Shown here: positions 1-64,000 of the stretch, one piece after another
Layout: every line of letters starts with the position of its first letter
How positions within the stretch are numbered: position 1 is the stretch's first letter
Assembly: GCF_002234675.1 (NCBI RefSeq)
Contig: NC_019859.2
Location: forward strand, 15,177,002 to 15,241,001
DNA length: 64,000 nucleotides
Direction: 5' to 3'
Source of the DNA: Oryzias latipes
Taxonomy: Eukaryota > Chordata > Actinopteri > Beloniformes > Adrianichthyidae
The notes under the pieces: generated by a model
Database searches by the model: none
Told to the model about the DNA's origin: nothing
Seen by the model: the letters and a program-made list of their open reading frames with translations, nothing else
Made by a program: the position numbers and the translations under genes

Positions 1-40
1 TTGTGATGCTGTTCTTGATGTTCATGTTTTCTTTTATACC
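1..40 (-). promoter_or_regulatory. Promoter of a further array gene lying off the left edge
   Basis: The minus strand has GGTATAAAAGAAAACATG with the box at 31-38, almost identical to the promoter of gene B (9776-9815). The gene body would lie to the left of position 1, on the minus strand; only the first few bases of its exon 1 are in view. Confidence 0.7.
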
Positions 41-620
41 TTCCCTGGATCAGATGTGTTGAGAAACTGTACTCTTTAAGACATCTTTACCTAGAAAGAG
101 GAGTGACTGAGGATTGTGGACACAAGTTGCACAAGCTTTAAAGGATTTGTTGCACCACCAATAAAGATATTATTTCTATAAGATCATACAAATGGATTAT
201 TTTCAGTCACTAATGGCTCACACCTTTCCTCATTAATAATATGCTGATGTAGAAGCATAATAATCCAAAAAAAAAACTCAGTTTTAGCATTGCGTATTAT
301 ATTTTCAAGGAATAATAAAATATTTCTGTCTTAAATAATGCCCAGTTTCCAAGAATTTATCCCTTTATGGAGGAATTTTCTCTCACATTTGGTGTCTATA
401 AAACATTACATTCAACATGACATACTGTTTTTTCATAGATTACATTTGGTTCAAATGTTCACATATTTGAATGTGATTTTTCTTACAAATTTTGGAATAT
501 AAAAGTAGCACTATGACACATGAGTTGAGTTTCTTGATTTCACCTAATTCAATAGTACAAAGTAAGAATTTTCCGGACAAAAGCAATGGAAGAAATTTTA
601 GATCTGCAAGCTTTGAGAAG
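1..620. repeat. Segmental duplicate of 9776-10430 (array promoter and upstream flank)
   Basis: The two stretches run side by side from the TATA box through ATGGATTAT(T/C)TTCAGTCAC, AATATGCTGATGTAGAAGCA and AGTAAG(G/A)ATTTT to about 610 and 10420, with small indels. This shows that gene B and the off-window gene are tandem duplicates. Confidence 0.85.
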
Positions 621-1800
621 CAGCCACACTGTCATGGTTTGAGTTTGTTTTGTCTTGGTTTTTGCTTTAGTTCCTGTTCTGTCTTGTTTGGTTCTGTTTC
701 CTGCTTTATTTTGTAAGGGTTCCTGTCTTGTGTTGTCTTGAGTTGTACTTCCTTGGTCCCCATCTGCCCTGATCGTGTTCACCTGTGTCTTGTCTGCCCT
801 GTCTGTACATACAGCGGGGAAAATAAGTATTGAACACGTCAACATTTCTCTCAAAAAACATATTTCTAATCGAGCTATTGATACGAAATTTTCACCAGAT
901 GTCGGCATCAACCCAAGTAATGCACACATAGAAAGAAATCCAAACATTTATGTCCATAAATGAAGTTATGTGTAATAAAGTGAAATGGCAAAGGGAATAA
1001 GTATTGAACACATGAAGAAAAGGAGGGGTAAAAAGGTCTGGCAAACCAAGAAAGCAGCTGGAGTTTGTCAGAATTCAGAAGGTTAACCTGCCCCCTATTA
1101 GTGCAAAGTAAGTTGACCAGGAAGCTGTGTGGAGAGAATGAATGACTGGTAAACAGAGCATAGAGAAAAAATGTCTGTCCTTCTAAACAAAGTATGCATG
1201 TGGCCGGTGTTGATGCAGCACCCTGAATCTCTCTCTTTTGTCATCCTTTTAGCTGCAACAAGAATGTTTCTTCCGTCATGGCTGGTTTAACAGTGGATAC
1301 TTAAGGAGCAGCATGAAGATTGGATGGACTATTTAATTGTTGATGTTATGTCTTTTCATCTAATTAACCAGTTACAACTTTTTTAGATTAATATATATTA
1401 AATATGCATTTTAAAACAAGTAGCATGACACCTTTTTGCCAATTCTTTGCCTGCAGACAGCCCATATTTACCCATAATGCCAGTTGTGACAAAGGCACAA
1501 CAGTCTGTGAAGTCTGAAGTTTTGTTTGCTCACCTTATGCACAACTCTTTCCTGAAAGTGGCTCAACAATAAGCTGGGTTTACTACACAGCTGTTGCTGA
1601 AGTTAAGAAATGTTCCTGGACGGACTTGCCCACCTTTGGGGATTGGAGTCTTATAAGCATAGGCTTCTTCACGTCATGTGTAGACTTATTTTTTATTTAA
1701 TGTAAATGTTGATTTGATTTGAAATAAATTTGATTTGAATGACCTGAAAATAAATTAAGAGTTGGCTCCTTTAAACAGTGACTTTCAGGTTTAACAGTAC
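560..1800. repeat. Segmental duplicate shared with 16030-16900
   Basis: Shared stretches include AAGCAATGGAAGAAATT, GAAGCTGTGTGGAGAGAATG, AAGTATGCATGTGGCCGGTG, CACAACTCTTTCCTGAA and GGCTCCTTT(A/G)AACAGTGA. The left copy carries a Tc1 end at about 803-1090 that the right copy lacks at that place. Confidence 0.75.
803..1090. mobile_element. Tc1-like transposon end fragment
   Basis: ACAGCGGGGAAAATAAGTAT followed by TGAACACGTCAACATTT and GAAATTTTCACCAGATGTCG is the terminal region of a Tc1-type element common in fish. No transposase is left. Confidence 0.65.
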
Positions 1801-1959
1801 AACACCCAGGTATCTAAATGTGTCCACAATCTCAATGTCTGAGCCCTGGATATTCACCGGTGAGTGTGATGGTGAGGACCTCCTGAAATCCAGAACCAGC
1901 TCCTTTTTTCTTCCTGGTGTTTAGCAGCAGGTGGTTACTTTCACACCAGCCCACATTTG

Positions 1960-2265
1960 ATTTTGTTGATTTATTTCAAGCATTGTAGTCAAAGCAATAA
2001 AGAATTTAGACATATTCATCAAACTCATTACAGAAATGATGAAATGCATAGATTAAAAAGACAGAAAATAAAACAAAAATGTCACTTAAATAACATTTGC
2101 TTAATTAAATACAGTGATCATTAACTGAAGTATAAGTAGAGCTTGATTTATTGCTTGAAGAGGAGTGGGAAGAAGCAAGCTTATATAATCCCACCCCTAC
2201 TGAGTTCATTCATTTGATAGTTTTACAGTGTTTTAAATCCGGTTGTAGATAGATTCTCTTGAAGT
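1960..2265 (-). mobile_element. 3' end fragment of the ORF1-bearing LINE family
   Basis: The minus strand shows GGGATTATATAAGCTTGCTT, CTTCCCACTCCTCTTCAAGC and a tail TTGAAATAAATCAACAAAAT, matching in order the 3' end of the element at 12948-14790 (GGAATTATATAAGTTCGCTT, TTGAAATAAACCATTTCAAA). Confidence 0.6.
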
Positions 2266-2439
2266 AACAAAATCCGGTACCTAGAAATGATTGATGATCT
2301 TCAGAAAACATTCATTCATGACTTCAGTAAACAGTAACGGTACCGATATGTAATAATAATTGATTATCATTAGAACACATGATAACATTAAACCAGAAAA
2401 TTATTGCTACACATTGCAGATCAAGTAAACAAAATCAAT

Positions 2440-2605
2440 AGCTTATGGATTGTAATTTAAACATTTCAGTAATCATTATTGCACATTACAATGTAAAACC
2501 CATTGGTTGTAATTAAACCAACCATTAACAGGACAACATGACAGTTTCATTTTAGCTGGGCAAAGCAACAAAATAAGAAAAGGATCACATACTTATTTGA
2601 TCAAC
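2440..2605. mobile_element. Tc1-like right-end fragment
   Basis: ACCAACCATTAACA followed by AAGAAAAGGATCACATACTT matches the right end of the Tc1 element at 18190-18270. The remainder of the element is absent. Confidence 0.45.
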
Positions 2606-4395
2606 CCCCACCCCCAAACACTCTCATCACTGCACACCACCCCCATCCACAGCCGTACCATCTCTGCCCCACACCTCCACCCCCCTTTGCCTCACTTCTG
2701 ATCAGGTGAGGAGGGAACTGAGGCGACTCAAGACCAGGAAAGCTGCAGGTCCAGACGGCATCGGACCTGGACTGCTCAGGGACTGTGCTGACCAGCTCTG
2801 TGAGGTGGTCACTTACATCTTCAACTTGAGCCTGAGTCTGGAGACGGTCCCAGCCCTGTGGAAGACCTCCTGTGTGGTTCCGGTTCCTAAGATGGCGCAC
2901 GCTAAGGAGCCAAACCATTACAGACCAGTAGCCCTGACCTCCCACCTGATGAAGACCATGGAGAGACTCATCCTCAGCCACCTTCGCTCAGTGGTCAGCA
3001 CCGCAACGGACCCACTGCAGTCTGCCTACAGGCCGAACATCGGGGTGGATGACGCTGTCATCTACCTGCTGCACCGGGCGTTGATCCATCTGGAGGACAC
3101 CGGAACCGCTGTGAGGGTCATGTTCTTTGACTTCTCCAGCACCTTCAACACCATACGGCCAGCTCTGCTAAGAGAGAAGCTGGAAGGGGCTGGAGTGGAC
3201 GGACGACTGACTGCATGGACGACCGACTACCTCACCAACAGACCACAGTATGTGAGGCTACACAACTGTGTGTCGGAGGTGGTGGTTTCCAGCACTGGTG
3301 CTCCTCAGGGGACGGTGCTCTCACCGTTCCTCTTCACCCTTCATACCTCGGACTTTACCTACAACACCGGCAGTTGTCACCTCCAGAAGTTCTCTGACGA
3401 CTCGGCCATTGTTGGCTGTGTGTCGGGGGGGAACGAGGTGGAGTACAGGTCAGTCATCAAGGACTGACCTGTACTCTGACTGACCTGTGTGAGCGTAATC
3501 ACCTGTGCTTGAACACCAGTAAAACAAAGGAGATGGTGATTGATTTCCGGAGGAGAACACCACAATTCACACCGATGAGCATCCAGGGCTCGGACATTGA
3601 GGTAGTGGACAGTTTTAAGTACCTGGGTGTTCACCTCAACAAGAAACTGGACTGGACTCAAAACACCGATGCCCTGTATTAGAAGGGCCAAAGTCGCCTC
3701 CACCGTTTGAGGAGACTGAGGTCCTTTGGAGTGTGCAGGCCTCTCTTAAGGACATTTTATGACTCTGTGGTGGCCTCTGTTATCCACTACGCCGTGGCCT
3801 GTTGGGGAGCAGGCAGCACAGACCGAGACAGGAAGAGACTTAACAAGCTGGTCAGGAGGGTCAGTTTTGTCCTGGGCTGCCCACTGGACTTTGTGGAGGA
3901 AGTGGGTGAAAGGAGGATGTTGGCCAAGTTAACATCCATCATGGACAACACCTCTCACCCACTACATCAGACAGTGGAGGCACTAAACAGCTCTTTCAGT
4001 GGCAGACTGTTACACCCCCCATGCAGGAAGGAACGGTTCCGCAGGTCATTCATCCCAACAGCTGTGAGATTGTACAATGTCACAGTTTAAATATGCATGT
4101 AAAAACCGGTAATCATACATCCTTAGCTCATCTGTATATTCTGTGTTTTTACTTTTTTATTTAATTTTATTATTAGGCATAACATATGTTATGTCGTAAT
4201 AGTGTACATAAGCTCTTACTTACTTTTTCTATTTTTGCACATTTTTGTATTTGTATACTTGCACATTTTGGAACACCCCTCACTTTTGCACATTGCTGTC
4301 ACTTTTCTCTGCTTTTTGGAACTGCTGTGACAATTAAATTTCCCCAATGTGGGATCAATAAAGAATATCTTATCTTATCTTATCTTACTACTGAC
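2605..4395 (+). mobile_element. L2-type LINE, 5'-truncated, with reverse transcriptase
   Basis: The reverse transcriptase reads across 2706-3467 (KAAGPDGIGPGLL, NHYRPVALTSHLMKTMERLI, FFDFSSTFNTI, STGAPQGTVLSPFLF, KFSDDSAI), where the catalytic pair is SDD rather than the usual ADD. A short tandem duplication at about 3447-3485 shifts the frame; the downstream part follows (SFKYLGVHL, then a stop near 3680 and RLHRLRRLRSFGV on to 4090). The 3' end is GTGGGATCAATAAAG and a TTATC microsatellite (4355-4390). The L2/CR1 clade is inferred from motifs and tail. Confidence 0.85.
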
Positions 4396-4399
4396 TATA

Positions 4400-4950
4400 G
4401 AGTGTGGTGTAATGGCCCCTCACAACAGAACTCAAACAGGTCAACCCCCGTTTGGGTGCATGTTCTATAAATCTTTGATTATTAAATCTTATGGTCTACT
4501 AAAGCCAATGCAGAAGATAAATCCAAATATTGCATATTTTCCTCCTTTGGTAACCTATATATGTCATTGAAAACTCTGTCAAGATGAAAGATAGTTTAGG
4601 GCATCTTTGTATCATTCAAATCTTTGTTTTAGTATAGCTGCAAACCACTTTGAGTTGGTTTCTGGTTTTATTAGTAGGAGATCAAATTATTTAGTCTATA
4701 TACATTACATTTATTCATATGGGTATATGTAAAAGACATTTAAGGTGAACAAAACCAAAGGCTTCTGAGAAATACAGAGATATGATGAGGATTTGAAAAG
4801 AAAGAAAAGCAGTTGTTTTCATTTTCATTTGCTGCATTTATTTAAATCTGTAAAGACATGAAGGTTGTTTCACTCAGTCAAGACAGCAACAAGTCAAAAA
4901 CATTGAAGTAGACATGTTTTCTTAATCACTTGTTGATGTATGCTTCCATC
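4400..4950. other. Intergenic, nothing recognised
   Basis: AT-rich sequence between the LINE tail and gene A. It contains only the AATAAA for gene A (about 4837-4842 on the minus strand). Confidence 0.5.
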
Positions 4951-4957
4951 CCAGACT

Positions 4958-5347
4958 TTATCTTCCAGCAATAAGTCGCTGTATGACGAGAGCAAGTATT
5001 TGAGTCAGAGTGGAGGTTGAAGCTGTTGTTGCAGTCGTTGTGGCCTTAAAGCAATCAGAAAAACGTCGATCCAAGTAAACCTTCAGGACTTTGTTAGAGC
5101 AAGGGTTGCAGTTTTGGACTAATTTATCAGATTTGAAAACACTCACCTCATTTGAGTTGGAGTTTGAGCTCGACCGAGCAACTCTCTGATGCTCCATCTG
5201 TTGAAAATTCAAAGTTTTTAGGGTCTATCCTACTCTGCATACCAAATCATAGCGTCCAGACATGTGACGATGTGAAACATTCTCACTTACAGGTTGAGCC
5301 AGAGTGAGGCTCAAGAGGCATCCAAGGACAAGTGCAAACTTCAGCAT
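4958..5347 (-). CDS. Array gene A: shortest small secreted SCPP-like protein
   Basis: Three coding exons in phase 0, 64 residues. Exon 5291-5347 encodes MLKFALVLGCLLSLTLAQP. Exon 5147-5197 encodes MEHQRVARSSSNSNSNE, ending in the S-N-E motif shared with odam. Exon 4958-5044 encodes ATTTATTASTST and a hydrophobic segment LTQILALVIQRLIAGR. After signal cleavage the peptide is only about 47 residues. Splice sites: GTAAGT and GTGAGT donors, AACAG and TTTAAG acceptors. This is the simplest form of the Thr-then-Leu subfamily and perhaps closest to its founder. Function unknown. Confidence 0.86.
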
Positions 5348-5537
5348 GGTTTCACACCTGGAAACAAACATCGAGACTTTATCAACAGATCAAAAATGTT
5401 AAGTTCAATAATAATAAAAAAATCACTGCAGCATCACAAAATATACTGAAACCAATCAATTGTGATTACTGTTGTGTCTTTGCTTCCTCAGCAGAAGATC
5501 TGGAACGTTGTGATGCTTCTCTGACTGCTGACCTTCT

Positions 5538-5546
5538 CTTTTATAT
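5538..5546 (-). promoter_or_regulatory. TATA box and exon 1 of array gene A
   Basis: Minus strand ATATAAAAGAGAAGGTC. The non-coding exon 1 runs to a donor at 5470 (CACAACA|GTAATC). The intron ends TTTCCAG before GTGTGAAACC and the ATG. Confidence 0.68.
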
Positions 5547-5559
5547 GATCAGAAAAACT

Positions 5560-6535
5560 GAGGTGTTGTGAAACTGCATTCTCTGGTAAATTCTGTGTAA
5601 AAAAACACTGATTGCTGATGGAAGCTGCACAGGATTATGGGGATTTGTACGTGCATGTAAACACACTGAAAAACAACGGTGTTGTCAATGATTTTAAACA
5701 TATAGCTCAGTCACAAGTTACTGAGCAATATATCTTTGTTTTAATAACAGAATTTAATGTATGTCACAATAGGTTTAGCCTTAACTTATTTAGAAATATG
5801 TTGTTATATACTTTATAGTTTTTGAGGAAAAATAAGTCTAAGAAAACAACATCAACATTCTACCCTCAGTCAAGAAATTAAAATAAACAATTGAATAAGA
5901 GATTTTAGGCAAATGTTCTGCTTTAAATTGCAAATCATTTGATAAAATATAGTGAAAAGCATCCAAATAAATTAACTCAAAACTGGCTTTTCCACCATCA
6001 AACACCCTGTGAAACATTTTTGTCAGACTGTGAGAGGATCCTATTATTAAAAAACCCACACATGCAACAGGAGGAGATGCAAACTCCACTCACAAAGAAA
6101 ACCATTAGTAAAGAGGAGAAACATCTGTGCCAGCCTGGATGTAAATTCTAATTAGTAACATTGTAACGTAATAACTGTTTATAGTTTAATATTATGAGTG
6201 GATTTCTACTTTAGCATCTATTCATATTTATCTGGTTTTATTGCAGCTTTAGAGAACCAACTCTTCTGAAAAAAGAAGGAATATTATATTTAGGATGTTG
6301 CTGCATCAAGTGAGTCAAGAAAAAGTTGAGTACGGTAATATAATTTTTACAAAAAATAGGGGAAAAAATTACAATTATGTAAAAACAAAACACAGATAGT
6401 TAACATTTATCAGTTTTTCTTTCAATAAATAGGTGTAAAAATGTGTGTTATAAAGTTTATTTTAAATTGGTTAAATGGTAAGTTTTTTGGGGGCAAAATA
6501 CAACAATTCACTTTTTAAATTAATTTCTGTATTTA
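5560..6535. other. Upstream flank of gene A
   Basis: The first 100 bp resemble the upstream block of other array genes (TGATGGAAGCTGCACAGGAT); the remainder is AT-rich with no frame or repeat recognised. Confidence 0.45.
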
Positions 6536-6539
6536 GGAA

Positions 6540-6790
6540 TTTCCCTGATATATTAGCGAGAAAAAAATTAACATCACCACAGAAAATACTGAAATAATGT
6601 CAAGTCCTTGTAGATTCATAAAAAGATCAGAGAATAACCTGTGATGTTGCTTAGAATCTTGACCTTTTGTTTTTAACCTTTGGAGGAGAAAACTTGTTGA
6701 GAAACTGCATTTACTTGGAAATCTTTTTTTACAAAGAGTACTTGTGATTAAAGACAAAAACTGCACAGGATTATAGGATTTACCACCACA
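6540..6790 (-). pseudogene. Orphan promoter, exon 1 and intron 1 relic of an array gene
   Basis: Minus strand contains GAGAAACTGCATTT-like upstream text in decayed form, a ruined TATA region (GTTAAAAACAAAAGGTC in place of GTATAAAAGAGAAGGTC), exon 1 text (GCAACATCACAGG, TGATCTTTTTATGAATCTAC) and the start of intron 1 (CAGTATTTTCTGTGGTGATG). No signal exon or later exon follows it to the left before gene A's own promoter. It is a decayed partial duplicate. Confidence 0.65.
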
Positions 6791-7049
6791 ATCAAAAACA
6801 ATTGATTTTGAAATAAAGAAAGAGGAATGAGTAATAATTGTGGTAATTCTGGAGAGAGTCTGTACTGTATTTTTGACACAATTAAAATAATTTGAACAAT
6901 TTTAATCTGTCTAAATGAGAAGTCAGCATTGTTTTTTTCTCTATTTTTGTGATGTAGTTTCTCAATATACCGGAGTTGATCACATCTGGATTCTTAGGAC
7001 ACATCACTCCTGTGTTTTTAGATGCTACTCTGCAAAAATACCTTGATTT

Positions 7050-7530
7050 TAATGACTGCATTTAATGATGGGGTTTGTCAGGTGGCTTGAGCAATGCAAC
7101 ATGCAATACTTGTCAGACAATGTTGGCCAGAAAGCTCAGCAAGTAAAACACTGGTACTCCACAAAGGGATTATTGTAGAGGCATATACATGGTGGACCTT
7201 TTCAAAACTTCAGCTGTAGAAAAATTCAGTGTGAACAAGGACCAATAAACCGGCTCAGATTACACACTGGTTTAAATTTGACTCCTTTATTCGCCCTCTG
7301 ATCGGAAGATTGCAGGTTCGATTCCTGCCTTGCCCACCCATGTGTCAAAGTGCCCTTGGGTAAGACACTGAACCCCACTTGTCTCTGGTGGTTATAGGTT
7401 GGCACCACTGTTAGGCAGTGGAGCCGCCATCAGGTTGTGAATGTGTCTTTGAATGGGTGAATGAATGGGACTGTGACTGCTTTGGGCCTTTGAGGAAGGT
7501 AGAAAAGCGCTATGCACATATACGCTGTTT
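7050..7530 (+). repeat. Array-unit flank with tRNA-derived SINE (about 7265-7530)
   Basis: 7050-7400 matches 10425-10755 (AATGATGGGGTT, GAACAAGGACCAATAAAC, AGATTACACACTG), including the same SINE insertion, so the SINE predates this duplication. The SINE has a B-box-like GGTTCGATTCC at about 7315, then the family's body (AAGACACTGAACCCCA, GAAAAGCGCTATGCACATA, near CGCTGTTTAC). A weaker match of the flank recurs at 12755-12830. Confidence 0.75.
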
Positions 7531-7959
7531 ACTTTAACCATTTTTTAGCCTGTCCATGTACTTCAGAATAGATAGAGTTACACTTTTTAAAATGTTTAAT
7601 GGGTCTTTCTTCTTACTTATCAGATCTTTTTTTACATCCTTAAGGATGCTTTTACAGTAACTGATGTTGAGGTAAAATTTCATGGCGCAGCATTTTTGTC
7701 TTGTTTTCTTTACTTCAACAGCCAGCAGAAGATCCTCAGAGCTGCTTGTCTTTTCTATGCCTTTCAAATTAACTTAAAAATAAACATTTTTATTAGACAT
7801 TTTGCATATAGCTTTTTATTATTTAAACTGTATTTTTTGTCTTTATTTGTTTAAATGTCATGCGTTTTAATTTTCTATTCCTGTTTTATTTTTCTTCCTG
7901 TCATCTTCCAGTGTGTCCTTCAGTCAAAGCATCTGCTTCCACGAGGTTTATGGTGTTTC

Positions 7960-8912
7960 ATCGCTGCCATTAATTGAACGAGCGCAAAGAAAACTGAGCG
8001 AGTGTATTCAGGAACAGAGTGAGCGAACCTTACAACCGCGTAAGTGCAATTCTAACCGAGCGACCCCGCATTTTACAACTGCATCGTTGCAATCTTAACT
8101 GAGCGGTGATCCTCGCTGGGCTTGCATGCATGCGTTAGCAGGTGTTTTGGTCACTTCTTTGGATGCAACTCTGCATTCTTTCTCCTCCAAATGTGACGAG
8201 TAGAGTTCTTACCAAAAAGTTCTTCTTTGGTTTCATCTGACCAAAGGACATTCTCCTAATCCTGTTCTGGATCAACCAAATGCTCTCTTTAGACGGGCCT
8301 ACACATGTTCTTGCTTTAGCAGGGGGACACGTCTGGCACTTCAGGATTTGAGCCCGTGGTGGCGTAGGGTGTTACTGGTTGGTCTGCTCTCTGTAGATCA
8401 TTCCCTGGGTCCCCCCATGTGGTTCTGGGATTTTTGCTCACTGTTCTTGTGATCATTTTGACCCCACGGGGTGAGATCTTGCAGGGGGCCCCAGATCAAG
8501 GGAGATTATCAGTGGTCTTGTATGTCTTCCATTTCCTAATAATTGCTCTTCCCAGTCTTCCCTGTCTTCCCAGCCCTGTGCAGGTCAGTTACTTTTGTCC
8601 TTAGACAGCTCTCTGGTCTCGGCCATTGTGGAGTTTGGAGTGTCACTGTTTGAGGTTGTGGACAGGTGTCTTTTAGATAGATAACCAGTTCAAACAGGTG
8701 CCATTACTACAGGTAACGACTGAAGGACAGAGTATTCTCTTACAGAAGTTTTAGGTCTGTGAGCCAGAAATATTGCTTGTTTGTAGGTGACCAAATACGT
8801 ATTTTCCATAATTTACATATACATATGATGAGAATTACAGGTTCCTCTCATCTTTTTAAGTGGGAGATCTTGCACAGTTGGTGGCTGACTAAATACTGTT
8901 TTGTCCCACTGT
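7960..8912 (-). mobile_element. Tc1-like transposon, truncated at its left
   Basis: The minus strand carries decayed transposase text. On the plus strand, TTGGTTTCATCTGACCAAAG, GGGGGACACGTCTGGCACTT and TTTTGACCCCACGGGGTGAG are characteristic of a widespread fish Tc1 family. The right terminus is at about 8890-8912 (CTGACTAAATACTGTTTTGT, CCCACTGTA). The other terminus is missing. Confidence 0.75.
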
Positions 8913-9160
8913 AAATGTTGTTGAAAAAAACAGTTGTTAAAAACTGGCAGAATGACCCATTAAAGTAAAAAAAAAGACAAGACAGTTCAGTTTGCTGTTT
9001 AACATTTATTATAGTTGTGAGATTTTGAAGACAGCTATAATATCAGATTGATGTTCATTCTGAGCAACAACAAAACATGTGTCACAGAATTTTCACAAGA
9101 GCAAATCTAAGGAGAAGCAATGTCAACAATTCATTGAAAGTCAATTTTCCATGTCAGACT

Positions 9161-9628
9161 TTATCTTGCTCTGTTGAGAAGTTGCTGGATGAGCAGAATC
9201 AGCTGGCTCAGTGATGGTGTAGTTGTTGCTCCTGCAACAGTTGTTGCTCCTGCAACAGTTGTTGTTGCAGTAGTGGTGGTTGCCTTGATAAAATCACAAA
9301 CATTGAAGTTAAACATTAAAACAGACGACTCTCACAGGACTTTGTTACAGGATGTCATTTAAAAGTTTACTCAGAACAGAAAACACTCACCTCATGTGAG
9401 TTCGACCCAGAGTGATGATGCCCATGTTTGGAACGAGCAAATCTCTGATGCTCCATCTTTAGAAACATCAAAAAAACAGTGAAATTATGTTTCTAATGTC
9501 ATGAAAAATCCTTTGTTTTATCATCAATTTTAGCTTCTTTCCATGAAACAGTTTGAAACAATCAGACTTACAGGTTGAGCCAGAGTGAGACTCAGGAGGC
9601 ATCCAAGCACCAGAGCTAACTTCAGCAT
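9161..9628 (-). CDS. Array gene B: His-rich small secreted SCPP-like protein
   Basis: Three coding exons in phase 0, 81 residues. Exon 9572-9628 encodes MLKLALVLGCLLSLTLAQP. Exon 9391-9456 encodes MEHQRFARSKHGHHHSG then SNSHE: a basic and histidine-rich start and an S-H-E end. Exon 9161-9283 encodes ATTTTATTT, two VAGATT repeats, a Pro, then the hydrophobic SLSQLILLIQQLL and NRAR. The layout of His/basic peptide followed by O-glycosylatable Thr tract is reminiscent of salivary histatins, which are also SCPPs, but the sequences do not align. A copy of this gene's promoter region lies at the left edge of the window. An AATAAA sits at 9005-9010. Confidence 0.86.
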
Positions 9629-9775
9629 GATTTCCCTCCTGGAAACAAAAGTCAAATCTTTATCACCAGGTTAAATAAAGTCAGTTAATCACTGCTGCAG
9701 CAACATCACACAGAAAATACTAAAATGTAGTTACAGTCTAGTCTTTGCAGCTTCAGCAGAGGATCAGGAAAGTTC

Positions 9776-10430
9776 TTGTGATGCTGTTCTGGATGTTCAT
9801 GTTTTCTTTTATACCGTCCCTGGATCAGATATGTTGAGAAACTGTACTCTTTAAGACATCTTTACCTAGAAAGAGGAGTGACTGAGGATTGTGGACACAA
9901 GTTGCACAAGTTTTTAAGGATTTGTTGCACCAACAATTAAGATCTTATTTGTAAAATCTTACAGATGGATTATCTTCAGTCACTAATGGCTCACACCTTT
10001 CCTCAATAATAATATGCTGATGTAGAAGCATGATAATTTAGAAAACCTCAGTTTTAGGATTGTGTATTATATTTTCAAGGAATAATAAAATATTTCTGTC
10101 TTAAATAATGCCAAGAATTTATCCCTTTATGGAGGAATTTTCTTAACAGGTAGAATTTCCTCTCACATTTGGTGTCTATAAACATTACATTTAACATAAC
10201 CCACCGTTTTTACAAAGACAACATTTGGTTCAAATAGTCACATATTTAAATGTGACTATTTTTCTTGCAAATTTTGGAATCTAAAAGTAGCACTAAGACA
10301 CATGAATTGAGTTTCTTAATCATTGTAATTTCACCTAAATCCTTAGTACAAAGTAAGGATTTTCAGGACAAAGGTAATTGAAGAAATTATAGATCTGTAA
10401 ACTTTAATAAACTGCAGTTCTAAGGCCTCT
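9776..10430. repeat. Segmental duplicate of 1-620
   Basis: Partner copy of the left-edge block; it carries the gene B promoter and about 600 bp upstream. Confidence 0.85.
9806..9813 (-). promoter_or_regulatory. TATA box and exon 1 of array gene B
   Basis: Minus strand GGTATAAAAGAAAACATG. The non-coding exon 1 runs to a donor at 9735 (TAGACT|GTAACTAC). The intron ends TTTCCAG just before GAGGGAAATC and the ATG. Confidence 0.7.
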
Positions 10431-10755
10431 TAATGATGGGGTTGTTCAGGTGTGCTTGAGTAAAGGCAACATGCAATAGTTGTCAGACGATGTTGGTCAG
10501 AAAGCTCTGCAAGTAAAACACTGGAACTAAATAAATGGATTATTGCAGAGAGATATACATGTTTGAACTTTTCAAAACTTTACCTGTGGCCAAATTCAGT
10601 GTGAACAAGGACCAATAAACAGACTCAGATTACACACTGATTTATATTTGATTCCTTTATTTGGTCTCTGATCAGAAGATTGCAGGTTCGTTTTCCACCC
10701 TTCCTGCCGATGTGTCGGGGCATCCTTGAGCAAAACATTGAACCCCATCCTGTGG
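10430..10755 (+). repeat. Duplicate flank with truncated SINE
   Basis: Partner of 7050-7400. The SINE is truncated soon after the B-box region (about 10660-10755). Confidence 0.7.
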
Positions 10756-10759
10756 GAAA

Positions 10760-11730
10760 TTCCTTTATTTATTAGCATTAAGCTACTAGACTTTGGCTTT
10801 TGCTGCTGTTTTGCGTTGGATCACTGGAAAAGGAAAGGCATAAAAGATCAATCTCTACTTTTATGGATCGATTACTGATTTAAATTTATATTGATTCAGA
10901 TCAATTAATCGATTTTATCAACCCAGCCGTAGTTGTTGGTTCTTGCAGACGCCTGTTTCTAAAGCAGACCACTGTCAATTTTTATACAGTAACATCCAAC
11001 TACTACAATGTGCTTCACAATGTTTTAACATTGACGTCAGACTAAACTGTGCAATATTACATCCGGTTTATATAGGTTTATATAGACCAGCAAAACTGAC
11101 TACAGAGCGCTATTTAACACTAATCTACGTGAATGGTACATGTTGGTTCTAAATATGTTTGGAGAGTTTTGGTTTCTGTTGGTTTTATTGCTTTTTATTT
11201 TTTGCTTGTAAAGCAATCAAAATTGTTTTTTTGCAAAAATTTTAAGTTTTGTCAATACAGAGAAATTGGATCATTGCACATTAAACAGTCAATGATGAAA
11301 AAGCATTTTCAATATGACTACACCACTCATAAAAATATAACAAGAGGAAAAATGACTAGCAAAATATAATAATCAATGGACCTCAGTGGAGGTTTGAAAA
11401 TGTTTTTTTTCAGTATTTTATTAAATACGTGTTCATGGTTTCAGAAAAATAAATAAAAAAATAAAGGTTTATTATAGTAAAAGTTTTAAGAATAGAAATA
11501 ATGTTTGATTGTATTATAAAAAAACATTTTTTCATTATTCAGTGTATCAAAAATATTTTAGTTTTTGAAGACTCCAATAATTCAAGAAAAAAATATTTTT
11601 GCAAGAAAACCTTGATTTTAATTTGTCTTCACAAATTCTGAACAATACAGATCAAGTGCTAAACAATGTCAACAATTCATTATAAGATGATTTTCTATCA
11701 CTCCTTGATCTCTCGCTCCATGTCACTTTT
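10760..11730. other. Intergenic between array genes B and C
   Basis: AT-rich, many homopolymer runs. I recognise no gene or element. Confidence 0.45.
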
Positions 11731-11738
11731 TTGCATTT

Positions 11739-12265
11739 TTAAGAAGTTGCTGAAGGAGTAGTAGTAGTCGGTGGTGTGGTTGTTGCAGCTGCAGTGGTAG
11801 TAGTTGCAGCTGCAGTGGTAGTAGTTGCAGCTGCAGTGGTAGTAGTTGCAGCTGCAGTGGTAGTACTTGCAGCTGCAGTGGTAGTACTTGCAGCTGCATT
11901 GGTAGTACTTGTTGCAGAGGTGGTTGCCTTAAAGAAAAAAGTCAATCAAGAAGCTGAAGACCCTGCATGACTTGTCTATGTTAGAAAGTACCAACCTCAT
12001 GTGAACTCGACCCAGAGTGGTGTTTGTGTTTGGAATGATGAGAAGGATGATGACCCTCCATCTGTGAAATGTAAAAAAAGAAAATTTAATAAGTGATGTG
12101 TTCATCTGCATTTACTCAAAGTACATGTTTTTTTTTGGAAAAAGTAAAAGAGACTGGTGTTTATCCTGGTCTACAAAGAACAAATGAAGGTGAAACAATC
12201 CCACTCACAGATTTAGCCAGAGTAAGGCTCAGGAGGCATTCAAGCACAAGTGCTATCTTCAGCAT
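11739..12265 (-). CDS. Array gene C: His-rich and Thr/Ala-repeat small secreted SCPP-like protein
   Basis: Three coding exons in phase 0, 103 residues. Exon 12209-12265 encodes MLKIALVLECLLSLTLAKS. Exon 11996-12061 encodes a histidine-rich stretch, MEGHHPSHHSKHKHHSG then SSSHE, eight His in 22 residues, with S-H-E as the phosphorylation motif. Exon 11739-11927 encodes 62 residues made of a seven-residue repeat (TTTTAAA and STTTAAA forms), then TPPTTTTPSATS and stop. The usual leucine-rich end is missing; the neighbouring reading frame just there reads QQLLKNAKK, so a length change in or after the repeat moved the frame. The donor after exon 2 (GTTGGT) is weaker than in sister genes. Histidine clusters suggest Zn or Cu binding by composition only. 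Confidence 0.82.
11775..11900 (-). repeat. 21-bp coding minisatellite (Thr4-Ala3 units)
   Basis: Plus-strand unit GCAGCTGCAGTGGTAGTAGTT (split here as GCAGCTGCAGTGGTAGTAGT plus T) repeats about five to six times almost without change, with a GTACTT variant in the copies at the right. It encodes the TTTTAAA repeats of gene C. Confidence 0.88.
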
Positions 12266-12448
12266 GGTTTCCTTCCTGGAAAAAAAAGGAAATGTTTTGT
12301 TCACAAATACTATTAGTTGAGTTAAAATGAGATTCATAGTAACACATACTAAAACCCAGTAAGAACAATGTATTTACAGTTGACTCTTAGCAGGTTCAAC
12401 AGAAGATCAAGAAGGTAGTTGTGATGCTGCTCTGAACGTTCACTGTCT

Positions 12449-12456
12449 CTTTTATA
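12449..12456 (-). promoter_or_regulatory. TATA box and exon 1 of array gene C
   Basis: Minus strand GGTATAAAAGAGACAGTG. The non-coding exon 1 ends at a donor at 12378 (CAACT|GTAAATAC). The upstream block GAGAAACTTC ... AGTGACTAATGT is shared with gene D. Confidence 0.68.
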
Positions 12457-12947
12457 CCTTTGCAGATGCAACAATGTTGAGAAACTTCTTTCATTGGGAA
12501 AGATTTTCCTTGAAAAGGAAGTGACTAATGTAATTGGACAGAAGCTAGACATGATTGCAAAAGCTTTTGACTTAATTAAAACACTTTAAAAATGAGAAAT
12601 CTGTTGTCAATCCATTTTTATGGAAATGATTTATTATGTAGCTTATCAATATATTATACCAGAGATTCTCATCATTGGTCCTTCAAACCCACCACTGTTA
12701 ATGTGATTTTTCATGCTACAAAATTTACTTGGTTTTAAAGACTGCTGTCATAAGGTCTCGACATAGTTCAATAATGGGCTAATGGGTTTGTTTGAGCAAG
12801 GCAGTGTAGAAAACATGTTGTTATGATTTGCTTGTTTTGTTGATCAGTTTTTCTTCTCTTGGGTTTCTGTACAGGCGGGCTGTGACTCCACCCATTTTCC
12901 TGTGAAGCAGTCACAGCTGCCTGCACTTTGCTTATCAGCCACATTGA

Positions 12948-14795
12948 CCGGGTTCCGGAACCGGAACCCGGTTCCGGGTTACAGCAGCAGGACGCGTGGC
13001 GTGCCTCTCTGCGATTACAACTATCTTCAAATTACTTAAAAAGTTGATTTTTCTCCAAAAAAGAGAGCTGACCATGCCCCCGAAGAAACCCCAGGAATAT
13101 GAAGAACTCAAAAAGTCTCTTGACATTATTCAAGAAACGCTGAAAAGTTTTATGGATCAAGTGTCGGCTAAGCTAACACCGCTCTGGGATATGATGGAAG
13201 AGTTCCGAAGATTTCGGGCTCAAAACGAGCAGCGAGAAAACCAGGTCGGGATTCTGGAGAAAAGACTGGACGATGTGGAACAGCAAGTAAGGATGAATAA
13301 TGTCATTCTCACTGGATTACCGATCAAGCCTCAAGCCAGCACTGCTAATGCTAGCGCTAGCGTAGCTGGCAGTGCTAATACGGAGGTCAGTGGAGAGTCT
13401 CTGGAACAGCAAATACATTCATTTCTAACATCTAAAGGGATTTCCCTGGATCTCAATACCATCGAGACCTGCCACCTGCTCCCCAGGAGAAAGGAGACGG
13501 ATAAACCAGCGATCCTCATCAGGTTTGTGAATCACAAACACAAGCTAGCTCTGATGAATCTACGCAAAAACCTCAGAGGATCTACTGTTTATCTGAACGA
13601 CCATCTGACTAGAAGGAATGCTGAAATCTCAAAACATGCACGGCTTCTCAGGAAGCAGAACCAGATTGAGAACACTTGGGTTAAAGGCTGCAGGATTTAT
13701 GTCAAACCACTCGGTCCAGAGGACCGGACCAAGGTTCTGGTCGTGAACACCATGAAGGACTTTGAGAAGTGCTTGATTACGGTTGTCTGAAACAACGTGG
13801 AGTAATAAACCAAAGAGCCAAATAATTTCAAGAAATATGACACCAGGAATCATCACTTTCTCTGTATGTCTGACGTCACCTGAATAACAGCAGAGTTCTG
13901 ACCTGCAGACAACTTGACCTCAACTTTCACCGCAGCTGATATCAGCTGAAGAAGGATATGGACCTGAATCTAATGTCTGCAGTCATAACATCGAAGAGAA
14001 CTATAAACTCTGTTTTGAACCCAGGAGATCAGCTGTTATCAGTAAAAGAAGAAATACCAACCTTGGACAATCGACACTTATGGACCCTTTTTATTTTTCC
14101 CCAACAGCATTACTTTATTATAAAAAAAATAAAAAATAAAAATAAAAATATATAAAAAGAGTAAAACAAATGATTAATCACTTTTGAAAATTGTTAAATT
14201 GATTGACTTTTGATGATATTACTTCACTAGCTCCTAAAATTGATAAATTGATTCAAAAATCTTTCCTAATGTAGCATAACTTTGCACATGTTTTTAACTT
14301 TTGATACTTGATGAAATTTTGTTATGACAACTCCTGAAACAGTGTTGTGTCTATTTTACTGGTATAGTATTATTTTTTAAAGCATATGAATGATTTTTAA
14401 AAGTAACATAATTTGTATATATTTCAGATGCTGCATTTGCCATGTTAATTTCTAAAATAGTTATTTTTGACGTAGTACTTAAGTAATTCATCTTTGGCAT
14501 GTGCCTTATTGATACCTTATGATTCTTAATTCTGTCTGATAAAACCTAGGAACCAGATATTGATAAATCATGTAATAAAATGGTTATAGTATAACGGGGT
14601 GGAATTATATAAGTTCGCTTCCTTCCACTCCCTTTCAAGCAATATTTATTAATTATGTCTAATTATCCTAAGTTTGATTAGTTACTGTATGAATGTATAA
14701 CTGATGTTTATATTGCTTTTGTGTATAACTTCTATTTGATTGCTTGAAATAAACCATTTCAAATCAAATCAAAAATCAAATCAAATTTCATGAAC
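12948..14795 (+). mobile_element. ORF1-only LINE (no reverse transcriptase)
   Basis: It begins with a GC-rich hairpin (12948-12971, 11-bp arms, 2-bp loop) and 5' leader, carries an intact ORF1 at 13074-13790, and then about 1 kb of AT-rich 3' region ending TTGCTTGAAATAAACCATTT and a short (CAAAT)-type tail. A second, internally deleted copy lies at 27770-28165. Lack of an RT frame in a copy that keeps both ends suggests a non-autonomous, HAL1-like derivative. Confidence 0.7.
13074..13790 (+). CDS. LINE ORF1 protein, coiled coil plus RNA-binding domain
   Basis: An open frame of 238 residues starting MPPKKPQEYEELKKSLDIIQ. Residues about 10-75 are heptad-like and charged (coiled coil: EEFRRFRAQNEQRENQVGIL, EKRLDDVEQQVR). 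Next comes NNVILTGLP, typical of the RRM start in L1/Tx1-type ORF1 proteins, an Ala/Ser-rich insert, then PAILIRFVNHKHKLALMNL and a basic C-terminal domain (SKHARLLRKQNQIENTWV, KGCRIYVKPLG). It acts as the RNA-binding chaperone of the element's RNP. I chose the ATG before PPKKP because the upstream in-frame ATG falls in the leader. No stop or frameshift is present. Confidence 0.8.
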   Translation: MPPKKPQEYEELKKSLDIIQETLKSFMDQVSAKLTPLWDMMEEFRRFRAQNEQRENQVGILEKRLDDVEQQVRMNNVILTGLPIKPQASTANASASVAGSANTEVSGESLEQQIHSFLTSKGISLDLNTIETCHLLPRRKETDKPAILIRFVNHKHKLALMNLRKNLRGSTVYLNDHLTRRNAEISKHARLLRKQNQIENTWVKGCRIYVKPLGPEDRTKVLVVNTMKDFEKCLITVV

Positions 14796-15299
14796 TGTCC
14801 CTGAGCCTTCGATATTGGCTTGTTTTGTGAGATATCCAGTTTGCTGTGGTTATGGTCTTATTTTTTGTAAATAAATCCATGGGGATTTTGCTACATCTTT
14901 GTGTGTAGTTCTTATGTGCATCAGGGTTCCAACCTGCTTGCCTGACTGTAACACGTGTGGGATTGTGTGGCTCAGAAAAAAGGGCAGAGTGTCCCTTAAG
15001 AAGAGAAGATTGTCAAATAAAAACAGCATTTCCCATTTTAAGCTGCTGCAACATTCAGCTGCACAAAAGCATACAAGACCAAGTTTGAGTTGATTCTCTT
15101 GGTTCCCTGTACGCTTCAGGTATGCTTTTATCACTTTTTTTTTAGTAAATCCTTGAGTTTTTGAGCAAAAGCTTTTAACAGTCCCTGGAGTTAAGTCAAA
15201 AACACATGGTCAGGCATTTTCATAATGTTTTCCTCTGCATTTAGTAATGAAACGCCCAAAGCGCTGTCGATGTGTTAAATATTCATTCACTCCTCATAA

Positions 15300-15720
15300 C
15301 CCAGGCATGGCTGCCAGTTTGCACCTACGGTCCCTCTGATCATCAATGGGACATTTATGCACATTCACAGACCAGTATAGCTACAATGGAGGCAGTGTAG
15401 ATTATAGGGTGCAGTTTCAGTTATGGATGCTTTTTCTGTATTTGACACATACAGGCGCATCGGGTTTTAGGGCGCGGGCACGTTAAAACATCCCGGTAAA
15501 ACGTTCACGCTACTGTGTGTTTTAAAAAGGCAGCGGGAGCAAAACTGAGTTGGTTGTGATTTATTTTTTATTTTTTCAGTTATAAATCAGCATCCAAAAA
15601 TCCATCAAAGTCCTCATCTTCTGTATCTGAAATGAACAGCTGGGTTACATTTCTATCAAACAGGTCAGGTTCCCTTTCGTCATTGTCAGAGTCCGCCTCG
15701 TTTGTGTGCGGCTCCTCATG
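15300..15720 (-). mobile_element. pogo/Tigger-type transposon remnant with transposase C-terminus
   Basis: The minus strand from about 15718 to 15582 reads EEPHTNEADSDNDEREPDLF, then a few residues, LFISDTEDEDFDGFLDADL and stop, the acidic tail typical of pogo/Tigger transposases (DTEDEDF-x-GF). Beyond it the non-coding end contains ACATACAGGCGCATCGGGTT, like the repeated GGCGCA motifs of this group. The rest of the transposase is missing. Confidence 0.72.
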
Positions 15721-15749
15721 AATGATTCAGGCGCGTGTGTGCGCTCCTC

Positions 15750-15965
15750 CCGTGTTTCATGATTTGCTGTTGTGTTTCGTGATTTTACTGTTGTGTTTCG
15801 TGATTTACTGTTGTGTTTCCTGATTTGCTGTTGTGTTTCCTGATTTGCTGTTGTGTTTCCTGATTTGCTGTTATGTTTCCTGATTTACTGTTGTGTTTTG
15901 TGCTTTGCTGTTGTGTTTTAGGACTCTGTAATATTTTTCCATAATTTGCTGTTGTGTTTCAGTAT
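15750..15965 (+). repeat. 20-bp minisatellite
   Basis: About nine to ten copies of GTGTTTCCTGATTTGCTGTT with variants (TTCGTG, TTCATG, TTTACT). Non-coding; it abuts the pogo remnant. Confidence 0.9.
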
Positions 15966-16029
15966 TTGTTCATTTGTACAGGGATTTGTTGTTGTTTCTT
16001 AAATGTAAACATGTCTTGCACCTCTCGGC

Positions 16030-16900
16030 CACTGTAACAAAGTAAGGATTTTCAGAACAAAAGCAATGGAAGAAATTATAGACCTGCAAGCTTTTAGAAA
16101 CTTAAAATGAGTAATACATTCTTTAGCTGTTTATTATGTACATTTTTTTCATTTGGTGGATTTATTTTTATATTTATCTTGTTACAGGTGTCTCAAGTCT
16201 GCCGGATGTGTTGCAATGATAATTTGCTGCTGGTCCTTATGTTTCAGTGTGACTTCAGTTCTTTAGGTTATGTGCTGCTTTCTTTTATTTCTTGGATGTT
16301 TTGTAGGCCAAAGGTTTGTTTTCCACCACATGTTAATGGTTGCTTTGTACTGGGCGCCGTTGGAAAGGACCCCTTACTACTGCTGAAATGGAGCTCTGAG
16401 CAGGTACAGGACTTGGACTGACAGCTCCTGGGACTTACTGTTGGTGGGCTGCGCAAACAGAGAACTGAAGGTGGACAGTGCACCAGAAGACGGGAGGTAG
16501 CCAAGAGAGAGCTGAAAGCTGACTGGCAATGCTGAGAACGCAACGCAAGCCTGGTGAAATGGGAGGCAGCAGCCACAAAGAAGGGCACCAGAGTTGACCG
16601 GGAAGCTGTGTGGAGAGAATGAATGACTGCTAAACAGAGCATAGAGAAAAATGGTCTGTCCTTCTAAACAAAGTATGCATGTGGCCGGTGTTGATGCAGC
16701 ACCCTGAAGCTCTCTCTTATGTCATCCTTTTAGCTGCAACAGGAATGTTTTGTTTGCTCACTTTGTGCACAACTCTTTCCTGAACATGGCTCAATAATAA
16801 GCTGGCTTTACAACACGGCTGTTGGTTAAGTTAAGAAATGTTGCAGTACGGACTTGCCCACCGAAAAGAAATTAATTGTAGGCTCCTTTGAACAGTGAGA
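16030..16900. repeat. Segmental duplicate shared with 560-1800
   Basis: Partner of the block at 560-1800. Between 16100 and 16590 it holds sequence not matched at the left; its end abuts a Tc1 element at about 16950. Confidence 0.75.
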
Positions 16901-16949
16901 GATAAAAAATCAAGAAATGGACTTTATCAAATTCATATACATTTATTTG

Positions 16950-18270
16950 CACTTCATTGGGGGAAATAAGTATTTGATCCCATTGTAATAATCAAGAGTT
17001 CTGGTTCTTACAGACTAGTTAGACTCTCCCTGTAACCTGAGTTAAAGACAGCTGTTTGAACTAATCCCCAGTATAAAAGACAACTGTTCACAGAATCAGT
17101 CAATTAGTCAGACTTCAAACTCTCCAACATGAGAAAGAGCTTTCATTGGATTTCATGGAGACCATTATAAACCTATAGATAAAAGACAAGAATGAACTAA
17201 AAAAAACATCAGAAAGACGCTGAGGGTTAGGGTGAAAACTATTGGTGGAATTGTCCATGACCATCAATCGACCTATCGGTCTAGGGCTCCAAAAAAGATC
17301 TCACCCGGTGGGGTTTCCATGAGCTTGAGAACAGTGAGAAATAGCCCTAAAATGACATGGCTGGAGTTAGTTGATCCCTAAGCCAGCGGAGACCACAGTC
17401 ACCAAGAAAACCATTGGTAGTACTTTGCACTGCAATGGATTAATTCCTACAGTGCTCCCAAAGTACCCCCTGCTTCAGAGGGCACATGTGCAGGCCCGCC
17501 TGGAGTTTGCCAGTGAACACTTTTATGATTGAGAAAGATTGGAAGAAGGGGCTGCAGTCAGATGAGACCAAAATTGAACTCTTTAGCATCAACTCAACCC
17601 ATTGTGTTTGGAGGAAATACAAAGCACAGAGGTGGAACCATCATACCTCAGAGGGTTTTTCTGCACAAGGCCACTTCACCATGTCGATGTCAGGATGGAC
17701 CAGATTTTATGTACCTTCAAATCCCTATAGTGAGAACCTCCTACTTCCACCAGGAAGCTTAAAATAGATGGTGGATGGATCTTCCAACATGATAATGACC
17801 CAAAACATACAGCCAAGGCAAACAAAGAATGGTTTAAAAAAAAGCACATAAAGGTCATGAAGTGGGCCAGCCAGTCTACGGACCTCAATCATTTAGAGAA
17901 CCAATGCAGAGGCTCTAGCTGAGCATCAGCCACCAAATCTGACAATTTAGAAGTCATTTGCAAAGAAGAGTGAACCAAAATTCCTTCTGATATGAGCAGA
18001 AATCTGGTCATCAGCTACAAGAAGCATCTGGCCTCTGTACTTGCTAATTAGGATTTAACCAAAAAATAGAAAGTCTTCTGGCAGAAGGGTTCAAATACTT
18101 GTTACCTTCAGTGAAAGGCATACGACATCAAATAAATGATATAAAGTTGATTTCTTAATTTACTCTGTAATTTTATATCGCTCACAGTTCAAATGAACCA
18201 ACCATTAACATGACAGACTGTTAATGACTGTTAAATAAGAAAGGGATCACATACTTAATACTCCACTGTA
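16950..18270 (+). mobile_element. Tc1-like transposon, near full length, decayed
   Basis: Termini: GGGGGAAATAAGTATTTGAT at the left (about 16960) and GGGATCACATACTTAATACT, CCACTGTA at the right. Between them the decayed transposase can be followed in pieces: DETKIELFSINSTHCVWRKY near 17560-17625, and [16 protein letters not shown] near 17790-17837 with the Asp-x-Asp-Pro-Lys-His-Thr-Ala motif. Several stops and frameshifts break it. Confidence 0.85.
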
Positions 18271-19865
18271 TCCAGGGCAATTGTTCACTCAAATATGCTT
18301 GTGCTTGAAGACTTAATAAATTAGCAGCTAATTTGTGCACTATAAATATACTCAATTCTTTAATCATTTAATAAGTTACTCAAACATGTTTTAATTCATT
18401 TTAAGACTGCATTTGTCTTTTGCTTATAACACAATGACTTTGATCAAATGAGTGGGAATTGATGTTTTTTCTTTTATCTGTACTAAACATGACAGATTAT
18501 TTACATTTGGATAATTTCTTTTTTTAATCTGTTGTCTTCATTATGAGTGTGTTCAGGTACCACGTACACATATTTTACAAGTTCCTGACTCTGCTTTATA
18601 TTCCGGTCCTCGTCTCTATCAAAATCTTTATTATCTGCATCTTGACTGTCTCCAGCTCCTTCCTTTTCAGTTTCTGTGTTTCTACTGTTCTTTGGTGATC
18701 ATTAAGTATTATTAGAGTAAGTGATTTCTTACTTTTTAGAGAATTAATCATTAAAAATTAAGAAAACTTAGTTGAATACATTGCAGTTTTTCTCCTTCAC
18801 CTTAAAGTCTATGTTCAGTGTGGCACAAACCTCCACAAAAACCTATCCATGTTAACTTATCAACCTTAACAGAACCAGAATTACAAGCTTAAATGTGAGG
18901 ATTGTGACCTTTGCGTGTCAGTTTTATTTCATTGGTTATCCTCATGTTCTGTAGTCAGCTTTTTCCCCTGTCAATCACACCTATTGTCCCGATTGAGACA
19001 TCTGATTGGCCAGCTTATAAGTTGAATAACTTGCACTACAAGACATTATAAATAAAAATTAGGATTAGCAAGAACATCCTAAAATAAATAGGTATCAGAT
19101 CAAGAATGCTTATACTGACAAATACAATGACTGAGTAACAGCTGTTTATTTCACTATAGAAGTCTATGGGATTTTGGCTTCTTGGAGCCAGCAGGCACTT
19201 CCTGTCGCGAACACCAGGGGGAGGAGTCACTGTACAGTAAATTGACACAAAAGGTTTAGGTTGTCAGATATTCACTGCTGTCTTGATTTGTTTTGTGGTC
19301 CCCAGAGAATTCAAGCGTCTGGTTTTCAATTCTTCGTTCTTAGATCATCTGTTTTCTCCTCTATTTCATGGTTTTTGTCAACTTTATTTAATTTGTATGT
19401 GTCCGACACTAAACCTGATCTCCTGCATTTGGGGTCCTACACCACCAGTTCCTGACATTGAAGACACCAGTTATGTTTGAAAACACAGATTGGTGTAACA
19501 TGTTGCATGTATTTTCAAAATCATTTCTGAGAGGAGCTTTACTGCTGTAAAAAACTGTTTAATCATTTTGTTTTTTGAAAATATTCTGCTAAACAAAACG
19601 TAAAACACATTTTCTTTATTAATTTGTTATTATACCTTGTCTTTTTTAACATTTGTGAGTTTCAGTCTGTTTTTTAATCTACTGTTTTATCTAGTGTTTC
19701 TCACTTGTAAAGTAATACAGTCAGTTTGTTGACTTGTTCAATTCAATTAGTTGACTTTTTAAATTCTTTCAAACAATAAATTAGTTTCTCTTGATTTAAT
19801 GATGAGATGTTTGACCAAATTTCTTTTATGATAAAGCCACAAAACAATACCACCAAATGAAGGAT
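18271..19865. other. Intergenic with a dispersed-repeat fragment
   Basis: 19290-19460 shares its end (CCTGCATTTGGGGTCCTACA, CCACCAGTTCCTGACA) with 36420-36590. Nothing else recognised. Confidence 0.45.
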
Positions 19866-19990
19866 TAAAGATGAATTTTATTTTTATTGTTTAAAGACAA
19901 GCAAAAAACAATTGAGGCCTGGTCAGAAGGAAGGCCATACCAAATTAAATGTTTTTTAAGCATTTGCTTAATTCTGACTCCATGACAGAC

Positions 19991-20413
19991 TTAATTTCGC
20001 CCCAGTAGGGCCAGCAGTTGAGCAATAATCTGGACTAATGATAGTGCAGTTGTTGTTGTTGTTGCTCCTGCAACTGTAGTTGTTGCAGTGGTGGTTCCCT
20101 TAAAAGAAAAGAAAAAGGTAAGACAAAATAAAATTTATATAAATGATTTGTAAGTTGTCAGGATAACAAAACACTTACCTCATTGGAGTTAGACCCAGAG
20201 TTGGAGTCCGAGCTGGAACGAGCCAATCTCTGCTGCTCCATCTGTAAAAAAAAAAAAAAAAAAATGTGTGATTTGAAGCTTGAGGTGTCTTTCCTGTTTC
20301 CCACAATCTAAGTATCGCTCCCTAGACATTTAATAACAAGACACAATCACACTTACAGGCTGAGCCAGAGTGAGGCTCAGGAGACATCCAAGCACAAGTG
20401 CTAACTTCAGCAT
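19991..20413 (-). CDS. Array gene D: small secreted SCPP-like protein, Thr tract then Leu segment
   Basis: Three coding exons in phase 0, 75 residues. Exon 20357-20413 encodes MLKLALVLGCLLSLTLAQP. Exon 20179-20241 encodes MEQQRLARSSSDSNSGSNSN plus a final Glu, rich in possible phosphoserines, with S-N-E at the end. Exon 19991-20098 encodes GTTTATTTVAGATTTTTA followed by a hydrophobic segment LSLVQIIAQLLALL and GRN. The last part could form an amphipathic helix. It lies 7.6 kb from the next array gene to the left, with transposon debris between. An AATAAA is present near 19876. Splice sites are GTAAGT donors with CAG and TTTTAAG acceptors. Confidence 0.86.
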
Positions 20414-20578
20414 GGTTTCACACCTAGAAACAAATTTCAAGTCTTTATCAGCAAGTTAAATTAGCATCATCTCAGAAAATACTGGAAGCAAGTGGAAATA
20501 TGATTACAGTCAAGTTTTTGCAGCTTCAGAAGAAGATCAGGAAAATTTTTGTGATGCTGCTCTGAATGCTGACCTTCT

Positions 20579-20586
20579 CTTTTATA
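20579..20586 (-). promoter_or_regulatory. TATA box and exon 1 of array gene D
   Basis: Minus strand GGTATAAAAGAGAAGGTC. The non-coding exon 1 runs to a donor at 20508 (TTGACT|GTAATC... region). Upstream lies the shared block GAGAAACTCT ... AGTGACTAATGT. Confidence 0.7.
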
Positions 20587-21027
20587 CCTTTTACAGGAGC
20601 AGTTATTGAGAAACTCTCTGTCAGAAAGAACAGTGACTAATGTGAGTCAAAAGCTGCATAAGAATTGTAATCACGTGTTACACCTTCAAAACTCTTACGT
20701 AAAAATTATTATTTATTTGAAAACTTTAGGTGTTTGTGGCCTAATTATTAAAGAATCCTTATGATGACATGGATTAACTCAATGGTGTTTTTTAATTTAC
20801 TTTATTTGTCGCGAAAGTGTAGAGTTTAACATTATCTAATGAGGTATTGAAAACCCTTTAAATACCCGCCGTACATCGTAAATGACTATTTTGATTCTCA
20901 CTGGTAAAGCTAAATTCATTGCAGTTCCTCTATTACCAATGAAATGCTTTAGTCTCTGTAATAAAATAATGAGATACCTTTGTGTCAAATGCAGCACATA
21001 GAGTCATGAGGAAACATTCAGTCTTGA

Positions 21028-21831
<804 letters not shown>

Positions 21832-22309
21832 TTCTTTAGCGCATTTCTGCTTTTGAGTATTTTGAACAAATCATTTGAACCAATATTCTTTTTATAGGCA
21901 TGGGCGTGGGTTTATAGCCAAAACGTGTGGAGGGTGTGCAGGTGATACATAAGTGCTCGTAAGATGCCTGTAGGATGCCCACACAAATTGTGCTCTGATT
22001 GGTTAAGTTCCCCATTTCTAACGGCCAGTCTGCACATAAAGTGCACACTTATCACTTGAACAGCGCTATTGGCGGTCAAAAAAAAAAAAGACAAATCTAT
22101 ACAACATACCTCCGTCTCACCTACCTCCTCCTTACTTACCTTGCCTACGTGTTCACACCAACCTGACCCCTGCATCATGCCCATTGACAAAAATGGACAT
22201 GAACATTTTCGTATTTCATTAAAAATCTGTGCCCCCCCACCCCGCATAGATTTGCCCATCTTTCACCTGTAGACAGTCCATAATAACCCATAGAGGCAGT
22301 TGTGACTAA

Positions 22310-22500
22310 GGCTTAAGTCTTTGCAGCTTCAGTAGTAGATCAGAAAAGTTCTTTTGATCCTGCTCTGAATGTTGACCTTCTCAATTATACTTTTAAATGA
22401 AAAAACTGTTAATAAACTAAATTGTTGAAGTCATCTCATAATAGAAGGAGCAGTGCCTAAAGTCACTAAAACAGAAGCTGCATAGGATTGTGACAGTATA
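22310..22500 (-). pseudogene. Second orphan promoter and exon 1 relic of an array gene
   Basis: Plus strand TCTTTGCAGCTTCAGTAGTA, GATCCTGCTCTGAATGTTGA and CCTTCTCAATTATACTTTT match the exon 1 and TATA region of gene D (20520-20590), with a degraded box. The upstream text GGAGCAGTGCCTAAAGTCAC also matches. No coding exon lies between it and gene D's promoter; transposon sequence abuts it on the left. Confidence 0.7.
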
Positions 22501-22603
22501 CAAGACGGAATATTACACTAGATTTTGAAACTCCAGTTTTTTTTTTAAACCTTAAGTTGCTGGATTTTTATATCACAATGGTCTCTTTCTTGTAGCCCAT
22601 ATT

Positions 22604-23555
22604 TACAGTATTTCTCAGTCGCTTTAGTACAATTCTCAGATCAGAATGAAATTCCCAAAACTATTTGTTCAATCTTCACATCATGATGTCACTTGTGCAC
22701 ATCATATAAGCAGTTTCTCACTTCTTTGAACAAGTTGCAATTGCTTTGGTACATCCATGCAAATGATTATGTACAATTCTCTGCTCTACATTATCAATTG
22801 TTTGTCATGTTGATCAAAATGTATTATATAGTTCAGTGTGCAATAGTCTTACTCCTCAAAACACCTAGTTCATCGTATAAGTCATTAACTGCAAAATGGT
22901 TGACCAAGTTGTCATAATGTGACAAACATATTTCGCTGCATTGCAAGAGAGGATATTCGCTGTGATGTGGATGAGAATTTGTGTCCTAACATACAGGAAC
23001 GACAAGAGGTGTAGGAAGACCACACCAATTCCTACTGCACTGCCTGTACTGTTGTACAGAATAATGTCCTATCTCCCTTTGTGTTACTGTTTGCAGTGGG
23101 TTTTTTCTATGTTGGTATGACATGGTCTGTCAACAAATTACAAAATGAACAATAAAAGTGTAAATGTGAATCTTGTCCAGTTTCTTGCAACCAAACAAAA
23201 AAGGTGTAACTTACATTTTACAATAATTGTCATCCAAACTTTAGCCATAGTTTACATCAGAACCTCCCTCTAAAGTACACAGTCATATTGACAACATGAC
23301 TAAGTAATTTGACTGTCTTGTTCGTAGACAATGACACAAGGACTTGACATTCTGATGGCACTGACACGTTCAATGACATAAAGACTTAGTTTTGAGAGAT
23401 GAACTAAATATTTTGAGTAAGTTACAGGCTTTTGCAAGAAATCCATAGTGTTTTGCTGTTTGTACAAATTGTTTTGAAAAATGCACACACGTTTTTGCAA
23501 CTTCAATTCTGATCTGAGAATTGTACTAAAGCGACTGACAAAAAATGTAACCAAA
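22604..23555. mobile_element. Non-autonomous DNA transposon with about 50-bp inverted ends
   Basis: Left end CAGTCGCTTTAGTACAATTC, TCAGATCAGAAT (22617-22648) is inverted at 23504-23538 (ATTCTGATCTGAGAATTGTA, CTAAAGCGACTG). The interior of about 850 bp has no open frame of note. Family not assigned. Confidence 0.72.
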
Positions 23556-24736
23556 TAATTAAGTATTACCAGACTGAAAAACATAATCATAACATAGTCT
23601 CAGTCTTAGAAATCAAAAGGTTTTGCAGTTTGAAAACACCCAGAGAGGCATGCAGAACTCCCAAACCTGCCTTAAATTTTTTAAATTATGATGTCCTCCT
23701 GTGGCCTCAGCTCTCTAAATACATTCAAAGGGTCTTTCATTTATAACAACAACATATTCTTAATAGACATTTATTGCCAATTTTGTCAACAACCTGTACG
23801 TCACATCACCCCCAAGCATTAAGAGGTGAAGGGCTAAATTTCATTTTATTTCTTAACGTATTTGTTGTTGAATTTGCTTCAATGTTTTTCATTTTTGTTT
23901 TAGCCCTATAACCTCAATATGACACTTTTAGGGCTTTCTAAAATCATTTCAGTCAAACCTCGGAATAAAGCTGGTTTCTCCCAATACTGTACATTTTAAG
24001 TCTAAGAAGCTATCATTGTGCACGGAACATCTCTGCTTTGACTTTTCAAATGAAGAGCTATTGCTGTCAAAAGGCTTAGTGTCAGGACACCAAAGGGAAA
24101 ATATCTGTATTCTTTGATCAACAGAACATTTTCTAAGCTGCAAGAATTGTCCAAATTTTAAATTCAGTAAAAATAATATTATTGTTTTTTTCAAAAGGGA
24201 TTCATATAAAACATGCTTACCATTGAACAGTGGTGCATGATCTTACAAAACCTTTAAGCCAGAGTCAGTTAGGGCTCTCCTTGATCTAATGTGTTTCTGT
24301 CAGACTGCGCAACCTTACCAGTGTGTAGCCACCCACCCTAAAGAGGTGTGTGAGTTTGATCATGTCTTAATAAAAGGAAAGGCAAACGATTGTCTGACTG
24401 ATGACCACAGACTTGAACCGCATCTTCTTTGGAGGCTGATGATAATGCAAAGTCATGAGATAAGATGAACATCAAAAGCAAATTGCATGTGTTGCTGCTC
24501 ACGCACACACGCCACACAGTATCCACACAGCAGCTTACAAGTATTAAGTGTATCTATACTAAACTTACGGTGCTTAGAGGACTTATGTCACAGATCGACG
24601 TATATTTCCTCATGCGCACAGACAGACAGACATAGGATTACATATCCAATGTTCTTGGAGACAGGTCTATAAAAAAAACATTCACCATGCCTGTGTTCGT
24701 ATAAATTGAATGATAACATTGAATGAATTGAATGAT

Positions 24737-24840
24737 AACATGGATAACATGAAATCCTCTTCACCTTTATCCACCTTTGTTATAGTAGGGAGAACACGTC
24801 AATGTAAGGGTGGGGTCACCTAAGATAGCACAAGGGTTAC
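24737..24840. mobile_element. TTAA-type MITE, copy 5, truncated
   Basis: Only the right half is present: CCTTTATCCACCTTTGTTAT to AAGATAGCACAAGGGTTAC. Confidence 0.7.
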
Positions 24841-25318
24841 GTGGCCATTACTATGATAACAGCTTTAGTTTTGTTCAAAGTGAACACTTCAAATCTGTTT
24901 TGGCAGAGAAAGACATTTTCAAAAGAAAAGTGCGTTTTATGTGTGATGAACTTAGGTTTATCAGCAATAGTTGCCAAAAACTGTCTACAGTTTAATCTGC
25001 AACTTTCACACTGACCCCCTGAGACTTGACTTTTCTGTGGGAGCCTTTTTGTTTTGTTCTAATGCTTGGTCAATTTTGTAATAAGGTTCATTTCATACTG
25101 TCAGTCTCAGTGTCAGTCTTTGATTTAGTGAAACCTCCACAAACCGCAGCTATTTTCTGATATTTTACTTTTTTTGCTCTTTTCCATTTAATTTTTTTTA
25201 TTTGTTTTTGGAGGCGGCAGTCACTATTTTCCACGCTGTGTGGTGGCTGCTGAGGTTTTAAGAAAAAGTTAAATTTTAGAGAGACCGAACGATTTTTTGA
25301 CATCAGTTAGTGGCCGCC

Positions 25319-25380
25319 CATTTCGAAGTCACGCAGGGCAGTCCAGTTTCCATTTCGAAGTCACGCAGGGCAGTCCAGTA
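25319..25380. repeat. Two-copy 35-bp tandem repeat
   Basis: CATTTCGAAGTCACGCAGGG, CAGTCCAGT occurs twice in a row. Function unknown. Confidence 0.8.
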
Positions 25381-26009
25381 ACAGGCAGGTGACAGGAAGA
25401 CCACAGCGTGATAATTGACTGATCTCCAACATCCCCAAAATCGTCTGATGTTCAACAGATTTCAGATTTCAGCCGTCTGGCCCACGAATCAGAAGGTAGC
25501 TGAGCGGGAACCCGACGAGGGCTGTCGACATGGGTCAGGGGCCCGGCGATGACCAGATGTCAGTCTGACAATCCGGAGCGCTGTGGGTCCAAATGTGGAG
25601 ACGGCACTGATACTGCACAAAACTCTTCATGGCATTATTCATGGCACCACAACGACTCTGAAACCTGCGTGTTGAGGAATTGCAGTTGATGCTGAGAAGA
25701 ATACGAAGACAGAACATTGTGCTTTCTTCAAAATTTGTAAACTGCCAAGATTATAATGTGTGCTCAAAATCTGTAATTGTAGCTATAAGGCCTGCATGCT
25801 TGTTAGATCTATATTTTAAAAACTGGTCTTGGTGCCTAATGTCATTGTTCAAAAAAGTATGAAATGCTAATATTTTATGTAAGACTTTTGTTTTGAAAAC
25901 TGTCAAATATTGGGCTCTTTGGTAGGAAGTATAAACACTGCTGTGCTTGTGTTAAAACTTTAAAAATCTTGTGAAATTCCAAATTTAAAAAAATGTTTGA
26001 ACAAAACAC

Positions 26010-27735
26010 TTATCAGAATCAGAATCACTTTATTTGCCAAGTACAGCGCACGTACAGGGAATTTGACTTGGTTACTTGTGCTCTCGTGCAAACTAGCAAG
26101 GTAAAAAAGAATAAATAATAAAAGATAGATAATAAAAAGAAGGTAGTTGTAAGGTAGCTGTATGAATAAATAAACATAACTAAATAAAGGAATGTGATTG
26201 TACAGTGTCCCTGAGTAGTCCGGAGTCAGGAGTTCATAAGAGTGACAGCTCGGGGGAAGTAGCTGTCTTTGTAGCGAGTGGTTTTGGTTCGCATTGTCCT
26301 AAAGGAGGCTGAAAAGGCGGTGTCCAGGATGAGAGGGGTCTTTTACGATCCTGCCAGCCCGCTTCCTGGCTCTAGATCGGTACAGATCCTGAATGGGGAA
26401 AGGCTGGAACCAATAATCCTCTCAGCAGATCTAATTATTCTCTGTAGTCTGTTCCTGTCATGTCTGGTAGCTGAACCAAACCAGACCGTGATGGATGTGG
26501 ACAGGACAGACTGGATTATTGCAGTGTAGAAGATGGTCAGCAGCTCCTGAAGCAGGTTGAACTTCCTGAGTTGTCGCAGGAAGTACAACCTCTACTGAGC
26601 CTTTTTCCGGACCAAGTCAATGTGAGCGGTCCACTTAAGGTCCCGTGAGATGGTGGACCCCAGGAACCCGTGTGAGTCTGTTGAGGGGACAGTGCCGTTG
26701 AGAATTGTGAGTGGGGGGGGAGTGGTGGTGGGGTTCCTCCTGAAATCCACTGTCATCTCCACTGTTTTAAGTGGGTTCAGCTCCAGGTGGTTCTGGCTGC
26801 TCCAGAGGACTAGCTGCTCCACTTCTCCTCTATATGCAGTCTCATCACCGTCACCATGAGCCCAATGACTGTGGTGTCGTCTGCAAACTTCAAGAGTTTC
26901 ACAGGGGGTTCCTGATCTGCAGTAAGTGAAGCGACCCAGTTTCACCTGCTGCCTCCTATCCGTGAGGAAACTTGTGATCCACTGACAGGTGGGAAGAGGC
27001 ACGGCAAGCTGGGACAGCTTGTGGTGGAGGAGCTCTGGGACGATCGTGTTAAATGCAGAGCTAAAGTCCACAAATAGAACCCGTACGTAGGTGTCTGCAG
27101 AGTCCAGGTGGTGCAGGATGTAGTGGAGAGCCATGTTGACTGCGTCATCCCCTGCCCTGTCTGCTCTATAGGCAAACTGCAGGGGGTCTAGCAGAGGCTC
27201 TGTGATGACCTTCAGGTGGTTCTGCACCAGTCGTTCAAAGGATTTCATGACTACCGAGGTCAGGGCGACTGGTCTGTAGTCATTTAGTCCTGTGACTGGG
27301 GACTTCTTGGGGACTGGAATGATGGTGGAGAGTTTGAGACAAGCAGGGACCACACACATCTCCAGGGAGCTGTTGAAGATCCTGGTGAAGATGGGAGCTA
27401 GGTGGTCAGCACAGACTTTCAGGCAGGAGGGAGAGACTCCATCGGGTCCTGGAGCCTTCCTGATCTTCTGCTTCTGGAACTGTTGACGCACATCTCGTTC
27501 ACAGATCATCAGTGCGGATGAGGGGGCAGGTGTGGGGGAGGTTGGGATTGCAGGTGGCTCCTGTGTGATGGAAATGGTGGCTGAGGGGGAAGGTGAAGGT
27601 GATATTCTTTCAAACCTTGAGTAGAAGTCGTTAAGCTCCTCAGCCAGGTGGTAACTGTCTGAGGGGCGGGGGGATGGTCTCCGGTAGTTGGTGATGGTCT
27701 GCTTATGATAAATATTTTTCGTTTTCATGATTTAA
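26010..27735 (-). mobile_element. L2/Rex1-group LINE, 5'-truncated
   Basis: Reverse transcriptase across 27728-26592: KIRKAPGPDGVSPSCLK, NDYRPVALTSVVMKSFERLV, FVDFSSAFNTI, then LGRFTYCRSGT. A deletion of about 40 residues follows, removing the PQG motif and putting the FADDT region out of frame, so catalysis is lost. A stop at 26592 is followed by RLYFLRQLRKFNLLQ up to about 26343. The 3' end carries AATAAAGTGATTCTGATTCT, a short (GATTCT) tail at 26015-26030. The 5' end lies next to an ORF1-LINE copy at 27770. Confidence 0.85.
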
Positions 27736-27769
27736 AGTAATTTTCAGTTAAGTGTTTTCATATTTTTTT

Positions 27770-28165
27770 GATTTGAAATGGTTTATTTCAAGCAATTAAG
27801 TAGAAATAATACACCAAAGCAATATAATCATCAGTTGTACATTCATAAAGTAACTAATCAAATGTATGATAATTAGACATATTAATAAATATTGCTTGAA
27901 AGGGAGTGGAAGAAAGCGAACTTATATAATCCCACCCCGTTATACTATAACCATTTTATTACATGATTTATCAATATCCGGTTCCCAGTTTTTATCAGAC
28001 AGAATTAAAAATCATAAAGTATCGATAAAGCGCTTTTTGATCGTAGCTTGAATATCATCAAGGGTCTTTTTGAGGTCTTCGTATTCCTGGGTTTTCTTAG
28101 AGGCCATGGTCAGGTCTCTTTTTTGGAGGCAGAGAGACACGCCACGCGCCCTGCCCGTAACCCGG
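27770..28165 (-). mobile_element. Internally deleted copy of the ORF1-only LINE
   Basis: On the minus strand it starts CGGGTTACGGGCAGG, continues through the ORF1 start (MASKKTQEYEDLKKTLDDIQ) and then jumps directly to the 3' region (GATATTGATAAATCATGTAA, TTGAAATAAACCATTTCAAA). About 1.4 kb present at 12948-14795 is absent. Confidence 0.75.
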
Positions 28166-28462
28166 AACATATTTGAACCATGTAGGCATTATTTTGGTGA
28201 GCGTCAGTGCAAGCTTTTTGACTTGTTGTTCTAACTGTCAAACCATCACCTAATTGAAATTTTCATGCATTTTTTTACATCAATGTTGTTTAAAAGCAGG
28301 AAAAAATACTTCATTCACAGTATTTTGCATTGATATTTTTTATTTGATCATAAATCCATAAAACAGCAACTTGATTTTATGTTCAATGAAGTAGAATGAA
28401 GAGTGTTGAGGCACTTTGGTGGAAAAAAGCTCCATCTTCATTCTTTAGTAGATATTTCCATT

Positions 28463-28911
28463 TTATGTTGCTGCCCTTGGAGTCGTGGTTGTTGCAGTGG
28501 TCGTAGTTGCAGTTGTAGTTGTTTGTTGCAGGAGAGCAAGGATGAGCTGGAGCAACACGTTATTTATGGAAGACGTGTTGGAGGACTTCATGTGGACGGA
28601 GACATTAACAGACAGAAAGAAAGAAAAGATTCACATGAACTGATGTTCATGAGCTCAAACTGAAGTGGACAAAGAAAACACTCACCTCATTAGAGTTGGA
28701 ACCAGAGCTTGAGCGGGCAAACCGCTGATGCTCCACCTATTAAAATAAACCAGATTTCATGTTTCACTTTAGTGTGACATGTAGATTATAATAGTAAAAG
28801 AAAGATTTCTGCAAACACAATCAAGTGCAGTGATAATAAGTTGGTCAAACTTACAGGTTCAGCCAGAATGAGGCTCAGGAGGCATCCAAGCACAATTGCT
28901 ACCTTCAGCAT
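28463..28911 (-). CDS. Array gene E: small secreted SCPP-like protein, Leu segment then Thr tract
   Basis: Three coding exons in phase 0, 76 residues. Exon 28855-28911 encodes the signal peptide and first residues MLKVAIVLGCLLSLILAEP. Exon 28686-28736 encodes VEHQRFARSSSGSNSNE, a basic start then a Ser/Asn run ending in the S-x-E motif. Exon 28463-28585 encodes SSNTSSINNV, a leucine-rich segment LLQLILALLQQ and a Thr-rich C-terminus ending PRAAT. NTS and NNV-type Asn residues give at least one N-glycosylation sequon (N-T-S). The acceptor before the last exon is ATGAAG, as in copies F and G. The secreted peptide is about 59 residues; role unknown. A TATA box lies at 29076-29083. Confidence 0.85.
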
Positions 28912-29075
28912 GGTTGATTTAATGATCACACCTGTTGAAAGAATTGATAATAAAAATTAGGTCTGAAATACACTTTCAGCATTATACTCTGTAAAGTCAG
29001 GTCCTCACAGCTTCAACAGATGGTCAGAGAAGATCCTGGAGGTTTCTGCAGTGCTGAACTGACTGGTAGACCTCT

Positions 29076-29083
29076 CTTATATA
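29076..29083 (-). promoter_or_regulatory. TATA box of array gene E
   Basis: Minus strand GTGTATATAAGAGAGGTC, about 165 bp upstream of the ATG. It is followed by a non-coding exon 1 (about 28990-29050) and an intron ending in CAG before the signal exon. Confidence 0.65.
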
Positions 29084-29260
29084 CACGAGCAGAGCTGTTA
29101 GGAAACTGTTACCATTGCCAAATCCTCCAGTGTCACACCCGGCACTAATAGTTAGACAAACAATGATACACCTTCCACGCAGTATTGCACGGATGTGTTT
29201 AACAAATTATGCATAAACACTGTTGCTGCAAACATTTGTTTGGACTTAGAAGGCATTTGT

Positions 29261-31015
29261 AGATTTTGTCTTCTCTTTTTGGAATTGTTAATCAGACAAA
29301 AGCTCACAAATGCCAGATGCAATGATTACAATATGTGAAGTAATTTGAAGACAACACCCAGTTTCCATGCAGAGGAAACTTTTAATAGCTACAATAAACC
29401 AAAATTTTTTTGCATGTGCTAATGGTTCATTGTCTTTCTTTTTTTATTTTAGATTAGTTCCACAAGAAAACTCAGAATTGAGATATTCCATCATCTTTCC
29501 GTAATGTGTGACACGATGGTAATTTCTTTTTTCCAGAAAAAGTAAACACTTTTCTGAATGAATACAAAAGTGTAACTTTTCAACTAAACACACACAAGAC
29601 TTTAAAAAAAAATCATCTTTACCCAATAGATAGAAGAAGAAAAAAACGACACAGAAAGAAATGCGTTAATAGTCACATAAGGCTAAAAACAGAGGTAACC
29701 ATAGACTCTTTGATAATAGAATATAATGTATACTGTCTAAACCAGACCAGTAAGTAAGGATGAAGTTGGTGAGACGCAGGTACGTCGTACGAATTTTTCA
29801 TTTTTTCATCCCCACCAACCATGTTTATTGATGAAGGGGCCTGTCAGTGCAGTTTAGGTGAAAAGTGTAGTCTCCTTGCCCACCCTTGTGTGCCTGTTGT
29901 GAGCTTCTTGTACGCAGCCTAATGTTAGAAATGAGGAATTTAGATAATCAGACTGTAGTTTCTATGGGCCTCTGACGTATCACCTCCACACAGCATTTAC
30001 GTGTGATCAGTAAGGAGCCAGTACACCCTGCAAACGACTACAGTGTAATTTAAGGGCACCTGTACGTCATGAGTGCACGCAACTTACACTATTTAAACAA
30101 ATACGTCACAATACACTTAACACACGCATGATAATCGCATGTTCCATTTTCATGAGTTCCCTTCAGATGGCCGCACAAGCCTAAAGGGAACTTTAAGACA
30201 AAAATGACGGGTGAATAAACTTCTGACAGTTGAAAAAAACATTAAAGACCCACTCTAATGGAAATCTTTTGGTGTTTTTAACATGTTTTGGTAGCATTTT
30301 ATTTTTATGATGGAGAACGTATATAAAGATAATAAGATTAAAACTGTGTCTCTGAGTATTTCTTTATTCAAATTGTTGTGAATCAGGAGCAGACAAAAAA
30401 TGCTGCATAAAAAAGCTTAAAGTTGTTTAGTATAAAATACAATGGGCAGGCCAAAAGCTCCCTGCCCCGCTCTATTCTGATGCATCCGTTTGCAGTCGAC
30501 TGGATACATGTACGTCTTTGATCTCCTCGTCTGAGCTGGTGTCTGGCTCAAAACTGTACAGCTGAAGGGCTCTGATGTTGTTTGCCATTTTTGTTGCACT
30601 GTTAATTTTAGGTAGAGGCTTTTAGGGGCTGTAAGTGTGTAAACAAACGGAAGATGGGAAGTCAGGCAGTTATTCTGTGCCAACACCCACAAGTAAGAGG
30701 TGAGTTTCTACTGAACTCCTGCCACTTTGCAGAATCTGTCTTAGTTGATGGCAGGGGTTTTCCATGAGCTAAAAATGGCATAATGATCATTAGAGACCAC
30801 TGGGATTCCATAAAAAATAGATTAAACGATGATTGGAGAGGGACTCAAAGGATAACTTAAGTGTGACTGTAACAAATGTTTCAGGCATTTTAAGTAAATG
30901 ATTTCTTACATTTGTACATATAACAAAAAAGCAATGCTATTGCAGCAAGAGTGTGGAAAGCATTTAAACTTAATGTTGTGAATCATATTTTGTCAGAACA
31001 TCTTACTTTAATTAA
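29261..31015. other. Intergenic, unassigned
   Basis: The part at 29770-30200 is rich in ACGT words (TACGTCGTACG, TACGTCATGAG) and may be a decayed DNA transposon, but no ends were found. Confidence 0.35.
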
Positions 31016-31019
31016 ATTC

Positions 31020-31095
31020 AATTAAATTCAATTTTATTTGTATAGCCCAAATTCACAACGACAGCCGTCTCGGAGGGCTTTCAATTCAATAAACT
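31020..31095 (+). repeat. Short interspersed repeat, ATTTTATTTGTATAGCCC type
   Basis: ATTCAATTTTATTTGTATAG, CCCAAATTCACAACGACAGC; the same text opens the longer copy at 35235-35560. It is a frequent fish repeat end; class not decided. Confidence 0.5.
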
Positions 31096-31129
31096 TTTAT
31101 TTAAAATGAGTCTAAAGAGTATTTAGTCA

Positions 31130-32180
31130 GCCACCAATTGTCCAAGTTTTCTCACTCTAAAAGATGAGAGAGGCATGTAATTTTCATCATAGGTGTACCC
31201 CAACTATGTGAGACAAAATGAGAAAATAAAATAGAGAAAATTACATTGTCTGATTTTAAAGAATTTATTTGTAAATTGTGGCAGGAAAATAAGTATTTGC
31301 TGCGACAGACTGGCAATCTGTCCAGGATGTTCCCTGCCTTCGCCCACCATTCTCTGGGGCTGGTTTTCAGCAAAGGAACCAGGACGACTGATCCGTGAAC
31401 AGATAAGAATGTGTTAGAGTGTGACAAATGTCACTATATGCTTTGTTTGGGAACTATTTTATTCAGTGCAAAGTTACGTGTCAGTATAAATAAAGGCAGA
31501 GCCTCCTGCCCCTTGTTCTTCATGGGTGTCTTAATGGCTTCTGGAAAAGTGTCTGCAGTCTCGTTTTTCACTGGGTAACCTGTAATATTCTGTGAAGATG
31601 TCTGTACCAGAGAGCACATGTGAAGGTTTGCGTGCAGCTCCAGAGCGGTCCGCTGCAGAAGAATCAACACAATGAATGGGGCAGAGTATCGTCAGATTTT
31701 GAGTGAAAACCTCCTTCCATCAGCAATGGCATTGAAGATGAAACGTGGCCAGGTCTTTGAGGACATCAACAATCCCAAACACACTGCCCGGGTAACAAAG
31801 GAGTGGTTTCGTAAGAAGCATTTCAGGGTCCTGGAGCCAGTCTCCAGATCTGAACCCCCTAGAAAAATCTTCGGAGGGAGTTGAAAGTCTGTGTTGCCCG
31901 GCGATAGCCCCAAAATATCACTGCTCCAGTGGAGATCTCCATGGCGGAATGGACCAAATTATGAGCAACAGTTTGTGAAAACCTTGTGAAGACTTACAGA
32001 AAATGTTTGACTGATGTCATTGCTAACAAACGGTATAAAACAAAGTATTGAGCTGAACTTTTGTTGCTGACCAAACACTTATTTTCCACCTTTATTTACC
32101 AATAATTGTTTTAAATATCAGACAATGTGATTTTCTGGATTTTTTTTCTCATTTTCTCTCTCATAGTTGAGGTATATCTT
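31130..32180 (+). mobile_element. Tc1-like transposon with long inverted ends, decayed
   Basis: Left end ACAAAATGAGAAAA...ATTACATTGTCTGA (about 31205-31256) is inverted at 32120-32170. Transposase fragment at about 31735-31855: [20 protein letters not shown] then [14 protein letters not shown]. The middle contains foreign sequence at about 31300-31680. Confidence 0.72.
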
Positions 32181-32349
32181 CTATGGGCTTCACTAATTGT
32201 ACAAGACATAAAATCAGTTATAAAGTATGTTGGATGCTTGCTTAACTAAACTAAAAATAACAGTCATTTAAATTTCATCTACACAACATGAACTATTGTA
32301 GGAATGATTTAGTCCAGGTCTCAGGCTCATATCAAACCACTGACACATT

Positions 32350-33190
32350 TGAAATGTTGTAGTGTTGGTGGGTTTATTTTTATAGCAACATGGTTTTAAA
32401 AAGAGGGGGGGGGGAGACTTAATTCAGAGTATTTTGCATCAGTGTTTTTATTTGACAAGAAAAATCCATAAAACATTGACTGTGGTGGAGAAAAAAGACT
32501 TGATCTTCATTTGTCAGACCATTTTACGTGCTTGGAGCTGGTGTGGCTACAGTCGTAGTTGCTGCAGCGGTTGTGGCTGCAGCCATTTGTTGTAGGAGAG
32601 CAAGAATCTGGAGCAACACCTCATAGATAGAAGATGTGTTGATGGACTTCACGTGGACGGAGACATTATCACCTCATTTGAGTTGGAACCAGAGTCAGAG
32701 CTGGAGCGGGCAAACCGCTGATGCTCCACCTATTAGAATACACCAGATTTCATGTCTTGGGTTTGTCTAAACTTAACTTTACTACAACAACAGAAAGCGT
32801 TGTGCAAAACTTAAACTTAACCTTAAAACCTAGCTCAGCCAGAATCAGGCTCAGTGTGCATCGATGCACAATTGCTACCTTCAGCAAGATCTTACCTGTT
32901 GAAAGAATTAATAAAAAAAATTAGGTCTGAAATCATGTCAGAAAAAATAAAATCGGTATAGTCAAGTCCTCACAGATGGTCAGAGAAGATCCTGGAGGTT
33001 TCTGCAGTGCTGAGCTGTTAGACTTCTCTCATAAACAAGAGCAGAGCAGTTAGGAAACTGCAACCATTGCAAAATCTTCCAGTGTAACACCCGGAACTAA
33101 TAGTTAGACAAACAATGATACACCTTCCACACAGTATTGCACGGATGTGTTTAACAAATTATGCAAAAACACTGTTGTTGCAAACATTGA
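32350..33190. repeat. Segmental duplicate of 28300-29260 (copy F unit)
   Basis: Partner block carrying pseudogene F, with intron 2 and part of intron 1 deleted relative to the E unit. Confidence 0.85.
32524..32901 (-). pseudogene. Array copy F: broken duplicate of the gene at 28463-28911
   Basis: Signal exon relic at about 32845-32901: the start ATG is now TTG, the sequence continues LKVAIV, then diverges, and the GTAAGT donor is gone. The second exon is intact in sequence at about 32679-32735 (VEHQRFARSSSDSGSNSNE). The last exon is also intact at 32524-32650 (SINTSSIYEVLLQILALLQQ, then an Ala/Thr tract ending APST and stop). The intron between these two exons has shrunk to about 26 bp, too short to splice; read through it, the frame meets a stop. 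The TATA box has decayed (TTTATGAG in place of TATATAAG). Flanks match the 28463-28911 gene closely, so this is a recent duplicate that died. Expression is unlikely. Confidence 0.82.
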
Positions 33191-33535
33191 TTAAAATATG
33201 TGAAAAATGCCACTAAGTCTTTGGTTTATTTGGGATTCTCAGCTCTGCCTTACAAGCCCATTAACCCTTATGTGGTGTTCATTTTTGTGTGTTTTCATTT
33301 TTTATCAAAAGAAAAATGATACAATTGATTAAGTTTTCAAACTCAGACTCACTGGCCTTGGCTCATTTTCTGTGAAGAACATATATCAGAATACATTTTT
33401 AATGACCACACACCGTATTGCCCCCCAACACATTTCTATATAAGATGTTCGGGTCCACTGGACCCGGGGCTAATAGAAGTGTGGAAATTGATGTTTTATG
33501 TACCTACACTCTGTCCTCCACCTGTCTGGGCCTGC

Positions 33536-33546
33536 TGTGTGTGTGT

Positions 33547-33581
<35 letters not shown>

Positions 33582-33590
33582 TGTGTGACC
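33536..33590. repeat. (GT)n microsatellite
   Basis: About 25 GT units with a few GG interruptions, inside the piggyBac-like element. Confidence 0.95.
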
Positions 33591-33857
33591 AGTGAGAAAG
33601 ACAGAGAGAGTGGCAGAGAGAGAAAGATTCACTGTAAATGTGAGTTCTGTTTTTGCACCTGCGGTTCCCGCACAAGGTTGCAACATTGTTAGAATAATTC
33701 AAGCATCAACTCTGTTTGCTCTCGTTCTCCCGCACATTTGACCATTTGACTTTCTTGCGGGAATCTTTAATATCTTGCTCTTTATCTGCTACAAATTGGA
33801 GGCGGGACACGTTAAATATAGCTTTGTCAGTGTGGTTTCTTATCACAACTGATCAAA

Positions 33858-34025
33858 ATGGCCAAAAGACTTTCTGCGCAGAGGGTCCTGGAATTGATTT
33901 TAGAAGAGAGAGACTTTTTTGATGATGATGTAGAGGGAGACGATTCAGAAGAGGAGGTTTCAGAATTAGAGGATCACATTTCTGAAAATTCAGAGTCTGA
34001 CAGTGACTCTGAAGAAAATGATTAG
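33858..34025 (+). pseudogene. N-terminal fragment of a piggyBac-like transposase
   Basis: An open frame of about 55 residues: MAKRLSAQRVLELILEERDF, then a run of acidic residues (DDDVEGDDSEEEVSE) and ENSESDSDSEEND, stop TAG. An acidic, Ser-rich N-terminus just inside the 5' end is usual for piggyBac-type transposases (PGBD group). The DDD catalytic core is absent. The stop lies where the SINE was inserted (target duplication TTAGATTG), so the frame may once have continued. Confidence 0.65.
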
Positions 34026-34026
34026 A

Positions 34027-34313
34027 TTGGGGTGGCCGTGGAGCAGCGGTAGGGCGGTCGACCCATGATCGTAAGATTGCAGGTTCAATTCCCGCCTTGC
34101 ACGCCCATGAGTCAAAGTGTCCTTGGGCAAGACACTGAACCCCACCTTGCCTCTGGTGGTGGGCGGGCGCCTGTGTTTGGCAGCGGAGCCACCACCAGGG
34201 TCTGAATGTGTGAGTGAATGTGTGTGTGACTGGGTGAATGGGTCTGTGACTATAAAGCGCTTTGTCCTTGTAGGAAGAAAGGCGCTATATAAGTATACGC
34301 CATTTACCATTTA
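34027..34313 (+). mobile_element. tRNA-derived SINE, full length, inserted in the piggyBac-like element
   Basis: It starts GGGGTGGCCGTGGAGCAGCG, with an A-box-like region, B-box GGTTCAATTCC at about 34082-34092, a body with AAGACACTGAACCCCACCTT and a 3' end AGGCGCTATATAAGTATACG, CCATTTACCA. The target duplication TTAGATTG flanks it. It is the best-preserved copy of the family also seen at 7265, 10660 and 62396. Confidence 0.88.
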
Positions 34314-35229
34314 GATTGAGCATCAGCCAGTTTCAAAACGAAGCCATCAGCACCCAGCCACAGGACCAGGCCGTCAGCAGCCAGGACCATGTGTTGTATA
34401 GACTAGTGGCTAGAAGGCCATGTGTTCAATGGGGCTGATGGGTTGTCTTGACTAATAGGTTTACTCTGTGTTCAGCTTGTGTTGTGCACCTGAATGGGTT
34501 CAGTTTCTGTGTTCAAATAAATAAAAGTCAGTAGTTTTGAAAACCCTTGCTTCACTTGAAAATTTGTTTCCACTCATATCTTGATTTTAAGTGATTTTCT
34601 TTATCACGTTTTAAATAATGAGTTATGAATGTGATCTAACAAAGGTAAAGGGCAAATATTAACCATATATACTGATTGTAGTTGGATGAGGTAAACATCT
34701 GTCGAGTATTTTAACATCAAAGTGTTTGATTGTGAGGCATTAAAAACCACAACATGCAACGGGTCCACCAGACCCACGAACACTGGCTGAGTAACAAAAA
34801 TATGAACACCACACAAGGGTTAAAGAAGACTTTGGTAGCTTCTTCCCCAATTCTTCAAATTGAGAAAATACACATCTAATATATATTTTTGCAGTTGAAG
34901 AGATTCATAAGAGTTTAAGGGTTTTTTGTATTTTATTCTACATTTTACACACCATTGACAATAGGACCCTTCAGAATGTTGTTTTGCTCCATATTTTGCC
35001 TCGATTGTAGATCAGCTAAGGTAATACTGTTTTCCAAATGATCTACTGTTTTTACTGTTGAGTATTTTCTTATAGCTACACATTGTACTTCAGATTTTTT
35101 TTAGTTTGCAGCTCAATTTTTGTGGCTGTTCTGTGCATGTCTGGATTCTTTTTCTAACTTTTAAAATACTTTGAAGACTCACACCAATAAAAACTGTGGT
35201 TTTGATGTTTAAACATGTTCGTGTGGCAT

Positions 35230-35560
35230 TTTTATCACAATTTAATTCAATTCAATTTTATTTGTATAGCCCAAAATCACAACAACAGTCGTCTCAATGG
35301 GCTTCGAAGTAAAACATGAACTTAAATGGATCATGAATACAAAGAGTTCAATAGGAAAATACTAAAATTAACTAACAAACTGACTAAGCTATGCTGGCAT
35401 CCCTGCCCTTAGACCCCCCTTCGCGGTAAGGAAAAACTCCTAAAAAAACGGATTCCGGAAAAAACGAAGAAACCTCAGGGGTGCCCACATGAAGGAGGGA
35501 TCCTCCCCCAGGACGGACAGGCGATTTACCAGAACTCTGAGAGAAGAATTAACTTATCTA
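35230..35560 (+). repeat. Interspersed repeat, ATTTTATTTGTATAGCCC type, longer copy
   Basis: It opens like 31020-31095 and continues through CCCTTCGCGGTAAGGAAAAA, CTCC and GAAACCTCAGGGGTGCCC, a conserved core of an abundant fish repeat. No reading frame was recognised. Confidence 0.6.
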
Positions 35561-35920
35561 ACGCTACAACTACTACCACAATGGAGGACATGTATAAAAA
35601 ATGCTTTTCTGGGTTTGCTTTTCAGATTTTTCTATAGAAATTCATTTTCTATATTTTGCATCTGTAGACTTTGTGCCATTTTAATTCTTGAAGCATTTAC
35701 AGAGCCTTTTGTAAGAAAAAGGTTTTACATGATCAACTCATGGTTAAGGTTTTGGAAAAAACAGGTATACAGTACACCTTTTTCAAGAAAGAAGGGTGTT
35801 TAACTATAGTTGGCTTTTATTCATAAGTTTTAGCTTTTTATTTATTCATTTACTCTTTTGCATTTTATTCAACATTTTACCCATGAAAACGTATAGAGTG
35901 TCTGATTGTTTATCTTACTT

Positions 35921-36166
35921 ACTTTGAGGGTGACTTAGCGTGATATGACTGCCACTGGCATTGCCAAAAAGAAATTTGCAGAGACAGAGACACTTGATTG
36001 GTTAGAATCTGGCCCAATCAGCAGCTGTTTGATGGCAGCTTGTCACGTCAAACCGAAACTTAACTCAGCAAAGATAGTAAAAAAGTGAGATGACACACAA
36101 CGCATGCCAATTTCCTTTTTGGCGATGCCAGTGGCAGTCATACCACGCTAAGTCACCCTCAAAGTA
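35921..36166. mobile_element. Palindromic MITE with about 60-bp arms
   Basis: Left arm ACTTTGAGGGTGACTTAGCG, TGATATGACTGCCACTGGCA, TTGCCAAAAAG is repeated inverted at 36104-36166 with about four differences. The spacer is about 125 bp. It would fold into a long hairpin if transcribed. Confidence 0.85.
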
Positions 36167-36419
36167 GTCAGCAAAATCAAAGATAAAACAAAAGCGAGAT
36201 TTGACACAGCGCACGCAAAAAAATGTGTTTTGCAAATGCAAAAAACTTTTTTGAAAGCAAAAAAAAAGTTGTTGAAAGCAAAAAAAATATATCAAAGCAT
36301 AATAATAAATTATTGAAAAGCAAATATTTAATATTTTCACCTGCAACTTAGAAAGTTTTGTGTGCAACTTAGAAAGTTTTGTGTGCAACGTGGTGGCAGA
36401 AATATCACTCCATAGGTTT

Positions 36420-36650
36420 CTGTTCATCTTTGTCGGGTCATCTGCTCTGTTGTGTCACCAGTTTGGTTCTCCCCATAGTTTTGTCATGTTTCAGTTTGTT
36501 TATTTAATTTTTATTTCCTTTCACCAAGCCCGGGCCCCTGCATTTTGGGTCCTCCACCACCAGTTCTTGACAAAATGTATGCAAACATAATTCATATAAA
36601 TAAAGTTTAGCCTCAAATACAAAATGGGTTTATACAATTATACACAACTT
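36420..36650 (+). repeat. Interspersed repeat end, shared with 19290-19460 and 50925-50995
   Basis: CCTGCATTTTGGGTCCTCCA, CCACCAGTTCTTGACA matches 19420-19460; AATAAAGTTTAGCCTCAAAT matches the end at about 50945-50970. Class unknown. Confidence 0.55.
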
Positions 36651-37380
36651 GTGTCTGATTCAAAACCTCAAAAGCATTCAAGTTGCATTGTCATTGATCA
36701 TGAGCATTTTACAATAAATACATTTTATTAATTTAATTTTTCTTGAATCCACCAATCCCTGAGTGTATTTTTTCTATATGGACCTAATCCATTCTTTTTA
36801 TGGTGTTTTGTTGTTATATCTGCATATACCTTTGTGGTTACTAAGTTATCAGGTCTAATGTTACATTCAAGCCTAAATAGAACAGTGTTGTAGCTGAAAT
36901 AGAAGAATCAGCAAATTAACTCCTTTATATGTATACATTTCATTACATTACTGCTTCTTAATTGGATTTTTTTAATTTCTTTGAGGAAAAAGGTGAGCTT
37001 GGGTTCATTGAATGCAATGAACAGGCACAGTATTAAACACCTACCCCTGGACTGTTGAATGACAAAGACCCCCTTTGTCTTGTTTTTATAACTTTGTTAA
37101 TTAAAAAGGACGTTTTTGGCTGTAGTTGGAGCTCCGTTCTGCTGTGCTCTTTTCATACATTTTTATATGTTACAACTTTTTTTTTTTAAGACAACCCAGC
37201 AGTTCCTTTAAAAGTATTTGTTTTGTTTCTTTGGTGTACTGTTGCTTAATGTTAAATCAATTATTTACATTTACAGTAATAGTTTTCCTATTTTCAAAAT
37301 ATAAAGATGTAGATGTTTTTTAAAGTATTTTTTATAGGAAACAAAAATGCACCAAATTACCAGACAAAACATGCTTTGCA
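36651..37380. other. Intergenic right of gene G's 3' end
   Basis: AT-rich; no frame or repeat recognised apart from the gene's polyadenylation region near 37390. Confidence 0.4.
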
Positions 37381-37516
37381 TTGAAATTATTTATTTGACA
37401 AATGACCAAAAAACTGTGACATTTTTCCAATCAAATGAAGATGAACAAAGAGTGCTCAATCTCTCTTAAAGGAACAGAATGATAATCATTTTAGAAAGAA
37501 ATCACAGATTTCCATT

Positions 37517-37620
37517 TTATGCAGTGGTGGCTGTGGTTGCAGTCGTGGCTGTAGTTGCAGTAGTGGCTGTAGTTGCAGTCGTGGCCGTGGTTGCAGTCGT
37601 AGTTGTTGCAGCGGTCGTAG
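37517..37620 (-). repeat. Thr-Thr-Ala coding repeat (9-18 bp units)
   Basis: Plus-strand units such as GTGGCTGTAGTTGCAGTC recur with small changes. Period 9 and 18 bp keeps the frame as Thr-Thr-Ala. It occupies the C-terminus of array gene G. Confidence 0.8.
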
Positions 37621-38029
37621 CTGTAGCATACTGTTGCAGCAGGTTGAGGAGGAGCTGAAGGAATGTGCTATCCAATGCTGGTCTAGTTGATGTAGTTGGT
37701 CTAGGAGCCTTCATATAGTGGACAACATTAGCAAACATGGATCAGGAAAACAATTCACATTGACGGATATTTTGAAGCTTTTTTTTAAAAGAGGAATAAC
37801 TCACCTCTCCAGATTGTGAACCGCCCCTGTTTGGATGGGACACCCCGTGGCCTCTCTGTAAAAACACAACCGTTTTTATGTTTTCATATTAGATTAGCCT
37901 AAATTATTTAACAACAATGACAGAAAGAAATGTACAACTAAATTCTGCTGCAATAATAATAAGTTTTTTCAAACTTACAGCCTGAGTGAGGCTCAAGAGG
38001 CATCCAAGCACAAGTGCTACCTTTAGCAT
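37517..38029 (-). CDS. Array gene G: small secreted SCPP-like protein with Thr-Thr-Ala repeats
   Basis: Three coding exons in phase 0, 97 residues. Exon 37979-38029 encodes the signal peptide MLKVALVLGCLLSLTQA. Exon 37805-37855 encodes RGHGVSHPNRGGSQSGE, ending in Ser-Gly-Glu, an S-x-E site. Exon 37517-37708 encodes a Pro/Thr start (APRPTTSTRPALD), a leucine-rich segment (FLQLLLNLLQQ) and a C-terminal run of about 30 residues of alternating Thr-Thr-Ala. It is the copy nearest odam and the most diverged: its signal exon is two codons shorter and its second exon has lost the EHQR motif. The Thr tract is a likely target for mucin-type O-glycosylation. No function is known to me. A TATA box at 38193-38200 and an AATAAA near 37390 frame the gene. 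Confidence 0.82.
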
Positions 38030-38192
38030 TGTTGATTTAATGATGACACCTGTCAAACAAATGAGAAATTTTAGGAAGATAAAAAACATATTAAAATGTT
38101 TACATAATGAAAGTCAAGTCCTCACAGTTTGAACAAATGGTTAGAGAAGATCCTGGAAGTTTCTGCAGTGCTGAAGTGGCTGTTAGACCTCT

Positions 38193-38200
38193 CTTATATA
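38193..38200 (-). promoter_or_regulatory. TATA box of array gene G
   Basis: Minus strand GTATATAAGAGAGGTC, the same block as in the gene at 28463-28911. A non-coding exon 1 follows at about 38120-38170 (GATCTTCTCTAACCA...). Confidence 0.65.
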
Positions 38201-38209
38201 CAAGAGCAG

Positions 38210-39229
38210 AGCTGTTGAAAAAAGTACAACCATTATGAAATGTTCCAGCCCCATACTAAAGCTTCTAATAGTTCAACAAATCTCTGTCATCTACTTACAT
38301 CAGCCGCAGAAGACATGTTGAAATCACAAGCATTTGATTGGAAATCAAATTCAGTTCTTGAATAGGAAGCAACACCCACTAAGTTGAAGAGAAAATCCTT
38401 ACATCAGAAGATGTGGAATTCATAACTCCGTAAGAAATTATCTATAACATATATTTTATAAAATGAAGTCAGGCTGGCTATGAGGAAAAAAATCAATAAT
38501 AGTAACATTTCCTAACAATTTTCCTGACCATAACAAATATCGTAACCTTTTAACAACCCAACTAAGACAAAATCATTACAAATAAATGTTTTTGCCTTGG
38601 GGGAGTAATACAATCAATGTTTTTATTAATAGGTTTTCTGAATGTGCTTTCCTGTTTACCTGAGAAGGTATGTAAAGGGTTAAAATAGTTCATGCTAAGT
38701 TTAACTATTTAAACTAAGAGGGTTTCCTTCCGATGAAGCACCAAATCCAAAACTCTACAATCACAACAGAAACAAAAGAATTTCACGCGAGAGATCATTG
38801 TATAAAAAAGACGCTGCTATGCATCCAGAGATAGGTCTCTTTTGGATGCATGGTATGTTTTTTAGTACATTATTGTGATGGGAAGCTTGTGTTCATTTTC
38901 CATTTTTCCATTTTTCATTTATTTGGTTTGCTCTCATTAGTTTGTTTCTTTTTACAATTAATTGAGTTTGTATTTGTGTTTGTTTTTGTTAATGCTCACA
39001 CGCTGTAGGGATTTTACAAGCTGGTTCATTCCATGTTAAATTTGGCACAAAAATTGTAATTTGGGAAATGCTTATATCTCTTCCTGACCTCACCTTGACT
39101 TTCTCACTGATGACACCTGCACCTTTAAATCTTGTCTTTTAACAAATATTAAAGGTTTGTGAAAATTTGAAATCCAAATCTTTGTTTTATTATATTTATT
39201 GTTTTATCTATTTACAATTGTGCAAGTTT
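38210..39229. other. Upstream flank of gene G
   Basis: Begins with a diverged form of the array upstream block; otherwise AT-rich and unassigned. Confidence 0.4.
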
Positions 39230-39690
39230 TCCCACCTACAAAGATTAGACAGATGTGTACATTTCAGGTATTTAGGTAAACCTCAACCATGAGAGACAAA
39301 ATGAGAAAAGAAAATCCAGATAATCCCATCGTCTGATTTCTAAAGAACTTATTTGTAAATTATGTGGGGAAATGAGTATTTGGTCACCTAGAAACAGGCA
39401 AGGTGTCTAGCTCTCACAGACCTGTAACTTCTCTGTATATGAACTTCTGTCTTCCACTCATTACCTGTAGAAATGGCACCTGTTTGAACTAGTTATCTAT
39501 ATAAAACCTCAAATAGTCACACTCCAGACACTCCAGTGAAGATGAAACGTGACTGGGTCTTTCAGCATGACAACGATCCCAAACACACTGCCTGGGTAAC
39601 GAAGGAGTTGCTTCATAAAAAGCGTTTCAAGGTGAATTTGAAGAGTTTGGGATTTCTGTGTGTGAATTTGCCCATAAATCTGCTTCAGAC
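39230..39690 (+). mobile_element. Tc1-like transposon, heavily truncated
   Basis: Left end with GAGAGACAAAATGAGAAAAG and GGGGAAATGAGTATTTGGTC, then a jump to transposase text ([20 protein letters not shown]) at about 39560-39632. The right end was not seen. Confidence 0.7.
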
Positions 39691-41147
39691 GGTTGGTAAA
39701 AATGTATAAATGAATAAAATAATTATTTAAATGTTTAATCATAGCTCAAAGTTACTGCAAGAAAACCTATCAGTAAAAACTGCATCACAAAACTGCATCA
39801 AGTCTATAGAAATGAGAAAATCCAATCCATTTAAGTACTTTCTTTGGTGATGATTAAATAGAAATTTAAATAGGAATTGCCCAACTGCTTTTGCAGATTC
39901 TGTTTATGCTCTTTGTTTCAATAATTTTTCCAATTACCGTGCTGACCAGAGAGTTGTTTTTTTTTTGTTTTTTTTTTAGAACTGTCACAGTTTCTTTAAA
40001 GTCGTCATATAATGTTGGTCAAACAACAGATCATAAATGACCAAGAGAACTTCATCTGACAGAAATGTCTGTGAAAAATCCCCAAACTGTGATGAAATTT
40101 AATAAACTAATGTGTCTGCCACGTCTGCTCATGGAACCAAAGTCTCAATATTATTTAACACCCGACAGCTTATGTGTCATTAAAACAGTTGCAATACTGT
40201 GTGGGACTGATACATTGAGACATAAGCTAAAACAACTGCAATAGTTAATCACTAGAATAACTAACGCCTCGCTTGCCACGATGGATTCTGAAGTTTTGGT
40301 TTTGTCAAGCAGCTGTTAGTTTGCTGCAAATAAATAAGCGAACGAGTTCGCCTTTCAGGAAGGCAGACTCTGCAGTATTTTGCTTCGGTCCCCCCCCCCC
40401 CTCCCACCCCCAGGGCGGGTAGTTAATTAACTCACCTGTTCAGCGTCCTATTTAAGTCCAGGTGTGCAGCCGTTCATTCTCTTCCTTACCGCAGCGCTGC
40501 ATTCGTCGCCCCACCCTCCTCCCTGGCTACCACCTGTAGGGTCCGTTCGGGGTTATCACCCAAAGGTTTTATGGAAAAATTATCTCATGGAATTGTACGG
40601 AGCCTTATGCCAAATGAAAAGATTGTGAATGCCAACTAAGAATGTGAAACTAAGGATGTGAAAATAAATATTTTACTGCATGAGTTTGTCTGACTGAAAG
40701 ATAAAAAACTGAAAGAGGGTCACATTTTGAGAATTTATAGTACTGCATGAACATAACACATAATCAAATGGCTGTCCAGGCTGGACCAGATTACCTAAAC
40801 AACATTCCACAAGTAACCCATAGCCAGGGCAAGGCAACATATAGAAATGAAAACTTGTCAAAGACAAAATAAATTAAAAAAAAAACAATCAAATAGGAAA
40901 ATGTAAATCAATAGTTTTAATTAAAGGAAAGTACAATGATCAACCAACTGTCTAACTTCAGAATACTTCATTCATCTGCTTTAGCTTTCAGCTGTTCTCT
41001 TTAGAGGTCGCCGTGGCAAATCATTCATCTCCATCTATTATGTTATGCCTGTAAAATGTCAGTATGAGGAATATATGTTATATATGTTTGTGTGTGTTTT
41101 GAACAGTTTGGAAGATAAAAAACAGATATTAAGATAACTAACTATGT
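39691..41147. other. Intergenic with a C-rich tract
   Basis: 40390-40560 has a C-rich stretch, CCTATTTAAGTCCAGGTGTG (TATA-like) and GC-rich text downstream. It could be a promoter of a lost element; no coding frame follows. Confidence 0.35.
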
Positions 41148-41372
41148 TGTTTCCCTTTCGGCTTTTCCCATCAGGGGTCGCCACAGCGAACAAGTCGCAT
41201 GGTAAACTTGGCAATGTTTTACGCCGGATGCCCTTCCTGACGCAACCCTCTCAAAGCATCCGGGCTTGGGACCGGCACAGAGGTAGAGAAGGGAACAGGG
41301 AGCAGCCCGGAGTCGAACCCTGGTTTCACGGACGGAAGGTGCCGCAAACCAGCATGAGCTAAACCGGCCGCA
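41148..41372 (-). mobile_element. tRNA-derived SINE, second family
   Basis: On the minus strand it begins GCCGGTTTAGCTCATGCTGG (A-box-like) and has the B-box GGTTCGACTCC (about 41310-41320), followed by GCATCCGGCGTAAAACATTG. The right half contains the conserved CCATCAGGGGTCGCCACAGC. Confidence 0.75.
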
Positions 41373-41724
41373 AGATAACTAACTATAATACACTGTAAAG
41401 ATACTTTAACTATTAACTGAAAAAATCATAAAATTAAACAGTTTTTTTATTTGTTTTTATAAGAAAAGAAAGAATTCAGAGGTGGACATGGGTTGTGTTT
41501 CCTGTGAGATATTTTTCCCTAATTTAAAAAGCTTCATAATGTGCTGCTTGGATGGCATTTTATATTATCCAATGTGTAGCCAGTGATGATAGGTCTTAAT
41601 TTGAATTATGCAGAGTTACACTTTAGTATTACCTTAAATAGAAAGGTCTTTAAGTTTTTTCTGTCATCTGGAGATAAATCAAGCAGCATTTAGACTGAAA
41701 GGGAAAAAAAACGTTTGGGGAAAC

Positions 41725-43735
41725 ATTAAGATTCAAGATTTGTTTGTTGTCATTTCACTCATTGTATTTGCAGAGGAATACACACAATACACAGGTGAGT
41801 TGTTGTTCCTCAATATTATGACAGTACAAAAAAAGAAAGCAATAAAATAGAATAAAAGCAGAGAAAAATAGCAATCAACTAGAATAAAACAGCAATAAAA
41901 TAAAGGCCAGCATTCAGTATTAAAGCCAGTCTTCAATCAATACAGTGAGTATGTACATTCAGCAGCAGTCTTTTATGAGAGGGTTGGTTGTGAGGGTCCA
42001 TAGGCATATATTGTGTATCTGGGTGGTGTGGATGGTGGGGTAATCTAATGGGTCTTATTGCGGTGTGGAGTTTGTGAGAGCATGTATGAATGAGGACAAC
42101 AGTAGCTGTAGCAGCCTCACAGCTTGTGGAATGACGCTTTTTAACATCCTGCTAGATCTGCAGCTGATACTCCTTAACTTCTCCCCTGATGGCATGAGGG
42201 GGAACAGTACACGAGACGGGTGCTGAGGGTCCGTAAGGATGGAGGTTGCTCTGCGTATGCAGCGCTGCTCGTATAACTCCCCCAGGAACAGGAGAGGTGC
42301 ACCAACAATGTTGCCCGCAGACTTAACAATCTTGCTGAGCCGTTGTTTGTCCTGAACCTAGTAGCTGCCAAACCAGGATGTAAAGCTCTGTGTCAGAATG
42401 TTTTCAATGGCGCCCTTGTAGATGGTGATGAGTCTCTGGAGGAGATGGAGGGGCTTTTGTTTTTTCCTGATGACCATTGTGGAGTTGGTTGAGAAGAAAG
42501 ACAAGCCATTAGTGAGTTGCACCCCTAGAAACTTGACACTGTTGACCTTCTCCACTTCTCAACAGCAGCTCCTTTTATGGTCAGATATGTGTTGTGGTGA
42601 TTGCCAGATGCCCTGAAGTTGATCAACATTTCTTTTGTTTTGTCCACGTTGATCCGGAGGTTATGGGATTTACACCTCACTGCTAGCTGCTCCACCTCCA
42701 TTCTTTATGCAGACTTATCATTGTTGTTTATGAGACCGATCACTGTTGTGTCATCTGCAAACTTAACAATGCAGTTGGGGCTGAATCACAATCGTGCGTG
42801 AGCAGACTGAGCTGCAGTGGGCTTAGGACACACCCTTGTGTTGAGCCTGTGCTCACTGAGATGGGCCTTGATGTGTGTCTTGAATGTCTTCAGCCGGTCT
42901 GTCCGAAAGCTCAGTGTGCAAATTGTAGATTGCGATTTCCACACTAAGTAGCCTCAGCTTCTCCACCAGCTGCTGTAGAATAATCATGTTAAAAGCCTGG
43001 CTGAAATCGATGAAGAGGACTCTAGCACAGGTTCTTTTCCTCTCCAGATGTGACCAGATGAGAGTGGTGGAGATGGCATCTTCCGTGGATTGATTAGCTT
43101 TACATGCAAATTGTAAAGGGGTCCTTATTGATTGAGAGAATGTTCTTGATGTGCTTTAGGACCAAGTGCTGTAGACATTTGGTCACAACTTGTGTGAGGG
43201 ACACGGGGTGAAAGTCATTTGGGCAGGCTGGATTTGACTTCTTTGGGACTGGAGTAATAACAGCAGTTTTCAGACAGGTGGGCACAAATGCCTGCCTGAG
43301 TGATGCGTTAAAGATATTGGTGGGGACATCTTTCAGTTGCTCCATGCAACCTCACAGAACCTGTCCAGGGAGTTTGCTTCTGTGTGGATTGACAGTGGAG
43401 AAAGCCTTCCTCACCTCAGCAGTCAGCAGCTGCAATGCTGTGTCGCTGGATGACAGCGGGAGCATATGTGTTGTTTACCTCAAACTGGGCGTAGAAGTTC
43501 CTCCAGTAGAGTGAGATTATTCTGGTATATTGTTTTTGTGTATACAGCTTCCTCACCTCTCTAATCCCCCGTGACAGGTTTTTCCTTGCCAGACTATATG
43601 CTGCTGCATCTCCTGATTTAAATGCCTTGCCCCGGACTCTCAACAAGGAACGTACTTCTCCTGTTAGCCATGGTTTGTAATTTGATTTCTTCCTGGTGGT
43701 CTTGACCACTGTCACGTTATCCACACATTTCTTAA
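41725..43735 (-). mobile_element. L2/Rex1-group LINE, decayed
   Basis: Minus-strand fragments: an N-terminal piece at 43724-43416 (PWLTGEVRSLLRVRGKAFKS), a reverse transcriptase start at 43345-43100 (FVPTCLKTAVITPVPKKSNP) and the downstream region at 42555-42358 (VNSVKFLGVQLTNGLSFFS). Frames are broken in many places. The 3' tail on the minus strand ends TTGAATCTT-like, as in the copy at 45578. Confidence 0.78.
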
Positions 43736-45577
43736 GCTAGTCAGTGGCAAACACCGTGTATTCCTACAGGTCAGTGATATCATCACCAACCGCATTATTG
43801 AAAGCCTTGTGTTTTAAAGGTGCTATTCAAATAAACTTTGATTTAAGTTGATTTGATTATCGTAAGTTGCTGCTTTCCTGAAAATGTCCCATTGTGTTGT
43901 CTCAAAGCAGTCCTGCAGTGCTGAACTAAAAGTTTTGGTTTGGAGTTGCTATTAATTAACTAAAGACAATCAAATATCTAAGATGTCTTGAAGTTGAGTC
44001 ATAAAAGCTGGATTTAATGTTTTCCCTCCTTGCAATATTTTGCTACTCATCCAGGCAACATGGATGAAAGTAACAGATGTCATGGCTCAAATTCAAGACA
44101 GTGTCACCTGGATAACTGAGAATCTTTATTGACATCTTGGCAAGATAGATTTTCTTTCTGGTAATTTTTGGCTAAGCACGTTTTGGTCCAAATAGCAGCA
44201 AAACTCACCTATATAAATATGTTGATAAGGATGCTGCAAGGAATTTACATGGCTGCATCTTTTTTATGTGTTCATGTTATTAGCTACATTATGAAAACAA
44301 ATGTTATCCCTACAAGAAAGTATAATACTCACACACTATTTTTTTTAAACAAAGTCAAAAAGGAACTCTATTGTTGTTGTTTTCAGCCACCAGCAACAAT
44401 TTCAAAACACAACAGGTACTTGAAGGGCAGACTGTCATGTTACTCATGGCAGCAACCAAACAAAACCTAACTTTACTCATTTCAGCCATTCTTATCGTTT
44501 AAATGTACTAAGGAAACGCAGTCTACATTTTCATGTACTTGTTATGTTATTATGTTTTGCTGCAACTCAAAAACATCCATAAGATCATTTTTTATAGTTT
44601 ACTCTGCTTTTTATATAAAAAAAAAGACAGAAACATAAATTGGTCTGGAAGATGTCAGTGAAGGGTTTTAAATTCTACCAAACAATTTTGGTTGATGAGT
44701 TTCCTGTACCTGTTCTCAATATTCAATCTAAAACTGGTTGTGGACTCTGTCATTTGTAATGTCTGCGCAGATGAGGCGCATGCTCTGGCACTCCCCACCT
44801 CTCACTGTTTGAGATCCAAGATGTAAATGGCGCCCCCTTGTGAGATTTTTTCAGCTCCACACTTCATACTTTCCATTCTTCGATTTTTCTATACTATCTA
44901 CAGTATTCCAGCTGATATCTAAAAAATAACCAATGCTTTTGGTAAGTAAAAAAAGTAACAAATTTTGGCTAATTTGACAACATTCATAAAACTGTGAGCT
45001 CCTTTGGGAGAACTGAGGAGGAGCAAAAATTCAACAGAATTGTAGAAAAGTAGCAGGCTCGAGTTTTTACTGTGGGGATTGTAACAAGAACTGCCAGGAA
45101 GGATTAGCCTTAAACTTTAGTAGCAAACCTAAAAGGGTTAAAGGGCCAAATAGGAACACAGATTTCCAACTTGCAGTAGTCACCAGTCAACCTAACAGGA
45201 CAAGTTTTGAAAAGAGGTGGTAAGCAGGGAAAACTCATACATGCATAGAGAGAGAACATAAACCTCGGTGTCCCCAGGTGGGATTTGAGGCAAAATGAGA
45301 CTGCTTGCAAAAATCTGTGCTATCCTTAATGAGCAGAGTTAGATTGTTGGGTTGCACTGCTGTGACTGCTGCTCACTCTGCCAGGCGACAGTTCAAACAC
45401 TGAGAACAGGATTCCCACACCCACACAAAAAAGGTGAAACGTTGTTATAATTTGAATTTATGTCAACACAGATATTATGATTCATTTTGTTGTAAAAGTA
45501 AAGTAAATAAAAGTCTCTTAACTATTAAGACAATAACTGAGAAAGTGGAATAAATTTGTTTTGTTGTGTTTTTCTTA
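43736..45577. other. Intergenic, unassigned
   Basis: AT-rich sequence between two LINE fragments; the frames seen are short and without similarity that I recognise. Confidence 0.4.
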
Positions 45578-46500
45578 TGTATCCAGCTTGGGGACGAAGC
45601 AGCCTACAGGAGGGAGGTGGCCAGTCTGGTGACATGGTGTGAGGACAACAACCTCACCCTCAACACAGACAAGACAAAGGAGATGATAGTGGACATGAGG
45701 AAGGAGATAAAGAACCTTCATCAGCCGCTTCTTATCCAGGGTCTGGAAGTGGAGAGGGTGAGCAGCTTCAAATATCTGGGGGTCCACCTCAGCCAGGACC
45801 TCACCTGGACACTAAACACGTCACAGCTGGTGAAGAAAGCTCATCAGCGGCTTTACTTTCTGAGGAGGCTGAGGAGGTTCGGCATGTCCCCAAAGATCCT
45901 CAGCAACTTCTACAGCTGCATGGTTGAGTCCATTCTGACCAGCTGCATCACAGTGTGGTACGGCAGCTCTACCGCCATGGACGGCAAACGCCTGCAGAGA
46001 GTGGTGAAGACTGCATCCAAGATCATCAGGACTCCTCTTCCATCGCTGCAGAGCATATACAAACGTGGGGTCTGCAGGAGAGCTGCCTCCATAGTCAAGG
46101 ACCCCACCCACCCGCAACAAGGTCTGTTCACTCTCCTCCCCTCAGGACGGAGGTACAGGAGTGTGAAGTGCAGGACCACCAGACTCAAGAACTCTTTATT
46201 TCCCTCTGCCATCAGATTCCTTAACAGCTGACAGGAGTCTGAAACAACAAACTGCACCTTGCACACCCTTGCACATCCTCACCGTTCGCTACTGTTATTA
46301 TCACATTTGCACATTTGCAGTTTTAGAATTTGCCACTCGACATCTTGTGTTTTTGTGTGTATGTTGTGCATGAATTTTCCTCTATACTTTTTGGCATTCA
46401 GAGCAGACAGCAAAGAAAGAATTTCATTGTGCAGGGAAACCCGTTTCTTACTGTGCATATGACAATCAACCCTTTAAATCTTGAATCTTTGAATCTTGAA
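45578..46500 (+). mobile_element. L2/Rex1-group LINE 3' fragment, open to its stop
   Basis: The frame is open to 46231: LGDEAAYRREVASLVTWCED, SSFKYLGVHLSQDLTWTLNT, RLYFLRRLRRFGMSPKILSN and a C-terminus KNSLFPSAIRFLNS. It is the region after the reverse transcriptase core, so the copy is 5'-truncated and inactive. The 3' end has tail repeats TTGAATCTTTGAATCTTGAA. It appears to be the youngest LINE in the window because its frame is undamaged. Confidence 0.82.
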
Positions 46501-46671
46501 GAAATGCCTAACATTTTGGTTTATAATTTTATGATTATAAAAAAAAATACTGCACACACCATCATATTTGATGACATTCTTTATTATATATATTAAAAGC
46601 ATGCAGTTTCCAGTAAGTCTCAGTCAGGTTTCAGCATTTGCTTTATGCTTCACTTGTTTAGCAGGTTTCCT

Positions 46672-48786
46672 TTATGGCTCAAACAGGAAGGGGAAGTTGA
46701 CATTGCCCTGGTGAGGGGAAAAAAGACAGCTAAGTCAAAAAAAAGGAAATACCTTCAGAAAAAGAATGAGACTTTTTTTCTGTGCGAATATACCTCATCA
46801 GTCCCAGGACCAGTTGCGTCACCTCGAGGATCAGGAGGAACTGTAGAGGACTCTTTTTGTGTCCCGGCGGGCCATGTCTGACAATGAAATAGAATTTAAC
46901 CATGTTGTAAAATAGCAGGATAGTCAAACTGATAAACATTCTTGAGTTTTAAACTGTCCATCAGTTGGTTGGTTTGAATTACAACGCAAGTTCAGTCAAA
47001 AACTCACCCTTTCCGTCTGTAGCTTTGGCTTGGAACCCTGCTAAAATTTATGAGATGCAAGAAAATATATGAAAAACAAACACATACAGTCAGATGCAGA
47101 CACAGCACTGATGCATTTTAAATGTTGATGTTACTACTATTTCTGAAACTCTTCACATTCGCCAAATTGTCTTTTGGTTCAGTGATAAAAGCAAAATTTC
47201 CAAACTGTTGGAATTTCCAAAAAAAAAAACATGTTGACAGGCTCCGGTAGCCTCATGACCCCAAAAGGAATACAGCCACTTCATAAAATGAATGTAGGGA
47301 GGAAAATTTTGAATGCGCGAAAACTCAAATGACAAGGATGCTTCAAAAGTAAAGTAAACTAACGATCCAGACCAATAAAGATTTCAGCTATGATATGCAA
47401 AAATATTATAATGTAAATATAACTAGAGCCAGTCTGAGAAAATAGGATTGAATGTATTGTTAAAGTTAAAAAAAAAAGTTTAGTAAGCATAATTTATCAC
47501 TGTCAAAAATCCAGGAGCACCACAGAAACCCATGTTGGTGTTGTTATAATAAAGAACTGCCATTGCCATCACTGCTTTATGAGTCAATGTCCACAATTAC
47601 AGAGTATTACTATCCCGTGGTCAACAATTTGACTCATCATCGTGTTCAGAAACTCCAAAACATGAATTAGGTCAAAGTCAATGTACTATTTTATTTGACC
47701 CTTTTCATCACTAATATCTGTATGTTGATTAAAAGGACAAAAAAAAACATTGAAATCTTTGATTTTCAAACATTCATGGTCTCCTTTATGTCTGACCTGC
47801 AGGGGGAGCTGAGGTCTCTGGGTGGTTCTGTCCAGGTTCTGCTGTCCGTTGTTGGGTTGGAGCATGGCAGGATTCCTCTGCTGCGGATAACCGTAAGATG
47901 GAACAAAATAGCGAAAGCCCTGCGAATGAAAGGGACCAACATCAGTGATGAACTCTCTCAAGATTAATTTTTGTATCCCCACTTAGTGTGTAATTTACCT
48001 GCTGTCTGGGAAACTGAGGGAACCCAAAAGATGGGTACTGAAATGATGGGTACATCTGAGAACATGTCAAATTAATTTTGGTTAGCTTCAAAGCTCCAGT
48101 CACAGTGTAGGTACAAGGTATTGTTTTACAATCATGGAATTTATTACCTGCACTGGGTTCTGGGCTTGCTGAGGGATGTTGGGATTATTGGGATCCTGCT
48201 GAGGTCCAAGTTGCTCCTGCTGACCGTTTGGAACAAACACGGATGTCACCTGCCCGCCCTGGTTCGGGAGCAGCAGCTGTGGACCCTGGGGACCAAATGG
48301 ACCTGCTATCTGGGGGTTTAGATTCAGCATCTGATGGGTCAGCAACAAATCAGGCTGCTGGAGAACAAGTTGGGGTAACAGGGATGATGCCTGAAAGAGG
48401 AGCACACAGGTGAGTTCTAAGATCTGAGAGAAGGCATCATGCAGAGAAAGCATGCAGTCTCATACCTGAGCTTGTCCAAGAGCTGCAAGGGTTAATCCAT
48501 TGAGTCTCAATATCTGAACACACAAATGGTTTAGATAAGAAAAGGGAATCTGACTTTTTTGTATGCACATAGTTAGAAACGAGGGCTTTAATAGTGATAG
48601 ATACTTTAAAAATTACCTCATTGCTATTGCTGGCAATAAGTACCTTGAATAAACATCAACAAGTTAGTCGATCTGTACAATGACATGTCAAAATATGCAC
48701 ATGCATTACGTAGAAATATAACTTACAGGCAAAGGAAGGCTTGCTCTGAAAAGGCAGATCAACAGAAGGGCAGCGTGCAGCTTCAT
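46672..48786 (-). CDS. odam: odam, odontogenic ameloblast-associated protein
   Basis: Secreted SCPP of the enamel organ and junctional epithelium in mammals; in fish it is tied to enameloid and epithelial attachment. Nine coding exons, all phase 0, total 236 residues: 48727-48786 (signal MKLHAALLLICLFRASLPLP), 48617-48643 (VLIASNSNE), 48466-48513 (ILRLNGLTLAALGQAQ), 48148-48390 (81 residues, Gln/Pro/Leu-rich), 47999-48055 (MYPSFQYPSFGFPQFPRQQ), 47797-47919 (GFRYFVPSYGYPQQRNP and following), 47008-47040 (QGSKPKLQTER), 46794-46877 (TWPAGTQKESSTVPPDPRGD and following, ends GTDE) and 46672-46707 (GNVNFPFLFEP, stop TAA). The SASNSNE-type motif at the start of the mature protein, followed by Leu/Asn, then Gln-rich and Tyr/Phe-rich blocks, matches mammalian ODAM in order. 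Ser-Asn-Glu is a FAM20C-type site. All donors are GT and acceptors AG. An AATAAA lies near 46580, and a TATA-like TTTAAAAG near 48965. Confidence 0.92.
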
Positions 48787-48962
48787 GATGTCCTTGAGAA
48801 AGTTGAAATAAGAAACTTGTTTCAAACAAATACTATGAAAATTCTTATCCAAACTGCAGAGAAAAAGATGCTTTCTCTTGCTCTATGAGTGTTAACGAAC
48901 CTATCTTAGGGTTGCTCTGGCTCTTCTTTCCTATTCTCTCTGCCTCCTCATCTCGCCTGGAT

Positions 48963-48975
48963 GGCTTTTAAATTC
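48963..48975 (-). promoter_or_regulatory. TATA-like box upstream of odam
   Basis: Minus strand AATTTAAAAGCC lies about 180 bp upstream of the odam ATG. This leaves room for a short non-coding first exon, as in other SCPP genes. The exon 1 donor was not pinned down. Confidence 0.4.
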
Positions 48976-48979
48976 TCTA

Positions 48980-50029
48980 CACGACAGCCACTCAAGTTCA
49001 CCAACAACTCATCCAGACAATGTGCGGTCAGAGTGACAGACAGTCCTTAAAGCAGCAGACTCAGACACTTACAACACAGGACAGGTAAGTATGTTATTAT
49101 GCATAAGTCATGTCTCCAAACATCAAGTCATGCTCTGGGCCAAGTTATTCCCAACTCTGCTGAAAGACTTTAAACTTGTTTCCAGTGTTGGTGAAATTAA
49201 CAGATTAGCATTGTCCTTTTACCAGCCCACTTAGTGCAATAACTAAAGGTTGTAGACATGTTTCCATGTGTTCTCCTCTTAGCAACAATCAGTTTTGCAT
49301 TTCTAACAATTCAGCATGTAATTATAGCCATTAGAAATGTTGACATGTCATGAGAAAAACAGGAGCAAACTTGTGATCAGACACTTGTCACTGCTTTTTC
49401 ATCATACTTAGACTGATGTTGAAATCTAATTGGACTGAATTGATGCAAATGATGATAGTTGTCCTAAGCAGCTTTGCACCTTGCTTCAGCTTCAGTGTGG
49501 GGTTTTTGTTACACTGCGTTTTGTGACGTTTGACTTATCGTTCAGCTTTTTTTAAAACAGATTTGTGAAAAAATGCTATCTGCTACGCACAAGTGACTGA
49601 AAGTAAGACGTTTTTGTTTCAAATGTCAAAAGTAGAACATTAAAACACAGATACATTTTTTTAAATACTTTAATTTTATTTCCCTGTACATTCAAGATAT
49701 TATACACAAGAGTCCATAAAGGCTGACGCCTTAAAGGCTGAATCAGGACATGTTGGATCTCAAAGTAAGACGATGCAGGAGAAGTCTCCCAGCATTTAAG
49801 CAGTGAAGCTGTACTTTAGAAAAAGTAACTTAAAATGCTTTTTGTGAGTTTGGCTGACTACATAGGCAAAGAGTGTGGTTTAGTGTTCTACAACCAGAGC
49901 AAATATTTGTCTATCAGGTCCTGCATGATGGAAAAGTTAGAAAGAAGTCATATCTCATCAAAAAAATGTATACAATCTTATTTATAAAAATGACCTGCAT
50001 TCCAACTGTGGGTGAGCCTGGTCATGCAA
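48980..50029. other. Upstream region of odam
   Basis: No coding frame. Any odam enhancer would lie here, but I see no element that I can name. Confidence 0.4.
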
Positions 50030-50995
50030 GTTTTCTATGCTTCTCGGGGACCACCACCTGTCTTAGGTGTCCACCTCATGGGCAGAGGTGGACGGTCCCT
50101 GCCTTGCTCTCTTCCCGACCTCCCATGAAGTGGGAGGGTGGTTGCCTGGAGCCTGGGGCGGGTCTCCTGTGGATCGTTAAGGGGGGGATTGCCCGGAGCT
50201 TCGGGGTGGTGGTGGGCTGCTCGTCTGGGGTCGGGGTCCCATTCTGGCCCCTCTGGCGGGGCTGAGGGATGTCCTCCTGGCTGGGCTGGGACCTGCACTC
50301 TTCGTGCTCCTGTGCCTCCCTGCTCTTTGGCATTGGGGCCCTTTGTGGTGGTCCTGCTGGCCCTGGTCCGGGGTCCAGGTTCCCTCTATCTGGTAAACCA
50401 GGGCTACCTGGCTGCCTCTACCGCTTTAGCGGGGGTCTTGGTGTGGGGACTGCTGGGCGCTCTCCCTCTTTTTGCATTCTATCATCCACCTCAGCAGAAC
50501 ATAAACACCCACCTGAGCAGAGGCGTCAGCTCACCTTATATAAATAGTATATGTGACAGATTGAACTGCTTTACATGTGTTGGTTTGTATGTACATGTTC
50601 GTGTGAACCTTAGTTTGGTTAAGTACATGTTGACATGTTTGTATGCGAAGGTTTATGGAGCAAGCAGGTATGCTTGTAACACTTGAGTATATACGTGGAC
50701 AGACCCCGCCCCTTTTGACTTACACTTACACCAGACAGTAATGATGATAATCCTCCAGCATATTGCTGCTTTATGATTTTACCCTCCCCACCACCACCTC
50801 TGTAATCATCGTACAGACTTCCTTTTCAGCCTTTTCTCCCTTTCTTCTGTGCCCTTACCCCCTGTTTTCAATATCCCTCCCTTTTTTCCTCTTTTTATTT
50901 TCCCGTCCGGTCCAACAACAAAAAATGGAAACAAATGTAATCAATATAAATAAAGTTTAGCCTAAATCACAAAAGGGGTTTATACAAATACACAC
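50030..50995 (+). repeat. GC-rich interspersed repeat, class unknown
   Basis: 50040-50470 is much richer in G+C than the surroundings and has open frames on both strands, none resembling a known protein. The 3' end ATATAAATAAAGTTTAGCCT recurs at 36595-36620, which marks it as a dispersed repeat rather than a gene or CpG island. Confidence 0.5.
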
Positions 50996-51748
50996 CAGTG
51001 TGTTAGAAGATCCAGAACCGCCTGTTGTAACAGTAAAATATGTCCAACACAACAGTCCTTCAGCTGCTATCCGTGTGCTCAGCTTTTGGACAGGACAAGT
51101 TAAAAAAAGGAAAATGAGCTGCATTAATATGTACATGAACCACCAGGAAAAAAGAGTAATTTCGGGTGACACCTGAATGTGTCTTTGCTAACTATTTTGT
51201 TTATTTAAAAATATATCATTTTATTTTATTTTTCATGTTTTAATTTATTATACTGTATTCATCCCACATTGGGAAATTCGTGCTCTGCATTTTAGACTGT
51301 AAGGCACTGACTGCCTGATGGGTCTAATAATATGTTAGGCATTTGATCTCTCAGTTTTAAATTTCAGTCAATTTGTTTCTGTTTTAACATTTTATTTGTG
51401 TTATACTTTAGATGATTGGACAGAGAGACATACATTTATCAATCTTTTAAACCTGCTTGATTCCTTTGGGGGTCACTGGGTTGCTGGAACCTATCTTGGC
51501 CGTTGTTGAGTGAAAGACTGAGGGTGACAAACATTGCGGATTCAATCATAGAAGTGCAAAGATCTTTTTACTTGTTCAAGCCAAAATTAACTTATTTGTC
51601 TTGAGGAAAATTAGAACTCCACTGCACATCTTTAGACCCACAATAGTTCTAGCAGCACTCCACTGGCTCTGGGTTAATTTCAGATTTCCTTTTAAAAAAT
51701 GTGTTTTCTGGAAAACCTGCGGGATCCCTGGAGTTTGACACCCCTGTC
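50996..51748. other. Intergenic with an L2-tail-like trace
   Basis: 51255-51290 (ATTCATCCCACATTGGGAAA) resembles an L2-type 3' end; nothing else recognised. Confidence 0.4.
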
Positions 51749-51960
51749 ATAACCCTTGTGCTATCCTAGGCACTTTGACATTGAGAGGTGGGTCATCTAG
51801 ACCCACTAGACAGTGCACTGAACTTTTTTTCTTCAATGATTTGTGATCTTCACTGGTGTCCATGGATTACATGAAATCTTTCCACCTTTATCCACCTTTG
51901 TCATGGTAGAGAGAACACGTCAAGGGTCATCTTGACCCCATAGGATAGCACAAGGGTTAA
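51749..51960. mobile_element. TTAA-flanked MITE, copy 1
   Basis: Ends ACCCTTGTGCTATCCTAG and, inverted, GGATAGCACAAGGGTTAA; inner palindrome GGGTCATCTAGACCC. About 210 bp. TTAA with CCC ends suggests mobilisation by a piggyBac-type transposase. Confidence 0.82.
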
Positions 51961-52275
51961 AACCTCTGGTCAAGTTTTATTAGTTGTCCTCCACACACAT
52001 TTTAAAAATAGACAAATGCATTTCATGGAACCCATTTGTCCTAATCCTCAGTTGATTTAGTCGAGGTTTTTAAAACACAACTAAAGACCTTTTGAATACA
52101 GCAAATGTTGGTTTTATATTGACAAGATTTTATGATTTCAGGTTTTTATATTTACCGGGTAATAGGTTTTTTTTCTTGTTTTATCCTGTTTTTGATGTTG
52201 TTTTAACCTGTTATGTTTAGCACTTTGTGATTCTTTCTGGGAAAAGTGCCATATAGATACACTTTTCTTACTTGC

Positions 52276-52487
52276 TTAACCCTTGTGCTATCCTAGGCAC
52301 TTTAACATTGGGAGGTGGGTCAGCTAGACCCACTAGACAGTGCGCTGAACCTTTTTTCTTCAATGATTTGTGATCTTCACTGGTGTCCATGGATTACATG
52401 AAATCTTTCCACCTTTATCCACCTTTGTCATGGTAGGGAGAACACGTCAATGGTCATCTTGACCCCATAGGATAGCATAAGGGTTAC
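52276..52487. mobile_element. TTAA-flanked MITE, copy 2
   Basis: Same orientation as copy 1, only about 320 bp away, differing at few positions. Left TTAA at 52276-52279. Confidence 0.82.
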
Positions 52488-52814
52488 AATTATTATCTGG
52501 GATGATCTTGAGTGAGTATTTTTGAGTTCTCGTGTTCATGTCTATCATGATTTGTTGTGACAATTTGTCTTGTTTCCTCGCTGTCCTGTAGGTGGCAGCA
52601 GATATCAAATTTGGAGTGCATTTAGTTCAATGAGACTGTTCTGAGCATCAAATCAGAGAAATCCCAATTTTTTAATTAGATTACTAATTATACAATAAGC
52701 AGAAGACATGGTGCAATCAGAATTTTTATTATGCCCAAAAAATCCATAAGCATTGAAAGTACATAAAGAAAGTCATAAAAAAATGCTTCCTTGTGATGTG
52801 TTGAAGAAGCAATT

Positions 52815-54092
52815 CTAGTTCATTGCACGTTTTTCTTCAACACAGGGTGGTGCTGTGGCCGTTGACTCAGCGGGAACCTCAATCTGAGATAAAGAAAGAA
52901 GTCAGTAGTTATTTGTCAATAGAGGTCCAATAAACGCACTTTAACCTCACTCACTTGATCTCTGCACGTGTTTTTCAGTCTTACCTGAGGATCCACGGTG
53001 GATCTCAGACTATTTTGAGGTTTGAAAGTCTGACGCTGGAAACAGACAGGAACACTTAGATTGTATTTGTGGCACATGCAGACTGTCAATTTTTCAGATT
53101 CATCACTTCTTACCCTGAATCTTCTCAGTGGATCAGGCTGAAGGGGAAGCTGCTGCTGGGCGGCACCGCCTCCCATTACCTAAACGAACAAAACAAGAGA
53201 ACGAGTCTGTCTAACAATTGTAAAATCTCTAACTAGTTATAAATGTTGTGACAGAATAGGTACCATCTGAGGCTGCTGAGGTGGGTTCATTTGGGCCATT
53301 TGACCCATTTGAGGCATTTGGGCCATTTGACCCATTTGAGGCATTTGGGCCATTTGACCCATTTGAGGCATTTGGGCCATTTGACCCATTTGAGGCATTT
53401 GGGCCATTTGACCTATTTGAGGCATTTGGGCCATTTGAGGAACACCCATGAAAGGAACCTGGTAGATAACAAAAAAGGCATGAAGATTATTTTCAGTTAT
53501 TACTTTTCTGAGACAGTTACACCATTACAAGTGACATGGATGGAAGTAATTTCTATTAAAGACCCCATTGACTGCTGCAGGGAACAGATTAGGCACAGGA
53601 CCACGGAGGGCAAAGGTGGGGAGTCCAGGAACAAACTGAGGAGACAAATTGTTGCAAATGTGTTCTTATTTGATTTATACATCAAGAATCTGTTTTCCTG
53701 TTTGAGTTCAGATGACAACATCTCACACTCACCTGAGCGAACTGGGGCTGTCCAATGAATCCCACTCCACCGCCGGCCACCAAAGGGGGGTTCAGACCTC
53801 CTGCCATCATGTTATTGAGCATTCCTGCATTCATGGCTGCCAAGAGTCTTGCCGTCTGGACAGACCAAAGAAAAAAGTATGTTTTTCACATGAAATCATT
53901 TAAAATCCTGGGCAAAATATAAATACATTCACATTGATCTCACCTTGCCTGCATTAACCTGCAATAAAAAAGGAAATAAAACAAATTATACCATCAGCAA
54001 GCGAGGATGTAAAGAAACGCAAATACTAATATGTAAATTATACTTACATAGCTGATGGTTGCTATGAATGCAGCAAAGAGAAGAAACTTCAT
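52815..54092 (-). CDS. Met/Gln/Pro-repeat secreted protein, likely P/Q-rich SCPP
   Basis: Seven coding exons, all joined in phase 0, give about 187 residues: 54048-54092 (signal peptide start MKFLLFAAFIATISY), 53944-53958 (VNAGK), 53733-53855 (TARLLAAMNAGMLNNMM, then a Gly-rich part), 53264-53458 (65 residues, mostly a nine-residue repeat close to QMAQMPQMG, about five copies), 53114-53179 (VMGGGAAQQQLPLQPDPLRR), 52985-53035 (RQTFKPQNSLRSTVDPQ) and 52815-52883 (IEVPAESTATAPPCVEEKR, stop TAG). Acceptors are standard; the donor after the repeat exon (ATG|GTACCT) is weak. Phase-0 exons, the tiny second exon and Gln/Pro richness fit the enamel-matrix-like SCPP genes. I saw no S-x-E motif, and there is one Cys near the C-terminus, both atypical. 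The repeats are 27 bp at DNA level. I cannot assign a named orthologue. Confidence 0.78.
53270..53445 (-). repeat. 27-bp coding minisatellite in the Met/Gln-repeat gene
   Basis: On the plus strand the unit is GGCATTTGGGCCATTTGACC plus CATTTGA, repeated about five times with few differences (one copy has CCTATTTGA). It encodes the QMAQMPQMG array. The uniformity suggests recent expansion or gene conversion. Confidence 0.85.
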
Positions 54093-54729
54093 TCTGCCAC
54101 TTGGGATCAGTCAAATGTGCTCTCGCTTCAAACTTTTGAAAGAACACGGTAACTCTCTGTATTCGGAACAGCTTTTTATCTGTGCAAGAGATTATTACGA
54201 GCCAATTAGAAAGAGCCTTTTGGGACAGTGTGTTTGTCACCTGCATGTCAGAGGAATTTTGTTAGGTGACATCTTAATTTTTAACAATAAGAGCATTAAA
54301 GGACTATAGGAGTGTAAGCTGTCTTTTACCTCATAGAGATAAAGGACTTCTCCACATCTTACACTAATCTTTACTCAGCGAAGAGACCACAACTAAATGA
54401 CTGAGTGAGTCAGTGTCTTGAGATTTGTGGTTAGAGGGATATGTGAAACTTACTAACCAAAAACCTACAAGAAGCCTTAAAACGGTGTGGATTGTGGTCA
54501 TGAATGGCTAGAAGCTGACATCATTATTATTAGGTGCTTTCTGCTAATGACACAATGAAAGGCAAAGGGCCAACTGCTTGTGACATTTCATAATATTATT
54601 TTTATTCATGTCTGCAATGCAAGAAGCAGGTTGACCCTTCGCTAACTACAGTAGAGATTAATTTTAATCTTATTCAAGAAATTAGTCATTTAAAAAAAAC
54701 ATTTATTAAGAAACATTTTTACTTGATTA

Positions 54730-54942
54730 TTAACCCTTGTGCTATCCTAGGGACTGTAACATTGGGAGTTGGGTCATCTAGACCCACTAGACAGTGCTCT
54801 GAACCTTTTTTCTTCAATGATTTGTGATCCTCACTGGTGTCCATGGATTACATGAAATCTTTCCACCTTTATTCACCTTTGTCATGGTAGGGAGAACATG
54901 TCAATGTAAGGGTGGGGTCATCTAAGATAGCACAAGGGTTAA
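54730..54942. mobile_element. TTAA-flanked MITE, copy 3
   Basis: TTAA at both ends (54730-54733, 54939-54942). It has the variant interior GTAAGGGTGGGGTCATCTAA near the right end. Confidence 0.85.
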
Positions 54943-55126
54943 GTACAGATGTTTGAATGAAAAACAAGTGAATTAAGAAACATTTATACTTAGAATAAAA
55001 CCAGACTATGTTCATGTAATAGAAACTTCCTGGATTGATCAGTTTTTGGAATTTTATTAAGTGTAATTGTGTTAACAATGTAAGTAACACAGGGGAACAT
55101 AAATTACATTTTAAAGCCTTACTTAA

Positions 55127-55255
55127 GATAAGATAAGATAAGATAAGATAAGATAAGATAAGATAAGATAAGATAAGATAAGATAAGATAAGATAAGATA
55201 AGATAAGATAAGACTTTTTTTCAGCCCACAATGGGGAAATTATTTTGTCTGCAAA
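55127..55255 (-). repeat. (AGATA)n microsatellite on an L2-type LINE tail
   Basis: About 17 AGATA units at 55127-55212, followed by CAGCCCACAATGGGGAAATT, the complement of an L2-type 3' end. The LINE body is absent, so this is a tail-only remnant whose TATCT tail expanded. Confidence 0.85.
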
Positions 55256-57337
55256 GTGACAATAAATAGTACAACAGTACAGAAGAACATCTTTAACTTA
55301 CACCACAATTAAATTGAATTAAAATTAAAATAATGACCAAACAACAACACCAGTTTTTGATACCAGAAAACACAATAATCTTTATTAGCTTTATTTTCTG
55401 GTATTAAATTTTGATTTTGGCTTCTAAAAGTCTGAGAACCACAAGAGTTTCACAAAGTCACCAGATAGAAAAACAAGCCTGCCAGCAGGTAAAAATCATC
55501 ACTAAACAACACTAAAATATTTATAGCAAAGAAAAAAACACAGGGTAATATAGAGGTGACCATGGATGAGAAACCTGATGTGTTTTTATAAGGAAGTGCA
55601 AATGGGTTTAATGACTGATCCCACCAAACACTGAGGTTAAATTTAAGCAAAAATTAAATGATTCATTGACTTCCAAATACATATAATAGTTGTTTCTGTT
55701 AAAAAGGCACAGAAGCTACTTTCATACAGATCCAAGAGGTTTTTGTCAAGTTGAGGGTGGTTTGCCGAGGAGAAAATTACAGGAAAATTAAAGAGTAATG
55801 AGGAAACGTGATTTAACACCGTGAATGTTCTGAAACATGACTAATAATCTATGTACCTTCCATGCCCACTTAGTCCTGTGCAGTGTCAGCTGCAGGAGTC
55901 TATCCCTTCTGGGCGAAGATGGGTTACACCCTGGACAGTTAACCAGAACATCACGAGACGCACACAGTCACACCACCAAAGGACGCCATTTGAGTTCCCA
56001 ATCAGCCCATGAAGCATGTTTTTGGACCGTGGGAGGAAGCCAGGGTGCTGACAAAGCCTATCCTTGCTAATGGACAATACTGTAGAAAACCTCCACAGAA
56101 AGAACCCACCTGTGATTTGAATCAGGGGCTTTTGCTATGAGATGAGAGTGCTAACCACATCCTGAATCATGACAACAAGAACAAAAGTAGGAGAAAATAA
56201 GATTTAAAACCAGATCCACAGAAAATAAAGAAACAAACTCATTAACAAAATTAGAAGGAGCTGCTGAGATTGACAAATCAAACCAGTTCTAACCAAGACA
56301 AAAAAGCAGAGTGAAACTAAAGTCTGATTAATAATCTAAACTTAAAAAAAATAAACGTGAAACAGTCTGATGAATAAAACCAAAGAGAAGAGAAATGAAA
56401 GCGTTTACACTTTTTGTGTTAAGAAATTATACCTGACATAGAGTATGAGCAGACATCATGATTTCTTAGTCTGTGTATCTACCTTGACTCATATTTTGAG
56501 CATAAGTGTCGAGGCTGATGTTTGAATTTTGAATGTCAAAGTTAAAAACAATATGATTTATGTTAAAAGTCCCACCAGTTGCAGATACATCTTTATCTTT
56601 AAGGGTTTTGATAGAAACAGTAGTTTTTCAAAGGAGCTGATTATTCTAAAAGCTTTAATGAAAGTTTGCTTATTTTCCTAATAGCTGGTGACCTGTCCGG
56701 AGAATGTGAGGTGTTTCCAGCCATACACGTCCTATCAACAGGTTTTGAAACACTCTGAGTGGTTGTCTCATTATTTGGTCTGTGGAATGGTTTTTCAGCT
56801 GCTGACTGAGCAGCCCACAGCCAGGCAGGTAAACACTACGTGGGAAGTCTGGTCTGGAGCTTTAATTGTACACTGTCATGCTGTTCCAATTAGGAATCCC
56901 ATTTTTTTCCTGTAGAAATCACACCTTTTTATTTCCTTTTTCTGTGCTTCATAATACAGAGATAACGATTTGTTATTCATTTTTTGTTATTCACAAGCTC
57001 TAATAAAAACCCTTTATTTGCTAGAGAAAGCGAGGAAGTCTTATGTAAACATGCTGCAAGGTGGCACTGAGCTGTACGTAGAGGCTTGTGCGTCTTTTCT
57101 CTCCTCCATCCAAAATAACTGCAATCTTTGGGGCTGAACCCTCAGTGGGGAGGGATTTTATTTAAGATTACATGGTTTATCCTTCTTAGATAGATATAAT
57201 TTTAGTGACAAATGGTGTATATGTTCAGACTGAAAGAATAAACAAGCAGTTTTAAACTGAAATCATCAATTTATTTATTTATTTCTTGTGTCGATGACAG
57301 TAATTTCCATGTAGTTTACGAACAGCACAGACAAAAC
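55256..57337. other. Intergenic downstream of the Gly/Ala/Gln-rich gene
   Basis: AT-rich; 55870-56150 looks like a degraded dispersed repeat (GGGAGGAAGCCAGGGTGCTG). No gene was recognised. Confidence 0.4.
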
Positions 57338-57988
57338 TCATGGGACACTTCTTGGAGTTGTGTGGTCTAGATTCAGATGCTTCTCCTCTGGGTCCATCCC
57401 AGAGCTTTCTTCTTCATCGTCTTTTTCTTCTTCGGTGGCTGCTGTCTTCATCAGTGGAGACTGCGTCCTCCTGAGACGGGTTGCCACCGAACGTTGGAAT
57501 CTCAATCTTCCTAACGGTTGCCCAGCAGCAGCCGCACCCCCTGGAAGTTGCTGGTTCCCTGGCAAAGCCACTGGAATCATCTGCATTTGCCGAGGGTCTA
57601 TTCCAGCATTGTTCTGTGGCAGCACACCAAACACCATCACAGGTCCCCCGCCAGGTTGTCCAGCCATCTGCCCCTGTAGATTTCCATTGGCCCCACCTTG
57701 CTGGAGAGCTGTAAGGGGAATTAGCTGCTGCAGAGGAGCCTGGCCTCCGGGGTTTCCGACTGGCTGGATGAACAGAGACCCGCCAAGTTGGAGAAGGCGA
57801 GCAATGGTTTCACCAATGAGAGGAGCCCCATTCTGAGCGTTGACACCATTGCCAGCGGCTGCTGCTCCCACAGCTCCTCCATTGTTTTTGGCTGCTGCTT
57901 TCGCAAGAGCCTCAGCACTCCCTGAGGATACATCGGCCTGCACCACAACGACAAGAATCTGGAAAATAATCCACAGTATGCAGTACAT
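57338..57988 (-). CDS. Gly/Ala/Gln-rich secreted protein of the SCPP locus, intronless coding region
   Basis: A single open frame of 216 residues. The first 18 residues (MYCILWIIFQILVVVVQA) form a signal peptide. The mature protein opens DVSSGSAE, giving a Ser-Ala-Glu (S-x-E) kinase motif, runs through Ala/Gly/Asn- and Gln/Pro-rich low-complexity sequence (including IPLTALQQGG and MVFGVLPQNN), then a basic patch (RLRFQRSVATRLRR) that could be cut by a furin-like protease, and ends in an acidic stretch (EEEKDDEEESSG). A TATA box at 58044-58051 places transcription start about 30 bp upstream of this ATG, so I chose the ATG at 57988 over the longer open frame that begins with GTG at 58009. It lies between sparcl1 and the Met/Gln-repeat gene, on the same strand. 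Composition, signal peptide and position suggest a P/Q-rich SCPP; a distant resemblance to amelotin (IPLT, late basic/acidic part) is only an impression. Lack of coding introns is unusual for the family. Confidence 0.72.
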   Translation of the reverse strand: MYCILWIIFQILVVVVQADVSSGSAEALAKAAAKNNGGAVGAAAAGNGVNAQNGAPLIGETIARLLQLGGSLFIQPVGNPGGQAPLQQLIPLTALQQGGANGNLQGQMAGQPGGGPVMVFGVLPQNNAGIDPRQMQMIPVALPGNQQLPGGAAAAGQPLGRLRFQRSVATRLRRTQSPLMKTAATEEEKDDEEESSGMDPEEKHLNLDHTTPRSVP

Positions 57989-58043
57989 GTTTGAGCTTTG
58001 TGACAGCACACTACCAACAGGTGATCTTCTGCTTCTTTCCTCA

Positions 58044-58051
58044 CTTATATA
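58044..58051 (-). promoter_or_regulatory. TATA box of the Gly/Ala/Gln-rich gene
   Basis: The minus strand reads CTATATAAGTGAGG here, about 55-65 bp upstream of the chosen ATG. It resembles the TATATAAGAG boxes of the array genes at 29076 and 38193. Confidence 0.6.
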
Positions 58052-58059
58052 GAAAACAG

Positions 58060-58718
58060 GTGAGTCAGTGATCCACCAAAGGTATCCAATCAGAACAGCA
58101 ACAAATCCGAGTAATCTCTCTGACCAAGCTTGGAGATATTTTTTGCTTTGCAGCTTTACAGAGCGCCATTATCCATTATGAAGTGGCAAACCGACACCAC
58201 ATATGAATGACTTGCATTTTCAAACCCATGATTGCAGATTGCATTCATATCATGGAGGCATTCAGAAACGACCTATGACAATAAAGCATTTTAACAAACC
58301 AGGTGGATTTTTCAGTGAGCATTTTGAAACACAAATCTATTATTAGACAAGCTTTTGTTTTCCATGAAACTTTTAATGTCAACTACAGTAAACAAGATCA
58401 CATCAGCGTTTAATGAAGCAGCACCATTTTTGAATCACAGAAGTAGAGAAAACACAGATTTAAAATTAAACTAATCTGTCAGGAGTTACAGGGTAATTCT
58501 GCATGTAATACAACAATCCTAGCAACTCAAGTCAGGGTACAGATAACCGAGGTAAATGTCTAAGCTTAACCTAACCCACAACCATAATAATTATTTGTAT
58601 ATCAGGAGGTGCAGTCATGTTTTTCGTCTGAATTTGTGTGTTGTGACATGACAAGAACAAGATGATTCATCCAGCAGCTATACAGTTTTATGAGGGGCAA
58701 CAGGTCCAGAATCCATTT
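58060..58718. other. Spacer between sparcl1 and the Gly/Ala/Gln-rich gene
   Basis: It contains the sparcl1 3' untranslated region on the minus strand. No other gene seen. Confidence 0.45.
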
Positions 58719-61700
58719 TTAGAAAAGTAAGTTGGGATCCATATCATCTGCAAAAAAGAAAAGGGGGTTGAGGACAGAGAAGATAGTTTACATCAACATG
58801 TAAGCGAAAAAATATTGTTGTGACGACCAATGAAGGTATATTCTGAAAGGTGAACAACAACAAACAGCTGACATAACACCAATCATGAAGAGGTGCTCAA
58901 GAAGCACTGAGATCCTTACCATTCCTCCAAAATGCACATGTCAAATGACTGAGCAAAATGATAGTAACAGGTTTGATCTACTGTCAGAGTGGTTTACTCT
59001 GTCTGGTCGCTGTAAAGAGACAACGTTCTCAATGTGTAATTGCAAATAAATCCATTGAATCAAGATACTATTTGACACATGTATTTTATTTTGGAAGGAG
59101 CACGTGTGTCCTGCTGTCAATAGTAATATAATAGAAATGCAACACTTTTATAACTCAATTATTTCAAATATTCATCAGCCATATTTTACAAATGAAAAGC
59201 TTAATGGCAGCAAAAAAATTTTTAAACTGTGAGGTGGGACTTTGCAGTTCTTGCTGCTTTTTGATCAGCAAGAAGCTGGACCAAATGGCTCATCCAGCAT
59301 TAAAGGTTGCAGACCCCTGCCGTAGTGGCACATTAGTTAATTAGAAAGTCCCGTTATTTGCTACTCACCATTTTTGATACCAAAGCAGGAGGTCCACTCT
59401 TTGAAGGAAACCTGTTTATCTTTGTCAGCATCACACTTCTGGAAGAAGTGCGAGGTGCAGTGCTCCATTGGTACCAGCGGGACCCTGAGTGGTGCCAACT
59501 CTGAGTGGGTCAGAACCCTGTGTTGTTTAAGCAAAAAGAGAGTCACGATTAATCTAGCTACATCCCAAGAAAATTGTTATCATGAATCAGGATTGACTTT
59601 GTATTACATGAACTCATTTAAAACGTAGTAGGAGTTGTTAAAATGTATTTTTAACTTTTTTAGATTAATTTCTTTGATTACCAATCTCATTAAGGTCTCA
59701 GTTTCAAGGAAATATACTCTTTAATACTATTATTTTCAAGTACAGGATTTAAATACCTTAAAGATTCTTAAAGATTTTTTTTTAAAGCACTTTCTATATG
59801 TAAAAAAGCAAAGACTTTAGATTATAACGTCTGCTGTGGTTCTTTAATTTGAAGTTGGTGACCCAGCTTTCCTAGATAAACAAGTATTTTGGTGTGTGAG
59901 CACTTGTGTCCAAGACCAACACTTTTGCAAACCTACAGCGGAGAGTTACAAAAAAGGAAAAGAAATGTCAGCCTAAACACAGACGAACAAATGTACCTGT
60001 CTGAAGGGTGCTGGTCCAGCTGAGCAAACTGCCAGTGGACAGGATAAATGTACATGTTGTAGTTTTTCTCAAAGTCCTGTGCAAGCAGCTGTACAGTGTG
60101 GTTACCAGGATGAAGGCGTCGCTCATTCTCAAAGATTTTCTTGACCTGCAAAATCAAGAGTTTGTTTTGACCTTTTAAAGTTGTAAATCAAGTAGAACGT
60201 TACATGGTTTCGCAAAACTTGGAATTTGAAAAACCTTTTTTTAAATGTTCAATACAAATCAAAAAACATCTGGTACTTTAAGGTGTTTTATATGATTATT
60301 TCTCAAATAACCCTTGTGCTATCTTAGATGACCCCACCCTTACTTTGACATGTTCTTCCTACCATGACAAAGGTGGATAAAGGTGGAAGATTTCATGTTA
60401 TCCCTGGACACCAGTGAAGATCACAAATCATTGAAGAAAAAAGGTTCAGAGCACTGTCTAGTGGGTCTAGATGACCCAACTCCCAACATTAAAGTGCCTA
60501 GGATAGCACAAGGGTTCAGACCAACCTTCAGGAGGTAATGTAATATTTGCAGATCAACAAGTTACTTAGTCAAATAACTTTGGATTTCTATTTTGATTTC
60601 TTTTTTAGGTTCAGTCATTAAAATCCCATTAAAAATTCATTTTTGTTTACTCAAACCAAACTGAGAGAGCCTCTCTCTCAGTTTGAGAGCCTCATTTCTT
60701 TGTTTTTATATGAAAAAGGCTCTTGATTTTTTTTTTTTTCAGATTTATTAGGTGGATTGCTGTATCCCAGGGTGAAAAAATGATATCTACTTACAAGTAC
60801 TGGACCAAACAGGAGAGTGTGGTGTACTTTCATAACACAAAAAATGTGTGTCATGAGTCTTACTTTGAAACGCTGTTTTGGGGTGAGGTAGCCAGGTGAC
60901 ATGGAGTCAAGCTCATACAACTGCAGAAGCACGTTTTTCAGCCAGTCCCTCATTCTCAGCGGAAACTGGGAAAGTTCATTCTCCAAACATGGAGGTATCA
61001 CTGAGGGACAGCAGGACAAACAGACAGAGCAGTGTGAAAGGTTGATCCTGAACAATGAGGTTAGTCAGTGAAACAGCTGGGTCTCACGTTTGCATGGACC
61101 ACTATAGTCCAAATGGAGCCTGTGGCCCGTCTTAGTCCCATCCAAGTTACATTTAGTAGCAAAGAGATGGCATGATGTATCGTAAGTTCTGTTGTCCGTT
61201 CCACAAACCTGAAAGGAGTGGAATAGATATAAGCAAAATTCTGAAGTTCAGTCACTGGCACTTTTCTAAATACTCACATTATCAAATGTATTAGTGCTGG
61301 CTGGACATTCTGCCGGTTCTTGGCAGGCACAATGTGGCTTGTTGTCTGCATCAAGCTTACAGGTTTTTCCACGCTTGCAACGGAAATTATAACATGGATC
61401 TAAAAGAAAAATAATAATAATAAAAAGGACTTTAACTCTGACATTGTTACATTACAGCATTACATTAGAAAAATGAAAGTTTTTTTCACTGGTTGTTTTA
61501 TTCCCTTGAGTGACCATGATTTATGAACGCTCCACATCATCTTCCACATTCCTCTGTTGGAGCTAGTGCGGTGTTTAAATTCAGCATGATCTCCCTTATT
61601 CACTCCTTAAGCCTGCAGAGCTGTGTTTTGGTAGTGACTGTAAAGCAAAGCGGGCACTACTCATGCGGAAGTTTTAGCAAAATAACCTTGTCAGCAAATT

Positions 61701-64000
61701 CCCTTGTGGGACTGTTGGGATAGTGTATTAGTGGTCAAAACTGCTGACCAGACTCTACTGAAGAACCTTCTATTATTACAAAACCCAAAAGAATAACCCA
61801 AAATACACAAACACATTGAAATCTGAGGTATTTGATAGTATTTGTAAATGTTAATTCGATAATTTACTAAGTTCTGGTGATAAAAATTGGTGTCGTTCAC
61901 TTATATTGTTATTATAAGAGGAGCTTGTTATCACAGCAATTTTCATTTATTTTTATTTTTAAAGTTTCTATCAAAAAAGTCAAAAAGATAACAAATGTGT
62001 CAATTAAAATCAATAAAATCAGATTTTTTCCATCAACTTTCAATTCTAACCAGTAAGGCTTTCTTCAACGTATATGTCTCCTGTGACGGATGGCTTTGAC
62101 TGAGGGTGCAGATTCACTGAAGATCTGATCTGCACTGGATTCAGTCCCACCAAATGACCCTGAAGAAGAAGAAGAGAAACACATTTTTGTTTCTAAAAGC
62201 AATACTTTTTGTTGTTTTTTTAACATTTGGACAGTCACACATCCATGATATTTAGAGACAAGTTAATATAAGAAATACTTTCAGCCAGACTAATACATTT
62301 ACTTGACTTTGGCAACTCCAGAGTTTTTCCATTGTCTTCATTAAAGACTCAGTGGGTCAGTTTGAAAAAAAAAGTTTAATTCTTTAAATGTTTAAGGGGC
62401 AGCTGTGGTTCAGTGATTGAACGGTCAACATCTGATTGAAGGATCATTGGTTTGGTTTCCTCCTTGCCAGTCCATGTGTCAAAAGTGTCATTGGCCAAGA
62501 CACTGAACTCCAAATTGCTCTTAATGGTTACAGGTTGGTGCCAGTTTTGGACAGTGGAGTGTGTGATCAGTGTGATCAGTGTGTGCATGGGTGGCTGTGA
62601 CAGTAAAGCACTTTGGGCCTTAAAGCAATGTGGAAAAGTGCTTTTCAAGTAACCGCTGTTTTTTCTATAGCTATCAAAACCATAACAAAAGTTAGATTAT
62701 GGAAAATATCTGTTTAAGAAAACTGACAATTATCTTGAACAATTTGACTCTTGCACAGCTGCATCATGTTAAACACACTCCTTGTCCTAAGTTCACCTTG
62801 CCTTCAGCTGAACAAAGCTGGAGTTGGCTCCTGTGACCTCGAGGAACCCATAAAGGAAACAGCAAGTTCAGAAACGGATGGGTGGATTAAATATTTACCC
62901 ATTTTTCTGCCCTTCTCCGCTTTGCTTTGTTAAGTCCGCCTCTGGTGCCGGGTTCCTGAGACTCCTGTGGCTCTTGTTCGCTCTGTGTTTGCTCAGGATG
63001 CCCCTCATCCTTCTGTGGAGAATGCTTTCTTGCTCGCTGGTTTCTCCTCTGCATCCTTGTCTTTGCCTTGGTTTGAGCTTTGCTGTCATCCTTGACTGCC
63101 TCTTCCTCTTTCCCAGGGTCGATATTTGATTGAGGTTCTTCCTGCTTGGTGCTTTTTTCTTCAGATTTGGCTGCAGTGTCGTCATCGTGCACATCATCGC
63201 TGGTGGTTTGCATGTCTTGCTGGAACTCTGCCTCATGATCTTCTTTATTTTGATCATCGGATGCATCTTTTTTTGCAATGGACTGGATTTCATGAGCAGA
63301 GGTGATAACTTCAGCTGATACAGTTTGCAAAGGTCGGACTACTCCACTGTCAGCAGCATAATCAAGATCTGCTATGATCTCTGATTCTGTGCTGCTCTCT
63401 GTTTCCTCTGGTGAGGCCACCTTCTCTTCTCTGCCAGCAGGATTTTCCACTTTTTTCTCAAGAAGCATCTCCTTGACCCCCTCCTTCTCTTTCTCTTCCA
63501 TGCCCTCATCCCTCACTTCCTCTTCATCCTTTACCTCTGTGCTTTCCTCTGAGATTTTCTTCTCACCTTTACCCTTGGTTTTCTTCAGCACCTTGCTAGT
63601 ATCTGCCTCTTCATCCTCTAACTCTTTCACTTCTCCATCTTCCTCTTCTTCTTCTGACTCTTTCTTCAGGAGATCAACTAGTTCCTCCTCACTCATCAGG
63701 ACTGCCGTGCTCTGGTCTGTCTTTCCATTCACTTCCTTGATCTTCTGTGCACTGGTGTTACTATCTGAGCTTGGTTCTCCATCTTCCTTCTCCATGCTGC
63801 TGACGTCAAAGGGGACTAAGGTGGGGGACACTTGTGGGTTATTATCTTCCTCCGTGATCCCATCCTTAACAGGAGAGGGAAAACATTGATTTAATCATGT
63901 GGAATTTTACCAATGTACGTCTGATTTAGTGACAAAATAGCTACTTTCCACAATGTTTTTGACAACATAGTTTGGTTACATTTTTTTGCATACCTTTTCC
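58719..64000 (-). CDS. sparcl1: sparcl1 (SPARC-like 1, hevin), 3' part, continues past the right edge
   Basis: Secreted matricellular glycoprotein that binds collagen and calcium; its gene is regarded as the ancestor of the SCPP family. Coding exons read on the minus strand: a possible tail of an upstream exon 63994-64000, then 62899-63864 (966 bp, very acidic, Glu/Lys/Ser-rich, 322 codons), 62051-62159, 61278-61399 (follistatin-like, Cys-rich, [13 protein letters not shown]), 61068-61208 (Kazal-like, [13 protein letters not shown], ends YSGPCK), 60864-61000 (IPPCLENE then [12 protein letters not shown]), 59997-60145 ([20 protein letters not shown]), 59370-59526 approximately (EF-hand with [13 protein letters not shown], then SCFGIKN) and 58719-58747 (DDMDPNLLF, stop). 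Splice phases agree across all junctions read. The long acidic exon separates it from SPARC itself, whose acidic domain is short. The start codon, signal peptide and promoter lie beyond the window. A SINE sits in an intron at 62396-62665 and a TTAA MITE at 60306-60518. Confidence 0.95.
60306..60518. mobile_element. TTAA-type MITE, copy 4, inverted, in a sparcl1 intron
   Basis: AACCCTTGTGCTATCTTAGA at the left and CCTAGGATAGCACAAGGGTT at the right; orientation opposite to copies 1-3. The flanking TTAA has decayed. Confidence 0.8.
62396..62665 (+). mobile_element. Old copy of the tRNA-derived SINE in a sparcl1 intron
   Basis: GGCAGCTGTGGTTCAGTGAT, CCAAGACACTGAACTCCAAA and GTGGAAAAGTGCTTTTCAAG follow the family pattern with many changes; older than the copy at 34027. 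Confidence 0.7.

What the first reader, a model, noticed from the sequence alone, without database searches (positions are those of the whole stretch)
1..38200. Tandem array of tiny Thr/Ala-rich secreted genes grown from the SCPP locus
Six readable genes, one pseudogene, two orphan promoter relics and one off-edge promoter share a signal peptide close to MLKLALVLGCLLSLTLAQP, a short S-x-E exon and a Thr/Leu last exon, all minus strand and phase 0, next to odam. Gene structure and motif place them in the SCPP family (seen plus family knowledge). The mature products, about 45-85 residues, match no SCPP that I can name. A lineage-specific mucosal, skin or tooth-surface peptide family is inferred.
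Basis: partly seen in the sequence, partly recalled or inferred. Interest (0 to 1): 0.9.

Follow-up and report, generated by a model that had tools for sequence, protein, structure and literature searches.

The report
Medaka scpp3 tooth-epithelium gene array
A row of eleven small secreted-protein genes (plus one dead copy) beside the medaka tooth-protein gene odam is real; it most likely is the medaka set of the known fish gene scpp3, whose likely medaka counterparts had been labelled non-coding RNA and left out of a medaka tooth study.

Summary
In detail: six intact minus-strand genes, one pseudogene, two promoter relics and one edge promoter. The array runs 25 kb past the window edge: 11 intact genes and 1 pseudogene in 64 kb. 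Two DNA queries from array members, of the whole 734-Mb genome, hit only this block. Published medaka primers fix species and map: scpp5 - array - odam - scpp1. Relatives occur in many percomorph fishes, unnamed or misnamed; one sub-type groups strongly and two moderately with other fishes, so the family is not medaka-specific. Position, copy habit and literature point to scpp3; a medaka study set aside matching loci as 'ncRNA'. Coding exons look constrained. I add two exon-3 features: an R-[FLV]-A-R convertase-type site and an alternating (S-x)n-E serine ladder. Inferred mechanism: oral/dental epithelium secretes a short phospho-mucin-like peptide onto teeth or mucosa. No named scpp3 sequence could be compared, and no expression data were available. 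Known kind; interest moderate.

The parts
1..115 (-). promoter / 5' UTR end of an intact gene (copy A) whose ATG is off the window at position -147 and whose 87-aa frame ends at -632
4958..5347 (-). intact gene W05, 64 aa; exons 5347-5291, 5197-5147, 5044-4958; same protein as off-window copy B
6565..6721 (-). orphan promoter relic (68-71% to three array promoters), no signal exon downstream
9161..9628 (-). intact gene W09, 81 aa; exons 9628-9572, 9456-9391, 9283-9161; same protein as copy D, one 6-residue repeat unit shorter than A and C
11739..12265 (-). intact gene W12, 103 aa; exons 12265-12209, 12061-11996, 11927-11739; last exon is a 21-bp repeat coding Thr/Ala, no Leu-rich stretch, no R-x-x-R site
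19991..20413 (-). intact gene W20, 75 aa; exons 20413-20357, 20241-20179, 20098-19991; six-Ser ladder; best match of an Oryzias melastigma protein
22297..22418 (-). orphan promoter relic (up to 85% to W20 promoter), no signal exon downstream
28463..28911 (-). intact gene W28, 76 aa; exons 28911-28855, 28736-28686, 28585-28463; Leu-rich stretch before the Thr tract; groups with two goodeid proteins (87/84)
32524..32887 (-). pseudogene of the W28 kind: start codon lost, exon-2 donor lost, intron 2 reduced to about 26 bases (by eye)
37517..38029 (-). intact gene W38, 97 aa; exons 38029-37979, 37855-37805, 37708-37517; long A-T-T repeat in the last exon
47797..48786 (-). 5' part of the flanking gene odam (= medaka scpp2): signal exon 48786-48727 and following P/Q-rich exons (exon ends by eye); primers of Morita et al. 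match here

Best explanation
[quoted passage not shown] SHOWN: eleven intact genes of three coding exons and one pseudogene in one 64-kb block between scpp5 and odam; signs of coding constraint; recent block duplications; relatives across percomorph fishes. INFERRED: each gene makes a secreted protein. Signal peptidase cuts near residue 17. In most copies a furin-type convertase then cuts after R-[FLV]-A-R, so that the mature chain starts with, or close to, the serine ladder. Fam20C-type kinase phosphorylates the S-x-E serine next to the exon end and can then walk backwards through S-x-pS, giving 2-6 alternating phosphoserines that bind Ca2+ or apatite. The Thr/Ala tract is O-glycosylated (mucin-like), and the short Leu-rich stretch drives self-association or membrane contact. 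Oral, pharyngeal and dental epithelium would secrete these peptides onto erupting teeth and the overlying mucosa, as a statherin/mucin-like coating. Many copies raise the dose and vary the tail. (Confidence is for identity and general class; the step-by-step mechanism alone I put near 0.4.)
For: Structure, splice borders and promoters. One array genome-wide at the sensitivity of two DNA queries. Map scpp5 - array - odam - scpp1: 10 of 12 published medaka primers match exactly, one over its first 17 bases, one not. Constraint: pooled pN/pS 0.32 (exon 2, 21 pairs) and 0.48 (exon 3, 10 pairs); recent copies A-W09 0 of 246 coding against 43 of 885 non-coding differences, p = 2e-5; four further pairs p = 1.7e-6 to 0.046. 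Relatives; tree. Ser ladder 96 of 119 Ser against 21.9 +/- 5.3 shuffled. R-x-x-R before S/G: 4 of 7 medaka types (8 of 11 genes) and 22 of 23 relatives that show exon 3. Literature: scpp3 varies in number and is tooth-linked (PMC13367325); two in parrotfish, eight in gilthead bream, six in stickleback, pufferfish scpp3a/b in oral and pharyngeal epithelium (PMC10932694); pufferfish scpp3a/b resemble four medaka 'ncRNA' loci (PMC10568847); scpp3b1, scpp3b3 and odam share a scaffold in a catfish (PMC9596584).
Against: No protein named scpp3 appeared among the hits of three protein searches, so the name rests on position, gene habit and published statements. The coordinates of the four medaka ncRNA loci could not be checked. 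Morita et al. [quoted passage not shown] Papers differ on the cell layer of pufferfish scpp3: inner dental epithelium, outer dental epithelium, oral and pharyngeal epithelium. Three of seven medaka types (W12, W38, E) lack the R-x-x-R site and E lacks any S-x-E. Serine alternation could come from slippage of a 6-bp unit. The Leu-rich stretch beat its shuffles for amphipathicity in only 4 of 12 cases at 5%. Recent copies may owe part of their exon identity to gene conversion: intron 2 is also nearly identical, and against the gene body alone B-W05 is not significant (p = 0.11). In one search, pN exceeds pS in 2 of 21 exon-2 pairs and 1 of 10 exon-3 pairs. No RNA or protein data for medaka were available.
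Confidence: 0.75

Rival explanations
1. The loci are spliced non-coding RNAs, as the medaka annotation quoted by Morita et al. says; the short frames are incidental.
For: PMC10568847 reports pufferfish scpp3a/b similar to four medaka loci annotated ncRNA and left them out. The frames are short (64-135 aa), and intron 2 is as conserved as the exons between recent copies.
Against: Frames open across three phase-0 exons in all 11 copies; changes mostly silent between old copies; recent copies have fewer differences in coding than in adjacent sequence in 5 of 5 pairs (p = 1.7e-6 to 0.046; against the gene body alone significant in 2 of the 3 pairs tested); protein-level relatives in many other fishes.
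Confidence: 0.04
2. A new, lineage-specific peptide family of medaka mucosa, grown from an SCPP gene.
For: Mature tails differ greatly between copies, block duplications at 90-97% identity look recent, and most fish relatives are unnamed or misnamed. W38 and W12 are not placed with any other fish in the tree.
Against: Type I (D, B, W20) groups with notothenioid proteins (99/98, the only starred one of the three), W28 with goodeid proteins (87/84), E with other goodeid proteins (86/79); scpp3 is described as having three or more copies in most actinopterygians.
Confidence: 0.06
3. SCPP paralogues of another named gene (for example scpplpq4, scpp16 or scpp9), or a mixture in which the outer copies E and W38 are not scpp3.
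For: E has no S-x-E and an unlike exon 3; five other SCPP-like signal exons, scpp5 included, lie between E and the left edge of the fetched stretch.
Against: Array members share a recognisable MLK..LVLGCLLSL-type signal exon, the neighbours score far lower; E and W38 match other array members by DNA over the signal exon or more; variable copy number is said to set scpp3 apart from other SCPP genes.
Confidence: 0.12
4. True mucins or glue/antifreeze-type Thr/Ala repeat proteins without SCPP ancestry ('integumentary mucin C.1', Pfam New_glue).
For: Annotators named relatives so; weak Pfam New_glue/MUCL1 matches below cut-off.
Against: Those matches are low-complexity and miss the curated cut-offs; exon plan, S-x-E exon end and position are SCPP-like; the last exon is Pro-rich in some percid relatives with the same first exons, so the Thr tract does not define the family.
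Confidence: 0.03

Closest known systems
scpp3 (scpp3a/3b/3c of pufferfish, scpp3a and scpp3b series of catfish, six copies in stickleback)
   Same: SCPP cluster next to odam, variable multi-copy number; published expression in oral, pharyngeal and dental epithelium
   Different: No named sequence could be aligned here. Eleven intact copies exceed the 2-8 that I saw stated for single species; the Thr/Ala tails, ladder and convertase-type site were not mentioned in the passages that I read.
odam and other P/Q-rich SCPPs in the same cluster
   Same: signal exon ending at a phase-0 GTAAG donor, an S-N-E at the end of the next exon (odam: ASNSNE; by eye), minus strand
   Different: Array members have only three coding exons and Thr/Ala rather than Pro/Gln tails
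Mammalian salivary SCPP-derived proteins statherin, histatins and MUC7 (recalled; of the MUC7 paper PMC4997351 only the start of the abstract seen in the listing)
   Same: small secreted SCPP-cluster products; phosphoserine start (statherin), His-rich stretch (histatins), variable repeat number within an exon (MUC7)
   Different: No sequence orthology claimed or tested; this is a likeness of how they may work
'integumentary mucin C.1-like', 'cell wall protein DAN4', 'glutelin-2-like' fish database entries
   Same: these are relatives of the array products
   Different: the names probably come from low-complexity similarity and say nothing of ancestry

Membership tests
SCPP family | signal peptide on its own small exon, after an untranslated first exon | tested here: met
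   ATG and signal peptide in one 51-57 base exon ending at a GTRAG donor in 11 of 11 intact copies. The untranslated first exon is read by eye from an acceptor-like CAG just before the ATG and a TATA motif further up; its donor was not placed
SCPP family | all coding-region introns phase 0 | tested here: met
   for 10 copies; copy E corrected
SCPP family | S-x-E phosphorylation motif at the end of exon 3 | tested here: met
   6 of 7 medaka types (10 of 11 genes); not met in copy E
SCPP family | location in the sparcl1-scpp cluster | tested here: met
   scpp5, odam (scpp2) and scpp1 primers flank the array
SCPP family | secreted phosphoprotein that binds calcium | not testable with these tools
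   needs biochemistry
scpp3 | position beside odam in the cluster | tested here: met
   published linkage of scpp3b1, scpp3b3 and odam in a catfish
scpp3 | multi-copy with variable number | tested here: met
   11 intact + 1 pseudogene; published 2, 6, 8 in other fishes
scpp3 | sequence similarity to a named scpp3 protein | not tested
   no protein so named appeared in the three protein searches, whose candidate lists are limited
scpp3 | alignment of pufferfish scpp3a/b to these medaka loci | not testable with these tools
   reported for four medaka LOC numbers, whose coordinates I could not see
scpp3 | expression in dental / oral epithelium | not testable with these tools
   published for other fishes; in medaka 'not observed' and the loci not studied
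Mucin (integumentary mucin C.1) | recognised mucin-associated domain or above-threshold family match | tested here: not met
   Pfam for 6 of 7 medaka types (W12 not scanned): only sub-threshold matches; NCBIfam for 2 types: none
Non-coding RNA | no constraint on the reading frame | tested here: not met

The most novel reading that the evidence does not exclude
The fish scpp3 array is a teleost counterpart, arrived at independently, of the mammalian salivary SCPP set: convertase-activated peptides whose mature N-terminus is a self-priming phosphoserine ladder that grips tooth mineral, followed by a mucin-like glycan tract, with copy number and tail repeats turning over fast for oral and gill surface defence. 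A pufferfish scpp3b rise in gill on Vibrio infection (PMC8841829, one passage) fits.
Probability: 0.28. Interest if true: 0.65.

Novelty: new member of a known kind. Interest (0 to 1): 0.42.

Why it matters
scpp3 is one of three genes (scpp5, scpp3, odam) reported in all toothed teleosts surveyed and absent in toothless syngnathids, yet in medaka, a main genetic model, the likely scpp3 loci were set aside as non-coding RNA, and an earlier survey counted scpp3a-c as absent from medaka (PMC4895719). Exact gene models for eleven copies make knock-out, in situ and proteomic tests possible. The shared convertase-type site and serine ladder give a testable mechanism for what Scpp3 proteins do, and the block shows how fast a small secreted protein family remodels its tail while holding its first two coding exons.

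Tried and rejected
Tried: (1) Amphipathic-helix reading of the Leu-rich stretch: only 4 of 12 helices beat their shuffles at 5%, so I do not claim an antimicrobial-type helix. (2) Antifreeze-glycoprotein likeness: tails are (A-T-T)n or (T4-A3)n, not regular T-A-A; set aside as likeness of composition only (by eye, recall). (3) Pfam and NCBIfam: nothing above cut-off for the array products scanned or for odam; odam's name rests on the primers. (4) Recent-copy identity as proof of selection: weakened because intron 2 is equally conserved. All five pairs were tested against introns plus flanks, three of them also against the gene body. The older-copy test uses 21 and 10 pairs that are not independent; in exon 3 W38 and E were left out as not alignable, and W12 is an outlier. 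(5) Rows dropped in the ladder count: P0012 and P0013 (no S-x-E; they would add none), P0020 and P0025 (no exon 3 seen); P0014, P0015 and P0017 entered once, as were P0023 and P0024; copy E counted as 0 and not shuffled. Shuffles ignore relatedness. (6) In one search the R-x-x-R count was 24 of 32 rows (20 of 25 relatives, 4 of 7 medaka types); P0021 and P0022 run on through intron 1 and carry the site further on (read), P0020 and P0025 show no exon 3, hence 22 of 23. (7) A protein search of the own genome and the DNA query with copy E did not complete, so 'one array' rests on two DNA queries, each with 12 of 12 candidates scored; the tool calls such counts lower bounds. (8) The tree used 7 medaka types and 19 of 25 relatives (P0019-P0022, P0024, P0025 left out); 14 of 23 inner branches are open, 5 starred, and its bootstrap had not settled. 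By pairwise score the goodeid rows P0012 and P0013 fit W38 better than E, while the tree joins them to E. (9) Weak hits are in the relatives list: P0022 to P0025 have E-values of 0.001 to 7.5.
Full report
OBSERVATION. The window is C1:15177002-15241001 of a 734-Mb, 25-contig genome. Reading the DNA and building models (copy E corrected) gives six intact genes in the window. Each has a TATA motif, an apparent intron in the 5' UTR (by eye, donor not placed), a 51-57 base signal exon, a 51-66 base exon 3 and a last exon of 87-192 bases, both introns phase 0, then a poly-A signal. One copy (32887-32524) is a pseudogene. Two promoter relics and one edge promoter are as stated.

EXTENT. A DNA search of the whole genome with the W20 promoter and signal exon, and another with the W28 promoter and signal exon, hit 12 places each, all within C1:15151858-15215217. 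One search gives the 11 intact genes and one promoter relic; one search gives the 11 intact genes and the pseudogene. The tool scores only the best candidates, so more distant copies could be missed. Five intact genes lie left of the window, and the promoter at the window edge belongs to one of them. The block holds recent duplications, for example 4.5 kb at 97% and matches at a 9.8-kb step that join W05-like and W09-like copies. Copies A and C carry one more VAGATT unit in the tail than D and W09.

PLACE AND SPECIES. Primers printed for medaka scpp genes (PMC10568847, section 6) match this stretch: of the 12 for scpp1, scpp2 and scpp5, 10 exactly, one over its first 17 bases, one not. They put scpp5 about 41 kb left of the window, odam (scpp2) at 48.2-48.8 kb and scpp1 at 67.8-69.9 kb. 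The genome is therefore medaka (Oryzias latipes) or very close; that it is the Hd-rR assembly is recalled from its size. A scan for hydrophobic signal exons with a phase-0 donor in 164 kb returned the 11 intact array members, odam, scpp5, scpp1, one more at 64196, one chance-looking hit at 290, and four more SCPP-like signal exons to the left.

RELATIVES. Three protein searches (with E-value limits of 1, 0.1 and 10) gave 25 proteins with this signal peptide (read); the weakest, P0025, has E = 7.5. Twenty-two come from named fishes: notothenioids, Oryzias melastigma, a killifish and goodeids, a grouper, turbot and soles, snakehead, percids, croakers and a goby. Database names are 'hypothetical' or 'uncharacterized', 'integumentary mucin C.1', 'cell wall protein DAN4', 'glutelin-2-like' and the like; none is scpp3. 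In a tree of 26 rows medaka D, B and W20 join O. melastigma and two notothenioids (99/98), W28 joins two goodeids (87/84) and E joins two others (86/79) (14 of 23 inner branches open; six relatives left out). Only the first of these is starred; W38 and W12 are not placed. At least type I, and probably two more sub-types, therefore predate medaka.

CODING CONSTRAINT. Across seven medaka types pooled pN/pS is 0.32 for exon 2 (21 pairs, 2 with pN above pS); across five alignable types it is 0.48 for exon 3 (10 pairs, 1 with pN above pS; W12 an outlier) (pairs not independent). Between recent copies coding exons differ less than introns plus flanks in 5 of 5 pairs: A-W09 0 of 246 against 43 of 885 (p = 2e-5), D-W09 p = 1.7e-6, C-D p = 0.0045, B-W05 0 of 195 against 20 of 866 (p = 0.017), A-C p = 0.046; the pairs share copies. 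Against the gene body alone, three pairs were tested: A-W09 p = 0.0003, D-W09 p = 0.0001, B-W05 p = 0.11. Gene conversion may add to this, since intron 2 is also nearly identical. On balance the frames behave as protein-coding.

WHAT THE PROTEINS LOOK LIKE. After the signal peptide comes a short basic stretch that ends in R-[FLV]-A-R before Ser (or Gly): 4 of 7 medaka types (8 of 11 genes) and 22 of 23 relatives that show exon 3 (in one relative it reads R-V-E-R). This has the form of a furin-type site (recalled consensus R-x-x-R). Then comes a serine ladder that alternates with other residues and ends in Glu at the exon end: 96 of 119 serines in 25 exon-3 strings lie in it, against 21.9 +/- 5.3 in shuffles, 0 of 5000 reaching it; for six medaka types 22 against 5.0 +/- 2.6, 0 of 5000. 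FAM20C targets S-x-E/pS (PMC8348777, start of the abstract in the listing), so one Glu could prime the whole ladder. Two goodeid rows without S-x-E were left out of that count, and copy E has none. The last exon has a Thr/Ala tract and a Leu-rich stretch, in either order; W12 lacks the latter. Some percid relatives keep exons 2-3 but have Pro-rich tails.

COMPARISON WITH WHAT IS KNOWN. Kawasaki 2026 (PMC13367325; abstract, sections 5, 6 part 1 of 2, 12, 16 and passages read; [quoted passage not shown] The parrotfish paper gives 2 and 8 copies in two fishes, 6 in sticklebacks, and oral/pharyngeal epithelium expression in pufferfish (PMC10932694, passages); other papers say outer or inner dental epithelium. 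Morita et al. (PMC10568847; abstract, sections 6, 11, 28 and passages) state that scpp3 or ambn expression was not observed, that pufferfish scpp3a/b resemble four medaka ncRNA loci, and that these were not considered. Liu et al. counted scpp3a-c as absent in medaka (PMC4895719, passages). Kawasaki's supplementary table may already list medaka scpp3 copies; I could not see it. The array therefore most likely is scpp3. The convertase-type site and serine ladder were not mentioned in the passages that I read; a search for the family name with furin listed 4 papers, and one for scpp3 alone listed 8, none on this point by title.

MECHANISM AND STANDING. Shown: gene anatomy, array, signs of constraint, relatives, ladder and site as sequence patterns. 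Inferred: secretion, cleavage, phosphorylation, glycosylation, tissue and role. The best reading is a secreted phospho-mucin-like peptide set of oral/dental epithelium that coats teeth and mucosa. It works like statherin/MUC7 in outline (recalled), without being a member of those genes. The direct comparison with a named scpp3 protein remains to be done.

Noticed in passing
window 57341-58168 (-): Single-exon ORF, Ala/Gly/Gln-rich after a hydrophobic start, between odam and the sparcl1-like exon; [quoted passage not shown] ORF).
   Followed up: partly
window 53261-53465: 9-bp repeats that read PQMGQMAQM on the minus strand; candidate scpp9a exon, by position only.
   Followed up: no
window 62890-63894 (-): Long acidic Glu/Ser-rich exon between odam and scpp1, likely sparcl1; a signal exon at 64196 fits. 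Name partly recalled.
   Followed up: no
C1:15131028, 15139950, 15145726, 15148900 (-), left of the window: Four further SCPP-like signal exons besides scpp5, with P/Q-rich ORFs near some of them; candidates for ambn, lpq4, scpp7 or scpp16, not named here.
   Followed up: no
window 45554-46228 (+), 42856-43736 (-): ORFs that look like reverse-transcriptase remnants of non-LTR elements between the array and odam (by eye).
   Followed up: no
P0011 (Channa argus): Database model fuses an E/W38-like protein with a second SCPP-like unit whose end (DMTALLQLLIARLAAGK) best matches the medaka B/W05 tail in the 164-kb region (score 38, next 24); the annotation may join two neighbouring genes.
   Followed up: partly
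window 11782-11911 and 37520-37626: Coding tandem repeats (21-bp and 9/18-bp units) in the last exons of W12 and W38; may vary in length between medaka strains.
   Followed up: no
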